Below, piece after piece: positions 1 to 27,552 of a stretch of DNA of 27,552 nt. The notes beneath the pieces were generated by a model, which saw only the letters and a program-made list of their open reading frames with translations, did no database searches and was not told where the DNA came from. Each line of letters opens with the position of its first letter. Within the stretch, counting starts at the first letter, position 1. This DNA is from a virus: the IMG/VR virus record IMGVR_UViG_3300042891_000672, positions 1 to 27,552 of that record; one strand, 5' to 3'. The position numbers and the translations under genes are program-made.

Positions 1-2342
1 ATATTGGTGACCCAAAACAATTAGTAAGTACTGCTGATTCATATCCTGACTTAAATACTTTAAGAAATAATTATTTTGAAAAATATACTCATAATTATAA
101 TTTAACAGATTATGTTCGTTTAATTAAATATTTTGATAATTCATTATTTAAAATGATTAAAGACTTTGTTCCTGCTAGAACAAGTTTATCATCAGGTGTA
201 GTAATTAAACAACATTTATTAGAAAGAAATAGATACAGAGTACCTTCTTCATCATACTCAGAACCATATTACACTGGTTCAGTTAAATCGTTTCCATTTG
301 ATTTTAAGTCATCTCAATTATATAGGACAAGTGGAGGTGATGCTGGTTCTTTACCAACTGTAAATTTTGGATTTAATTATTTTAATCAATCTCTATTATT
401 AGATTATTTATCACCTAATGATATATTTACACTTAATGTTAACAATCCTGGTGTTCTTAATATTAAAACAACTCATGATGGTTTTGATGATGTGATATTA
501 TATGATGGTATTGATGCTAATGGAACCCAAATATTTGTTTTTGGATCACCTACCCCAGCTACATCTTCATTTTATAATTTTAATATTACTTCATCAACAG
601 GTTATTTAACTTTTTATAATATAGCTAACTATGGAATAGCTAGTGCTCTTAATAATTTATTAATTAGTAGTACATCATCTATTAATCAATCTTGGCCTGA
701 ATCTATTGTCACTCCATTAGGTATAGTAAATAGAATTCATAGTGATCAAAGTGAATTTTTAACTGGTGAATTAAGTGGTAGTGAAATAATAGTAACAACA
801 CAAAGTTTATTACCTCAAAATAATAGTTTTGTATTAGATTTAATAGAAACTATCAATGCGGTATCAATATTCCAAGGAAGTTATTATGATATTCCATTTG
901 AATTTAGTCCCTATAAAGTATATTATATACAATTTGGATTTGGTAATGCTGATCTAACTTCCCCAGTCACAGTATCAGCCTTTTGGTTAGGTACAAACAT
1001 TGGTGATCCAAATAATGTAGTGTATCAAAATACTATTTCCCCATCAACAACAATTACTCCATTTATAAAAATAGAAAACGCTAAAACTAGTACTTTAAGG
1101 ATAATTAATTTATCACCTCCTTTTTTCCCAAATCTAGCAGCTTCAGCTTTAATTTATGAAACTCCATTAGACTTATTTAATCCAATATTAAATAATGCTA
1201 TAGAAGCTAGACCAAGTACATACTTTATGGATGTTGATTATTCCTCAGGCCAATTTATACCTGTAAATCAAGGAGCTATTATAACTGGTTCAGCTACTAA
1301 AGCTACAACACAAGATTATAATTGGAATGTTCGTAGAAGTATTTTACCAAGATACTCAGGTAGTAGATTAACTGGAGCTCAAATTAATAAATATACTCCT
1401 GGAGATGTTAGTTATGGTAAAGAACCTGTAATCAATAACACCCAAACATATTTCTTAACATTTAAAGAAAATAGAGGAGCATACCCAGAATTAGTAGGAA
1501 AATCTACATTATGGATTAACAGTTTAGTAGACAAAGACGGTAATCAAATAACAGTAGATATGGATACTGGCTCATTATACTATTATAACTTAATTGATAA
1601 CTTTGGTAAAGATAGTGTTGTTAATGTACAATATACTTCAATACCAACTGGATCAAATATCACTGACTCAGATATTACAACCACAGTATATAGGCCTGCT
1701 TTATTATGGCCTAAAGTAATATTAACTAATGAATCAGGAAGTACTACAAACTCTAACGGTTCAACTACTTTTCGTACAGCTAGTATATTCATTACTGCTA
1801 CTAATGGTTTACAATCATTTGCTCCCCAAATATTAAGCTCAAGTTTGTGGTCTGTTGGTCTAAATAGTAGAAATGTATTAACTTCTTCTACCCAATTAGG
1901 TATATTATATGCGTTTTTTTATACTACAGCATATGGTACTCCAGCTTCATCAGTTTATGGAAATCTTTATCAAAATAATTCAACAGCAGGATATGGTGGT
2001 TTTGGAGGATATGACCCAGCAATAGATTTAATATTTAGAACTAATCAAGAAATAAGATTTAATCAAAATGAAGATAGAGTTTATACTATAATATCTTCAA
2101 GTGTAGACATGGGTAGTAGAGTACATTTATTTCTTGACAGAGCAATACCTTCAGACCAAACTGGTTCAATAAATGATGGATTTTTAATTAGAGAAAATCA
2201 AATAGATCCATCTAAATTAGTAATAAATGCTAATAGATTAGTAAATGCTCCAGGATACATGACCCCTCAATATATATCTCCTGATCTTGTTGCAAGTTTA
2301 GATAAAACTGTAGCAGATTTAAAAAATTCTGGAGTGATATAA
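1..2342 (+). CDS. Large virion structural protein, 5'-partial (tail/baseplate/appendage type)
   Basis: The reading frame is open from base 3 to the TAA at 2340-2342 with no stop, so the gene begins before the window. The ATG at 153 is internal; about 50 residues precede it, ending in ...NSLFKMIKDFVPARTSLSSG. The product is rich in Ser, Thr, Asn, Gly and Tyr with many short beta-prone stretches, typical of phage tail or baseplate proteins, and has no cysteine-rich or enzymatic motif. A module around bases 483-635 (DDVILYDG ... STGYLTFYNIANYG) recurs in the protein at 4093-5349. The last part (EIRFNQNEDRVYTIISSS) is beta-rich, and the end is a short helix (LVASLDKTVADLKNSGVI). The (I/L)IKxFDNSLFKMIKDFVPAR stretch is one I associate with large structural proteins of marine T4-like phages, from memory. 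The exact role (fibre, baseplate wedge) is not decidable here. Confidence 0.75.
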   Translation, partial: IGDPKQLVSTADSYPDLNTLRNNYFEKYTHNYNLTDYVRLIKYFDNSLFKMIKDFVPARTSLSSGVVIKQHLLERNRYRVPSSSYSEPYYTGSVKSFPFDFKSSQLYRTSGGDAGSLPTVNFGFNYFNQSLLLDYLSPNDIFTLNVNNPGVLNIKTTHDGFDDVILYDGIDANGTQIFVFGSPTPATSSFYNFNITSSTGYLTFYNIANYGIASALNNLLISSTSSINQSWPESIVTPLGIVNRIHSDQSEFLTGELSGSEIIVTTQSLLPQNNSFVLDLIETINAVSIFQGSYYDIPFEFSPYKVYYIQFGFGNADLTSPVTVSAFWLGTNIGDPNNVVYQNTISPSTTITPFIKIENAKTSTLRIINLSPPFFPNLAASALIYETPLDLFNPILNNAIEARPSTYFMDVDYSSGQFIPVNQGAIITGSATKATTQDYNWNVRRSILPRYSGSRLTGAQINKYTPGDVSYGKEPVINNTQTYFLTFKENRGAYPELVGKSTLWINSLVDKDGNQITVDMDTGSLYYYNLIDNFGKDSVVNVQYTSIPTGSNITDSDITTTVYRPALLWPKVILTNESGSTTNSNGSTTFRTASIFITATNGLQSFAPQILSSSLWSVGLNSRNVLTSSTQLGILYAFFYTTAYGTPASSVYGNLYQNNSTAGYGGFGGYDPAIDLIFRTNQEIRFNQNEDRVYTIISSSVDMGSRVHLFLDRAIPSDQTGSINDGFLIRENQIDPSKLVINANRLVNAPGYMTPQYISPDLVASLDKTVADLKNSGVI

Positions 2343-2350
2343 TATTTATA
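2343..2350 (+). promoter_or_regulatory. TATTTATA element (candidate late promoter)
   Basis: TATTTATA sits directly after the stop of the first gene and 20 nt before the ATG at 2371. The same word with nearly the same spacing precedes the genes at 6329 and 12473. Promoter function is inferred from recurrence only. Confidence 0.4.
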
Positions 2351-2370
2351 ACAAGTAAAATATATACAAA

Positions 2371-3027
2371 ATGGCATACTTAAATAACACAGTAGTAACA
2401 GTAGACGCTATATTAACAACTAAAGGTCGTGAACTGTTAGCTAAAAGCGATGGTAGTTTTAGAATTACTCAATTCTCATTATCTGATGATGAAATAGATT
2501 ATACATTATATAATCCTAACCACCCATCAGGATCAGCATATTATGGTCAAGCGATTGAAAACATGCCTCTATTAGAAGCATTTCCACAAGAAACACAGAT
2601 AATGAAATATAAATTAACCACATTACCTCGTGGAACTTCAAAATTACCTGTACTAGATTTAGGTTATTCATCAATAATTCTAAAACAAGGTGCCTCATTA
2701 GCTATCACACCTCAAACATTAAACTACTTAGGCGGCAATCAAACATTTGAATCATCAGGTTATACAGCCACTATTTCAGATGTTCGTTTAATGAAAACAT
2801 TTAATGGTTCAGGTATCAATACACCTGCTGCTCAAGAATTAAATACATCAACTACTATTGGTACCAATGTATCTAAAACAGTTATTGGTACTACAATTAA
2901 TTTAACAGCAACAACTGTTAATACATTATTTGGTTCTAACTCTCAACTATATGCTACTTTAACAGTAGAAGGTAGAGATAGCGGAGCCCGTTTAACAATT
3001 CCTATTACAGTAACTAAAGTACAATAA
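2371..3027 (+). CDS. Conserved phage virion structural protein (218 aa)
   Basis: A 218-residue protein starting MAYLNNTVVTVDAILT. The N-terminal 100 residues (KGRELLAKSDGSFRITQFSL, DDEIDYTLYNP, IENMPLLEAFP, LPRGTSKLP) form a block I recognise from memory as conserved in marine T4-like phages next to tail/baseplate genes. The C-terminal half is Thr/Ser/Asn-rich and beta-prone, ending in a strand-rich segment (LYATLTVEGRDSGARLTIPI). No signal peptide, transmembrane segment or catalytic motif is visible. It lies 28 nt after the large structural gene and 12 nt before the next, so it is probably cotranscribed in a virion-protein operon. The start is the only sensible ATG, in an A-rich context without Shine-Dalgarno. 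The exact position in the particle is unknown. Confidence 0.7.
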   Translation: MAYLNNTVVTVDAILTTKGRELLAKSDGSFRITQFSLSDDEIDYTLYNPNHPSGSAYYGQAIENMPLLEAFPQETQIMKYKLTTLPRGTSKLPVLDLGYSSIILKQGASLAITPQTLNYLGGNQTFESSGYTATISDVRLMKTFNGSGINTPAAQELNTSTTIGTNVSKTVIGTTINLTATTVNTLFGSNSQLYATLTVEGRDSGARLTIPITVTKVQ

Positions 3028-3039
3028 TCAAGATAAATT

Positions 3040-4089
3040 ATGTCATTCAAAAGATTAGACCCAGGAGATTTTATATTATCAGCTGATTCAATAACAGCTC
3101 CATTATGGTCCACAGCCAATCCACAATTATCTCAGTTTTTCACTTCTTCAACACAAGAAGCATCAACTACTGGAGATTATTATTTAAGTGTATATCAAAC
3201 TGGCTCATCCTTATCTGGTTCAGAAGTTCAATTTGATATAGCTTATGGTAATAAAGATGGTAGTGGTAGTGTATTATATAATAATTCAGTAGGTGGAAAT
3301 TCACCAACTAAAACAATTTATGGTCAATATAGAGCATTAGTTTTAGGTGATGAAAACTCTAGTTTTATATTTGGCAATGTAACAGCCTCAGATTTTTGGG
3401 CTTTATCAATAGCTAGAAATAGATACAAAGAATCATTATTTCCTGGCTCTTTAACATTAAGATTATCAGGTTCTGGAGTTCCAATTATATTAACTGATGA
3501 TTCTCAATATACCACTACTAATGTATTCACTGACGCAGGTAGAGTTTACAACCTAATATCAGGTTCAGCAGGTGTTAGAACACCAGCAGCTGGTACAGGT
3601 GGAGTTAGTTCTTTAGGTTGGACTGTTAATTCAGGTTCATATGGTTGGTTTTTACCAGATATTGGAACAATATTATTAAACCCATTAGCTTTAGGTGGTG
3701 CAGCAATAGCTGGAGGTATAAATACACCACCTAGTAGAAGTAACAACACTGATGGTTTTAATAACCAAAGATTATATAGAATGATTTCGGGTACATTTTT
3801 AAGTACTGCCCCTACATTTTCACTAAACTCACAAGAAACAGTTACATCAGATTATGTATTTGTTAGAGCACGTAACGCTGAATTCAACTACTCAGAAAAT
3901 CCAACATTTATTTCAGGTTCAACTGGTGAAGTGTTATATGCTGATTTTGTGAATAATCCTCAAGTATATTTCACAACTGTAGGTATGTATAATGATAATA
4001 ATGAATTATTAGCTGTAGCTAAATTATCAAGACCATTAATTAAAGATTTCACTAAAGAAGCTTTAATACGTGTAAAATTAGATTTCTAA
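3040..4089 (+). CDS. Virion structural protein with C-terminal module shared with next gene (349 aa)
   Basis: The N-terminus (MSFKRLDPGDFILSADSI, then APLWSTANPQL) and the following YYLSVYQTGSS / FDIAYGNKDGSGS stretch are beta-rich and match my memory of conserved marine T4-like phage structural proteins. A Gly/Ala/Pro-rich middle (about residues 165-225) looks like a flexible or surface region. The C-terminal 75 residues (AEFNYSENPTFISGS ... FTTVGMYNDNNELLAVAKL) resemble the end of the adjacent protein at 4093-5349, so the two appear to be diverged paralogues or share an attachment domain. No enzymatic motif is seen. It is 12 nt from the upstream gene and 3 nt from the downstream gene. Likely a tail, baseplate or fibre-attachment component; specific role inferred only. 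Confidence 0.7.
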   Translation: MSFKRLDPGDFILSADSITAPLWSTANPQLSQFFTSSTQEASTTGDYYLSVYQTGSSLSGSEVQFDIAYGNKDGSGSVLYNNSVGGNSPTKTIYGQYRALVLGDENSSFIFGNVTASDFWALSIARNRYKESLFPGSLTLRLSGSGVPIILTDDSQYTTTNVFTDAGRVYNLISGSAGVRTPAAGTGGVSSLGWTVNSGSYGWFLPDIGTILLNPLALGGAAIAGGINTPPSRSNNTDGFNNQRLYRMISGTFLSTAPTFSLNSQETVTSDYVFVRARNAEFNYSENPTFISGSTGEVLYADFVNNPQVYFTTVGMYNDNNELLAVAKLSRPLIKDFTKEALIRVKLDF

Positions 4090-4092
4090 TGA

Positions 4093-5349
4093 ATGGGTGC
4101 CTACAAACAATTATTAGCTCAAGATATAATCATAACTCCATTTGAGGTAAACAAAGGTTTTACTTTTTTTAGTAGTGAGATTACTATATCTTCAAGTAAA
4201 TTCTATACTTCATCATTAGTATTAACTGAAGGTAATTATTATACTCTTGATTTGTCTGGTTCAACAGGTTCATTTTATATAACAGCTAGTGTAACTAGTA
4301 ATTTTGTTGATGAAAATTTTGAAATATATGATGGACAATTTGGATCACCAACTTTAATATTTTCATCCACAGGTTCAAGTTACACTATAAATAATACATT
4401 TACTGTTTCATCAGGATATTTAACTTTTTATAATCTTGGTTCTTATGGTGGTTCAATTATTACAGCTTCAAATTTATCTATAATACAAACTGGTTCATAT
4501 GTTTCTTCTCAATTAATTAGTTCTGATGTTGGTATTGATAGATTTATTGGTAAAAATATAACTGCCAGTTTAAGAAACACAGAAAATATTTTTAATCCAA
4601 ACAGTGACCCTACAACAGGTCAAATATCAACTCAATATCAACGTTTAGTTTATAATTCAATTAAAGAATTATATTACTCAAACTATTTAAGTGGAAGTTA
4701 TGGATCATCAGCTTCTTTAGCAACATTAATACCAGGTAATGATACTGAAGGCAATAGATTAGTTGGAGGTACTTATACTCCAGCCTTTGATAACTATTTA
4801 CAAACAACTCTATCTTATCCTCATTATTTTCCTACAGAATCAAATGCTATAATAGGTGTATTAGCTATACCCTCAAGATTATTTGGTGATAATATACAAC
4901 CAAATAGTTTCTATTACAAAACATCAAATGGAACTTACATTGATGATGGTGAAGGAAATGTATTATCAGGCAGTAACATTGTAGGTAATATTATATATCA
5001 ACATGGCATGATAATATTAACATCAGCAAGTAATAGTGATATAGATTCATTTGCTACTGGATCAAATGTTACTTGTTCTTTTTCAAGCTCATATTCAATA
5101 TATGAAACTCAATATAAATGCACAATACGTGAAAGCGAATTTAATTTTAGCCAAAACCCAACATTATTATCCGGAAGTTCTGATGATACGTTATACAATT
5201 TTGCTACTGGTTCTTATTTTGCTCCATATATAACAACTGTAGGTTTATATGATGAAATGCAAAACTTAGTGGCGGTAGGTAAATTAGCACAACCATTACC
5301 ATCATCAAGAACTACAGATATGACAATATATGTTAATATAGATCGATAA
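4093..5349 (+). CDS. Virion structural protein with duplicated modules (418 aa)
   Basis: Starts at ATG 4093, three bases after the previous stop (a nearby ATG at 4089 is out of frame). Residues about 76-120 (ENFEIYDGQFGSPTLIF ... SSGYLTFYNLGSYGG) resemble a module in the large protein at 1-2342, with visible similarity at DNA level too (TATTTAACTTTTTATAAT in both). The C-terminal 70 residues (ESEFNFSQNPTLLSGSS ... ITTVGLYDEMQNLVAVGKL) resemble the end of the protein at 3040-4089. Thus it combines a putative binding module from one neighbour with a probable attachment domain from another. The product is Ser/Thr/Tyr-rich and beta-prone, as expected for a tail or baseplate decoration. The YDG motif loosely recalls CUB-like beta-sandwiches, but that is only a guess. 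Confidence 0.7.
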   Translation: MGAYKQLLAQDIIITPFEVNKGFTFFSSEITISSSKFYTSSLVLTEGNYYTLDLSGSTGSFYITASVTSNFVDENFEIYDGQFGSPTLIFSSTGSSYTINNTFTVSSGYLTFYNLGSYGGSIITASNLSIIQTGSYVSSQLISSDVGIDRFIGKNITASLRNTENIFNPNSDPTTGQISTQYQRLVYNSIKELYYSNYLSGSYGSSASLATLIPGNDTEGNRLVGGTYTPAFDNYLQTTLSYPHYFPTESNAIIGVLAIPSRLFGDNIQPNSFYYKTSNGTYIDDGEGNVLSGSNIVGNIIYQHGMIILTSASNSDIDSFATGSNVTCSFSSSYSIYETQYKCTIRESEFNFSQNPTLLSGSSDDTLYNFATGSYFAPYITTVGLYDEMQNLVAVGKLAQPLPSSRTTDMTIYVNIDR

Positions 5350-5357
5350 TATTTATA
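5350..5357 (+). promoter_or_regulatory. TATTTATA element 3 nt before an ATG
   Basis: TATTTATA followed by ACC-ATG. The same tight layout is seen before the genes at 16019 (TATTTATT-ACC-ATG) and 26989 (TATTTATA-AAC-ATG). If it is a -10 element the transcript would be leaderless; alternatively it is part of the translation start region. Confidence 0.35.
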
Positions 5358-5360
5358 ACC

Positions 5361-5825
5361 ATGATAAAACTAATTAACTTAATCAAAGAAATTCTTACTG
5401 AAGAATTTGAACAGAAGAAAAAAGTAACAGGTAGAAGATTTATTCCTCAAGTAACAATATTACCTGCTGAGACTAAAGATCAATTTAAAGAACATTTTAA
5501 GTTAGTTAAAAGTGCCGATGGTGAGTATAGATTGTATATTAGTACATTCCTTAAAGATGCTTTAGAGTCATTAAGTAGAGGTCGTACTAGTCGTGATACT
5601 CAAAAAAGATTATCACCATTAGCTAAAATGGTATCTGAAAGAATGCCTCAAGAAATTAGAGGATTACTTAAAAAATATTCTGAAAAATTAAACTCAGGAT
5701 TACAAATGTATTCAATCAATACTAAAATTAAAGAAGTAACCCCAGAAGGTGACATAGTATTTTACAACCCAGGTAATAAAGCAATGGCTAGTAAGGCATT
5801 TGATCCAACTATTACAGAAGAATAA
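5361..5825 (+). CDS. Putative capsid-targeted internal protein (154 aa, unknown function)
   Basis: The first 14 residues, MIKLINLIKEILTE followed by E, form a short amphipathic leader ending in a hydrophobic-x-Glu site (LTE). This is the pattern shared by many proteins of this window and resembles the T4 capsid-targeting sequence cut by the prohead protease. The remainder is charged and mostly helical (ETKDQFKEHFKLVKSADGEY, SPLAKMVSERMPQEIRGLLK) and ends DPTITEE. No known fold was recognised. The start at 5361 is supported by the leader itself and by the A-rich context. It follows the structural operon and precedes a GIY-YIG-like nuclease by 5 nt. Virion localisation is inference. Confidence 0.65.
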   Translation: MIKLINLIKEILTEEFEQKKKVTGRRFIPQVTILPAETKDQFKEHFKLVKSADGEYRLYISTFLKDALESLSRGRTSRDTQKRLSPLAKMVSERMPQEIRGLLKKYSEKLNSGLQMYSINTKIKEVTPEGDIVFYNPGNKAMASKAFDPTITEE

Positions 5826-5830
5826 ATATT

Positions 5831-6292
5831 ATGTACTTACTAGAATCAGTTATGTCTGTTGAGGATTTAATCAACAATGAAAGTTTTGACCCATCACAAT
5901 ACGAAGGATATATTTATATTACTACATTTTTAAATTTAAATCGTAGTTATATAGGTAAAAAGAATTTCTTCCACACTACTAATGTTAAATTAGGTAAAAA
6001 AGAACTAGCCGCTTTACCTGTTACTCGTGGTAAAAAACCAAGCAAAAAACAAGTAAGAAAGGAAAGTGACTGGAAAACATATTATGGCTCATCCGCTGAG
6101 GTTAAAGAATTATTAAAAACTGAACCTAAAGACAGTATAGTTAGAGGTGTGTTACGTTTATGTAAATCAAAAAAATCTTTAACTTATTATGAAAACAAAT
6201 ATTTATTTCAATATGGGGTATTAGAAGACCCAAAGAGATGGATTAACGATAATATTCAGGGGCGTTTTTTCTCATCTGATACCTTAGAATAA
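5831..6292 (+). CDS. GIY-YIG-like endonuclease (SegE-like phage family)
   Basis: The N-terminal half carries the two signature strands of GIY-YIG nucleases: EGYIYITTFLN (GIY position) and SYIGKKNF (YIG position). They are followed by ESDWKTYYGSS and the later YYENKYLFQYGVL and NDNIQGRFF blocks. This arrangement is the one I recall from small GIY-YIG/SegE-like proteins of T4-like cyanophages. The Glu in YYENKYLF is the likely metal ligand. Length (153 aa) fits a stand-alone nuclease domain without a DNA-recognition extension. Whether it acts as a homing endonuclease, in host DNA degradation or in recombination cannot be told. It lies 5 nt after a tagged gene and 36 nt before the next. It does not itself carry a clear leader peptide. 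Confidence 0.65.
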   Translation: MYLLESVMSVEDLINNESFDPSQYEGYIYITTFLNLNRSYIGKKNFFHTTNVKLGKKELAALPVTRGKKPSKKQVRKESDWKTYYGSSAEVKELLKTEPKDSIVRGVLRLCKSKKSLTYYENKYLFQYGVLEDPKRWINDNIQGRFFSSDTLE

Positions 6293-6300
6293 AAGACATA

Positions 6301-6308
6301 TATTTATA
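6301..6308 (+). promoter_or_regulatory. TATTTATA element (candidate late promoter)
   Basis: TATTTATA 20 nt before the ATG at 6329, the same spacing as before the gene at 2371. Function inferred from recurrence. Confidence 0.4.
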
Positions 6309-6328
6309 ACAAAAATAATTATAATAAC

Positions 6329-6877
6329 ATGACAAAAATACTAAACGAGCAATTCAATAGAATGCAAAAATTAGCAGGTTTAATTACTGAAAATAAAATT
6401 AGTGAAGAAACCCTAAACGAAAACAGATACAGAGCATCAGATTTCCCTGAAGTAACTGGATTTGAAGAAGATAATAATGAAGCAATCATTACTTTCTCTG
6501 ACGGTACTAAAGATGTAGTTGGACCAAGAAATTTTGCTAATAAAGAAGCAGGATATACTAAGTTCCTTGAGTTATTAAATACTATGGGTACCGATTCTAA
6601 AGCTAAACAAGCGGTAAGTGATTTCTTAGAAATTAAAAAATTCAATGTACTTAGTACAAGTGATATTAATAAACTTTTAGCTGACAATGGTGTAGATGAA
6701 GAATATTTCTCAGCTATGGGTGGTAAAGAAATTGAAGGAGGAACAGAGACATGGATAGATATAATAGAAGATATTATAGGTAAACCATATGACTCCAACA
6801 ACATCAGTAAAAAGGATGATATGAAAATACAAACATTCATGAATCATCTAAGCCGTTTAGGTATTGAAGTAGTATAA
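6329..6877 (+). CDS. Putative capsid-targeted internal protein with RMQKLAGLITE leader (182 aa)
   Basis: The N-terminus contains FNRMQKLAGLITE, almost the same as KRMQQLAGLLTE at the start of the protein at 12473, although the two proteins are otherwise unrelated. This points to an exchangeable leader with a predicted cut after ITE (residue 21). The mature part has a small beta segment (EAIITFSDGTKDVVGPRNFA) that could bind DNA or protein, then helices (KAKQAVSDFLEIKKF, SDINKLLADNGVDEEYF). No catalytic motif was recognised. The gene ends 11 nt before a strong terminator, so it is the last gene of its transcription unit. The start is fixed by the leader and the AATAAC-ATG context. Confidence 0.65.
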   Translation: MTKILNEQFNRMQKLAGLITENKISEETLNENRYRASDFPEVTGFEEDNNEAIITFSDGTKDVVGPRNFANKEAGYTKFLELLNTMGTDSKAKQAVSDFLEIKKFNVLSTSDINKLLADNGVDEEYFSAMGGKEIEGGTETWIDIIEDIIGKPYDSNNISKKDDMKIQTFMNHLSRLGIEVV

Positions 6878-6888
6878 AAGATATAAGT

Positions 6889-6913
6889 AAGCTTGGTTCG
6901 CCAAGCTTTTTTT
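6889..6913 (+). terminator. Rho-independent terminator
   Basis: A perfect 8-bp stem AAGCTTGG / CCAAGCTT closed by a UUCG tetraloop (6889-6908) and followed by a run of five T. This is the clearest terminator of the window and ends the unit of the gene at 6329. Confidence 0.9.
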
Positions 6914-6922
6914 ATTATAATA
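6913..6922 (+). promoter_or_regulatory. Palindromic TATTATAATA element
   Basis: A 10-bp perfect palindrome containing TATAAT (6916-6921), 7 nt before the primase ATG and directly after the terminator. Longer versions (ATATTATAATAT) precede the genes at 20687 and 23247. Candidate early/middle promoter -10 element or operator; no matching -35 box seen. Confidence 0.35.
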
Positions 6923-6928
6923 TAATTA

Positions 6929-7849
6929 ATGGTCAACCAACTGCTTGTCACATTAATTAATTCAACATTAGGAACAGGTAAACCTACAGCAAGAAGTAAT
7001 TATGCTTATACTTGTCCTAAATGTAATCATCATAAACCAAAACTAGAAATATGTTTAGATGAGAATAGTCCTGACTTCCAAAAATTTGGTTGTTGGGTGT
7101 GTAAATTCAAAGGTAAGAAATTAATAAATTTATTCAAATCAATATCTGCTCCATCAGATAAAATACTTGAATTAAAGTCATTAGTTAAAATCAATACACC
7201 TATTGAACAACAAATAGTTGATGAAAAAATTAAATTACCTGATGAGTTCCAACATATATTAAATAATCCATCATTTTCAGCTAAACGTGCCTTAACTTAT
7301 CTAAAAAGTAGAGGATTAACTGAAGATGATATTATAAAATATGGTATAGGATATTGTGAAACTGGAAAATACACTGATATGGTTATTATCCCTTCATACA
7401 ATGACTCAGGTATTTTAAATTATTTTGTTGGTAGAAGTTATATACCTGAATCAAATAGAAAACTAAATCCAAGTGTTTCACGTAATATAATACCTTTTGA
7501 AATATTTATAAATTGGAATTCACCAATCATACTATGTGAAGGTATGTTTGATGCAATTTCAATTAAACGTAATGCTATACCACTATTAGGTAAAAACATA
7601 CAATCAAAGTTAATGTCTAAAATAGTTTCATCTACTGTTAAAAAGGTATATATAGCTTTAGATAAAGACGCTATTAAACAAGCACTTGATTTTTGTGAAC
7701 AACTTATTAATGAAGGTAAAACAGTACATTTAATAGAACTAGAAGACAAAGATCCAAATGAAATGGGATTTAAATCTTTTATTAAGCTACTATACAATTC
7801 AACACCTCTAACATACTCAGGTTTATTAGAGAAAAAACTACAGTTATGA
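6929..7849 (+). CDS. DNA primase, DnaG type with zinc ribbon and TOPRIM (T4 gp61-like role)
   Basis: An N-terminal zinc-binding motif is visible: CPKC (residues 29-32), His 34/35 and CWVC (55-58). This is followed by a primase RNA-polymerase-type core with YLKSRGLTEDDIIKYGIGYC, IIPSYNDSGILNYFVGRSY, then the TOPRIM motifs ILCEGMFDAIS (Glu about 204) and YIALDKDA (Asp about 245 and 247). It synthesises RNA primers at the replication fork and would act with a phage helicase, which is not in this window. Length (306 aa) is close to phage primases. The start follows a terminator and a TATAAT-containing palindrome, so this gene probably opens an early or middle transcript. It overlaps the following nuclease gene by 4 nt (ATGA), implying translational coupling. 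Confidence 0.9.
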   Translation: MVNQLLVTLINSTLGTGKPTARSNYAYTCPKCNHHKPKLEICLDENSPDFQKFGCWVCKFKGKKLINLFKSISAPSDKILELKSLVKINTPIEQQIVDEKIKLPDEFQHILNNPSFSAKRALTYLKSRGLTEDDIIKYGIGYCETGKYTDMVIIPSYNDSGILNYFVGRSYIPESNRKLNPSVSRNIIPFEIFINWNSPIILCEGMFDAISIKRNAIPLLGKNIQSKLMSKIVSSTVKKVYIALDKDAIKQALDFCEQLINEGKTVHLIELEDKDPNEMGFKSFIKLLYNSTPLTYSGLLEKKLQL

Positions 7850-8613
7850 GTCAAATAAAACACTCTTACAATAGAATCTTAGAAATATCTGATGATCATA
7901 AACAGATAACATTACCTGATTCTAGGTATTACCGCCGTAATGGTAACTATTATCCAAGTGTAACTTATGTATTAAGTTACTATCCAAAAGGTAAATATTT
8001 TGAAGACTGGTTAAAAAAAGTAGGTTACTCAGCAGAATACATTGTTAAGAAAGCTGCTGAAGAAGGTACTCAAGTACATGAAATGATTGAGGAATATTTA
8101 AATGGAAATGAAGTTAATTTCTTAAATCAACAAGGTTATCCTCAATATGACCCAGATGTATGGCAAATGTTTTTACGTTTTGTTGAATTTTGGGAAACAT
8201 ATAATCCTAAACTAATTGAAACTGAAGTTCATTTATTTTCAGATGAACTTAAAGTAGCAGGTACTTGTGACTTAATATGTGAAATTGATGGTAAATTATG
8301 GTTAATTGATTTTAAAACATCAAATCATATTCAATCAACATATGAATTACAAACAGCAGTTTATGGACAATGTTACAAAGAATGTTATGGTAAAGATGTT
8401 GACCATTATGGTATATTATGGTTAAAATCAACTAAACGTAAACTAAACAAAGAAAAAATGAGTGGTAAAGGATGGGAAGTAGTAATATCAGAACGTACAC
8501 ATGAAGAAAATATAGACATATTTAAAACTGTGAAACGTTTATTTGATTTAGAAAATCCACAGTCTTCACCAATATTTACTGAATTCGTCACAACCGCTAA
8601 ACGAAAAATATAA
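7846..8613 (+). CDS. PD-(D/E)XK nuclease of the RecB/Cas4 type
   Basis: All RecB-family motifs are visible in order: GTQVHEMIEEYL (motif I, His), GTCDLICEIDG (Asp), LWLIDFKTSN (the D-x-K core, IDFKTS) and ELQTAVYGQCY (QxxxY). Family members are single-strand-specific or 5'-3' exonucleases used in recombination, end processing or DNA metabolism. The N-terminal part (YYRRNGNYYPSVTYVLSYYP) is the one typical of phage homologues. Length 255 aa is normal. It overlaps the primase stop by 4 nt and so is probably cotranslated with it, placing it in replication/recombination. There is no cysteine cluster of the Cas4 iron-sulfur kind, so it is probably an iron-free enzyme. Confidence 0.85.
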   Translation: MSQIKHSYNRILEISDDHKQITLPDSRYYRRNGNYYPSVTYVLSYYPKGKYFEDWLKKVGYSAEYIVKKAAEEGTQVHEMIEEYLNGNEVNFLNQQGYPQYDPDVWQMFLRFVEFWETYNPKLIETEVHLFSDELKVAGTCDLICEIDGKLWLIDFKTSNHIQSTYELQTAVYGQCYKECYGKDVDHYGILWLKSTKRKLNKEKMSGKGWEVVISERTHEENIDIFKTVKRLFDLENPQSSPIFTEFVTTAKRKI

Positions 8614-8630
8614 CTCCGCTTATTTACTAA

Positions 8631-8638
8631 TATTTATA
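8631..8638 (+). promoter_or_regulatory. TATTTATA element upstream of a hairpin
   Basis: TATTTATA 42 nt before the ATG at 8681. Unlike the other copies, a terminator-like hairpin lies between it and the gene. Candidate promoter with a structured leader, or a chance match. Confidence 0.3.
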
Positions 8639-8666
8639 AGAGACTTGGACTCCCCAGGTCTCTTTA
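8638..8666 (+). terminator. Terminator hairpin (possible attenuator)
   Basis: An 11-bp stem AAGAGACTTGG / CCAGGTCTCTT with one G-T pair and a 5-nt loop, followed by a T-rich tail (TATTATAT). It ends the primase-nuclease unit. Because TATTTATA lies just before it, it could also sit in the leader of the gene at 8681. Confidence 0.75.
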
Positions 8667-8680
8667 TTATATTTACATTG

Positions 8681-9505
8681 ATGATAAAACTTGTAGAACT
8701 GTTAAAAGAGATATCCCAAAATAAAATGGTGATCATGGCTGGTGGAGCAGGCGCTGGGAAATCATATCTTCTTAATAATATTAAATCAAAAGTACCTGGT
8801 GTTAAAATTCTTAATCCTGACACTTATGTTGAGGATAAAGACAGTCCAATGTATAATAACTTAACTAAAGCATCATCTCAAATTGATGATGTAGATGTAC
8901 CTAATGCTATAGCTAGTGGTGAATCATTTATTTGGGACACAACAGCATCTAATGCTGCTAAAATGTTAGGTGGAGAATATCGCCGTAAACAAGTAAAAGG
9001 TATATTAAACACAGAAGGTTATGATGAAATGATGGTAATGGTTTATACACACCCTATAGTATCATTTTTACGTAATTTTAAACGTGAACGTAAAGTACCT
9101 ACAGTAGGTGTATTATCAACATGGAACAATGTTTATGGTAATATAGAGGCATATAAAAATAAATTAGGTGATAATTTTATATTATACCAAGCACCTGATA
9201 AAGAATATCAAAAACAAATTGATGAATTTAATGAGGCTGCTAAAAATAATAAATTAAAAGAATATTTTGAAAATCTATTATCATCAGGTGAGTTCAGATC
9301 AACATTTAGAAAAGATAAACCTGAACCTCAAACACCAGAAGAAATAGAAAAAGCTGAGAAACAGAAAGCACAGTCTAAAGCATTGGTTGATGCTCAAATA
9401 GATAAACTTGAAAAAGAGTTTATGAATATTGAAAACAAAGTTAAAGACTCAGTCATAACAGATGAAAATGAAGTAATAAATAAGGTAGTTAATTTTATAA
9501 AATGA
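8681..9505 (+). CDS. Zeta-toxin-like P-loop kinase with capsid-targeting-like leader (274 aa)
   Basis: I place the start at ATG 8681 rather than an in-frame upstream ATG at 8645 that lies inside the terminator hairpin. From 8681 the protein begins MIKLVELLKE, the same leader class as the genes at 5361, 18251 and 18948. A Walker A motif GGAGAGKS (residues 21-28) follows directly, then LNPDTYVEDKD, SFIWDTTASN and an RERKVPTVGVLSTWNNVY block. These resemble the Zeta-toxin/polynucleotide-kinase-like group of P-loop kinases, which phosphorylate sugar nucleotides or nucleic-acid ends. The C-terminal 70 residues are a charged helical tail. It overlaps the next gene by 4 nt. Function (toxin, nucleotide kinase or RNA-end kinase) is open; the leader suggests virion packaging. 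Confidence 0.7.
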   Translation: MIKLVELLKEISQNKMVIMAGGAGAGKSYLLNNIKSKVPGVKILNPDTYVEDKDSPMYNNLTKASSQIDDVDVPNAIASGESFIWDTTASNAAKMLGGEYRRKQVKGILNTEGYDEMMVMVYTHPIVSFLRNFKRERKVPTVGVLSTWNNVYGNIEAYKNKLGDNFILYQAPDKEYQKQIDEFNEAAKNNKLKEYFENLLSSGEFRSTFRKDKPEPQTPEEIEKAEKQKAQSKALVDAQIDKLEKEFMNIENKVKDSVITDENEVINKVVNFIK

Positions 9506-11070
9506 GTTTAGGCAAATATATAGCAGAAATAATAATTGAACCTACCCCTAAAAAAGTAGCTTTATACCCAGGAGCATTCAAACCACCTCATAGAGGCCAT
9601 TTTGAATTAGTACAACGTTTATCTAAAGTAGCAGATGAAGTACTAATAGTTATTTCACCTATTGCTCGTGATGGAATAACAGCTCAACAATCTCTATCAG
9701 CATGGAAATTGTATTTACCTTTATTACCTAAAGCTAAAGTTATTATATCAAATGTAGCTTCACCTGTATCATATGTTTATGATTATATTAAATCAAACCC
9801 ACAACAAGACATAGTGGTAGCATTTGGAAAAGGTGAAGAAGAACGTTATAAAGCGCTTTTAAACAAAGAAAAATACTCTAATGTTAAAGTATATGATGCT
9901 GGTAATATAGATGATTTAAGCGCGTCTAATTTACGTAATGCTATTAATTCAAACAACCCAGCTGAAATAGCTAAATTCTTACCTCAAGATATTGAAGTAG
10001 CAGATTATGTGAATGCATTAGGTATAAACTTAAGAACCGAACCTCCATTTAATTCAATAGCTGAAGAAGGTTCATTGGTTAAAAAAGCAAAAACACCTAA
10101 AGGACAATTTCTTAAAAACTGGGGTATTGATATGTATGCTCTTGAATTAGCTAGAGGATTAGAAGAAAACACAACTCCAGACTTAACATTTGATCAAGCA
10201 TTAACTAGTTTAACTCAATACTTTGTAAAACAAGGTTTTCCTGTTAATCCATTACCTAAAGTTATTATTAATGATAAAGACCAAGAAAATGCTTCTAAAC
10301 TATTAGGTAAAACTGCTTATTATGATCCTAATAAAAAAGAAATAACATTATTTACATTAGGTAGACATCCAAAAGATATATTACGTTCTTTTGCTCATGA
10401 AATGATTCATCATATTCAAAACATGAAAGGTCAAATTCATGATGTAGATACTACTGACACAACATCAAATGATTATTTAAGTCATCTTGAACAAGAAGCA
10501 TATACTCAAGGTAATATGACTTTTAGAAACTGGGAAGATAAAATAAAAAACAATAAGGTTATGAATGAAGAAAAAGAAAAATCAAAATACACAATATTCT
10601 GTGATATGGATGGTGTGTTAGTTGATTTTGATAAGGGTTATGAAGATTTAACTGGTTTACATACTAAACATGCTGATGTACAAGACAATAAAGTTTTTTG
10701 GAATAAATTTAAACAAAGTTTAGGCGATAAAAACATGACTGAATATGATTATTGGGCTAAATTAGATTGGATGCCTGATGGTAAAGAATTATGGAAGTAT
10801 ATAAAACAATATAACCCATACATTCTTACAGCTCCTTCATTAAACCCAGAATCTAAAGAAGGTAAAAAAGCCTGGGTGACTCGTTTAGACAATATGAAAA
10901 ATATATATTTTAGACCTGCTCAATATAAGTCTGATTTTTCAAATGAAAATCGTATACTTATTGATGATAGGGCTGATACTATTGAAAGATGGAACGCTAA
11001 AGGTGGTATTGGTATTTTACATACTTCAGCTGCTGATACAATTAAACAACTTAAAAAATTAGGACTATAA
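9502..11070 (+). CDS. Three-domain fusion: nucleotidyltransferase, HExxH metallopeptidase-like, HAD phosphatase
   Basis: Residues 1-13 (MSLGKYIAEIIIE) look like a leader with a hydrophobic-x-Glu end. Residues 18-175 are a cytidylyltransferase/NMN-adenylyltransferase-like domain: YPGAFKPPHRGH (HxGH, His 30 and 33) and the C-terminal SASNLRNAI motif. Residues about 195-345 contain FAHEMIHHIQN (HExxH, His 299 and 303) and LEQEAYTQGN, whose Glu is a plausible third zinc ligand. Residues 363-522 form a HAD domain: IFCDMDGVLVDFD (nucleophile Asp 368), the LTAPS motif and ILIDDRAD. The HAD part resembles 5'(3')-deoxyribonucleotidases. Possible protease sites (SIAE-E, VMNE-E) lie exactly between the domains. 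Substrates are unknown; nucleotide, NAD or RNA-end metabolism are the reasonable options. Confidence 0.8.
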   Translation: MSLGKYIAEIIIEPTPKKVALYPGAFKPPHRGHFELVQRLSKVADEVLIVISPIARDGITAQQSLSAWKLYLPLLPKAKVIISNVASPVSYVYDYIKSNPQQDIVVAFGKGEEERYKALLNKEKYSNVKVYDAGNIDDLSASNLRNAINSNNPAEIAKFLPQDIEVADYVNALGINLRTEPPFNSIAEEGSLVKKAKTPKGQFLKNWGIDMYALELARGLEENTTPDLTFDQALTSLTQYFVKQGFPVNPLPKVIINDKDQENASKLLGKTAYYDPNKKEITLFTLGRHPKDILRSFAHEMIHHIQNMKGQIHDVDTTDTTSNDYLSHLEQEAYTQGNMTFRNWEDKIKNNKVMNEEKEKSKYTIFCDMDGVLVDFDKGYEDLTGLHTKHADVQDNKVFWNKFKQSLGDKNMTEYDYWAKLDWMPDGKELWKYIKQYNPYILTAPSLNPESKEGKKAWVTRLDNMKNIYFRPAQYKSDFSNENRILIDDRADTIERWNAKGGIGILHTSAADTIKQLKKLGL

Positions 11071-11071
11071 T

Positions 11072-11602
11072 ATGATTAAAAGATTAGTAACAGACTCACC
11101 AGAAACACTACAGTCAGTAGTTGGTAATATTAAATCTTTCTTCAGTAAAACTGATAGTAAGGGTAAACCATACAAATATACAATGAAAGCAACTACTGAA
11201 AAACGTAAATTTGTAAATCCTGAAACAAAAAATATTGAAGAAAAAGATATTGAAGTATTAAACATAACTGATATTGAATCAAAAGATCAAGTCACTGTTA
11301 AAATGATTCCACTTATTAAACCAGGTGAAATGCGTTTTGAAATTGGTGGTGAAGGTGAAACAACAATATCCGCTAAAATTAAAGATGCTATAGCAGGTAA
11401 AGGACAATGGAAAGATTATAAAAAAGATACTTTAAAAACTAAACTTAAAGAAAATATTAGTAAACTTAAAGAAGAATCAGTATTTAAAATTGATCCTGAA
11501 TTAGCATTCAAAATATATAATATATTAAGTACTGATTTCCCAGAAATAGGAAATGAACATACTAAAAGTTCATTCTTTTATTACTTAAATAACAAGTTAT
11601 AA
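11072..11602 (+). CDS. Hypothetical protein (176 aa)
   Basis: I do not recognise this protein. It begins MIKRLVTDSPETLQSVVGNI and has a lysine-rich beta-prone central part (KPYKYTMKATTEKRKFVNPE, DIEVLNITDIESKDQVTVKM, GEMRFEIGGEGETTISAKI). It ends with a helical tail containing FKIDPELAFKIYNIL. No leader with a clear Glu site, no membrane segment and no catalytic motif are visible. It starts 1 nt after the stop of the fusion gene and shares one base with the next start (TAATG), so it belongs to the 8681-12168 operon and is probably translationally coupled on both sides. Confidence 0.6.
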   Translation: MIKRLVTDSPETLQSVVGNIKSFFSKTDSKGKPYKYTMKATTEKRKFVNPETKNIEEKDIEVLNITDIESKDQVTVKMIPLIKPGEMRFEIGGEGETTISAKIKDAIAGKGQWKDYKKDTLKTKLKENISKLKEESVFKIDPELAFKIYNILSTDFPEIGNEHTKSSFFYYLNNKL

Positions 11603-12168
11603 TGTTAAATAAAGAGTTTCAAAAGAAAGATGTCCAACGCCTCCGTAACCTTGTAAAGGGTAAATATGGTGAAAAAACAACAGTTGGAATAGGTTATACC
11701 AAAAAACATGACCAATATGAAGAAGGTGATGTTTGGGAAGAAAATGGACGCACATGGACTATTAAAAATGGTATAAAACAAAATATAACTAAATTGGATA
11801 AAGCTAAAGAGTTATATGTTATGCCTTTATTATGTCCTAAGTGTAATAAACCCATGAGGGTTCATATTGATAAGTCTTTTTATAATGTTCACAAAAGCTG
11901 TATGAATTGTGTTGTTGAATTTGAGACAAAATTAAAAGCAGAAGGCAAGTGGGAAGACTATCAGAAACAAATGTACAATCAAGCCCTGGATAATCTTATT
12001 AATAACTTTAAAGATTGGGCTGATGATGAGTTAAAAGAAAGTAATTCATCATTTGTAACTGAGGATGGTGTTGTGGAGAATTGGATTGGTGGTAATAAGG
12101 AAAAACTAAAACAAAATGTTGAGGAATCAATAGAGTATTTAGAAAAACTAAAACATCAATCTGAATAA
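11602..12168 (+). CDS. Zinc-ribbon phage protein (188 aa), function unknown
   Basis: Contains a CPKC motif (LLCPKCNKPM) and a CMNC motif (KSCMNCVVEFE) about 25 residues apart, enough for a four-cysteine zinc ribbon. Before it lies a conserved-looking block (EEGDVWEENGRTWTIKNGIK, QNITKLDKAK), which I associate from memory with hypothetical proteins of T4-like cyanophages. After it the protein is helical and acidic (EGKWEDYQKQ, LINNFKDWADDELKES). No nuclease or polymerase motif is seen; nucleic-acid binding is a fair guess from the ribbon. Its ATG overlaps the previous stop by one base. A 7-bp inverted repeat follows the stop. Confidence 0.65.
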   Translation: MLNKEFQKKDVQRLRNLVKGKYGEKTTVGIGYTKKHDQYEEGDVWEENGRTWTIKNGIKQNITKLDKAKELYVMPLLCPKCNKPMRVHIDKSFYNVHKSCMNCVVEFETKLKAEGKWEDYQKQMYNQALDNLINNFKDWADDELKESNSSFVTEDGVVENWIGGNKEKLKQNVEESIEYLEKLKHQSE

Positions 12169-12173
12169 TTTTA

Positions 12174-12191
12174 ATGTAGTTAACACTACAT
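12174..12191. repeat. Perfect inverted repeat ATGTAGT-TAAC-ACTACAT
   Basis: A 7-bp stem with a 4-nt loop just after the zinc-ribbon gene. There is no T-run after it, so it may be a weak terminator, an mRNA-end hairpin or a protein-binding site. Confidence 0.5.
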
Positions 12192-12221
12192 ATGTTTCAC
12201 CTAATTAAATAAACATGGACA

Positions 12222-12443
12222 GTGATAAACAACCAACAAAAGACAAACCTCGAAGTTTTAACTCAAATATTACTCATGGCTGGAATGTTCTTCAATCCAT
12301 TAGGCTTCGATATCCTTTTTTATTCAGTGATGAAACTCACGAATTCTTATTGGATTACAACATCTCTTTTTTACCTGGCATCAGCTTCGTGCTTTGGAGT
12401 GTATTACTTCTTGCGTAAGAAATTAAAGAATAACAAACCTTAA
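12222..12443 (+). CDS. Small membrane protein with two predicted transmembrane helices (73 aa)
   Basis: Two hydrophobic segments are clear: ILLMAGMFFNPLGFDILFY (about residues 16-34) and SYWITTSLFYLASASCFGVY (about 42-61), followed by a positively charged tail RKKLKNNKP that should stay in the cytoplasm. The reading frame has no ATG before the first helix; the only good start is GTG at 12222. An ATG at 12215 lies in another frame, whose product is less protein-like. So the start is either GTG or the two frames are joined by a frameshift or sequence error. Small two-helix phage membrane proteins may act in lysis control, superinfection or host-membrane remodelling; nothing here decides this. 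Confidence 0.55.
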   Translation: MINNQQKTNLEVLTQILLMAGMFFNPLGFDILFYSVMKLTNSYWITTSLFYLASASCFGVYYFLRKKLKNNKP

Positions 12444-12445
12444 CA

Positions 12446-12453
12446 TATTTATA
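12446..12453 (+). promoter_or_regulatory. TATTTATA element (candidate late promoter)
   Basis: TATTTATA 19 nt before the ATG at 12473, matching the spacing at 2371 and 6329. Confidence 0.4.
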
Positions 12454-12472
12454 CCATATAATATATACTATA

Positions 12473-13120
12473 ATGGAACAATTTAAAAGAATGCAACAAT
12501 TAGCTGGTTTACTTACTGAAGGTATGGCTGCGTACGAATATGAAAAAGGTAAAGAAGCTGGTGAAAAAGCTGAAAAGAAAAAAATGAAAAAATCTGAATT
12601 AAAAAAACAGATTAAAGAAATGATCTTAGCTGAGATAGATATTGATTTATCTAACACTGATAGTTTTTATGACCCAGTTTATGAAGCTAAGAAAAAGAAA
12701 AAAGACGAAGAAGAAGTAGAAATATCAGCCACTGAAGAAATCCCAGCTGGTGAAGAAACACCTATTACTGAACCTACTTCACCATCATATGATGTTCAAA
12801 AAGAATTAATGGACGCATTAAACGCGGCTAAGTCAATCGGTGATGAAAAATTAGTTCGCCAAATTGGTAATGCGTTAACATACTTCACTCGTACACAAGT
12901 AGCTAAAGAAGAAAATCCACCTGCAATGAAAGAAGCATTAAGTATGGATGCTATGGAACGTATGGAAGGATTAGCTAATATACAAGATTTATATATCTTT
13001 AAAAAGAAACTCAACGCATTAACCTTAGATTGGACGCAAGACGGATTTGAGAAAGAAGATATTATTGAATATATATCTGAACTTATTAATCAGAGTACTA
13101 CACTTAATTATATAAAATAA
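12473..13120 (+). CDS. Putative capsid-targeted protein with two leader-like segments (215 aa)
   Basis: Begins with FKRMQQLAGLLTE (predicted cut after Glu 16), near-identical to the leader of the gene at 6329. A second leader-like stretch, MKKSELKKQIKEMILAE (residues 38-54), matches the other leader class seen at 17141 and 17536. So this protein carries both types in tandem, separated by a very Lys/Glu-rich linker (EKGKEAGEKAEKKK). An acidic Thr/Pro-rich linker (about residues 78-105) follows. The C-terminal half (YDVQKELMDALNAAKSIGDE, LVRQIGNALTYFTR) is a helical domain I do not recognise. It could be a scaffold or core component as well as cargo. It is followed 5 nt later by the H1-like gene. 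Confidence 0.65.
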   Translation: MEQFKRMQQLAGLLTEGMAAYEYEKGKEAGEKAEKKKMKKSELKKQIKEMILAEIDIDLSNTDSFYDPVYEAKKKKKDEEEVEISATEEIPAGEETPITEPTSPSYDVQKELMDALNAAKSIGDEKLVRQIGNALTYFTRTQVAKEENPPAMKEALSMDAMERMEGLANIQDLYIFKKKLNALTLDWTQDGFEKEDIIEYISELINQSTTLNYIK

Positions 13121-13125
13121 ACAAC

Positions 13126-13296
13126 ATGAAACAAGAGTTATTCGAAAAAATGCAACAAACATGGGATATGTTGGTTGCTGAGCACAACGGTAAAAGTAAA
13201 GCTGCTCAAGGTCGCGCTAGAAAATTAGCAAGTGAATTAAAAAAATTAGCAACTGAATATAAAAAAGCATCAGTAGCTGAAGCAAAAGCTCAATAA
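13126..13296 (+). CDS. Histone H1-like (Hc1-type) small basic protein, 56 aa
   Basis: A short ORF with ATG at 13126 and TAA at 13294-13296. The product begins MKQELFEKMQQTWDMLVAE and continues NGKSKAAQGRARKLASELKK, then LATEYKKASVAEAK. This closely follows the pattern of the roughly 58-aa histone H1-like proteins common in Bacteroidetes (NGNKAAGxRARK...KEFRKxSVEASK, from memory), which bind and compact DNA. It lies 5 nt after one tagged gene and 1 nt before another. The first 19 residues end in LVAE, so it may also use the leader/cleavage pattern. As a virion protein it could condense packaged DNA or protect it on entry. The host-type sequence argues for acquisition from a Bacteroidetes. Confidence 0.75.
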   Translation: MKQELFEKMQQTWDMLVAEHNGKSKAAQGRARKLASELKKLATEYKKASVAEAKAQ

Positions 13297-13297
13297 T

Positions 13298-14317
13298 ATG
13301 AAACACTCAGACTTAAAAGAAATTGTTAAGAACATTCTGGAAAACAAAATGAACATGCCAGAGGAAAATCCAGTAGATGTAGTAACAATGGATGTTCCAT
13401 TGTTTATTCGTTTATTAGAATATGCTCGTGAAGATGCTAAAACAGATATGGATTTACATGACGTAGCTGAAAAAGCAGTATCTTTAAGTACTGAGGGTAA
13501 AGTATTATCAATGGAAGACTATGATAGTATAGCTCCTACTGAAGAACAAATGAATGAAGACCTAGACATAGGTCATCAAGATGATGAACCTGATATGTTA
13601 AAAGGTGATGTATTCCGCATTGGTCAATATGCTAACGATTTATATAAAATGTTAGATACATTTGATAAAATGCCTGGAGAAGTAGATTTCCCAGATTGGT
13701 GGCAAAATAAAATTCATTTAGCCGCTGATTACATGGACAAAGCTAAACATTACTTAGAACATGAAATGGTACAACCTGCTGTTGATGCATCATTAAGTGA
13801 AGCAACATCTGATGTTCGTTCAATAGCTAGAGAAATAGCTGATGAACTAGAAGCTATGCTTTCATATGATTCTAATGATAAAGGAAAATTAGTTGACACT
13901 GCTATTGTTAAGTATGATTTAACTCCAGACCAACAACAAGATTTAGATTATGAATTATTCATGATTTTAAATAAAGGTGATATGGAAAGATTTGATGATG
14001 GTAGTGAAATGACTGAAAAGAAATTAACAAAAGCTGAACTAAAGAAACGTGAAGAAATAGTTAAGTCAATGAAAGATACTTTTAAAGGACCTAAAGCAGC
14101 TATGTATGCTATAGCTACTGATAAAGCTAAAAAAGTAGCTGAAGTGTTAGCTAAAAAATTAAAAGAAGAACGCTTTAAAAAAGGAACAGACATTGGTAAA
14201 CCTGGTAAAGGATTTGCTAAAATAGCTAAATCTGCTGCTAAACAATATGGCTCAAAAGAAGCTGGCGAACGTGTAGCAGGTGCAATTCTTAAAAAAGTAT
14301 TAGCTAAGAAAAAATAA
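13298..14317 (+). CDS. Putative capsid-targeted protein with basic C-terminal DNA-binding-like region (339 aa)
   Basis: The leader is MKHSDLKEIVKNILE (cut predicted after Glu 15). Residues about 88-158 (LDIGHQDDEPDMLKGDVFRI, GQYANDLYKML, FPDWWQNKIHLAADYMDKAK) form a helical domain I remember as recurring in marine T4-like phages. A second helical domain (SIAREIADELEAMLSYDS) follows a possible cut site SLSE-A (residues 166-170). The C-terminal 100 residues are highly basic, with KGPKAAMYAIATDKAKKVAE and GKGFAKIAKSAAKQYGSKEA, then GERVAGAILKKVLAKKK, suited to DNA binding. It may be a core/scaffold component or an internal DNA-associated protein. Overlaps the next gene by one base. Confidence 0.65.
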   Translation: MKHSDLKEIVKNILENKMNMPEENPVDVVTMDVPLFIRLLEYAREDAKTDMDLHDVAEKAVSLSTEGKVLSMEDYDSIAPTEEQMNEDLDIGHQDDEPDMLKGDVFRIGQYANDLYKMLDTFDKMPGEVDFPDWWQNKIHLAADYMDKAKHYLEHEMVQPAVDASLSEATSDVRSIAREIADELEAMLSYDSNDKGKLVDTAIVKYDLTPDQQQDLDYELFMILNKGDMERFDDGSEMTEKKLTKAELKKREEIVKSMKDTFKGPKAAMYAIATDKAKKVAEVLAKKLKEERFKKGTDIGKPGKGFAKIAKSAAKQYGSKEAGERVAGAILKKVLAKKK

Positions 14318-14781
14318 TGACTAAACAAGAACTAATAGATAAAATTAAATCAATAGCTAGAAACAAATACAAAAAACAAATAACATTTGTTTCAGGTATT
14401 AAATTCACAGCTGTTAGAGCGTTTCCTAAATTGCATGATGTATTAGTTGATTTAATGACTGATGCTTATGAAATTTTTGTAACAGATATTCAATGGGTAG
14501 CACCTAAACCTACTACATTTAGAATTCAATTAGTTAATGGTGAACATTTCTTTTTAACTAATACTGATAGAACATGGATTGCTACAATTGAAGGTAAAAA
14601 GTTCTATTTATTAAACTTAAGTGAAAAACAAGATGCTATAAACGCTATCGCTAGAGTATTAAGATATGGTACAACCAAGAAAGGCACCGAAGGAACCCAA
14701 GGAACAGAAGCAGGCACCGAAGAAATTCCAGCCGAAGCCCCTCCCGCCGAAGAAACACCGGAAGAATTACCGCCAGCCTAA
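14317..14781 (+). CDS. Hypothetical protein with Pro/Glu/Thr-rich tail (154 aa)
   Basis: Not recognised. The N-terminus MTKQELIDKIKSIARNKYKK resembles the helical leaders of its neighbours but lacks the terminal Glu site. The body is a compact alpha/beta-looking domain (FTAVRAFPKLHDVLVDLM, TTFRIQLVNGEHFFL, TWIATIEGKKFYLL). The last 35 residues are a repetitive acidic tail (KGTEGTQGTEAGTEEIPAEA, then PPAEETPEELPPA). The DNA encoding this tail (about 14690-14781) uses GC-rich codons (GCC, CCG, CCC, ACC) unlike the rest of the window. The gene overlaps the previous one by a base and ends 11 nt before the next. Confidence 0.6.
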   Translation: MTKQELIDKIKSIARNKYKKQITFVSGIKFTAVRAFPKLHDVLVDLMTDAYEIFVTDIQWVAPKPTTFRIQLVNGEHFFLTNTDRTWIATIEGKKFYLLNLSEKQDAINAIARVLRYGTTKKGTEGTQGTEAGTEEIPAEAPPAEETPEELPPA

Positions 14782-14792
14782 AACAAAATAGT

Positions 14793-16007
14793 ATGGACGT
14801 ATTAGATCTATTTTTTAAAAAATACTCATATAAATTTTCAAAAGGATATCCTGACATGAATAATGAACAGGATATCTTGTTACTGGAAAATATATTAAAT
14901 GAATTAGGTATAGACTTAAATGAAGGATCAGTTATGAACAACTCAGCGAAAGCTATTAAAAAAATCATTGATTCTTCAGAGGGAAAACAATATAATTTTA
15001 AATTACAAACTGCAAATAATAGGTTAGGTAATTTAGATAAAATATCTAAAGAAGAATTTTTAAATATACTTAACTCAGTATTCCCAAATGTTCCTATTAA
15101 AGTTCATGCTCCAGGTGAAGGACCAAACGTTAAACCTAAAGGTAGTTCTAAATTCAATATGTATGAATTCACTACTGAAGACGGTAATGTTCAAATTATA
15201 CTATCTGGTGGAGCAAATGAAGGAGAAAAATATGAACAATCATTTACTAGTGATTTAAAAGCGTCAGCTGGTAAATCTTTAGAAGATATTGAAAATGAAA
15301 ATGTTAAAAAATTATTCAAATCATTAAATATTAATCCTAAAAATTTAACACCAGAAGATATTGACTTTGCAGGTACAGCTGACACAAAACGATCTCTTAG
15401 TTTTACTAATTTAGAGAATATTGGTAAAAAAATAGCTGATGTTATTATAAATTATAAAGGTAAAGAATATTATATATCATTAAAAAATATATCTGGACAT
15501 ACTTTTTATAATGGAGGTAATGTTCCATTTATAGTATTTGATAAAAATAGTAAAGTAATCTTTGATAAATCTAAATATAATAATAATGAAATAATCAAAA
15601 CATTGTTTGAAATATTTAACATAGATATTAATAAAGTAACCCAAGGATTAAATGAATATATAGCTGGAGAAGGTGATATTCCTAATAGTTTTGAACCAGT
15701 TAATAATGTTAATATTAACGCTATTAAAAATATGATAACATCAGGTTTTGGATATGGTTACTATTATGTTAAAGAAAAAAAAGATGGTTTAAGTATAATA
15801 CCTCTTTTAACACAAGAAGACGCATATAAAGCTATAGGAGATATATCATCTGCTTCTATAAAATACCCTAATTCTGAAACAAAATCTCTAACTATTAAAG
15901 TACCTTTAGATAGTGAAATATTTGGAAAAGTAGATTGTTTGATAGAAATAAGAAATACAACAGGTAATGTTTTACCATTGTCTCTTAAAATAAAAACTAA
16001 CAAATAA
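14793..16007 (+). CDS. Probable PD-(D/E)XK-like nuclease with leader-like N-terminus (404 aa)
   Basis: The central region has the layout of a PD-(D/E)XK-type nuclease: NEGEKYEQSFTSDLKAS (Glu about 145/148), DIDFAGTADTKRSLSF, then IADVIINYKGKEYYISLKN, where Asp 216 and S-x-Lys 231 fit the D-x(n)-xLK core, followed by GHTFYNGG. I recall this block from hypothetical restriction-endonuclease-like proteins of marine phages; the assignment is by motif only. Two starts are possible: ATG 14793, or ATG 14856 (residue 22). From the second, the protein starts MNNEQDILLLENILNEL and ends its leader in DLNE-G, like its tagged neighbours. A 9-bp inverted repeat surrounds the second ATG. It would cleave DNA in the host cell if injected. 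Confidence 0.6.
   Translation: MDVLDLFFKKYSYKFSKGYPDMNNEQDILLLENILNELGIDLNEGSVMNNSAKAIKKIIDSSEGKQYNFKLQTANNRLGNLDKISKEEFLNILNSVFPNVPIKVHAPGEGPNVKPKGSSKFNMYEFTTEDGNVQIILSGGANEGEKYEQSFTSDLKASAGKSLEDIENENVKKLFKSLNINPKNLTPEDIDFAGTADTKRSLSFTNLENIGKKIADVIINYKGKEYYISLKNISGHTFYNGGNVPFIVFDKNSKVIFDKSKYNNNEIIKTLFEIFNIDINKVTQGLNEYIAGEGDIPNSFEPVNNVNINAIKNMITSGFGYGYYYVKEKKDGLSIIPLLTQEDAYKAIGDISSASIKYPNSETKSLTIKVPLDSEIFGKVDCLIEIRNTTGNVLPLSLKIKTNK
14845..14876. repeat. Inverted repeat around an internal start codon
   Basis: GATATCCTG (14845-14853) and CAGGATATC (14868-14876) form a perfect 9-bp stem; its 14-nt loop contains the ATG at 14856, an alternative start of the nuclease-like gene. Confidence 0.55.
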
Positions 16008-16015
16008 TATTTATT
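16008..16015 (+). promoter_or_regulatory. TATTTATT variant element 3 nt before an ATG
   Basis: AATATTTATTACC-ATG mirrors AATATTTATAACC-ATG at 5361 with one change. Confidence 0.3.
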
Positions 16016-16018
16016 ACC

Positions 16019-17128
16019 ATGAATAACATCAAAAAAATAATTAAAGAAATTATACAACAACGTAATCTTAAAAAAGATTGTGGTTGTGGATGTAATGGTA
16101 AATGTGGAAAAAATGAGGCACCAATGTTAAATGAAAATTTAACACACAAGTCTTTAATTAGTGAACACATGCAATATCATATTGATAATAAATTGGCTCT
16201 TACCGAAAATACATTTCGTTATGGATCTACATCATTCCTTAATTTATGGAAAGAAGCCAGAAAATTATACTCACGCAACTTACTTGAAGTATCAGGTTTA
16301 GATAAAGATATAATAGTTGAAACTAATTTAGGTGAATACGGTATATATGAAGGTCAAGAAGTACCATTAGATTTACCTATGATTGAAGAAGGTCAAATGT
16401 TAGATAACTATGAAGTTGATTTTTTTCATACTAAAGCTAATGTATATGCTAATATAGAAATACCTAGTGAAAATCCAACATTTGAAGATGATCTTCAAAT
16501 AAAAGGAATAGGTAAAACTGAAGAAGAAGCATTTGAAGATTTAAAACAAAATTACAATAATTACAAGAAAACAGGAATAAATGAAGCTGAGTATGATTTC
16601 AATATCAATAAGGTATGGGATTTTATAGAATCACGACCATTTAATAATCCTAATTATATGCCCAAATTTAGCACAGCTAAAGAAATATGGGATGAATGGG
16701 GAGATAAAGAAAAACAATTATATAGTGATTTCCAATGGGAAGATAAATATAATGGTCAATTACACCCTAAAGAAAAAGCTAATCTTCAACGTAGAAAAAA
16801 TTATGATACTTTAGCAGGAATAAACGAAGCTGAATACCAAGGTAAAGATGTTCAACTTAATAAACCTAAACGTGGTGGATCTAAAAAATTCTATGTTTAT
16901 GTAATGGATCCTAAAACTAAACGTGTTAAAAAAGTATCATTTGGAGCTGCAGGTGGAGGTCAAAACTTAGCAGTTAAAATTAGAGATCCTAAAGCACGTA
17001 GAGCATTCGCTTCACGTCAAAACTGTGATAAGAAAAAAGACAGAACAAAACCCGGTTACTGGAGTTGTAACATAGGCAGATATTGGAAATCATTAGGTGG
17101 CGGTTCAAATTTTAGCGGATATTGGTAA
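16019..17128 (+). CDS. Putative internal virion polyprotein with repeated protease sites (369 aa)
   Basis: Begins with the helical leader MNNIKKIIKEIIQQ, then a cysteine-rich knot CGCGCNGKCG (residues 21-30) that could bind metal. Along the chain several segments end in hydrophobic-x-Glu: MLNE-N (36-39), LISE-H (46-49), ALTE-N (60-63), and two copies of INE-AEY (187-192 and 268-273). Those two match the T4 prohead-protease rule (I/L)xE-A well. Two aromatic/acidic regions follow (WDFIESRPFNNPNYMPKF, EIWDEWGDKEKQLYSDFQW). The C-terminal 90 residues are basic (GGSKKFYVYVMDPKTKRVKK, KIRDPKARRAFASRQNC, RTKPGYWSCNIGRYW), a domain I recall from marine phage and other large-virus proteins. Probably processed into several internal peptides; this is inference. 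Confidence 0.65.
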   Translation: MNNIKKIIKEIIQQRNLKKDCGCGCNGKCGKNEAPMLNENLTHKSLISEHMQYHIDNKLALTENTFRYGSTSFLNLWKEARKLYSRNLLEVSGLDKDIIVETNLGEYGIYEGQEVPLDLPMIEEGQMLDNYEVDFFHTKANVYANIEIPSENPTFEDDLQIKGIGKTEEEAFEDLKQNYNNYKKTGINEAEYDFNINKVWDFIESRPFNNPNYMPKFSTAKEIWDEWGDKEKQLYSDFQWEDKYNGQLHPKEKANLQRRKNYDTLAGINEAEYQGKDVQLNKPKRGGSKKFYVYVMDPKTKRVKKVSFGAAGGGQNLAVKIRDPKARRAFASRQNCDKKKDRTKPGYWSCNIGRYWKSLGGGSNFSGYW

Positions 17129-17130
17129 AA

Positions 17131-17138
17131 TATAAATA
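17131..17138 (+). promoter_or_regulatory. TATAAATA, the T4 late-promoter word
   Basis: An exact TATAAATA lies 2 nt before the ATG at 17141. It matches the T4 late -10 element, but the spacing leaves no leader, and such words are frequent in AT-rich DNA. Confidence 0.2.
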
Positions 17139-17140
17139 AC

Positions 17141-17503
17141 ATGAAAAAATCAGAATTAAAAAATATTATTAGAGAAGAAATATCTAAAGTATTAAATGAA
17201 TCTTATTATGCATATTTAGGTGGTAACACTAATTACACAGATGAAGAAATGCGTCGAAATATAATTGATAAAGAGTTTGGTAAAGATAATTACAATGCAT
17301 ATATTATGTTTGATGAAACTGCTCCAAAAGGACAGTATGATGCGATGAAAGCTAAATATGCAAAGGACACATCTAACTGGGAAGTACTTTGGAGGTCACA
17401 ATCGTATCAATCTGAAGCTGTTCTTTCACCTGATAAAAAAGTCATCAAAGCTAAGGTATTTGGTAAAGGAGGAATTATAGGAGCACTTTATATAAAAAAA
17501 TAA
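17141..17503 (+). CDS. Putative capsid-targeted small protein (120 aa)
   Basis: The first 20 residues, MKKSELKNIIREEISKVLNE followed by Ser, are a long form of the leader, with a cut predicted after LNE. The rest is a small alpha/beta protein (DEEMRRNIIDKEFGKDNYNA, NWEVLWRSQSYQSEAVLSPD, VIKAKVFGKGGIIGALYIKK) that I do not recognise. The start of the leader reappears as an internal segment in the protein at 12473 (MKKSELKKQ) and, modified, at 17536 (MKLSELKQ). It stands 12 nt after the polyprotein gene. Confidence 0.65.
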   Translation: MKKSELKNIIREEISKVLNESYYAYLGGNTNYTDEEMRRNIIDKEFGKDNYNAYIMFDETAPKGQYDAMKAKYAKDTSNWEVLWRSQSYQSEAVLSPDKKVIKAKVFGKGGIIGALYIKK

Positions 17504-17535
17504 AAATACTATAGAATATACATACAACAAATAAC

Positions 17536-17886
17536 ATGAAACTATCAGAATTAAAACAACATATTAAAGAAGAATATTCATCAGCTTCAAAACTGTATGA
17601 AATCGATGGTATCATAGTTATTGATACTGACGTAGCATTCCATAAACAAATTATGTCAGATATTCGTGCTATTAAAGGTGTAACAATTGTTAAAGATTAT
17701 ATTTATGAACCAGTAGGTGCTGCTGAAAATAGAGGATATGCTGAGTTAAGTATTAAAATAGATCCATCACCATTTGAAAATAGTGATCCTAAAGTTATTA
17801 CTAATACCGTAATTAGAGATATTAAAGCAACTAAAGGTGTACGCGCGTTTAAATTAAAACAAGGACCTAGTCTAACCACAGTATAA
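17536..17886 (+). CDS. Putative capsid-targeted small protein with ferredoxin-like pattern (116 aa)
   Basis: The leader is MKLSELKQHIKEE followed by Tyr; its last segment lacks a strong hydrophobic residue two before Glu, so the cut site is less certain. The remaining 100 residues show a beta-alpha-beta pattern twice (GIIVIDTDVAFHKQIMSDI, GVTIVKDYIYEP, YAELSIKIDPSP, KVITNTVIRDIKATKGVRAF), suggesting a small ferredoxin-like fold. No catalytic residues were recognised. Overlaps the next start by one base (TAATG), implying coupled translation with the basic cysteine-rich protein. Confidence 0.6.
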   Translation: MKLSELKQHIKEEYSSASKLYEIDGIIVIDTDVAFHKQIMSDIRAIKGVTIVKDYIYEPVGAAENRGYAELSIKIDPSPFENSDPKVITNTVIRDIKATKGVRAFKLKQGPSLTTV

Positions 17887-18254
17887 TGGATTTACGTAAA
17901 TTAGTTAAAGAAGTATTAAACGAACAGAAAGCAAAACGTGACAGATGTTTACGTATTGCTGACCGTAAGTTTGATAAACCATCTGCTTATAAATCAGGTG
18001 CTGTAGTTAGATGCCGTCAAGGTAAAATATGGAAAGGCCTAAAAGAAGACGAATCACTTCATAAATGGTTTAAACGTCAAGGTACACCAGGTAAAGAAGG
18101 TGGATGGGTAGATTGTAATACTTGTAGAGACGGTAAATGTAAAGCATGTGGTAGAAAAAAAGGTGAAAAACGTGCTAAATACCCTTCATGCCGTCCAACA
18201 CCAGCACAATGTAAACAACCAGGTAAAGGTAAAAAATGGGGGAAAACAAAATGA
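17886..18254 (+). CDS. Tagged basic cysteine-rich protein (DUF5872-like), 122 aa
   Basis: The leader is MDLRKLVKEVLNE (predicted cut after Glu 13). The rest is strongly basic with seven cysteines. The C-terminal part (LHKWFKRQGTPGKEGGWVDC, NTCRDGKCKACGRKKGEKRA, KYPSCRPTPAQCKQPGKGKK) closely follows a domain I remember as DUF5872, known from marine phages and giant DNA viruses (KWVD...CGRKKGE...YPxCRPT). The N-terminal half (CLRIADRKFDKPSAYKSGAV, VRCRQGKIWKGL) is another short basic block. The cysteines may bind zinc; DNA binding is likely from charge. Overlaps the previous and following genes by 1 and 4 bases. Confidence 0.7.
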   Translation: MDLRKLVKEVLNEQKAKRDRCLRIADRKFDKPSAYKSGAVVRCRQGKIWKGLKEDESLHKWFKRQGTPGKEGGWVDCNTCRDGKCKACGRKKGEKRAKYPSCRPTPAQCKQPGKGKKWGKTK

Positions 18255-18955
18255 TTAAGTTAATAGATTTATTAATTGAAATAGGTGTAGATCTATCTAA
18301 TTATAAAGGACAGATATTAAAAGGAGATGTTGTCCGAGCACCTAAAAATTTTCCATTAAGTGGAGAAAAACTTGATAAATCATTATCCCTTAAAGTGACT
18401 AAGATATCTAGAGAAGGTGTTAATAGATATAAATTATCTTTAGAAGATACTAAAACAGGTAAAAAATATACAATTAGAAACTATCAAATGGATGGTGAGT
18501 ATAAAGGTAAAAAATTACCTAAATGGGGTTTGGTAAGAAAATCTAAAGAAAATACTAAAGAAGCATCTAATCCACAAGCAGGAACAGCCATACCTTATGG
18601 ATCAGGATTTGCTCCTGTAAAAGAAACTAAAAGAATACCTCGTAAATCAGGTCAACCTGCTAAATCAAGTAAACATTCTGATCTTTATACAGATGAAGAT
18701 CCTAAAGGAACTATTACTGGTTTAGGTTTTAAAGATGCTGCTACAGCTAAACAAGGTATATCTAAAATAAATAAAGCTAAAACAACTCATGCTCATAAAG
18801 TACAAGCCACTTTAGTGATGAAACAAAGAGCAAAAGTAGCTATAGAAAGAACTAAAGATCCTGAAAAGAAAAAGAAATTAAAATCTGCTTATCAGATTTG
18901 GTCTAAAAAATTAGAACAATTAAAGCGTAAAACTAAACGATTAAAAAATGATTAA
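18251..18955 (+). CDS. Tagged basic protein with C-terminal HSDLYTDEDPKGT domain (234 aa)
   Basis: I choose ATG 18251 (ATGA overlap with the previous stop) over the in-frame ATG at 18236. From 18251 the protein opens with MIKLIDLLIE, the leader class of 5361, 8681 and 18948. Residues about 15-100 are a beta-rich segment (ILKGDVVRAPKNFPLSGEKL, YKLSLEDTKTGKKYTI) that resembles small nucleic-acid-binding barrels, but this is a guess. The C-terminal 95 residues (SKHSDLYTDEDPKGTITGLG, FKDAATAKQGISKINKAKTT, HAHKVQATLVMKQRAK) match a domain I recall as widespread in marine phages and some bacteria, of unknown function. The end is very basic (KRKTKRLKND). It overlaps the superoxide dismutase gene by 8 nt. 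Confidence 0.65.
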   Translation: MIKLIDLLIEIGVDLSNYKGQILKGDVVRAPKNFPLSGEKLDKSLSLKVTKISREGVNRYKLSLEDTKTGKKYTIRNYQMDGEYKGKKLPKWGLVRKSKENTKEASNPQAGTAIPYGSGFAPVKETKRIPRKSGQPAKSSKHSDLYTDEDPKGTITGLGFKDAATAKQGISKINKAKTTHAHKVQATLVMKQRAKVAIERTKDPEKKKKLKSAYQIWSKKLEQLKRKTKRLKND

Positions 18956-19649
18956 ATTAACAGATATATTAAAAGAAGTATCTAAAGAAAAAATTCAACG
19001 TTTAGAAAAAACAAACAATGAGCAAAAACAAGATATAAAATTTAAAGTACCAAAATTAAATTATTCATATACTTCTCTTCAACCTTATATAGATAAGGAA
19101 ACTATGGAAGAACATTTTGATAAACATTTTAAAGGATACACAGATAAACTTAATGCTGAATTAGATGAAAAATCTATCAGAGTAAATGCTGAAGATCAAA
19201 CCCAAGCTATTCAAATAATATTAGGTAAATATCCTAAAAATGATATTATTAGAAATAATGGTGGTGGTTTTTATAATCATGTCTTGTATTTTGAAAACAT
19301 TACACCCGACTATAAGGCACCTTCAACTAAATTTAGAAAAATGTTAGAGGAAAACTTTAAGTCATTTTCTGAATTTAAAGAACAATTTAAAGAAGCTGGT
19401 TTGAAACAATTTGGTTCGGGTTGGGTATTTTTAATTAAAAAAGGAAATAAATTAGTTATAGAATCTTATCCTAATCAAGATAATCCATATTTAGATAAAG
19501 ACTTTAAAGGTAAAATTTTAATTGCTATGGATGTTTGGGAACATGCTTATTATTTAAAACACAAATCCCAAAGAGGAAATTATATTAATGATTTTTTTAG
19601 AGTAGTAGATTATAAAGTAGCAGAAGAAAGATTAGAATTATTAGATTAA
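18948..19649 (+). CDS. Mn-type superoxide dismutase with capsid-targeting-like leader
   Basis: Residues 1-10 (MIKLTDILKE) are the shared leader, then a charged linker to about residue 33. The dismutase follows: YSYTSLQPYI, METMEEH-type helix with His 56, second-sphere Tyr 64, NNGGGFYNHVLYF with His 111, FGSGWVFLIKK, PNQDNPYL, and MDVWEHAYYL with Asp 195 and His 199. All four metal ligands are present. The Gly-Gly before the second His and the Gln in PNQD are the manganese-type pattern. The enzyme converts superoxide to hydrogen peroxide and oxygen. A normal dismutase has no such 30-residue N-terminal extension. The gene overlaps a tagged gene by 8 nt. If packaged, the enzyme could protect the virion DNA or counter a host oxidative response. 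Confidence 0.88.
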   Translation: MIKLTDILKEVSKEKIQRLEKTNNEQKQDIKFKVPKLNYSYTSLQPYIDKETMEEHFDKHFKGYTDKLNAELDEKSIRVNAEDQTQAIQIILGKYPKNDIIRNNGGGFYNHVLYFENITPDYKAPSTKFRKMLEENFKSFSEFKEQFKEAGLKQFGSGWVFLIKKGNKLVIESYPNQDNPYLDKDFKGKILIAMDVWEHAYYLKHKSQRGNYINDFFRVVDYKVAEERLELLD

Positions 19650-19665
19650 TAATAAATAAAAAATA

Positions 19666-20286
19666 ATGTTAAACTCAGACATTCCTAGTTTTAAAGCACT
19701 AGTCCGCAAATCATATTTTACTAAAAATCCTAAAGACTCAAACGAGTTTTATAATGTATATGTTTTTGGACTTCAATCTTGCGCTGGGGTTATATTAACA
19801 TTTCATGTTATGACAGACAATGGAATGGTTCGTTCTAGAGTTCCAATATCAGAAATTTATACAAAAGTCCCAACGAATGATATACCATTTAATTATAAAC
19901 AACTTTGGGATTGTTTTAGTGAAAATGTATCTGTTACAACATATGATTTTTTAGCATTTCATAGAGCACAAGTTGTTTTAAGAGATGGTAGCAAAGTTTG
20001 GGGTACATATTTATTCACGGTAGATTGGTTTGATAATCCATATAGTGATGAGCCATCAGACTATAAATGTGGACACATATTTAAAGCAGATGATGGATAT
20101 TTAATGTGTCAACCAAATAATAGATTATTTTGGAAGGATTCAAATTGGGTAACTAAAAAATTACCTGAAGATTTAAAACAATTTAAAGTAGATACTGAAT
20201 TACCATCAGTTGAAAATCGGTCAGATAGATGGGTAACTGAAGATGGAGATTCATTTTATTATGATATAAATGAAACCATACACTGA
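19666..20286 (+). CDS. Conserved phage hypothetical protein (206 aa)
   Basis: The opening MLNSDIPSFKALVRKSYFTK and the later blocks (VYVFGLQSCAGVILTFHVMT, LWDCFSENVSVTTYDFL, YKCGHIFKADDGYLMCQPNN, RLFWKDSNW) are ones I recognise from memory in hypothetical proteins of T4-like cyanophages. The protein is aromatic-rich and beta-prone, with no leader, membrane segment or known catalytic motif. It follows the dismutase gene by 16 nt and overlaps the next gene by 17 nt, suggesting coupled translation. The function is unknown. Confidence 0.65.
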   Translation: MLNSDIPSFKALVRKSYFTKNPKDSNEFYNVYVFGLQSCAGVILTFHVMTDNGMVRSRVPISEIYTKVPTNDIPFNYKQLWDCFSENVSVTTYDFLAFHRAQVVLRDGSKVWGTYLFTVDWFDNPYSDEPSDYKCGHIFKADDGYLMCQPNNRLFWKDSNWVTKKLPEDLKQFKVDTELPSVENRSDRWVTEDGDSFYYDINETIH

Positions 20287-20530
20287 CATAGAAGTTACAG
20301 ACAAATATATTATTCGCGAATTTAGCGAAAATGTAGATCCAATTGAATTATTATGGCATCGTGATGATGAAAACCGTGTTGTTGAAATATTAGGTGAGAC
20401 AGATTGGAAACTACAACTTGACAATCAGTTGCCAACTTCTATAAATTCCCCAATATTTATATCAAGACACGAGTGGCATCGTGTTATTAAAGGAACAGGA
20501 ACATTAAAATTGAAGATACATAAATCATGA
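20270..20530 (+). CDS. Conserved small phage protein (86 aa)
   Basis: Starts inside the end of the previous gene (17-nt overlap, different frame). The product contains KYIIREFSENVDPIELLWHR, then ENRVVEILGETDWKLQLDNQ and ISRHEWHRVIKGTGTLKLKI, which I recall as a small conserved phage protein usually next to the same neighbour. The length (86 aa) and the His/Trp/Arg pairs might suit a small cupin-like or regulatory fold, but this is speculation. Followed by a 156-nt non-coding stretch holding a TATTTATA element and hairpins. Confidence 0.6.
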   Translation: MKPYTDIEVTDKYIIREFSENVDPIELLWHRDDENRVVEILGETDWKLQLDNQLPTSINSPIFISRHEWHRVIKGTGTLKLKIHKS

Positions 20531-20547
20531 AAAAACAAGTAATATAA

Positions 20548-20555
20548 TATTTATA
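20548..20555 (+). promoter_or_regulatory. TATTTATA element without a following protein gene
   Basis: TATTTATA lies 17 nt after the stop at 20530. Between it and the terminator-like hairpin at 20617 there is no ORF, so if active it would make a short RNA. Confidence 0.3.
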
Positions 20556-20561
20556 ATTAGA

Positions 20562-20652
20562 TTAAACTTACAGACTGATTCATTGCCAGTCGATTCTAAA
20601 AAAATATTGTGAAGTAGTGGCTCACCCTAAAAGGTGGGCTACCTTTATTTTG
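20562..20652 (+). ncRNA. Possible small structured RNA (low confidence)
   Basis: The interval runs from just after the TATTTATA element to the terminator-like hairpin, about 90 nt, and contains no ORF. A small hairpin (GACTG ... CAGTC, 20573-20591) and the larger stem at 20617-20642 are visible. It does not fold as a tRNA. It may simply be the 3' end of the upstream mRNA plus spacer. Confidence 0.2.
20617..20651 (+). terminator. Terminator-like hairpin
   Basis: A 10-bp stem GTGGCTCACC / GGTGGGCTAC with two G-T pairs and a CTAAAA loop (20617-20642), followed by CTTTATTTT. Weaker than the terminators at 6889 and 8638 because the T-run is interrupted. Confidence 0.6.
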
Positions 20653-20676
20653 GCTTTAACACAAAATAATATTATT

Positions 20677-20688
20677 ATATTATAATAT
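20677..20688 (+). promoter_or_regulatory. Palindromic ATATTATAATAT element at a start codon
   Basis: A 12-bp perfect palindrome whose last two bases are the AT of the ATG at 20687. The identical 12-mer (within a shared 14-mer) lies at 23229-23240. Candidate promoter with leaderless start, or operator. Confidence 0.4.
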
Positions 20689-21169
20689 GAATATATTTTA
20701 TATTAATGAAGACCCAATTATAGCGGCGAGAGAATTAGCAGATGATCATATTCGTAAAATGCAAATTGAGTCTGCACAAATGTTGTGTACTACTTTTTGG
20801 CATTATGGTCGTTGGGCTCCATATAAAAAATGTCATTACAATCATCCATCAACTAAATGGACTAGAGAATCAAGTAGTCATTTTGATTGGCTATTAGAAC
20901 ATGGTTTAGAAATATGTGAAGAGTTTAGTAAACGTTATGGTAAACCACATGCCACTAAACAGACATTATTATGGTTACAAGTAAATAAAAGTGTTTTAAA
21001 TGGATTATTTCCAACTAATTCTTTTACTCCTCCACCACAATGTATGCCTGATGAATATAAGGAATTAAATACTTTGGAAGCTTATAAAAAATTTTATATA
21101 TTAGATAAAGTAGGTGTTAAAAAACTAAATTGGAATAAATTAAATAATAAACCAGAATGGATAAAATAG
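20687..21169 (+). CDS. Pyrimidine-dimer DNA glycosylase-like phage protein
   Basis: The protein opens MNIFYINEDPIIAARELADD, then HIRKMQIESAQMLCTTFWHY, YNHPSTKWTRESSSHFDWLL and EFSKRYGKPHATKQTL. This is the pattern of a common phage family annotated as pyrimidine-dimer DNA glycosylase or endonuclease-V-like (from memory: MNIFYLDxDPxxCAxxHxDKHVxKMxxExAQLLSTA...HPxxxWxRxSxxNYxWL). Such enzymes repair ultraviolet damage by removing the dimer base and cutting the strand, useful for a marine phage. I have not verified the catalytic residues, so the activity is less certain than the family. It follows a terminator and a palindromic element, so it may open a transcript. It overlaps the FAD gene by 13 nt. 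Confidence 0.65.
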   Translation: MNIFYINEDPIIAARELADDHIRKMQIESAQMLCTTFWHYGRWAPYKKCHYNHPSTKWTRESSSHFDWLLEHGLEICEEFSKRYGKPHATKQTLLWLQVNKSVLNGLFPTNSFTPPPQCMPDEYKELNTLEAYKKFYILDKVGVKKLNWNKLNNKPEWIK

Positions 21170-22488
21170 TAATCATAGGAGCAGGTGTAGCAGGTATTAA
21201 TGCCGCTACCAAATTAGTAGACAATGGATACCCAGGTGAATTAATCACTATTATTGACAAAGGAAACGACCCACACAATCGTTTACCTGAGGAAGTAATG
21301 ACAGGTATGTTAGGTGCTGGTGGATGGAGTGATGGTAAATTAACATACCATACAGCAATTGGTGGTCAATTATCAAAATATTGTGGTGAAGAAAAAGCAA
21401 TGGATTTAATGAAACAAGTAGTAGATAACTTTACTCGTTTCCATCCTAAACCAGAAGAAATATTCTGTTCTGATCCACAGGAAGAACCTGAGTTTATTAA
21501 ACCATATTTTGGATTACGTATGTTTCCTGTATGGCATATTGGATCTAATTTCCTTCACGAGATCGCTAAATCATGGTATCAATACTTGTTAGATAAAGGT
21601 GTTGAATTTCATTGGGGAACTGAAATAATTAAAATTGATTTTGACAATGATGGTGATCCTTTATTTACTGGAGGAACATGCTATGGTAAATGGATAGATG
21701 AAAATGGAGAACATTTCGATACTCATCATTATGATACTCTTATATTCGCTGTAGGCAAATCAGGTATTGATTTTGCTCAAAAATTGTCAGATGATTATAA
21801 ATTACCTACAGAACCAAAATCAGTACAAATTGGAGTTCGATTTGAAGCACCACAAAAATACTTCCAGAAATTAATTGATGTATCATATGATTTTAAGCTT
21901 TATCAAAAGTTTGACAATGTATCATTACGCTCATTCTGCACTAACAATAATGCAGCTTATGTAGCAGTAGAAGAAACATATGGTGATATTACATACAATG
22001 GTCATGCTAAGAAAGGTGAAGAATTTAGAAACGATATGACTAACTTTGGTATCTTAATGGAAATCAAAGGTATTGAAAATCCATTTGAATGGTCAAGAGA
22101 TGTTGTTAATAAACTACAAGTTGATGGTAAAGGATTATATTACTCACCTAACAACACACGCACTCCAGGTATAACATCAGAAGGTAATATTGTAAGTGCT
22201 TATCAAATAGATGATTTAGAAGACTTTGATAAAGTATTAGGTAAATACGCTAACTATATTATTAATTTTATTGAAAATATGGATGAAGTATTTGGATTTG
22301 GTGATGATTTTGGAATTTATATACCTGAAGTAAAATATCTTTCACCAGAACCTCTTGTTAACTATAAAAACTTAGCATTAACTGATTATCCAAATGTACA
22401 TTTTGTTGGTGATGCTTTAAGTGCTCGCGGAATTACAGTGTCAGGAGCGCAAGGAATATATGTTGCTGAATATTTATTGACAAAATAA
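21157..22488 (+). CDS. FAD-dependent oxidoreductase (COG2509-like)
   Basis: The N-terminus has the dinucleotide-binding motif IVIIGAGVAGINAATKL (GxGxxG) and an acidic residue at the end of the second strand (IIDKG). The segment MLGAGGWSDGKLTY and the end VHFVGDALSARGITVSGAQG (the FAD-binding GD motif) fit the FAD-dependent dehydrogenases of COG2509, as I recall them. TLIFAVGKSGIDFAQKL is the usual second nucleotide-site strand. The partner substrate is not visible. Length (443 aa) is near that of the family without its N-terminal extension. Such an enzyme is unusual in a phage. It overlaps the upstream repair gene and precedes the DUF6884-like gene by 4 nt, so all three are probably cotranscribed. 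Confidence 0.8.
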   Translation: MDKIVIIGAGVAGINAATKLVDNGYPGELITIIDKGNDPHNRLPEEVMTGMLGAGGWSDGKLTYHTAIGGQLSKYCGEEKAMDLMKQVVDNFTRFHPKPEEIFCSDPQEEPEFIKPYFGLRMFPVWHIGSNFLHEIAKSWYQYLLDKGVEFHWGTEIIKIDFDNDGDPLFTGGTCYGKWIDENGEHFDTHHYDTLIFAVGKSGIDFAQKLSDDYKLPTEPKSVQIGVRFEAPQKYFQKLIDVSYDFKLYQKFDNVSLRSFCTNNNAAYVAVEETYGDITYNGHAKKGEEFRNDMTNFGILMEIKGIENPFEWSRDVVNKLQVDGKGLYYSPNNTRTPGITSEGNIVSAYQIDDLEDFDKVLGKYANYIINFIENMDEVFGFGDDFGIYIPEVKYLSPEPLVNYKNLALTDYPNVHFVGDALSARGITVSGAQGIYVAEYLLTK

Positions 22489-22492
22489 GGTA

Positions 22493-22984
22493 ATGGCTAA
22501 AATTGTACTATTAAGTTGTACTAAATCTAAATTAGATCATGAGGCACCAGCCCAAGAACTATATTCAGCTTCACCTATGTTTCAAAAAACATTAGAGTAT
22601 GGTAAGTCTCTTAAACCCGACAAAATGTATATTTTATCAGCTAAACATTATCTAGTACCACTTGATAAAAAATTAGCTCCATATGATAAAACATTAAAGG
22701 AAATGCCTAAAGATGAGAAAGAAACATGGGCTGAAGAAACATTTAAACAAATGAAATCAAAGGGTATCAACCCAGATAAAGATAATTTTATATTTTTAAC
22801 AGGTAAAGAATATATGAAACCACTTACCAAATATATTCCTGAAGGAAATATTGAAATGCCATTAGAAGGAAAAAGATTTGGTGAACGTTTAAAATGGTTA
22901 AACAACCAAATTACTAAATTACAAGAAATAGTTAATAAAATAAAAACAATAATCTATGAAAATCTCAAAAGAGCAGTTAAATGA
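22493..22984 (+). CDS. DUF6884-like phage protein (163 aa)
   Basis: The product begins AKIVLLSCTKSKLDHEAPAQ and continues ELYSASPMFQKTL, KMYILSAKHYLVPLDKKLAP, YDKTLKEMP. The SCTKxKL and ILSAKHxL...PYDxTL motifs are typical of the family I recall as DUF6884, found in phages and mobile DNA, with a Rossmann-like fold; its activity is unclear to me, possibly nucleotide related. The C-terminal helix (LNNQITKLQEIVNKIKTI) is a likely oligomerisation or linker segment. It lies 4 nt after the FAD gene and overlaps the next gene by 29 nt. Confidence 0.7.
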   Translation: MAKIVLLSCTKSKLDHEAPAQELYSASPMFQKTLEYGKSLKPDKMYILSAKHYLVPLDKKLAPYDKTLKEMPKDEKETWAEETFKQMKSKGINPDKDNFIFLTGKEYMKPLTKYIPEGNIEMPLEGKRFGERLKWLNNQITKLQEIVNKIKTIIYENLKRAVK

Positions 22985-23195
22985 GTATATTAAGCTCTAT
23001 CTAAATGATGTTGAAGATTACGGTGAAGATGATGAGTTAATTATAGCTGAAACAACATTATCTAAATTACAAAATAACTTAATTACTGAATCTGAGTTTG
23101 ATGTACAGCAAGTGATAATGGAAGCTATTAATAAATCACAAACTAAGTCGAGAATAATTTTAAATGATTTTCTTACATATATAGAGAATATATAA
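22956..23195 (+). CDS. Small acidic helical protein (79 aa)
   Basis: The gene starts inside the end of the previous one in another frame. The product is MKISKEQLNEYIKLYLNDVE followed by DYGEDDELIIAETTLSKLQN, with ITESEFDVQQVIMEAI later. It is helical and acidic, with no known domain. The opening is somewhat similar to the shared leaders (MKxSxxxLxE) but lacks a convincing cut site. It could be a small regulator. The overlap of 29 nt lowers certainty, though the stop lies 51 nt before the next gene and codon use looks normal. Confidence 0.5.
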   Translation: MKISKEQLNEYIKLYLNDVEDYGEDDELIIAETTLSKLQNNLITESEFDVQQVIMEAINKSQTKSRIILNDFLTYIENI

Positions 23196-23228
23196 AGTTT
23201 GGCCTCATTATTAGTTTTTGTTAATTTT

Positions 23229-23240
23229 ATATTATAATAT
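23229..23240 (+). promoter_or_regulatory. Palindromic ATATTATAATAT element
   Basis: Identical 12-mer to that at 20677-20688, here 6 nt before the ATG at 23247. Contains TATAAT at 23233-23238. Confidence 0.4.
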
Positions 23241-23246
23241 ATTTTT

Positions 23247-23489
23247 ATGACAAAAACTGAATTTCCTCAATCAAAGATGTACACCAAACCTGATGGTACT
23301 GTAATGTATTTATGGGACAAGAAGTTACATAACTGGGATGGCCCAGCATTAATACCTGAAGGTGATATTAAAAAACGTGAATATTATTTATATGGTATCC
23401 AATATTCTGAAAAAGAATGGAAAGCACGTAAAAAACAATTAGTAGGATTACCATTTTACAAAATGCCAGGAACAAAAGCAAGAACATAA
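23247..23489 (+). CDS. Small DGPA-type phage protein (80 aa)
   Basis: The product reads KPDGTVMYLWDKKLHNWDGP and EGDIKKREYYLYGIQYSEKE. It belongs by pattern to the phage/bacterial proteins with WxxxGxxHRxDGPAxI-type repeats (here KLHNWDGPALI and YYLYGIQYSEKEW), one copy plus its continuation. These are small beta folds of unknown function. The gene begins after a palindromic element and runs into the NadR-like kinase gene with a 1-nt gap, so the two are likely one unit. Confidence 0.6.
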   Translation: MTKTEFPQSKMYTKPDGTVMYLWDKKLHNWDGPALIPEGDIKKREYYLYGIQYSEKEWKARKKQLVGLPFYKMPGTKART

Positions 23490-23490
23490 T

Positions 23491-24015
23491 ATGAAAATAG
23501 GTTTATGTGGAACAATGAGTGTAGGCAAGACTACACTTGTTAATGCTCTTAAAGAATTAGAGCAATTTAAAGATTATAAAACTGCTACTGAACGTAGTAA
23601 ATATTTAAGTGAGTTAGGTATACCATTAAATACTGACTCTACATTACCAGGACAGTTTATATTCATGGCTGAACGAGCTAGTGAATTATTGCAGGAAAAT
23701 ATTATTACTGATAGAACAGTATATGATGTATGTGCATTTACATTTAGTGCTAAATCAATTGAATTTTCTCAAAAAGAAACATTTGTTAAGGCAGCTATAC
23801 CATTAATTAAAATGTATGACATTATATTTTATGTGTCACATGAAGGTGTTGAAATTGAAGATAATGGTGTTAGAACAACTGATCCTGACTATCGTATGAA
23901 AATAGATATGGTTATACAAGCTATGTTAAATGAATACCCTCCTAATAGATTAGTAAAAATATCAGGAACTACTGAGGAACGTATAGCAAAAATCATTGAA
24001 ACACTAAACTCATAA
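23491..24015 (+). CDS. NadR-like P-loop kinase (AAA_28 type), 174 aa
   Basis: The N-terminus KIGLCGTMSVGKTTLVNAL is a Walker A motif (GTMSVGKT). It is followed by TATERSKYLSELGIPL, GQFIFMAERASELL, IITDRTVYDVCAFTF and MYDIIFYVSHEGVEIEDNGV. This order matches the AAA_28/NadR C-terminal kinase group, where NadR phosphorylates nicotinamide riboside; other members are uncharacterised nucleoside or deoxynucleoside kinases. Asp in TDRTVYD is the likely catalytic or metal-binding residue. Substrate is not decidable. It carries no leader, so it probably works in the infected cell as part of nucleotide or NAD supply. It ends exactly where a TATTTATA element begins. Confidence 0.75.
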   Translation: MKIGLCGTMSVGKTTLVNALKELEQFKDYKTATERSKYLSELGIPLNTDSTLPGQFIFMAERASELLQENIITDRTVYDVCAFTFSAKSIEFSQKETFVKAAIPLIKMYDIIFYVSHEGVEIEDNGVRTTDPDYRMKIDMVIQAMLNEYPPNRLVKISGTTEERIAKIIETLNS

Positions 24016-24023
24016 TATTTATA
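24016..24023 (+). promoter_or_regulatory. TATTTATA element (candidate late promoter)
   Basis: TATTTATA directly after the kinase stop and 14 nt before the ATG at 24038, the start of a tagged gene leading to the terminase. Confidence 0.4.
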
Positions 24024-24037
24024 CATAAACAACATTG

Positions 24038-24823
24038 ATGAAAGATTATTACAATGAGTTAAAAAACTATTTAACCAAAATAGGATTTGATGGACCTCTA
24101 GATAAACTAGAAAAAATTAAAAATAATCCAATCGAAGTAATTAAAATGTATAACATGTATATGAAACAAAATAAACTAAGAGAAATTATTCGTGAAGAAT
24201 TAGACGCGGTATTAGATGAAATGGCCCGTGCTAAAGTAATTTACACTGTTAAAGATAAACCATCACTTGAAAAAGTAGTTGATGCTGCTAAAGGTAACAC
24301 TAAAATGGCGTTACAATATCTTTTAGATAAAGGTGAAATGGCTATAGCTGATTTAGCTAAAGAATTAAAGAAAGATCCAGCTGCATTTAACAACCCAGGC
24401 TTCAGAAAATTAATGGCTGATTTGTCTGATAGAAATGTAGTGGCTACATCCGCCGGAGCATCAAGTACTCCCGCCCCTAAAGTAACTCCAACTCCTAAAA
24501 TGGCTAAAGTTACAGCTCCATCAGGTGACGAAGAAGATTTTGAAAAAGAAGCACCATCAGAAAAAGATGTTGCAGCTGGTGAAAAAGAATTTGGTGATAT
24601 TGGAGCTGAAAAATTAGCAGGTGAAGAAAAAGTTAAATTTGAAAAATTAAACACTGCTATTAAAAATAAAGTAGCTAAACTTGAAAAAATGTCTGCTAAG
24701 GACAGAGCTAAATCACCAGACTTAGCTGTAGTAAAACAAATTATTAACAAACCTGAGGTTAAAAAATTATTTAAAGCCAAAGGTATTGATGTAATGGACT
24801 TAGTAAGTTCAGTTATTTCTTAA
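24038..24823 (+). CDS. Putative internal virion protein with internal leader-like segment (261 aa)
   Basis: I use ATG 24038 (a TTG precedes it in frame). The first 41 residues (DYYNELKNYLTKIGFDGPLD, then KLEKIKNNPIEVIKMYNMY) form one helical piece. It is followed by MKQNKLREIIREELDAVLDE, a clear leader of the 17141 type with Met 42 at ATG 24161 and a cut predicted after Glu 61. So either the true start is 24161 or the leader is preceded by a pro-segment. After it come a winged-helix-like region (MAIADLAKELKKDPAAFNNP), a Pro/Thr/Ala linker (ASSTPAPKVTPTPKM), an acidic stretch and a helical C-terminus. It is two genes before the terminase, but I see no specific small-terminase motif. Confidence 0.6.
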   Translation: MKDYYNELKNYLTKIGFDGPLDKLEKIKNNPIEVIKMYNMYMKQNKLREIIREELDAVLDEMARAKVIYTVKDKPSLEKVVDAAKGNTKMALQYLLDKGEMAIADLAKELKKDPAAFNNPGFRKLMADLSDRNVVATSAGASSTPAPKVTPTPKMAKVTAPSGDEEDFEKEAPSEKDVAAGEKEFGDIGAEKLAGEEKVKFEKLNTAIKNKVAKLEKMSAKDRAKSPDLAVVKQIINKPEVKKLFKAKGIDVMDLVSSVIS

Positions 24824-24825
24824 TT

Positions 24826-25383
24826 TTGAAATTAAAAATAGAATATATTATCATAGCCCTACTTGTCGTTGCTTTATTTTTGCAACGACAATGTTCTTCT
24901 CCTGATGTAGTTGAAAAAGTAACAACTGAAATCAAATATGATACTATCAATAAACAAACCTCAGTATATGTTCCTAAATGGAATACTCGCACTGAGGTAA
25001 ACATAGATACTTTCCTTTCTCCTGTAGATAGCTTGGCTATATTAAAAGAATTTTATACCTTATATAACTACATAGATACAGTAGGAACAGATAGTGTTAA
25101 GATTGTTATTAATGATAGTGTAACAACAAATAAAATTATAGCTAGACAAGTAGATTATAAAGTGATATATCCAACAGTAACTATAACCAAAGAAAAATTT
25201 GTGAAAGAAACACAATATTATTATGGTCTTAGTTTAGGAGGTAGTAAAGAAGGTTTTGATTATGTAGGTCCAGAACTTTTGTTAAAAACAAAAAGTGACA
25301 AAGTGTATGGCCTTGGTGTTGGCATCAATAACGACCTATCTCCAGTTATAAACTTTAGAACATACTGGAAAATAGGTAAGTAA
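24826..25383 (+). CDS. Membrane-anchored protein, possible spanin-like or DUF6549-like (185 aa, TTG start)
   Basis: The only in-frame start near the beginning is TTG 24826, 2 nt after the previous stop. The N-terminus KLKIEYIIIALLVVALFLQR is a single transmembrane segment, then QCSSPDVVEKV. The outer part is acidic and helical in the middle (DSLAILKEFYTLYNYIDTVG), and its last 50 residues are beta-rich (YYYGLSLGGSKEGFDYVGPE, VYGLGVGINNDLSPVINFRT). Anchored proteins of this shape are common near terminase and lysis genes of Bacteroidetes phages. I recall a similar family as DUF6549, but cannot confirm. An i-spanin-like lysis role is possible. A perfect 10-bp hairpin lies in the DNA coding for the transmembrane segment. 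Confidence 0.6.
   Translation: MKLKIEYIIIALLVVALFLQRQCSSPDVVEKVTTEIKYDTINKQTSVYVPKWNTRTEVNIDTFLSPVDSLAILKEFYTLYNYIDTVGTDSVKIVINDSVTTNKIIARQVDYKVIYPTVTITKEKFVKETQYYYGLSLGGSKEGFDYVGPELLLKTKSDKVYGLGVGINNDLSPVINFRTYWKIGK
24863..24891. repeat. Perfect 10-bp hairpin inside a coding region
   Basis: TTGTCGTTGC (24863-24872) and GCAACGACAA (24882-24891) with a T-rich 9-nt loop. It lies early in the membrane-protein gene, 40 nt after the previous stop, and could attenuate transcription or be an mRNA structure. Confidence 0.6.
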
Positions 25384-26975
25384 TGAGTCAAGACTTAAAA
25401 GAAATAATAAAACAAGAATATATAAAGTGTGCCCAAGACCCAGCACATTTTATGCGTAAATATTGTTATATTCAACATCCACAACGTGGTCGAATAATTT
25501 TTAATTTATATCCATTTCAAGGTAAAGTATTAAATTTATGGCGTGATAATCCATATTCTATAGTACTTAAATCACGTCAATTAGGTATTTCAACATTAAC
25601 TGCTGGTTATTCTTTATGGTTAATGTTATTCCATAAAGATAAAAATATACTATGTTTAGCTACAACACAAGAAACAGCTAAAAATATGGTTACTAAGGTA
25701 AGATTTATGTTTGACAACTTGCCTTCTTGGTTAAAAATACCTTCAGTTGAAAATAATAGGTTAAGTTTAAAATTATCAAATGGCTCAACAATAAAAGCAA
25801 AATCATCAAATAGTGATGCCGCACGTTCAGAAGCAGTATCATTACTAATAATTGATGAGGCAGCATTTATTGATAATATAGATGAGACTTGGGCTTCTGC
25901 ACAACAAACCTTAGCTACTGGTGGTGGCGCAATTGTATTATCTACACCTTATGGTACTGGTAATTGGTTTCATAAGATGTGGGTAGCAGCTGAATCATCA
26001 ACTGATGATGGGTCAGGTAAAAAATTCTTACCTGTTAAATTACCTTGGTACGTTCACCCAGAACGAAATGAATTATGGAGAAAACAACAAGATGAATTGT
26101 TAGGTGATCCTAGATTAGCAGCCCAAGAATGTGATTGTGACTTTACTACATCAGGTGATGTTGTTTTTTATCATGAATTTTTAGAATTTTATGAGAAAAC
26201 ATATGTAAAAGAACCTATTGAAAGAAGAGGAGCAGATAAAAATCTTTGGATATGGGAACCAGTAGATTATTCTCGTCAATATATGGTTGTAGCTGACGTA
26301 GCTAGAGGAGATGGAAAAGACTATTCAGCCTTCCATGTTATAGATATTGAATCAAACACTCAAGTAGCTGAATTCAAAGGACAGCTTTCAACAACTGAAT
26401 TCGGTCATTTATTAGTTGGTATAGCCTCAGAATATAATGAAGCATTATTAGTGATTGAAAATGCTAATATGGGATGGGCTACAATACAAACTGTAGTAGA
26501 AAGAGGATATAGAAACCTATATCATTCACCTAAAAGTGAGAAAGCAGAGGCTTCTACGTATTTTGATAAGTACGGAAACAATGACAATTTAACACCTGGT
26601 TTCACAAACTCATTAAAGACCAGACCTATGGTTATTAATAAGTTTAGAGAATATGTGAGTGAAAGAAGTGTTGTTTTTCAATCTAAACGATTAATAGAAG
26701 AGATGAAAGTATTTGTTTGGAAAAACGGAAGAGGTGAAGCACAAACAGGTTATAATGATGACTTGGTAATAAGTTTTGGTATTGGACTATATGTTAGAGA
26801 TACAGCGTTACGTTTTAGTGAAAATGGAACTCAACTCTCAAAATCAATTTTAAATAGTTTTACAAAAACATCATATAATTCCGCTGTATATTCAGCTAAT
26901 AACAACTATTCTCCCACTAAAAATTGGGATATGGATGTAAACGGTTCAAAAGAAAACATTAAATGGCTATTATAA
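25383..26975 (+). CDS. Large terminase subunit (T4 gp17-like)
   Basis: The ATPase part carries a Walker-A-like loop LKSRQLGIST (residues 62-71), a coupling segment ILCLATTQETAKNMV, Walker B LLIIDEAAF (154-162, Asp 158 and Glu 159) and the LSTPYGTGN motif after it. The nuclease part carries MVVADVARGDGKDYSAFHVI (Asp 305), VIENANMGWATI and, near the end, NDDLVISFGIG, the expected metal-binding acidic residues of an RNase-H-like fold. It cuts concatemeric DNA and pumps it into the prohead through the portal. Unlike T4 (SRQLGKTT), the usual lysine is replaced by Ile and Lys 63 precedes the loop, as in the lambda-type deviant P-loop. Length (530 aa) is normal. The start overlaps the previous stop by one base. 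The portal gene follows. Confidence 0.95.
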   Translation: MSQDLKEIIKQEYIKCAQDPAHFMRKYCYIQHPQRGRIIFNLYPFQGKVLNLWRDNPYSIVLKSRQLGISTLTAGYSLWLMLFHKDKNILCLATTQETAKNMVTKVRFMFDNLPSWLKIPSVENNRLSLKLSNGSTIKAKSSNSDAARSEAVSLLIIDEAAFIDNIDETWASAQQTLATGGGAIVLSTPYGTGNWFHKMWVAAESSTDDGSGKKFLPVKLPWYVHPERNELWRKQQDELLGDPRLAAQECDCDFTTSGDVVFYHEFLEFYEKTYVKEPIERRGADKNLWIWEPVDYSRQYMVVADVARGDGKDYSAFHVIDIESNTQVAEFKGQLSTTEFGHLLVGIASEYNEALLVIENANMGWATIQTVVERGYRNLYHSPKSEKAEASTYFDKYGNNDNLTPGFTNSLKTRPMVINKFREYVSERSVVFQSKRLIEEMKVFVWKNGRGEAQTGYNDDLVISFGIGLYVRDTALRFSENGTQLSKSILNSFTKTSYNSAVYSANNNYSPTKNWDMDVNGSKENIKWLL

Positions 26976-26977
26976 TA

Positions 26978-26985
26978 TATTTATA
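26978..26985 (+). promoter_or_regulatory. TATTTATA element 3 nt before the portal ATG
   Basis: TATTTATA-AAC-ATG, the same tight layout as at 5361. Confidence 0.35.
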
Positions 26986-26988
26986 AAC

Positions 26989-27552
26989 ATGGCAGATACT
27001 AGTATATTTACACGATTAAAACGATTATTTTCAACAGACGTTGTAATTAGAAACGTAGGTGGAAATGAATTAAAAGTAGTAGACGTTAACGCTATACAGC
27101 GTACTGGTGAAATTGAAACTAATTCATTATTAGATAGATTCAACAGAATTTACACTACATCACCAACCTCATTATATGGTTATCAACAAAACTTTAACTA
27201 TCAAACATTACGTACTCAATTATACTCAGAATATGATGTAATGGATGGTGACGCTATTATAGCTTCAGCTTTAGATATTATAGCAGATGAATGTACACTT
27301 AAAAATGAACAAGGTGAAGTACTTCATATCAAATCTAGTGATGATGATATACAAAAAATATTGTATAACTTATTCTATGATGTATTAAATATTGAATTTA
27401 ATTTATGGTCATGGACACGTCAAATGTGTAAATATGGTGACTTTTTCTTAAAACTAGAAATCGCTGAAAAGTATGGTGTTTATAATGTTATACCATATAC
27501 TGCTTATCATATTGAAAGACAAGAACTATATGACCGTGCTAATCCAGCATCA
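26989..27552 (+). CDS. Portal vertex protein (T4 gp20-like), 3'-partial
   Basis: The frame from ATG 26989 stays open for 188 codons to the window edge. The product starts MADTSIFTRLKRLFSTDVVI and continues TNSLLDRFNRIYTTSPTSLY, with YDVMDGDAIIASALDIIADE and WTRQMCKYGDFFLKLEIAEK. The pattern, two-stranded N-terminal part, DxxxAxALDIIADE helix and KYGDxFL motif, is that of T4-type portals. The protein forms the dodecameric channel through which the terminase moves DNA and nucleates prohead assembly. Its position right after the large terminase is the usual order in T4-like phages. The C-terminal end is missing because of the window end. Confidence 0.88.
   Translation, partial: MADTSIFTRLKRLFSTDVVIRNVGGNELKVVDVNAIQRTGEIETNSLLDRFNRIYTTSPTSLYGYQQNFNYQTLRTQLYSEYDVMDGDAIIASALDIIADECTLKNEQGEVLHIKSSDDDIQKILYNLFYDVLNIEFNLWSWTRQMCKYGDFFLKLEIAEKYGVYNVIPYTAYHIERQELYDRANPAS

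Follow-up and report, generated by a model that had tools for sequence, protein, structure and literature searches.

In this study we find that fourteen proteins of a marine T4-like myovirus carry short N-terminal leaders in front of otherwise unrelated bodies, and that these leaders are likely to be T4-type capsid-targeting sequences, cut by the phage's own S77 protease so that the cargo is freed in the head. The leaders, the unrelated bodies, the protease, scaffold and capsid genes of the same phage and the like sites in its head proteins are shown by sequence; packaging and cleavage rest on strong inference, injection and host function on inference, and there is no proteomics for this phage or a close relative. 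The window (the whole 27,552-nucleotide stretch analysed, IMG/VR record IMGVR_UViG_3300042891_000672) is a fragment of a phage whose nearest isolate is Flavobacterium phage immuto. The leaders, 10-37 residues long, comprise four or more sequence classes; about 14 of them cluster in a 19-kb region adjacent to the head genes. In T4, cleavage occurs at L/I-x-E and the targeting sequence has ten residues (PMC9026906).

The preliminary description had placed leaders on about fourteen proteins, with bodies unrelated from gene to gene, and had interpreted them as T4-type capsid targeting. The leaders were confirmed, the unrelatedness of the bodies held and the interpretation is supported, with virion presence, cleavage and injection only inferred for the window phage. 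Twelve of the 14 listed members hold as stated (genes starting at 5361, 6329, 8681, 9502, 12473, 13298, 17141, 17536, 17886, 18251, 18948 and 24161), and the count of 14 is valid only with one start corrected, one member removed and one added. The leader assigned to an internal start at 14856 is real, but that start was rejected in favour of 14793 because the 21 upstream residues are conserved in immuto and other phages. The proposed leader at 13126 was dropped as unsupported: this N-terminus is conserved together with its own body and matches no other gene. The added member is 16019.

All leaders are encoded on the + strand (a slash marks the putative cleavage position). Class-1 leaders are MIKLVELLKE/ (8681..8710) on a zeta-toxin-like P-loop kinase (gene 8681-9505; PF06414, 2e-7; PWM score 15.4 bits), MIKLIDLLIE/ (18251..18280) on a basic protein of 234 aa (16.9 bits) and MIKLTDILKE/ (18948..18977) on a superoxide dismutase (SOD; 20.7 bits with the SOD-leader PWM). 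The SOD-leader PWM also scores 16.1 bits at MIKLINLIKEILTE/ (5361..5402), which precedes a 154-aa protein with no assigned function, and finds no match at MSLGKYIAEIIIE/ (9502..9540), the leader of a cytidylyltransferase/NMNAT-like polyprotein (gene 9502-11070) whose homologues bear different leaders. Class 2 includes MKHSDLKEIVKNILE/ (13298..13342) on a 339-aa protein (core-protein PWM, 9.8 bits), MKKSELKNIIREEISKVLNE/ (17141..17200; core-protein PWM, 16.5 bits), MKLSELKQHIKE/ (17536..17571), MDLRKLVKEVLNE/ (17886..17924) on a DUF5872-like Cys-rich protein and MKQNKLREIIREELDAVLDE/ (24161..24220); the last starts within a longer frame from 24035, and the alignment of its L002 homologue begins at exactly that residue. 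MNNIKKIIKE/ (16019..16048; core-protein PWM, 8.5 bits) heads a 369-aa protein whose body is homologous to an immuto gene having another N-terminus. Class 3 is represented by MTKILNE/QFNRMQKLAGLITE/ (6329..6391) on a 182-aa protein (36.2 bits with the scaffold C-terminus PWM), where a protease-type site lies on either side of the leader helix, and by MEQFKRMQQLAGLLTE/ (12473..12520) on a 215-aa protein (26.0 bits). The class-4 leader (14793..14903), 37 aa long (...KGYPDMNN...ILNE, ending in FSKGYPDMNNEQDILLLENILNE/), is an N-terminal module conserved on other phages' proteins, several of them with different bodies.

Statistical support rests on PWMs built solely from other phages, one of them solely from scaffold-protein C-termini. 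With the PWM from other phages' SOD leaders, four window genes reach at least 10 bits, against 0.0 expected from internal positions. When all six frames of the window were scanned with the scaffold PWM, the only two strong matches were both leaders (36 bits at 6344 and 26 bits at 12473). The class-3 leader, FxRMQxLAG, copies the scaffold protein's C-terminal tail; classes 1 and 2 are similar to N-termini of capsid, scaffold and core proteins. The PWM from head-core-protein leaders, with five genes at 8 bits or more versus 0.5 expected, gives weaker support for class 2, and the evidence for 9502, 13298, 16019 and 17886 is moderate. The leaders exceed internal segments in amphipathicity (p=7e-6). 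Among the relatives, the SOD-leader PWM picked 40 non-SOD N-termini, and three of its eight internal matches were capsid-propeptide sites; a clade PWM run over 125 T4 genes ranked gp24 1st, IPI 3rd, IPIII and IPII 21st-22nd and Alt 53rd. When 20 leader proteins from relatives were searched against Pfam, most had no family, the exceptions being a zeta-toxin kinase, a weak HAD-type match and one sub-threshold hint of an ADP-ribosyltransferase.

Could the leaders merely reflect common descent, as paralogue N-termini, or the composition of an AT-rich genome, with its Lys/Leu/Glu-rich starts? K, I, L and E are indeed frequent at N-termini in this phage. However, the leaders match N-termini in relatives that are attached to non-homologous bodies (33 matches for 17141, all with unrelated bodies, 17 for 6329, 14 for 12473, ten for 17536, with no internal matches, ten for 24161, seven for 5361, six for 8681 and five for 18948), while leaderless window genes have no such match or at most one beyond their own family. 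The 113 leader genes of the relatives are spread over 58 unrelated body clusters, and shuffled and internal controls score far lower. Since the leaderless genes have almost no N-terminal matches and the body clusters are unrelated, this reading is largely refuted, and we regard it as all but excluded. The criterion of a short N-terminal leader common to proteins with unrelated bodies is thus met.

The contig stops inside the portal (gp20) gene (26989..27552, + strand), and therefore no PF03420 match is found within the window. Two contigs extend beyond the end of the window, with which they share 4,981 and 11,974 bases at 100% identity. Some 4-7 kb further on they encode an S77 (gp21-type) PF03420 prohead protease (E 6e-31) together with scaffold and gp23-type capsid proteins. 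The preliminary description had expected protease and scaffold genes nearby and had named a genome without a T4-type prohead protease as refuting; the genes were found, so the refutation does not apply, and this genome does contain the S77 prohead core protease required of a T4-type system. Aligned to T4 gp21, the clade protease shows 29 invariant columns, and it matches PDB 5jbl at 3e-14. Protease and gp23-type capsid were found in all seven records that carry a leader-bearing SOD and have head genes, and neither was found in two long records with a leaderless SOD (L129 and L130); it remains possible that this co-occurrence is mere T4-like ancestry. As a separate observation on the same DNA, the canonical T4 late promoter TATAAATA is not enriched in the window (15 versus 11 expected); on the + strand, the reverse complement of this motif clusters in intergenic DNA.

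The head proteins carry sites of the same kind. In the same-phage contigs the scaffold terminates in KKPIVE/SNDMIARFQKLAGII, the core protein reads MKLSELKKLVKETLQE/MS, and the capsid protein has LLE/G and ILE/NQ sites, as does T4 gp23; in relatives, the propeptide of the capsid protein, the protease and the scaffold also contain (L/I)xE sites of the leader type. The criterion that the leader end is an (L/I)xE motif also present in head proteins is met, with V or M replacing L/I at some sites. An alternative is docking without cutting, in which the leaders bind the head, the helix composition merely happens to give an (L/I)xE end and the proteins remain on the core or shell. In its favour, the motif is short and common ([LIVMF]xE, a low-complexity motif, is present in 42% of random 30-residue polyprotein stretches), and a T4 targeting sequence that an Asp at position 10 renders uncleavable still supports packaging (PMC9026906). 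Against it, all classes have the site at a comparable position behind the docking helix; like sites lie at the homologous T4 gp23 positions, at the protease N-terminus and just ahead of the scaffold tail; and a protease-type site precedes fused domains in ten of ten cases versus 1.9 expected. We therefore consider uncut docking unlikely and cleavage the better reading.

The SOD core (19032..19646, + strand; PF02777, 1e-30; PF00081, 1e-19) contains both SOD domains and the four metal ligands H56, H111, D195 and H199 in invariant columns, which meets the two-domain, four-ligand criterion for an Fe/Mn enzyme. SODs in the PDB align only from residue 29 on, and a structure model predicts a helix at residues 4-25 ahead of the SOD fold. 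The 9502 polyprotein is probably an NAD-making, NMNAT-like enzyme, although its substrate is not known: its nucleotidyltransferase domain scores exactly at the cut-off for PF01467 and matches phrog_395 (3e-6), with phrog_3462 also matched by the polyprotein, and GAFKPPH.GH is invariant in homologues, meeting the GxFxPxHxGH criterion for NMNAT/cytidylyltransferases. The protease-type site KVMNE/ (10552..10569, + strand; N355 and E356 invariant in homologues) separates a metallopeptidase-like part (HEMIHH) from an HAD 5'-deoxyribonucleotidase domain, which immuto encodes as a gene of its own, with a separate leader. An AlphaFold model of this polyprotein was set aside (mean pLDDT 51). Some NMNATs of SOD-carrying relatives lack a leader, as does that of HTVC008M.

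Published virion mass spectrometry shows that leader-bearing NMNATs are present in particles of other T4-like phages, the cyanophages S-CREM2 and S-SCSM1. NMNATs of six T4-like cyanophages bear leaders (MKNFSSFLTE, MKSFLQFLKE, MKKFSAFLNE, MKKFSAFLKE, MKGFSNFLIE), and in S-CREM2 virions the detected NMNAT, kinase and SAM hydrolase all have T4-type leaders as N-termini. T4-like leaders are carried by 6 of 26 detected non-structural S-CREM2 proteins, compared with a single one among the 157 undetected (p=3e-5); note that this pattern was picked post hoc, once the detected N-termini had been seen. Under a rule set in advance, S-SCSM1 has only two carriers, the NMNAT, detected, and one undetected (p=0.14, not significant). 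What these proteomes document is that leader proteins are present; they do not reveal the cut end. The text of the S-CREM2 paper does not mention targeting, leader, signal peptide, cleav or N-terminal, and the leader family is undescribed in the open-access literature searched (subscription papers and preprints were not covered). The proteomes also bear on another destination, i.e. that the leaders direct proteins to the tail or baseplate, a replication compartment or a membrane, or mark co-expressed late proteins, with no involvement of the head. N-terminal amphipathic helices may bind membranes or many partners, and primase- and exonuclease-like genes lie in the same cluster. However, those neighbours have no leader, the scaffold tail recurs as the class-3 leader, head-protein N-termini are similar to classes 1 and 2, and the leader-bearing NMNATs were found in virions, which makes this explanation very unlikely.

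In the capsid-targeting reading, the short amphipathic helix would dock a newly made protein into the prohead core, with an (L/I/V)xE site following; once the shell is closed, the S77 protease would cut after Glu, leaving the mature protein loose inside the head to exit with the DNA at infection. Docking would use several 'dialects': FxRMQxLAG, copying the scaffold tail, a second resembling the N-terminus of the core protein encoded beside the protease, and a third resembling capsid and scaffold N-termini. The cargo would be modular, either single enzymes (SOD, zeta-type kinase) or polyproteins with NMNAT-like, peptidase-like and nucleotidase parts and more protease-type sites in between, the processing of which is inferred. 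Of the much larger packaged and injected proteome proposed in the preliminary description, packaging is strongly inferred and injection inferred. A bolder reading, which we would neither favour nor dismiss, is that the scaffold docking tail became a portable tag (N-terminal, internal or C-terminal in cargo), that the capsid protease dices packaged polyproteins into separate enzymes inside the prohead and that each particle delivers a ready metabolic and antioxidant kit.

The leader set suggests, by inference, a sizeable enzyme kit carried per particle for delivery into the bacterium, with packaged SOD as a suggested early protection from oxidative stress. The leaders offer an explanation for enzymes such as NMNAT appearing in cyanophage virions. 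For many 'hypothetical' and 'auxiliary metabolic' genes that lie near the head genes in aquatic T4-like phages, they allow testable predictions of particle cargo and cut sites, and they provide new short tags with which to load proteins into phage heads.

As in T4 (IPI, IPII, IPIII, Alt and gp24, with gp21), a 10-20 residue N-terminal leader ending in (L/I)xE is common to unrelated proteins and is accompanied by an S77 protease and a gp23-type capsid. The window phage differs in having about 14 leaders in 19 kb beside the head genes, in using several dialects, one of which copies the scaffold tail, and in a cargo that includes SOD, NMNAT and polyproteins with inter-domain sites. The ejection proteins of phiKZ and SPN3US similarly form a large set of packaged proteins whose propeptides are cleaved after Glu (PMC5694885, PMC10052503); however, their protease is S80 and their propeptides are mostly >100 residues long with an AxE (SPN3US) or SxE-like motif, whereas here the leaders have 10-37 residues and the protease is S77. 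S-CREM2 and S-SCSM1 likewise have enzymes with T4-type leaders in the virion, but their dialect is FxxFLxE, and SOD was not seen in their virions. Finally, polyvalent proteins (Iyer et al. 2017, PMC5512222; via PMC9503650) are also multidomain and have been proposed to accompany phage DNA into the cell, while the multidomain cargo of the window phage bears a capsid leader and protease-type sites between its domains.

The preliminary description had proposed that about fourteen unrelated proteins of the window share leaders, i.e. short N-terminal helices ending in an (L/I)xE-like site and proposed to be capsid-targeting. Twelve of these leaders (genes are named by start coordinate, + strand) hold unchanged. 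The leader assigned to 14856 is real but its start was misplaced: since the first 21 residues are kept in Flavobacterium phage immuto, the nearest isolate, and in other phages, the gene begins at 14793. The claim for 13126 is unsupported, as its product fails the leader tests and was rejected as a leader protein; 16019, not on the original list, is a further leader gene. Separately, the protein of 13126-13296 is Lys-rich, 56 aa long and kept in immuto adjoining groEL (about L134:42266).

The leader statistics drew on sequences from outside the window: a position weight matrix (PWM) trained on superoxide dismutase (SOD) leaders of other phages with near-identical copies excluded, a second PWM of scaffold C-termini, a third of core-protein leaders, weaker than the others, and direct comparison of N-termini with 1,416 genes from relatives after homologous bodies had been excluded. 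The PWMs and direct matching locate leaders at N-termini and rarely anywhere else. Across relatives, 113 leader genes fall into 58 unrelated body clusters; the leaders and their sharing among unrelated proteins are shown by sequence.

The window, a virus record of 27,552 bases, covers part of the genome of a T4-like myovirus. Its terminase and that of immuto share 59.6% identity, and the two phages agree in gene order, which runs from the leader genes through terminase, portal, core proteins and protease to scaffold and capsid. The portal gene is cut by the window end. Two contigs, retrieved with an exact 29-base probe, share 4,981 and 11,974 bases with the window at 100% identity, extend past it and encode, in order, the portal, 284-aa and 187-aa core-region proteins, a 422-aa protein, an S77 protease (gp21-type prohead protease, PF03420), the scaffold and a gp23-type capsid protein. 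The protease, shown by sequence, projects to ~31,620-32,234 in window coordinates, beyond the window end. The T4 cleavage motif is L/I-x-E (PMC9026906), and this site type is likewise present in the head proteins: the T4 gp23 sites PLLE|G, IFE|NQEK and FLTE|A (bars follow the Glu of each site) align with SLLE|SAN, GLLE|G, ILE|NQAK and LVVE|A at the capsid N-terminus of relatives. Cutting of the leaders themselves is inferred.

Two leaders are copies of the scaffold tail. A scaffold C-terminal tail of the type NDAFARMRELAGL is found in 26 relatives, nearly all with an [IV]xE site before it, and the scaffold of the same phage, encoded on the extending contigs, ends in KKPIVE|SNDMIARFQKLAGII. Against this tail, the window leader NEQFNRMQKLAGLITE scores 36 bits and MEQFKRMQQLAGLLTE 26 bits; all six frames of the window hold no strong match besides these two. 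With a cut-off of >=14 bits, the scaffold-tail PWM gave, in relatives, 17 N-terminal matches in genes outside the training scaffolds, 3 internal matches with sites on both sides (e.g. LNE|SF...ITE|AQ) and 5 C-terminal matches, namely two scaffolds outside the training set (L033 and immuto), two tags on other proteins (L021 and L070) and an unidentified protein (L133). The two tagged non-scaffold proteins (L021:4005-4724 and L070:707-1378) carry the tail LNESFTRMQKIAGIIK, and the tag may therefore act from either end. A weaker second copy, DAMERMEGLANI, lies at 12944-12982, within the C-terminal half of the product of gene 12473; a stretch in the related phage record L092 resembles it. In T4, the first ten residues of IPIII are enough for packaging, and IPs co-purify with gp22 (PMC9026906), the latter being consistent with docking on the scaffold core, which for our phage is inferred.

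The putative cargo includes enzymes. Gene 18948 encodes an Fe/Mn SOD with conserved ligands H56, H111, D195 and H199; its alignment to solved SODs begins only at residue 29, and a separate N-terminal helix is predicted at residues 4-25. SOD leaders of relatives include MKLMSILTE, MKIKDILFE and MINLIQLLTE. A few SODs are leaderless (L125, L127, L129, L130); neither an S77 protease nor a gp23-type capsid was found in the long records among these (L129, L130), and both are present in every leader-SOD record containing head genes.

Gene 9502 encodes an NMNAT-like polyprotein that also contains a stretch resembling a metallopeptidase, and a HAD deoxyribonucleotidase. The HAD enzyme of immuto is a stand-alone gene bearing the leader MKKVMGNLADLLLE, and in other relatives SOD itself is embedded in an NMNAT polyprotein. 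An [LIVMF]xE site lies 4-13 residues ahead of the fused domain in 10 of 10 fusion contexts, vs 1.9 expected with shuffled linkers; the p-value is optimistic because the distance range was chosen post hoc and the contexts are related to one another. Processing of the polyproteins is inferred. Five relatives (L090, L091, L093, L094, L095) encode very large polyproteins (1000-1600 aa) with NMNAT, SOD, kinase and nucleotidase in varying order.

Evidence for packaging comes from cyanophage virion proteomes. S-CREM2 virions contain a SAM hydrolase, a Cas9-like protein, an APH-like kinase, a cytidylyltransferase and others (PMC10665884, Table 3), and we found that these virion proteins begin with MKDFDSFLEE, ..FASFMAE, VKRFDAFLTE and MKNFSSFLTE. 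The words targeting, leader, signal peptide, cleav and N-terminal are all absent from the main text of that paper. Among S-CREM2 non-structural proteins, a T4-IP-derived pattern matched 6 of 26 detected vs 1 of 157 undetected (p=3e-5), with the caveat that the detected N-termini had already been inspected. The rule was then frozen and applied to S-SCSM1: the NMNAT ORF91 (MKSFLQFLKE|A) carries a leader and is in the virion, and the second carrier, ORF30, was undetected there (p=0.14). Leader-bearing NMNATs are shown in virions by mass spectrometry, in other phages. Further T4-like cyanophage NMNATs begin with MKKFSAFLNE, MKKFSAFLKE and MKGFSNFLIE; no such leader stands on the NMNAT of either Pelagibacter phage HTVC008M or a non-T4 jumbo phage. 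The annotated first residues of the phage Bellamy NMNAT (gene 170; L176, MF351863) match the post-leader part of the S-SCSM1 NMNAT, and its true start probably lies upstream.

The motif TATTTATA occurs in 12 copies on the + strand of the window, 8 of them in intergenic DNA (2.3% of the window), and stands upstream of leader and structural genes alike; the copies in short intergenic gaps ahead of such genes are at 2343, 5350, 6301, 8631, 12446, 20548, 24016 and 26978. Of the 87 genes in the structural region of immuto, 17 have the motif ahead of them, vs 7 of 146 elsewhere (p=0.0005); leader genes account for two of these seven exceptions (25061 and 60009). It is possibly a late-promoter motif of this phage clade. 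Its distribution suggests late expression of leader genes alongside head genes, which is what packaging requires.

The herpesvirus scaffold has a C-terminal tail that binds the shell and is then removed by a related protease; the resemblance of the phage scaffold tail to it is by analogy and only a lead. Injection of the cargo, as the preliminary description had supposed, and a benefit to infection are likewise inferred. Packaged internal proteins of the T4 kind are already known, and T-even relatives possess at least 10 (PMC12373910); new here are the extent of the system, its enzyme and polyprotein cargo, and the leader that copies the scaffold tail.

What the first reader, a model, noticed from the sequence alone, without database searches (positions are those of the whole stretch)
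9502..11070. Three-domain fusion: nucleotidyltransferase, HExxH and HAD phosphatase behind one leader
One ORF joins a HxGH nucleotidyltransferase, a metallopeptidase-like HExxH domain and a HAD nucleotidase-like domain, and possible prohead-protease sites (SIAE-E and VMNE-E) fall exactly between them. I do not know this architecture. It could be a polyprotein released as separate enzymes in the capsid, acting on nucleotides, NAD or RNA ends.
Basis: partly seen in the sequence, partly recalled or inferred. Interest (0 to 1): 0.78.

Follow-up and report, generated by a model that had tools for sequence, protein, structure and literature searches.

The report
Phage head polyprotein of three enzymes
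An environmental T4-like phage encodes three enzymes as one chain that appears built to be carried into the virus head and cut apart there by the head protease, so that separate enzymes could be injected into the next host; this can be tested in a cultured Flavobacterium phage.

Summary
The ORF (9502-11070, 522 aa) is real. Domain 1 is an HxGH nucleotidylyltransferase (PPAT/NMNAT fold), domain 2 a small zincin-like HExxH domain of no close known family, domain 3 a 5'(3')-deoxyribonucleotidase-type HAD. Model confidence drops only at the two junctions holding the proposed cut sites.

Domains 1+2 are fused in all relatives examined (at least 583 IMG/VR loci encode relatives). The HAD lies downstream as a separate gene with its own leader, or fused in several lineages. 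A kinase with a leader usually precedes them.

Large genomes with the cassette carry a T4 gp21-type protease, known to cut after L/I-x-E. Such sites occur in 53/53 kinase leaders (E at residue 10 in 44, as in T4's capsid-targeting peptide), 48/49 HAD leaders, 30/31 domain-1 leaders, 13/13 HAD fusion junctions (L/I/V/M) and 14/14 internal domain-1 junctions; they are depleted inside domains 1 and 3. HAD homologues in nine other phages lack a leader.

Best reading: a packaged polyprotein cut by the prohead protease. No cleavage was observed; substrates and role are open; a 23-member clade lacks the domain-1 leader.

The parts
9502..9540 (+). leader MSLGKYIAEIIIE, residues 1-13, with IAE9 and IIE13 as possible cut sites
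   Evidence: AF2 helix 2-11; 30/31 distinct domain-1 leaders hold [LI]xE
9550..10035 (+). domain 1, HxGH nucleotidylyltransferase (residues 17-178)
   Evidence: TIGR00125 over cut-off; VIA Z 15.6 to PPAT
10036..10176 (+). disordered linker 1 with sites SIAE188|E and GLEE222|N around a lineage-specific insert
   Evidence: pLDDT < 50 at 180-223; insert absent from L004 and L016
10054..10065 (+). proposed cut site SIAE188|E189
   Evidence: SVTE, SITE, SINE in near relatives
10177..10557 (+). domain 2, zincin-like HExxH domain (residues 226-352)
   Evidence: AF2 alone pLDDT 90.7, pTM 0.86; best structural rows are mostly zincins, Z up to 7.9
10558..10569 (+). proposed cut site VMNE356|E357
   Evidence: pLDDT < 50 at 353-359; SLNE|A in L002, VMNE|Q in L004 and L016
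10582..11067 (+). domain 3, HAD 5'(3')-deoxyribonucleotidase (residues 361-522)
   Evidence: phrog_2643 E 2.6e-26; VIA Z 14.8 to 3bwv
8681..9505 (+). upstream P-loop (zeta-toxin-like) kinase with leader MIKLVELLKE|I; likely start is ATG 8681, not TTG 8645
   Evidence: PF06414 31 bits over 22.3; kinase upstream in 78 of 83 loci; 53/53 distinct leaders hold [LI]xE

Best explanation
The gene is a capsid-targeted polyprotein. Its short N-terminal leader works like the T4 capsid targeting sequence and brings the chain into the prohead core. The T4-type (S77) prohead protease then removes the leader and cuts the flexible linkers after [L/I/V/M]-x-E, leaving an adenylyltransferase-type enzyme, a zincin-like domain and a deoxyribonucleotidase as separate proteins in the head. 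They would be injected with the DNA, together with the leader-bearing kinase encoded just upstream, to act on small-molecule (nucleotide or cofactor) pools and, through the zincin domain, possibly on a host protein at the start of infection. Shown: domains, disordered linkers, leader and site conservation, protease in related genomes. Inferred: packaging, cleavage, injection. Guessed: substrates and purpose.
For: Protease PF03420 and gp23-type capsid protein in the four large genomes that hold the cassette. T4 gp21 cuts after L/I-x-E, and the IPIII targeting peptide is 10 residues with processing governed by residues 8 and 10 (PMC9026906); the kinase leaders have E at residue 10 in 44 of 53. 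[LI]xE: kinase leaders 53/53 (shuffled 18.8+-3.3), domain-1 leaders 30/31 (13.4+-2.7), HAD leaders 48/49 (22.2+-3.2), linker 1 72/77 (50.6+-3.8), after domain 2 34/44 (17.7+-2.8). Inside domains 1 and 3 the motif is rarer than in shuffles (67 v 124; 15 v 25). Fused HAD junctions: 13/13 keep [LIVM]xE (shuffled 6.1+-1.7); 14/14 domain-1 copies fused behind another domain keep [LI]xE just before domain 1. HAD homologues in nine other phages start at the HAD core, without leader. The protease's own C-terminal region has MMNE|G, SLNE|G, ALNE|S, the same M/L exchange as VMNE/SLNE at the window junction.
Against: No cleavage or virion data exist for any member. In a 23-member clade domain 1 starts without a leader. 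Domain 2 itself holds more [LI]xE than its shuffles (164 v 116), so the motif alone is not sufficient. The shuffle counts treat related sequences as independent, and the relatives kept were the best 80 matches to domains 1+2, which favours fused forms. In the window the last junction has M at P3, outside the strict T4 rule. The window contig holds no protease gene; it is read from relatives.
Confidence: 0.66

Rival explanations
1. Packaged but not cut between domains: only the leader is removed, and the fused chain acts as one multi-enzyme after injection.
For: Domains 1 and 2 stay fused in every relative examined, which can mean that they work together; known giant-phage substrates mostly lose terminal propeptides (PMC10052503).
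Against: Junctions keep P1 Glu and a hydrophobic P3 through repeated fusions; linkers differ freely in length and insert.
Confidence: 0.17
2. The HExxH domain cuts its own chain, as proposed for metallopeptidase domains of polyvalent proteins; the L/I-x-E matches are leader relics.
For: Domain 2 has a zincin-like fold near ArdC, IrrE and Wss1; Iyer 2017 proposes such processing (PMC5512222).
Against: The same sites lie on kinase and HAD genes that have no HExxH domain and fit the S77 rule.
Confidence: 0.07
3. Ordinary cytosolic fusion of metabolic enzymes; the N-terminal helices serve assembly or solubility and the sites are incidental.
For: HAD nucleotidases of other phages look cytosolic; no virion data for this group.
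Against: Leader enrichment in the gene block around the cassette, 21/35 genes v 11.3+-2.6 by shuffling, weaker or absent elsewhere; no leaders on HAD homologues of nine other phages.
Confidence: 0.08
4. The HAD is also made separately by translation from the internal ATG at residue 354, so no protease is needed.
For: An in-frame ATG lies at the junction.
Against: L002 has TTA at that place, and other fused lineages have no Met there.
Confidence: 0.02

Closest known systems
T4 internal proteins and Alt with capsid targeting sequences, processed by gp21
   Same: Short N-terminal leader ending in L/I-x-E, S77 protease in the related genomes, leader geometry of the kinase (E at residue 10)
   Different: T4 internal proteins are single mature proteins; here one chain would yield several enzymes
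Polyvalent proteins (Iyer et al. 2017, PMC5512222)
   Same: Phage multidomain proteins with zincin domains and shuffled domains
   Different: Smaller, with a T4-type leader and prohead-protease-like sites between domains; the zincin domain falls below the Pfam MPTase-PolyVal cut-off
phiKZ/SPN3US head protein processing
   Same: Diverged gp21-type protease cutting after Glu, many packaged proteins
   Different: Reported cuts remove or fragment terminal propeptides; release of several folded enzymes from one chain is not described there
PPAT/NMNAT (CoaD, NadD, NadR) nucleotidylyltransferases
   Same: Fold and [H/T]xGH motif of domain 1
   Different: Only about 14-21% identity; substrate not determinable
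5'(3')-deoxyribonucleotidase HAD (phrog_2643)
   Same: Fold, DMDG and LIDDR motifs
   Different: Leader or fusion, absent from nine phage homologues checked

Membership tests
T4-type capsid-targeted prohead protease substrate | S77 prohead protease in the genome | tested here: met
   Met in four large relatives; the window contig itself is a fragment without that region
T4-type capsid-targeted prohead protease substrate | N-terminal leader ending in L/I-x-E | tested here: met
   MSLGKYIAEIIIE in the window; 30/31 distinct domain-1 leaders; a 23-member clade has no leader
T4-type capsid-targeted prohead protease substrate | presence in the head and cleavage shown | not testable with these tools
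   no proteomics found
HxGH nucleotidylyltransferase superfamily | [H/T]xGH motif in the Rossmann-like fold | tested here: met
PPAT or NMNAT proper | match over the cut-off of a substrate-specific equivalog model | tested here: not met
   all equivalog models far below cut-off; the claim is for the superfamily only
zincin metallopeptidase | HExxH helix plus downstream Glu helix on a three-stranded sheet | tested here: met
   invariant residues; fold; activity not tested
polyvalent-protein MPTase (PF18818) | profile match over curated cut-off | tested here: inconclusive
   15 of 72 members match weakly, best E 0.011
HAD 5'(3')-deoxyribonucleotidase | HAD catalytic motifs on the deoxyribonucleotidase fold | tested here: met
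   activity not tested

The most novel reading that the evidence does not exclude
A large group of mostly uncultured T4-like phages, one isolate of which infects Flavobacterium, builds head cargo as polyproteins: mobile domain cassettes, each carrying its own prohead-protease site, are shuffled, fused and split, and the head protease frees a set of enzymes that are injected together.
Probability: 0.5. Interest if true: 0.78.

Novelty: new variant of a known kind. Interest (0 to 1): 0.64.

Why it matters
If true, phage heads use polyprotein processing as many eukaryotic viruses do, but to make injected cargo rather than structural parts. It would give a sequence rule ([LIVM]xE at domain starts) for finding packaged enzymes in thousands of uncultured phages, and shows a natural way to load several enzymes in a fixed ratio into a T4-like head. 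The claim can be tested directly in Flavobacterium phage immuto.

Tried and rejected
Chance occurrence of the sites in AT-rich, Glu-rich sequence: rejected by composition shuffles and by the depletion in domains 1 and 3. Chance fusion or assembly error: rejected, near relatives on other contigs have the same fused ORF, and HAD fusion needs at least six changes on the tree. Internal start for the HAD: unlikely, no Met in other fused lineages. Substrate of domain 1 from family models: all equivalogs far below cut-off. Domain 2 by sequence against solved structures: no match up to E 10; by Foldseek no match under E 0.001. Cellular origin: only seven contigs of metagenome-assembled genomes encode domain 2; not followed further. 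Virion proteomics or an earlier description of this group: not found in the held library. NAD+ restoration (NARP-like) role: considered; the paper search gave no direct link, and no partner gene of that pathway was recognised among the neighbours scanned.

Full report
1. The observation. The window is a 27552-base virus record. ORF 9502-11070 encodes 522 aa. Domain searches find an HxGH nucleotidylyltransferase near residues 17-178 (TIGR00125 over cut-off) and a 5'-3' deoxyribonucleotidase HAD at about 360-522 (phrog_2643 E 2.6e-26); no library names the HExxH part over its cut-off. An AlphaFold2 model on 51 sequences has mean pLDDT 86 and pTM 0.43: three confident domains without a fixed arrangement. 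Its only stretches under 50 are 180-223 and 353-359, which contain SIAE188|E189 and VMNE356|E357.

2. The domains. Domain 1 aligns with E. coli PPAT at Z 15.6 over 146 residues and with NadD at about Z 14.8; domain 3 with the deoxyribonucleotidase-like 3bwv at Z 14.8. Domain 2 folded alone gives pLDDT 90.7 and pTM 0.86. Foldseek finds nothing under E 0.001, but its best rows include IrrE and selecase, and the second look lists mostly zincins with Z up to 7.9 (PprI/IrrE, Wss1, ArdC). Z under 8 supports a fold class, not a family. Catalytic residues are kept: [HT]xGH, HExxH with ExEAY, DMDG and LIDDR.

3. Relatives. At least 583 IMG/VR loci encode relatives of domains 1+2; in the bacterial and archaeal collection only seven contigs of metagenome-assembled genomes do, so the family looks phage-specific. 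Among annotated phages only Flavobacterium phage immuto has both domains, with the HAD as the next gene. In 84 distinct proteins domains 1 and 2 are fused; the HAD is separate just downstream in most and fused in several lineages. The relatives kept were the best matches to domains 1+2, so fused forms are favoured in this sample. On an 82-row tree the fused-HAD state needs six changes, all forced by well supported branches. A zeta-toxin-like kinase precedes the gene in 78 of 83 testable loci without an N-terminal extra domain (some contigs were fetched twice); in 14 others a further domain is fused in front.

4. Leaders and cut sites. A related genome record of 154840 bases has a gp21-type protease (PF03420, E 8e-32), as do two more environmental genomes and immuto; all four have gp23-type capsid proteins. 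T4 gp21 cuts after L/I-x-E, and T4's IPIII targeting peptide is ten residues with processing set by residues 8 and 10 (PMC9026906). In the 154840-base record, [LI]xE near the N terminus is enriched in the gene block around the cassette and up to the protease (21/35, shuffled 11.3+-2.6) and, less strongly, in structural genes (12/32, 6.3+-2.2), not clearly in early or replication genes. Kinase leaders: 53/53, E at residue 10 in 44. Domain-1 leaders: 30/31. Standalone HAD leaders: 48/49. HAD homologues in nine other phages begin at the HAD core; a tenth, phiM5, has a long N-terminal part instead. Pelagibacter phage HTVC008M and Methylophilales phage Melnitz have short leaders with VQE|Q and INE|E.

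5. Junctions. Per 100 residues [LI]xE occurs 5.5 times in leaders, 2.4 in linker 1 and 3.3 after domain 2, but 0.54 in domain 1 and 0.57 in domain 3, where shuffles give nearly twice as many; domain 2 is an exception with 1.8. Every fused HAD junction tested keeps [LIVM]xE within about 20 residues of the HAD core (13/13, shuffled 6.1+-1.7). All 14 domain-1 copies fused behind another domain keep [LI]xE directly before domain 1, sometimes within a whole leader-like stretch such as LVISLIKPFLLE|NELNK. A second HExxH domain found after domain 2 in many relatives starts right after [ILVM]xE|G[RKS]YD. A 45-residue zinc ribbon occurs at different junctions, in other genes and alone with its own leader, each time with [LIV]xE eight residues before its first Cys. 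The simplest account is that domains move as cassettes with their own cut site.

6. Reading. I conclude that this is most likely head cargo made as a polyprotein and cut by the prohead protease. Packaging, cleavage and injection are inferences by comparison with T4. Function is a guess at the level of nucleotide or cofactor chemistry plus a possible protease.

7. Against. No direct data; one clade without a domain-1 leader; motif present in domain 2; related sequences counted as separate in the shuffles; M at P3 in the window's last site, though the same M/L exchange is seen in the protease's own C-terminal region (MMNE|G, SLNE|G, ALNE|S) and M is common at the start of the second HExxH domain.

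8. Known and new. Capsid targeting with LxE processing is known from T4; multidomain injected proteins are known as polyvalent proteins, for which self-processing by zincin domains was proposed (PMC5512222); giant phages cut head proteins mainly at terminal propeptides (PMC10052503). Release of several folded enzymes from one chain by a prohead protease was not found in the papers searched. I class it as a new variant of a known kind.

Noticed in passing
L104:10443-10769; L038, L040-L043, L072-L074, L079, L081, L082, L084, L092, L093, L101; G001:64987-65640 (154840-base relative): A mobile ~45-aa zinc-ribbon cassette (CDNCGW..CHKCGHDNTP) sits at different cut junctions, in other genes and alone with a leader; [LIV]xE lies at a fixed spacing upstream in every copy listed.
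   Followed up: partly
L012-L015, L018, L046, L057, L062, L075, L080, L101, L104: A second HExxH domain (e.g. RHEIEHLTHGE in L012) follows domain 2 in many relatives and starts directly after [ILVM]xE|G[RKS]YD.
   Followed up: partly
window 10120-10167; L044, L045, L074, L081, L084, L089, L092, L096, L100: A short recurrent module (FG[IL]xxYAxELxxGLEE) appears at either junction in different lineages and often ends in LxE.
   Followed up: partly
L047, L051-L056, L058, L059, L065, L069, L070, L072, L083, L085, L088, L094, L095, L098, L099, L102-L106: A 23-member clade starts domain 1 at MIALYPG or similar, without a leader, while its kinase and HAD genes keep theirs; how domain 1 would be packaged there is unexplained.
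   Followed up: no
window 18236-18955: PYGSGY module shared with other genes of this phage group (L018, L054, L088, L099, G001) of unknown function.
   Followed up: no
window 5361-24823: About a dozen further window ORFs have short leaders such as MIKLINLIKEILTEE with [LI]xE, so many packaged proteins may be encoded here.
   Followed up: partly
window 5831-6292: GIY-YIG SegE-like endonuclease gene (PF19835 E 2.5e-24) within the block.
   Followed up: no
L125:1432-2022 and L126:1450-1962: Nucleotidases of Pelagibacter phage HTVC008M and Methylophilales phage Melnitz also have short leaders with VQE|Q and INE|E, so packaged nucleotidases may be more widespread.
   Followed up: partly

Follow-up and report, generated by a model that had tools for sequence, protein, structure and literature searches.

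The window, the whole 27,552-nt stretch of viral DNA analysed here (IMG/VR record IMGVR_UViG_3300042891_000672), carries at 13126-13296 (+) an open reading frame with an ATG start and 56 codons, whose product is MKQELFEKMQQTWDMLVAEHNGKSKAAQGRARKLASELKKLATEYKKASVAEAKAQ. It is tightly flanked by ORFs at 12473-13120 and 13298-14317, all three on the plus strand. The coordinates, the 56-aa length and the motifs quoted in the first-pass annotation, including LVAE at residues 16-19, were all confirmed. Pairwise comparison of the gene, here called hc1, with three close relatives gives dN of 0.04-0.07 and dS of 0.54-0.60; since dN is far below dS, this is a real protein-coding gene under purifying selection. 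The product has a net charge of +5 and a pI of 9.8, with residues 20-56 at net +7; the net charge of its relatives is mostly just +1 to +4. Length stays within 55-62 aa throughout 90 phage-type rows, with neither end extended. The features discussed below are:

12473-13120, plus strand: upstream tagged gene, N-terminus MEQFKRMQQLAGLLTE followed by G, LTE at residue 16; next to hc1 in close relatives too
13126-13296, plus strand: hc1-like gene, 56 aa, single Hc1 (PF07432) domain (ORF, Pfam, dN/dS, AlphaFold2)
13126-13182, plus strand: residues 1-19, once proposed as a leader ending in LVAE, predicted as helix 1 of the Hc1 domain (AlphaFold2, alignments)
13195-13293, plus strand: residues 24-56, predicted basic helix 2, with the family core KAAxxRARK...KKL...YKKAS.AEAK (alignment, charge, AlphaFold2)
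13298-14317, plus strand: downstream tagged gene, N-terminus MKHSDLKEIVKNILE followed by N, ILE at residue 15; next to hc1 in close relatives too
25383-26975, plus strand: T4-type large terminase subunit, with 59.6% identity to the terminase of Flavobacterium phage immuto
26989-27552, plus strand: portal protein gene, truncated at the end of the window (sequence match)

As had also been noted at first pass, hc1 lies between two tagged genes, both neighbours carrying an N-terminal [LI]xE. The T4 prohead protease cleaves after L/I-x-E, and T4 internal proteins have propeptides of 10-19 residues (PMC9026906). An [LI]xE ending at residues 9-24 is present in 17 of the 35 window genes, as against a mean of 6.2 and a maximum of 15 in 2000 shuffles; tags likewise occur in 164 of 437 neighbours of hc1 relatives from the corresponding terminase-proximal tagged region (the “cargo” context; 84.8 expected), but in just 54 of 264 neighbours of relatives from replication modules (46.6 expected). 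As a pattern, the tags on the genes around hc1 are genuine, and they may be capsid-targeting sequences. Across 5361-24823 the tags are 10-24 residues long and end in [LI]xE (e.g. MKKSELKNIIREEISKVLNE, RMQKLAGLITE and MDLRKLVKEVLNE), on bodies that are otherwise unrelated; they look like a T4-type capsid-targeting or propeptide system serving a broad and diverse set of cargo proteins. The gene at 24035-24823 probably starts downstream of the listed position; translation from an internal ATG yields MKQNKLREIIREELDAVLDE, which is a typical tag. The gene at 21157-22488, whose product resembles pyridine-nucleotide/FAD oxidoreductases (PF07992), lies near the terminase in about 20 relatives and is an unusual enzyme to find among late structural genes. 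Searches of relatives' records for a gp21-type prohead protease (PF03420) were positive in 8 of 10 and, with E <= 0.01 required, in 7 of 13, the gene lying further on past the portal gene; the window ends before its expected place. Both the major capsid protein and the prohead protease of immuto have an L/I-x-E near the N-terminus.

Family membership and predicted fold

The Bacteroidetes Hc1-type identity proposed at first pass is upheld by several profile comparisons. The 56-aa protein scores 28.3 bits (E 1.6e-6) against Pfam family PF07432 (Hc1), above the curated cut-off of 23.5 bits, and the match is near full-length (residues 4-54 align with positions 2-56 of the 57-position profile); the next-best Pfam family reaches only E 0.044. 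All 13 members of an alignment of its relatives (A1) match PF07432 as well. A profile built from only five plasmid-borne Bacteroidota “histone H1” proteins gives the 56-aa protein 25.3 bits, while the top score among 5000 shuffles of its sequence against the same profile is 12.0 bits. Profile-profile comparison of phage Hc1 with Bacteroidota histone H1 gives E 1.9e-13 over 53 columns, and A31-R32-K33, invariant in the phage alignment (A2), aligns with the TRARK core of the cellular proteins. A sequence search of solved structures returned no significant match. On sequence grounds, we assign the product to the Hc1 (PF07432) family. That it is instead an unrelated short basic coiled coil, Hc1-like by composition only, is hardly credible: the protein is short, helical and Lys/Ala/Glu-rich, and helical hairpins are common, yet its score far exceeds those of same-composition shuffles, no other Pfam family comes close, the RARK core, spacing and length are common to annotated histone H1 proteins, and the profile, profile-profile and direct (43% identity) matches lead us to reject this alternative.

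AlphaFold2, run on 30 phage sequences, predicts helices at residues 2-20 and 25-55 (mean pLDDT 96.6), that is, a high-confidence two-helix hairpin in which helix 1 is acidic and helix 2 basic. Fold comparison with solved and viral structures retrieved generic helical hairpins only, and no informative relative.

The prediction bears on a further suggestion of the first-pass annotation, that residues 1-19, ending in LVAE, form a leader. We reject a cleavage leader here: these residues make up helix 1, half of the predicted folded hairpin, and correspond by homology to the N-terminal end of cellular Hc1, which shares the helix; LVAE supplies V-A-E rather than the L/I-x-E of T4-type prohead protease sites; and an L/I-x-E stands at this position in only 1 of 39 distinct relatives from the cargo context. 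None of the phage Hc1 proteins compared has an added N-terminal leader; in immuto an in-frame ATG exists upstream, yet the annotated start is the common one. An L-x-E triplet does occur at residues 9-24 in 46 of 69 distinct phage Hc1 proteins (13.8 in shuffles). The 56-aa protein itself has none within those residues, and has an L-F-E at residue 7 that recurs in replication-context members. Because such triplets recur in relatives of every context, replication included, we take them to reflect the helix rather than processing. The case shows how a genuine N-terminal tag can be told from a helix that only happens to end in xxE.

Relatives, host and genomic contexts

Over its full length, the terminase of the window shares 59.6% identity with that of immuto (vB_FspM_immuto), the best match among 50,697 phage records, and both phages have the gene order primase, exonuclease, NadR/nucleotidase, terminase, portal; judged by its T4-type terminase and portal, the window phage is T4-like. 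Immuto is the nearest cultured phage by Hc1 as well as by terminase, its Hc1 relative (immuto26A_75, annotated “hypothetical protein”) showing 54.5% identity over 98% of the length (7e-11). Relatives of the protein occur in at least 481 IMG/VR stretches and, at a greater distance, in Bacteroidota replicons with the annotation “histone H1”. Plasmid matches were in Bacteroidota in 13 of 13 cases, and Bacteroides alone matched among 14 control genomes. A Bacteroidota host is well supported by these sequence matches at phylum level, and to that level the host hint taken from the protein at first pass holds.

In an unrooted tree on 57 columns, the phage rows split from the plasmid rows with 99% SH-aLRT support. 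Scanning 84,980 prokaryote genomes for phage-type Hc1, by short conserved patterns that would miss ordinary cellular Hc1, retrieved two Neomarinimicrobiota MAG contigs only (L100 and L101); since Hc1 of any kind turned up in just 2 of the 61 genomes searched from that phylum, these are probably phage contigs binned with the MAGs. Given the separate phage branch and the outcome of the scan, the sequences give no sign of recent capture of hc1 from a host. The 635-kb huge-phage record LR745206.1 (L019, L120) has two Hc1 proteins, a phage-branch copy behind a uvsX-like gene and a more divergent one of 71 aa at about 567.4 kb. A literature search for Bacteroidetes Hc1 in phages found no paper, which is not proof of absence; the family itself is known, and we found no prior description of its phage branch in the literature searched.

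We classed 95 loci by marker genes, namely the 80 most similar to an alignment drawn mainly from the cargo context, together with the first loci collected, so that the proportions are biased: 46 lie in the terminase-proximal tagged region, 34 in a replication module (gp32-type SSB, UvsX/RecA, DnaB-type helicase, clamp loader, ribonucleotide reductase NrdAB), 5 behind GroEL and 2 flanked by the prohead protease and scaffold/major capsid genes, with 5 on plasmids and 3 unclassed. These contexts cluster on the Hc1 tree, with few changes between them. The gene stands immediately 3' of a phage GroEL gene in L017 (immuto), L083, L057, L090 and L095, a stable arrangement in that clade, and GroES precedes GroEL in immuto and L083. 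In L099 (5687-11395), and also in L097, it stands between a PF03420 gp21-type protease gene and a putative scaffold gene plus the gp23 major capsid gene. Among 10 contigs chosen by terminase alone and reaching at least 12 kb upstream of it, hc1 was present in 5; it was absent from terminase-picked contigs of 100 and 120 kb. As far as these contig fragments show, hc1 is accessory.

Function and comparison with known systems

The reading we prefer, at about even confidence, is that of a small accessory single-domain nucleoid-associated protein acting in the infected cell. The protein would be made there without a capsid-targeting leader of its own, and would self-associate as the N-terminal domain of chlamydial Hc1 does; its basic helix 2, alone or in oligomeric form, would contact DNA, and the target may be phage DNA that is replicating or about to be packaged, or the host nucleoid. 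The lysine-rich DNA-binding half of chlamydial Hc1 is missing, so DNA binding is not readable from homology; the predicted model makes it plausible by way of basic helix 2 (residues 20-56, +7) and oligomerization, and DNA compaction by the 56-aa protein is something we infer. Position among DNA-handling and head genes fits a DNA-organizing role, location being weak evidence of function.

An unlikely but arguable alternative, raised at first pass, is that the protein is virion cargo, packaged in the head to compact or neutralize the packaged DNA, and entering either by an LVAE-cleaved leader or, leaderless, by binding DNA or a core protein. The two L/I-x-E-tagged genes that flank hc1, the gp21-type prohead protease in relatives of the window phage, the propeptides of T4 internal proteins cut after L/I-x-E (PMC9026906), and the place of hc1 in L097 and L099 between protease and scaffold/major capsid genes all speak for it. 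Against these stand the off-consensus V-A-E, with a site in only 1 of 39 distinct cargo-context relatives; the loss of helix 1 of the predicted domain that a cut at LVAE would entail, a helix that cellular Hc1 also has; and the fact that over a third of the loci sampled place hc1 in replication modules or near GroEL, settings without tag enrichment.

We rate as improbable the proposal that the phage protein is a stripped-down Hc1 that pairs with Hc1-like proteins of the host and so disturbs or redirects its nucleoid or transcription. It consists solely of the part that dimerizes in chlamydial Hc1 (PMC2848022), and it matches the cellular Bacteroidota proteins in size and family; however, those proteins are already single-domain, making the phage protein no truncation of them, and the phage proteins stand clearly apart as a branch (99% support), with 43% identity to the Chryseobacterium protein. 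Equally doubtful in our estimate is a broader idea, of an old phage-specific Hc1 “mini-histone” branch, carried by T4-like phages of Bacteroidota, that coats phage DNA during replication and packaging and, in some lineages, inside the capsid, as a viral chromatin protein.

The Hc1 family is, by the literature searched, hardly studied outside Chlamydia, yet recurs in hundreds of Bacteroidota phage contigs. The cultured phage immuto carries the gene, making DNA binding and virion content directly testable; such tests would show if T4-like phages handle their own DNA with a histone-like protein.

Chlamydial Hc1 combines an N-terminal dimerization domain with a lysine-rich C-terminal DNA-binding domain (PMC2848022). 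Relative to that protein (HctA, NCBIfam NF051889, 121 positions), the phage and Bacteroidota proteins correspond to the N-terminal half only: the 56-aa protein ends at residue 56, without the lysine-rich C-terminal half. The HctA profile gives no match for the 56-aa protein and matches its relatives only up to position 59 of 121. The Bacteroidota “histone H1”/Hc1-like proteins (e.g. Chryseobacterium glaciei WP_066749871.1, 43% identical to the 56-aa protein over 56 columns) are likewise single-domain and mostly 57-58 aa, and share with phage Hc1 the core KAA..RARK...EL.KL..E.RK.S..E.K. Phage Hc1 differs from them in forming a separate branch, in a loop that is mostly shorter, in an invariant His before the loop, and in having ELKKL.TEY where the cellular proteins have ELEKLLKEF.

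Immuto resembles the window phage in its related terminase and in a similar order of primase, NadR, terminase and portal genes, and has a gp21-type protease; its immuto26A_75 (gene 75), however, lies directly behind GroES/GroEL, whereas hc1 of the window is in the terminase-proximal tagged region. Against PF07432, immuto26A_75 scores 21.0 bits, just below the cut-off of 23.5, which may explain why it has gone unnamed. The T4 internal proteins IPI-III, which are capsid-targeted cargo, carry L/I-x-E tags like those of the genes next to hc1; unlike IPI-III, phage Hc1 has neither a separate propeptide nor a conserved cleavage site.

Follow-up and report, generated by a model that had tools for sequence, protein, structure and literature searches.

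Known systems of head cargo and packaged dismutases

The internal proteins of bacteriophage T4 (IPI, IPII, IPIII and Alt) carry an N-terminal propeptide of about 10 residues that ends in L/I-x-E, the motif after which the gp21 prohead protease cleaves (PMC9026906, a review of T4 head assembly). Residues 1-10 of IPIII are enough for packaging; targeting by this capsid-targeting sequence (CTS) depends on residues 4 and 7 and processing on residues 8 and 10, and both the internal proteins and CTS-GFP fusions reach the host interior (PMC9026906). Packaging and delivery have also been predicted for the multidomain polyvalent proteins of phages and conjugative elements (PMC5512222), in a paper from which the word 'superoxide' is absent.

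Outside the phages, a virus is already known to carry a superoxide dismutase (SOD) in its particles: chlorovirus PBCV-1 packages a Cu/Zn SOD (A245R), and superoxide accumulation is lower in cells infected with PBCV-1 than with a virus that has no SOD gene; the passage on this enzyme mentions no CTS or prohead-protease route (PMC7019647). This enzyme has an unrelated fold and belongs to a eukaryotic virus, but it means that a dismutase in virions would not be entirely without precedent, whereas the preliminary description of the present locus called a phage that injects a dismutase a new idea. In the part of the literature covered, no phage SOD is described as a virion component bearing a tag of the kind set out below.

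The DNA analyzed here (the window) is a complete virus record of 27,552 bases, a genome fragment that ends before the head block; the SOD and the leader-bearing genes discussed below are all on the plus strand. The SOD resembles the T4 internal proteins in starting with a propeptide that is about 10 residues long and closes with L/I-x-E, in the gp21-type protease and gp23-type capsid of the phage group, and in a tag that is common to unrelated candidate cargo; it differs from them in that the predicted cargo is a redox enzyme, that the leader is similar in pattern but not letter by letter, and that some relatives encode the cargo as fusion proteins.

A complete Mn-type dismutase

The gene at 18948-19649, the ATG of which (at 18948) overlaps the 3' end of the upstream gene, encodes a 233 aa precursor that, judged from its sequence, is a complete Mn-type SOD; none of the four metal ligands is missing, and the protein is predicted to be a working enzyme. 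The catalytic core, delineated by Pfam, alignment and structure match, occupies residues 31-230 (19038-19637). Both domains of the PF00081/PF02777 family scored above the Pfam cut-off (Sod_Fe_N at residues 31-118, 1.4e-19; Sod_Fe_C at residues 126-228, 1.2e-30), and the top PDB sequence match was the Clostridium difficile SOD, 3tjt (1.5e-47). The ligands named in the preliminary description, His56 (19113-19115), His111 (19278-19280), Asp195 (19530-19532) and His199 (19542-19544), were confirmed and are invariant in an alignment of 24 phage SODs, as are many active-site neighbors, despite wide divergence; by-eye alignment places Gly107 and Gln177 at the Mn-type positions Gly77/Gln146 of E. coli MnSOD. 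The AlphaFold2 model, with 19 phage sequences as input, has a mean pLDDT of 85.3, a mostly confident core and a low-confidence helix at residues 4-25, and Foldseek ranked 3tjt first for it (TMt 0.87, E 1.3e-18). The fold, the metal ligands and the Gly77/Gln146-type signature are those of the bacterial SodA family (PF00081/PF02777), but the N-terminal leader of the phage protein, with its protease site, is absent from the cellular relatives. No family matching the SOD was found in PHROGs, and scans for promoters and terminators gave signals no better than those in shuffled sequence.

A CTS-like leader conserved among phage SODs

The first 10 residues of the SOD (18948-18977), MIKLTDILKE, with L4, I7, L8 and E10, end in L/I-x-E, and conservation together with the T4 CTS rule predicts a cut after Glu10. 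The T4 CTS, MKTYQEFIAE, which forms the N-termini of IPII and IPIII (the latter taken from NC_000866), is of equal length, with hydrophobic residues at positions 4, 7 and 8 and Glu at position 10. A single IMG/VR scan yielded 51 relatives of the window SOD. In an alignment of 19 standalone phage SODs, some no more than 48% identical, E10 forms an invariant column and L8 an almost invariant one. The starts of standalone relatives, with a slash at the predicted cut, include MIKLTDILKE/V, MIKLINLLTE/V, MITLLEILKE/A and MIKLLDLLTE/A, as well as MKLMSILTE/A, MIKMSDILLE/A, MKIKDILFE/Q and MKLSKLILE/N.

That the leader is foreign to ordinary dismutases, as proposed originally, is borne out by its occurrence in 0 of 79 usable cellular SODs, mostly from Bacteroidota (80 loci were sampled, one of which had no usable ORF). 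Most of these proteins start 4 residues ahead of the catalytic core; some of the longer N-termini resemble signal peptides or those of lipoproteins, or may reflect the choice of a start codon too far upstream, and an L/I-x-E string alone, outside the leader pattern, is present in two. The charged linker, which had been put forward as a further distinguishing mark, fared less well: it is present in the window SOD as residues 11-30 (18978-19037), but it is not conserved, the stretch between leader and core differing by almost 20 residues in length among phage SODs and most of it being missing in close relatives (for example, L007: MIKLLDLLTEAKDTKFK).

Leader-like N-termini on other genes

A plain count of [LIV]xE at residues 4-22 was no more than suggestive (18 of 35 genes vs 9.4 +/- 2.5 for internal positions); N-termini were therefore scored with a profile derived from SOD leaders and compared with internal windows, with thresholds at 99% and 99.9% of these windows. 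Four genes of the window exceed the 99.9% threshold, namely, that of the SOD, for which the score is circular because its leader was in the training set, and three others. A 159 kb relative (G001) was scored with a profile built from the SOD leaders of other phages, its own being excluded; only 4 of its 224 genes exceed the 99.9% threshold, and each of them is located at 40.8-48.1 kb, immediately ahead of the terminase. Besides that of the SOD, they comprise one nucleotidase-like gene and two of unknown function. Hence the leader is common to unrelated cargo-candidate proteins in both genomes.

In the window, the gene adjacent to that of the SOD (18236-18955, with an internal ATG at 18251) starts with MIKLIDLLIE, and the C-terminal part of its product recurs as a domain of SOD fusion proteins. 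Leader-like N-termini above the 99% threshold are encoded in the next gene upstream (17886-18254, MDLRKLVKEVLNE) and at 16019-17128 (MNNIKKIIKEII), and an unknown protein (5361-5825) with the leader MIKLINLIKE is above the 99.9% threshold. A zeta-toxin-like kinase recognized by Pfam and by the leader profile (8681-9505, MIKLVELLKE) has a relative that is one domain of a fusion protein (L012, below). The following gene (9502-11070) encodes a fusion of a cytidylyltransferase-like domain with a 5'-deoxyribonucleotidase that starts with MSLGKYIAEII; these domain kinds, too, occur in SOD fusion proteins.

SOD as a domain of large fusion proteins

Five relatives (L008, L009, L011, L012 and L013) have the SOD as a single domain within proteins of 1,014-1,602 aa, and many of the remaining domains have counterparts among the standalone genes of the window and its relatives. 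An [LI]xE site is present within 12 aa on each side of the fused SOD in all five proteins (10/10 flanks; the chance per random 12-aa window is about 0.10-0.13), although the statistics are weakened because the fusion proteins share ancestry and the 10 flanks are non-independent. More generally, strict sites fall within 15 aa of 21 of the 41 domain boundaries vs 7.2 +/- 2.4 for shifted sites, none of 5,000 shifts reaching the observed value. In one case, the homology between a standalone gene starting MIYLKKLVTE/GRYDS and the L008 protein joins at NLME/GRYDT. Pfam also detects plastocyanin/azurin-family copper domains in L008 (residues 826-910, 6.8e-14) and L009 (residues 663-746, 4e-16) and a zeta-toxin-like kinase domain in L012. 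Compared with polyvalent proteins, these fusions have L/I-x-E sites in the linkers, and their domains also exist as separate leader-bearing genes. In a further relative (L036, 7542-8612), the SOD is fused behind another leader-bearing protein and retains its own leader, MKMSDILLE, inside.

Phage affiliation and head genes

The T4-type large terminase subunit of the window (25383-26975, + strand) is the start of the packaging/head block, which continues in a relative (L065). It is 60% identical to the terminase of Flavobacterium phage immuto (NC_055915), and the closest cellular SODs are mostly from Bacteroidota; the virus is a marine T4-like phage, the host of which probably belongs to the Bacteroidota. 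Immuto, the closest cultured relative found, has the same head gene order, leader-bearing genes and an NMN-adenylyltransferase-like fusion; the module is present, and the SOD is absent among the annotated genes of the stretch examined.

Because the window ends before the head block, the protease was sought in relatives. A gp21-type protease (PF03420) was detected in 9 of the 22 SOD records, with E values from 2e-36 to 6e-30; one of these is a contig (G022) that encodes an SOD 100% identical to that of the window, with the gene order SOD, terminase, portal, core proteins, protease and PHROG matches for the head maturation protease (1.2e-55) and the portal (5.8e-61). In longer relatives, the block runs on into a scaffold-like gene and then the Gp23 capsid gene. 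Gp23 was found in 7 of the 7 leader-bearing or fused SOD records tested and in 0 of 8 with a leaderless or divergent SOD, although several of the latter records are short; no control genome matched in the leaderless search, after which the model was checked on the leader-bearing records (7/7 positive). In these phages, L/I-x-E helices are likewise found at the start of the scaffold protein and of small core proteins. A FAD/NAD-binding oxidoreductase-like gene is located close to the SOD (21157-22488 of the window), with similar-looking genes near the SOD in L062 and L063.

Leaderless phage SODs and phylogeny

The leader is absent from the SODs of L043, L045, L047 and Vibrio phage 2.275.O. The preliminary description had held that related phages with an unextended and solely cytoplasmic enzyme would speak against virion cargo; L043 and L045 are such cases in part, but they are short contigs with a different head module, and T4-type Gp23 was not found on them. 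The SODs of L043 (1522-2121) and L045 (5-622) are a few genes from head-type genes of another kind, so that the proximity of SOD to head genes recurs without the tag; phrog_11320 is near both, and phrog_1623, a virion structural protein, is near the former. In the 'phages' collection, every SOD match is less than 60% identical and many are unannotated; the match in Bacteriophage sp. contig405706 has host-like metabolic neighbors, and those of Vibrio phage 2.275.O and Pseudomonas phage Callisto lie among topoisomerase or chaperone genes. The divergent Callisto SOD (L082, 2965-3513), which adjoins clpS and a small heat-shock gene, starts with MNDSIKKYISIAEAASS and contains an I-A-E-A string. In the phylogenetic tree, which is arbitrarily rooted and has rough support values, a branch (92/91) sets the cellular SODs apart, the fused phage SODs are intermingled with the leader-bearing ones, and the leaderless L043 and L045 are found among the phage sequences.

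Predicted packaging of the SOD and alternative explanations

We infer a route that comprises prohead targeting, cleavage, ejection and a benefit to the phage. The SOD would be made as a precursor, residues 1-10 of which would act as a T4-type CTS docking on the scaffold core; a gp21-type prohead protease would then cut after Glu10 (I-L-K-E/V), and the mature enzyme would then lie in the head alongside the packaged DNA. In some relatives, the protease would excise the SOD from a long cargo polyprotein, given that L/I-x-E sites flank the SOD on both sides. It appears likely that the SOD is carried in the virion after being directed to the prohead and cut behind E10, and the virion-cargo proposal of the preliminary description is well supported at the sequence level, by the leader, the protease, Gp23 and the flanking sites. 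Its further ideas, that the enzyme is injected and protects DNA or blunts an oxidative response of the host, are more speculative. The tagged SOD would follow the precedent of the T4 internal proteins, with a redox enzyme as cargo. At infection, the SOD would probably be delivered with the DNA, but we consider the chances of its ejection into the host to be about even. An SOD dimer is bulky for the tail tube, so that it might remain behind in the head or need to be unfolded for passage. The leaderless phage SODs and the absence of an annotated SOD from the examined stretch of immuto also count against the proposed route. The benefit would consist in superoxide removal within the particle or during the first minutes of infection.

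The simplest alternative, an ordinary cytoplasmic auxiliary SOD that is made late and protects the infected cell, the leader being a chance N-terminal helix, is compatible with the existence of the leaderless phage SODs listed above and with the fact that dismutase activity would be beneficial in any location; it is nevertheless improbable, given the invariance of E10 and the lack of the leader in cellular SODs, the same leader on unrelated neighboring proteins and the paired sites that bracket fused SODs. Still less probable is a structural role in the scaffold core, with enzyme activity incidental: the N-termini of the scaffold and small core proteins would fit such a role, whereas invariant ligands and active-site neighbors across wide divergence argue for a working enzyme. 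A more serious contender, albeit one that we consider somewhat unlikely, is that packaging and trimming take place but the SOD is then retained, shielding the packaged DNA and proteins outside the cell without injection. It draws on the same packaging evidence as cargo delivery, on the size of the dimer relative to the tail tube and on the virion SOD of PBCV-1; the entry of T4 internal proteins and CTS-GFP fusions into the host, and co-cargo domains (cytidylyltransferase-like, nucleotidase, kinase) that make more sense inside a cell, favor delivery.

Under the delivery reading, T4-like phages of marine bacteria would bring a ready antioxidant enzyme along with their DNA, and if the SOD arrives in this way, phage metabolic genes can act ahead of phage gene expression. 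Virion cargo of uncultured phages would then be predictable from sequence by the rule that hydrophobic residues precede L/I-x-E in the leader, and the fusion proteins would represent polyproteins of head cargo that are matured by the phage protease. Tentatively, the lineage could be one that packages and injects redox and metabolic cargo (SOD, in some cases with a plastocyanin-like domain), encoded as tagged genes or a protease-cut polyprotein, and thereby controls early oxidative chemistry.

A second class of leaders

Some genes encode a second class of leaders, typically LNEQFxRMQKLAGIITE, in which the string RMQKLAGII is common to the C-termini of scaffold proteins; a variant of this string ends all six scaffold-like proteins examined. 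In the window, such leaders are found on two unknown proteins, at 6329-6877 (LNEQFNRMQKLAGLITE, with the motif common to scaffold C-termini) and 12473-13120 (MEQFKRMQQLAGLLTE). Others are located at 97.8, 104.3, 104.6 and 136.2 kb in G001, at 16879 in L063 and at 16676 in L078. The second class may represent a second docking tag.
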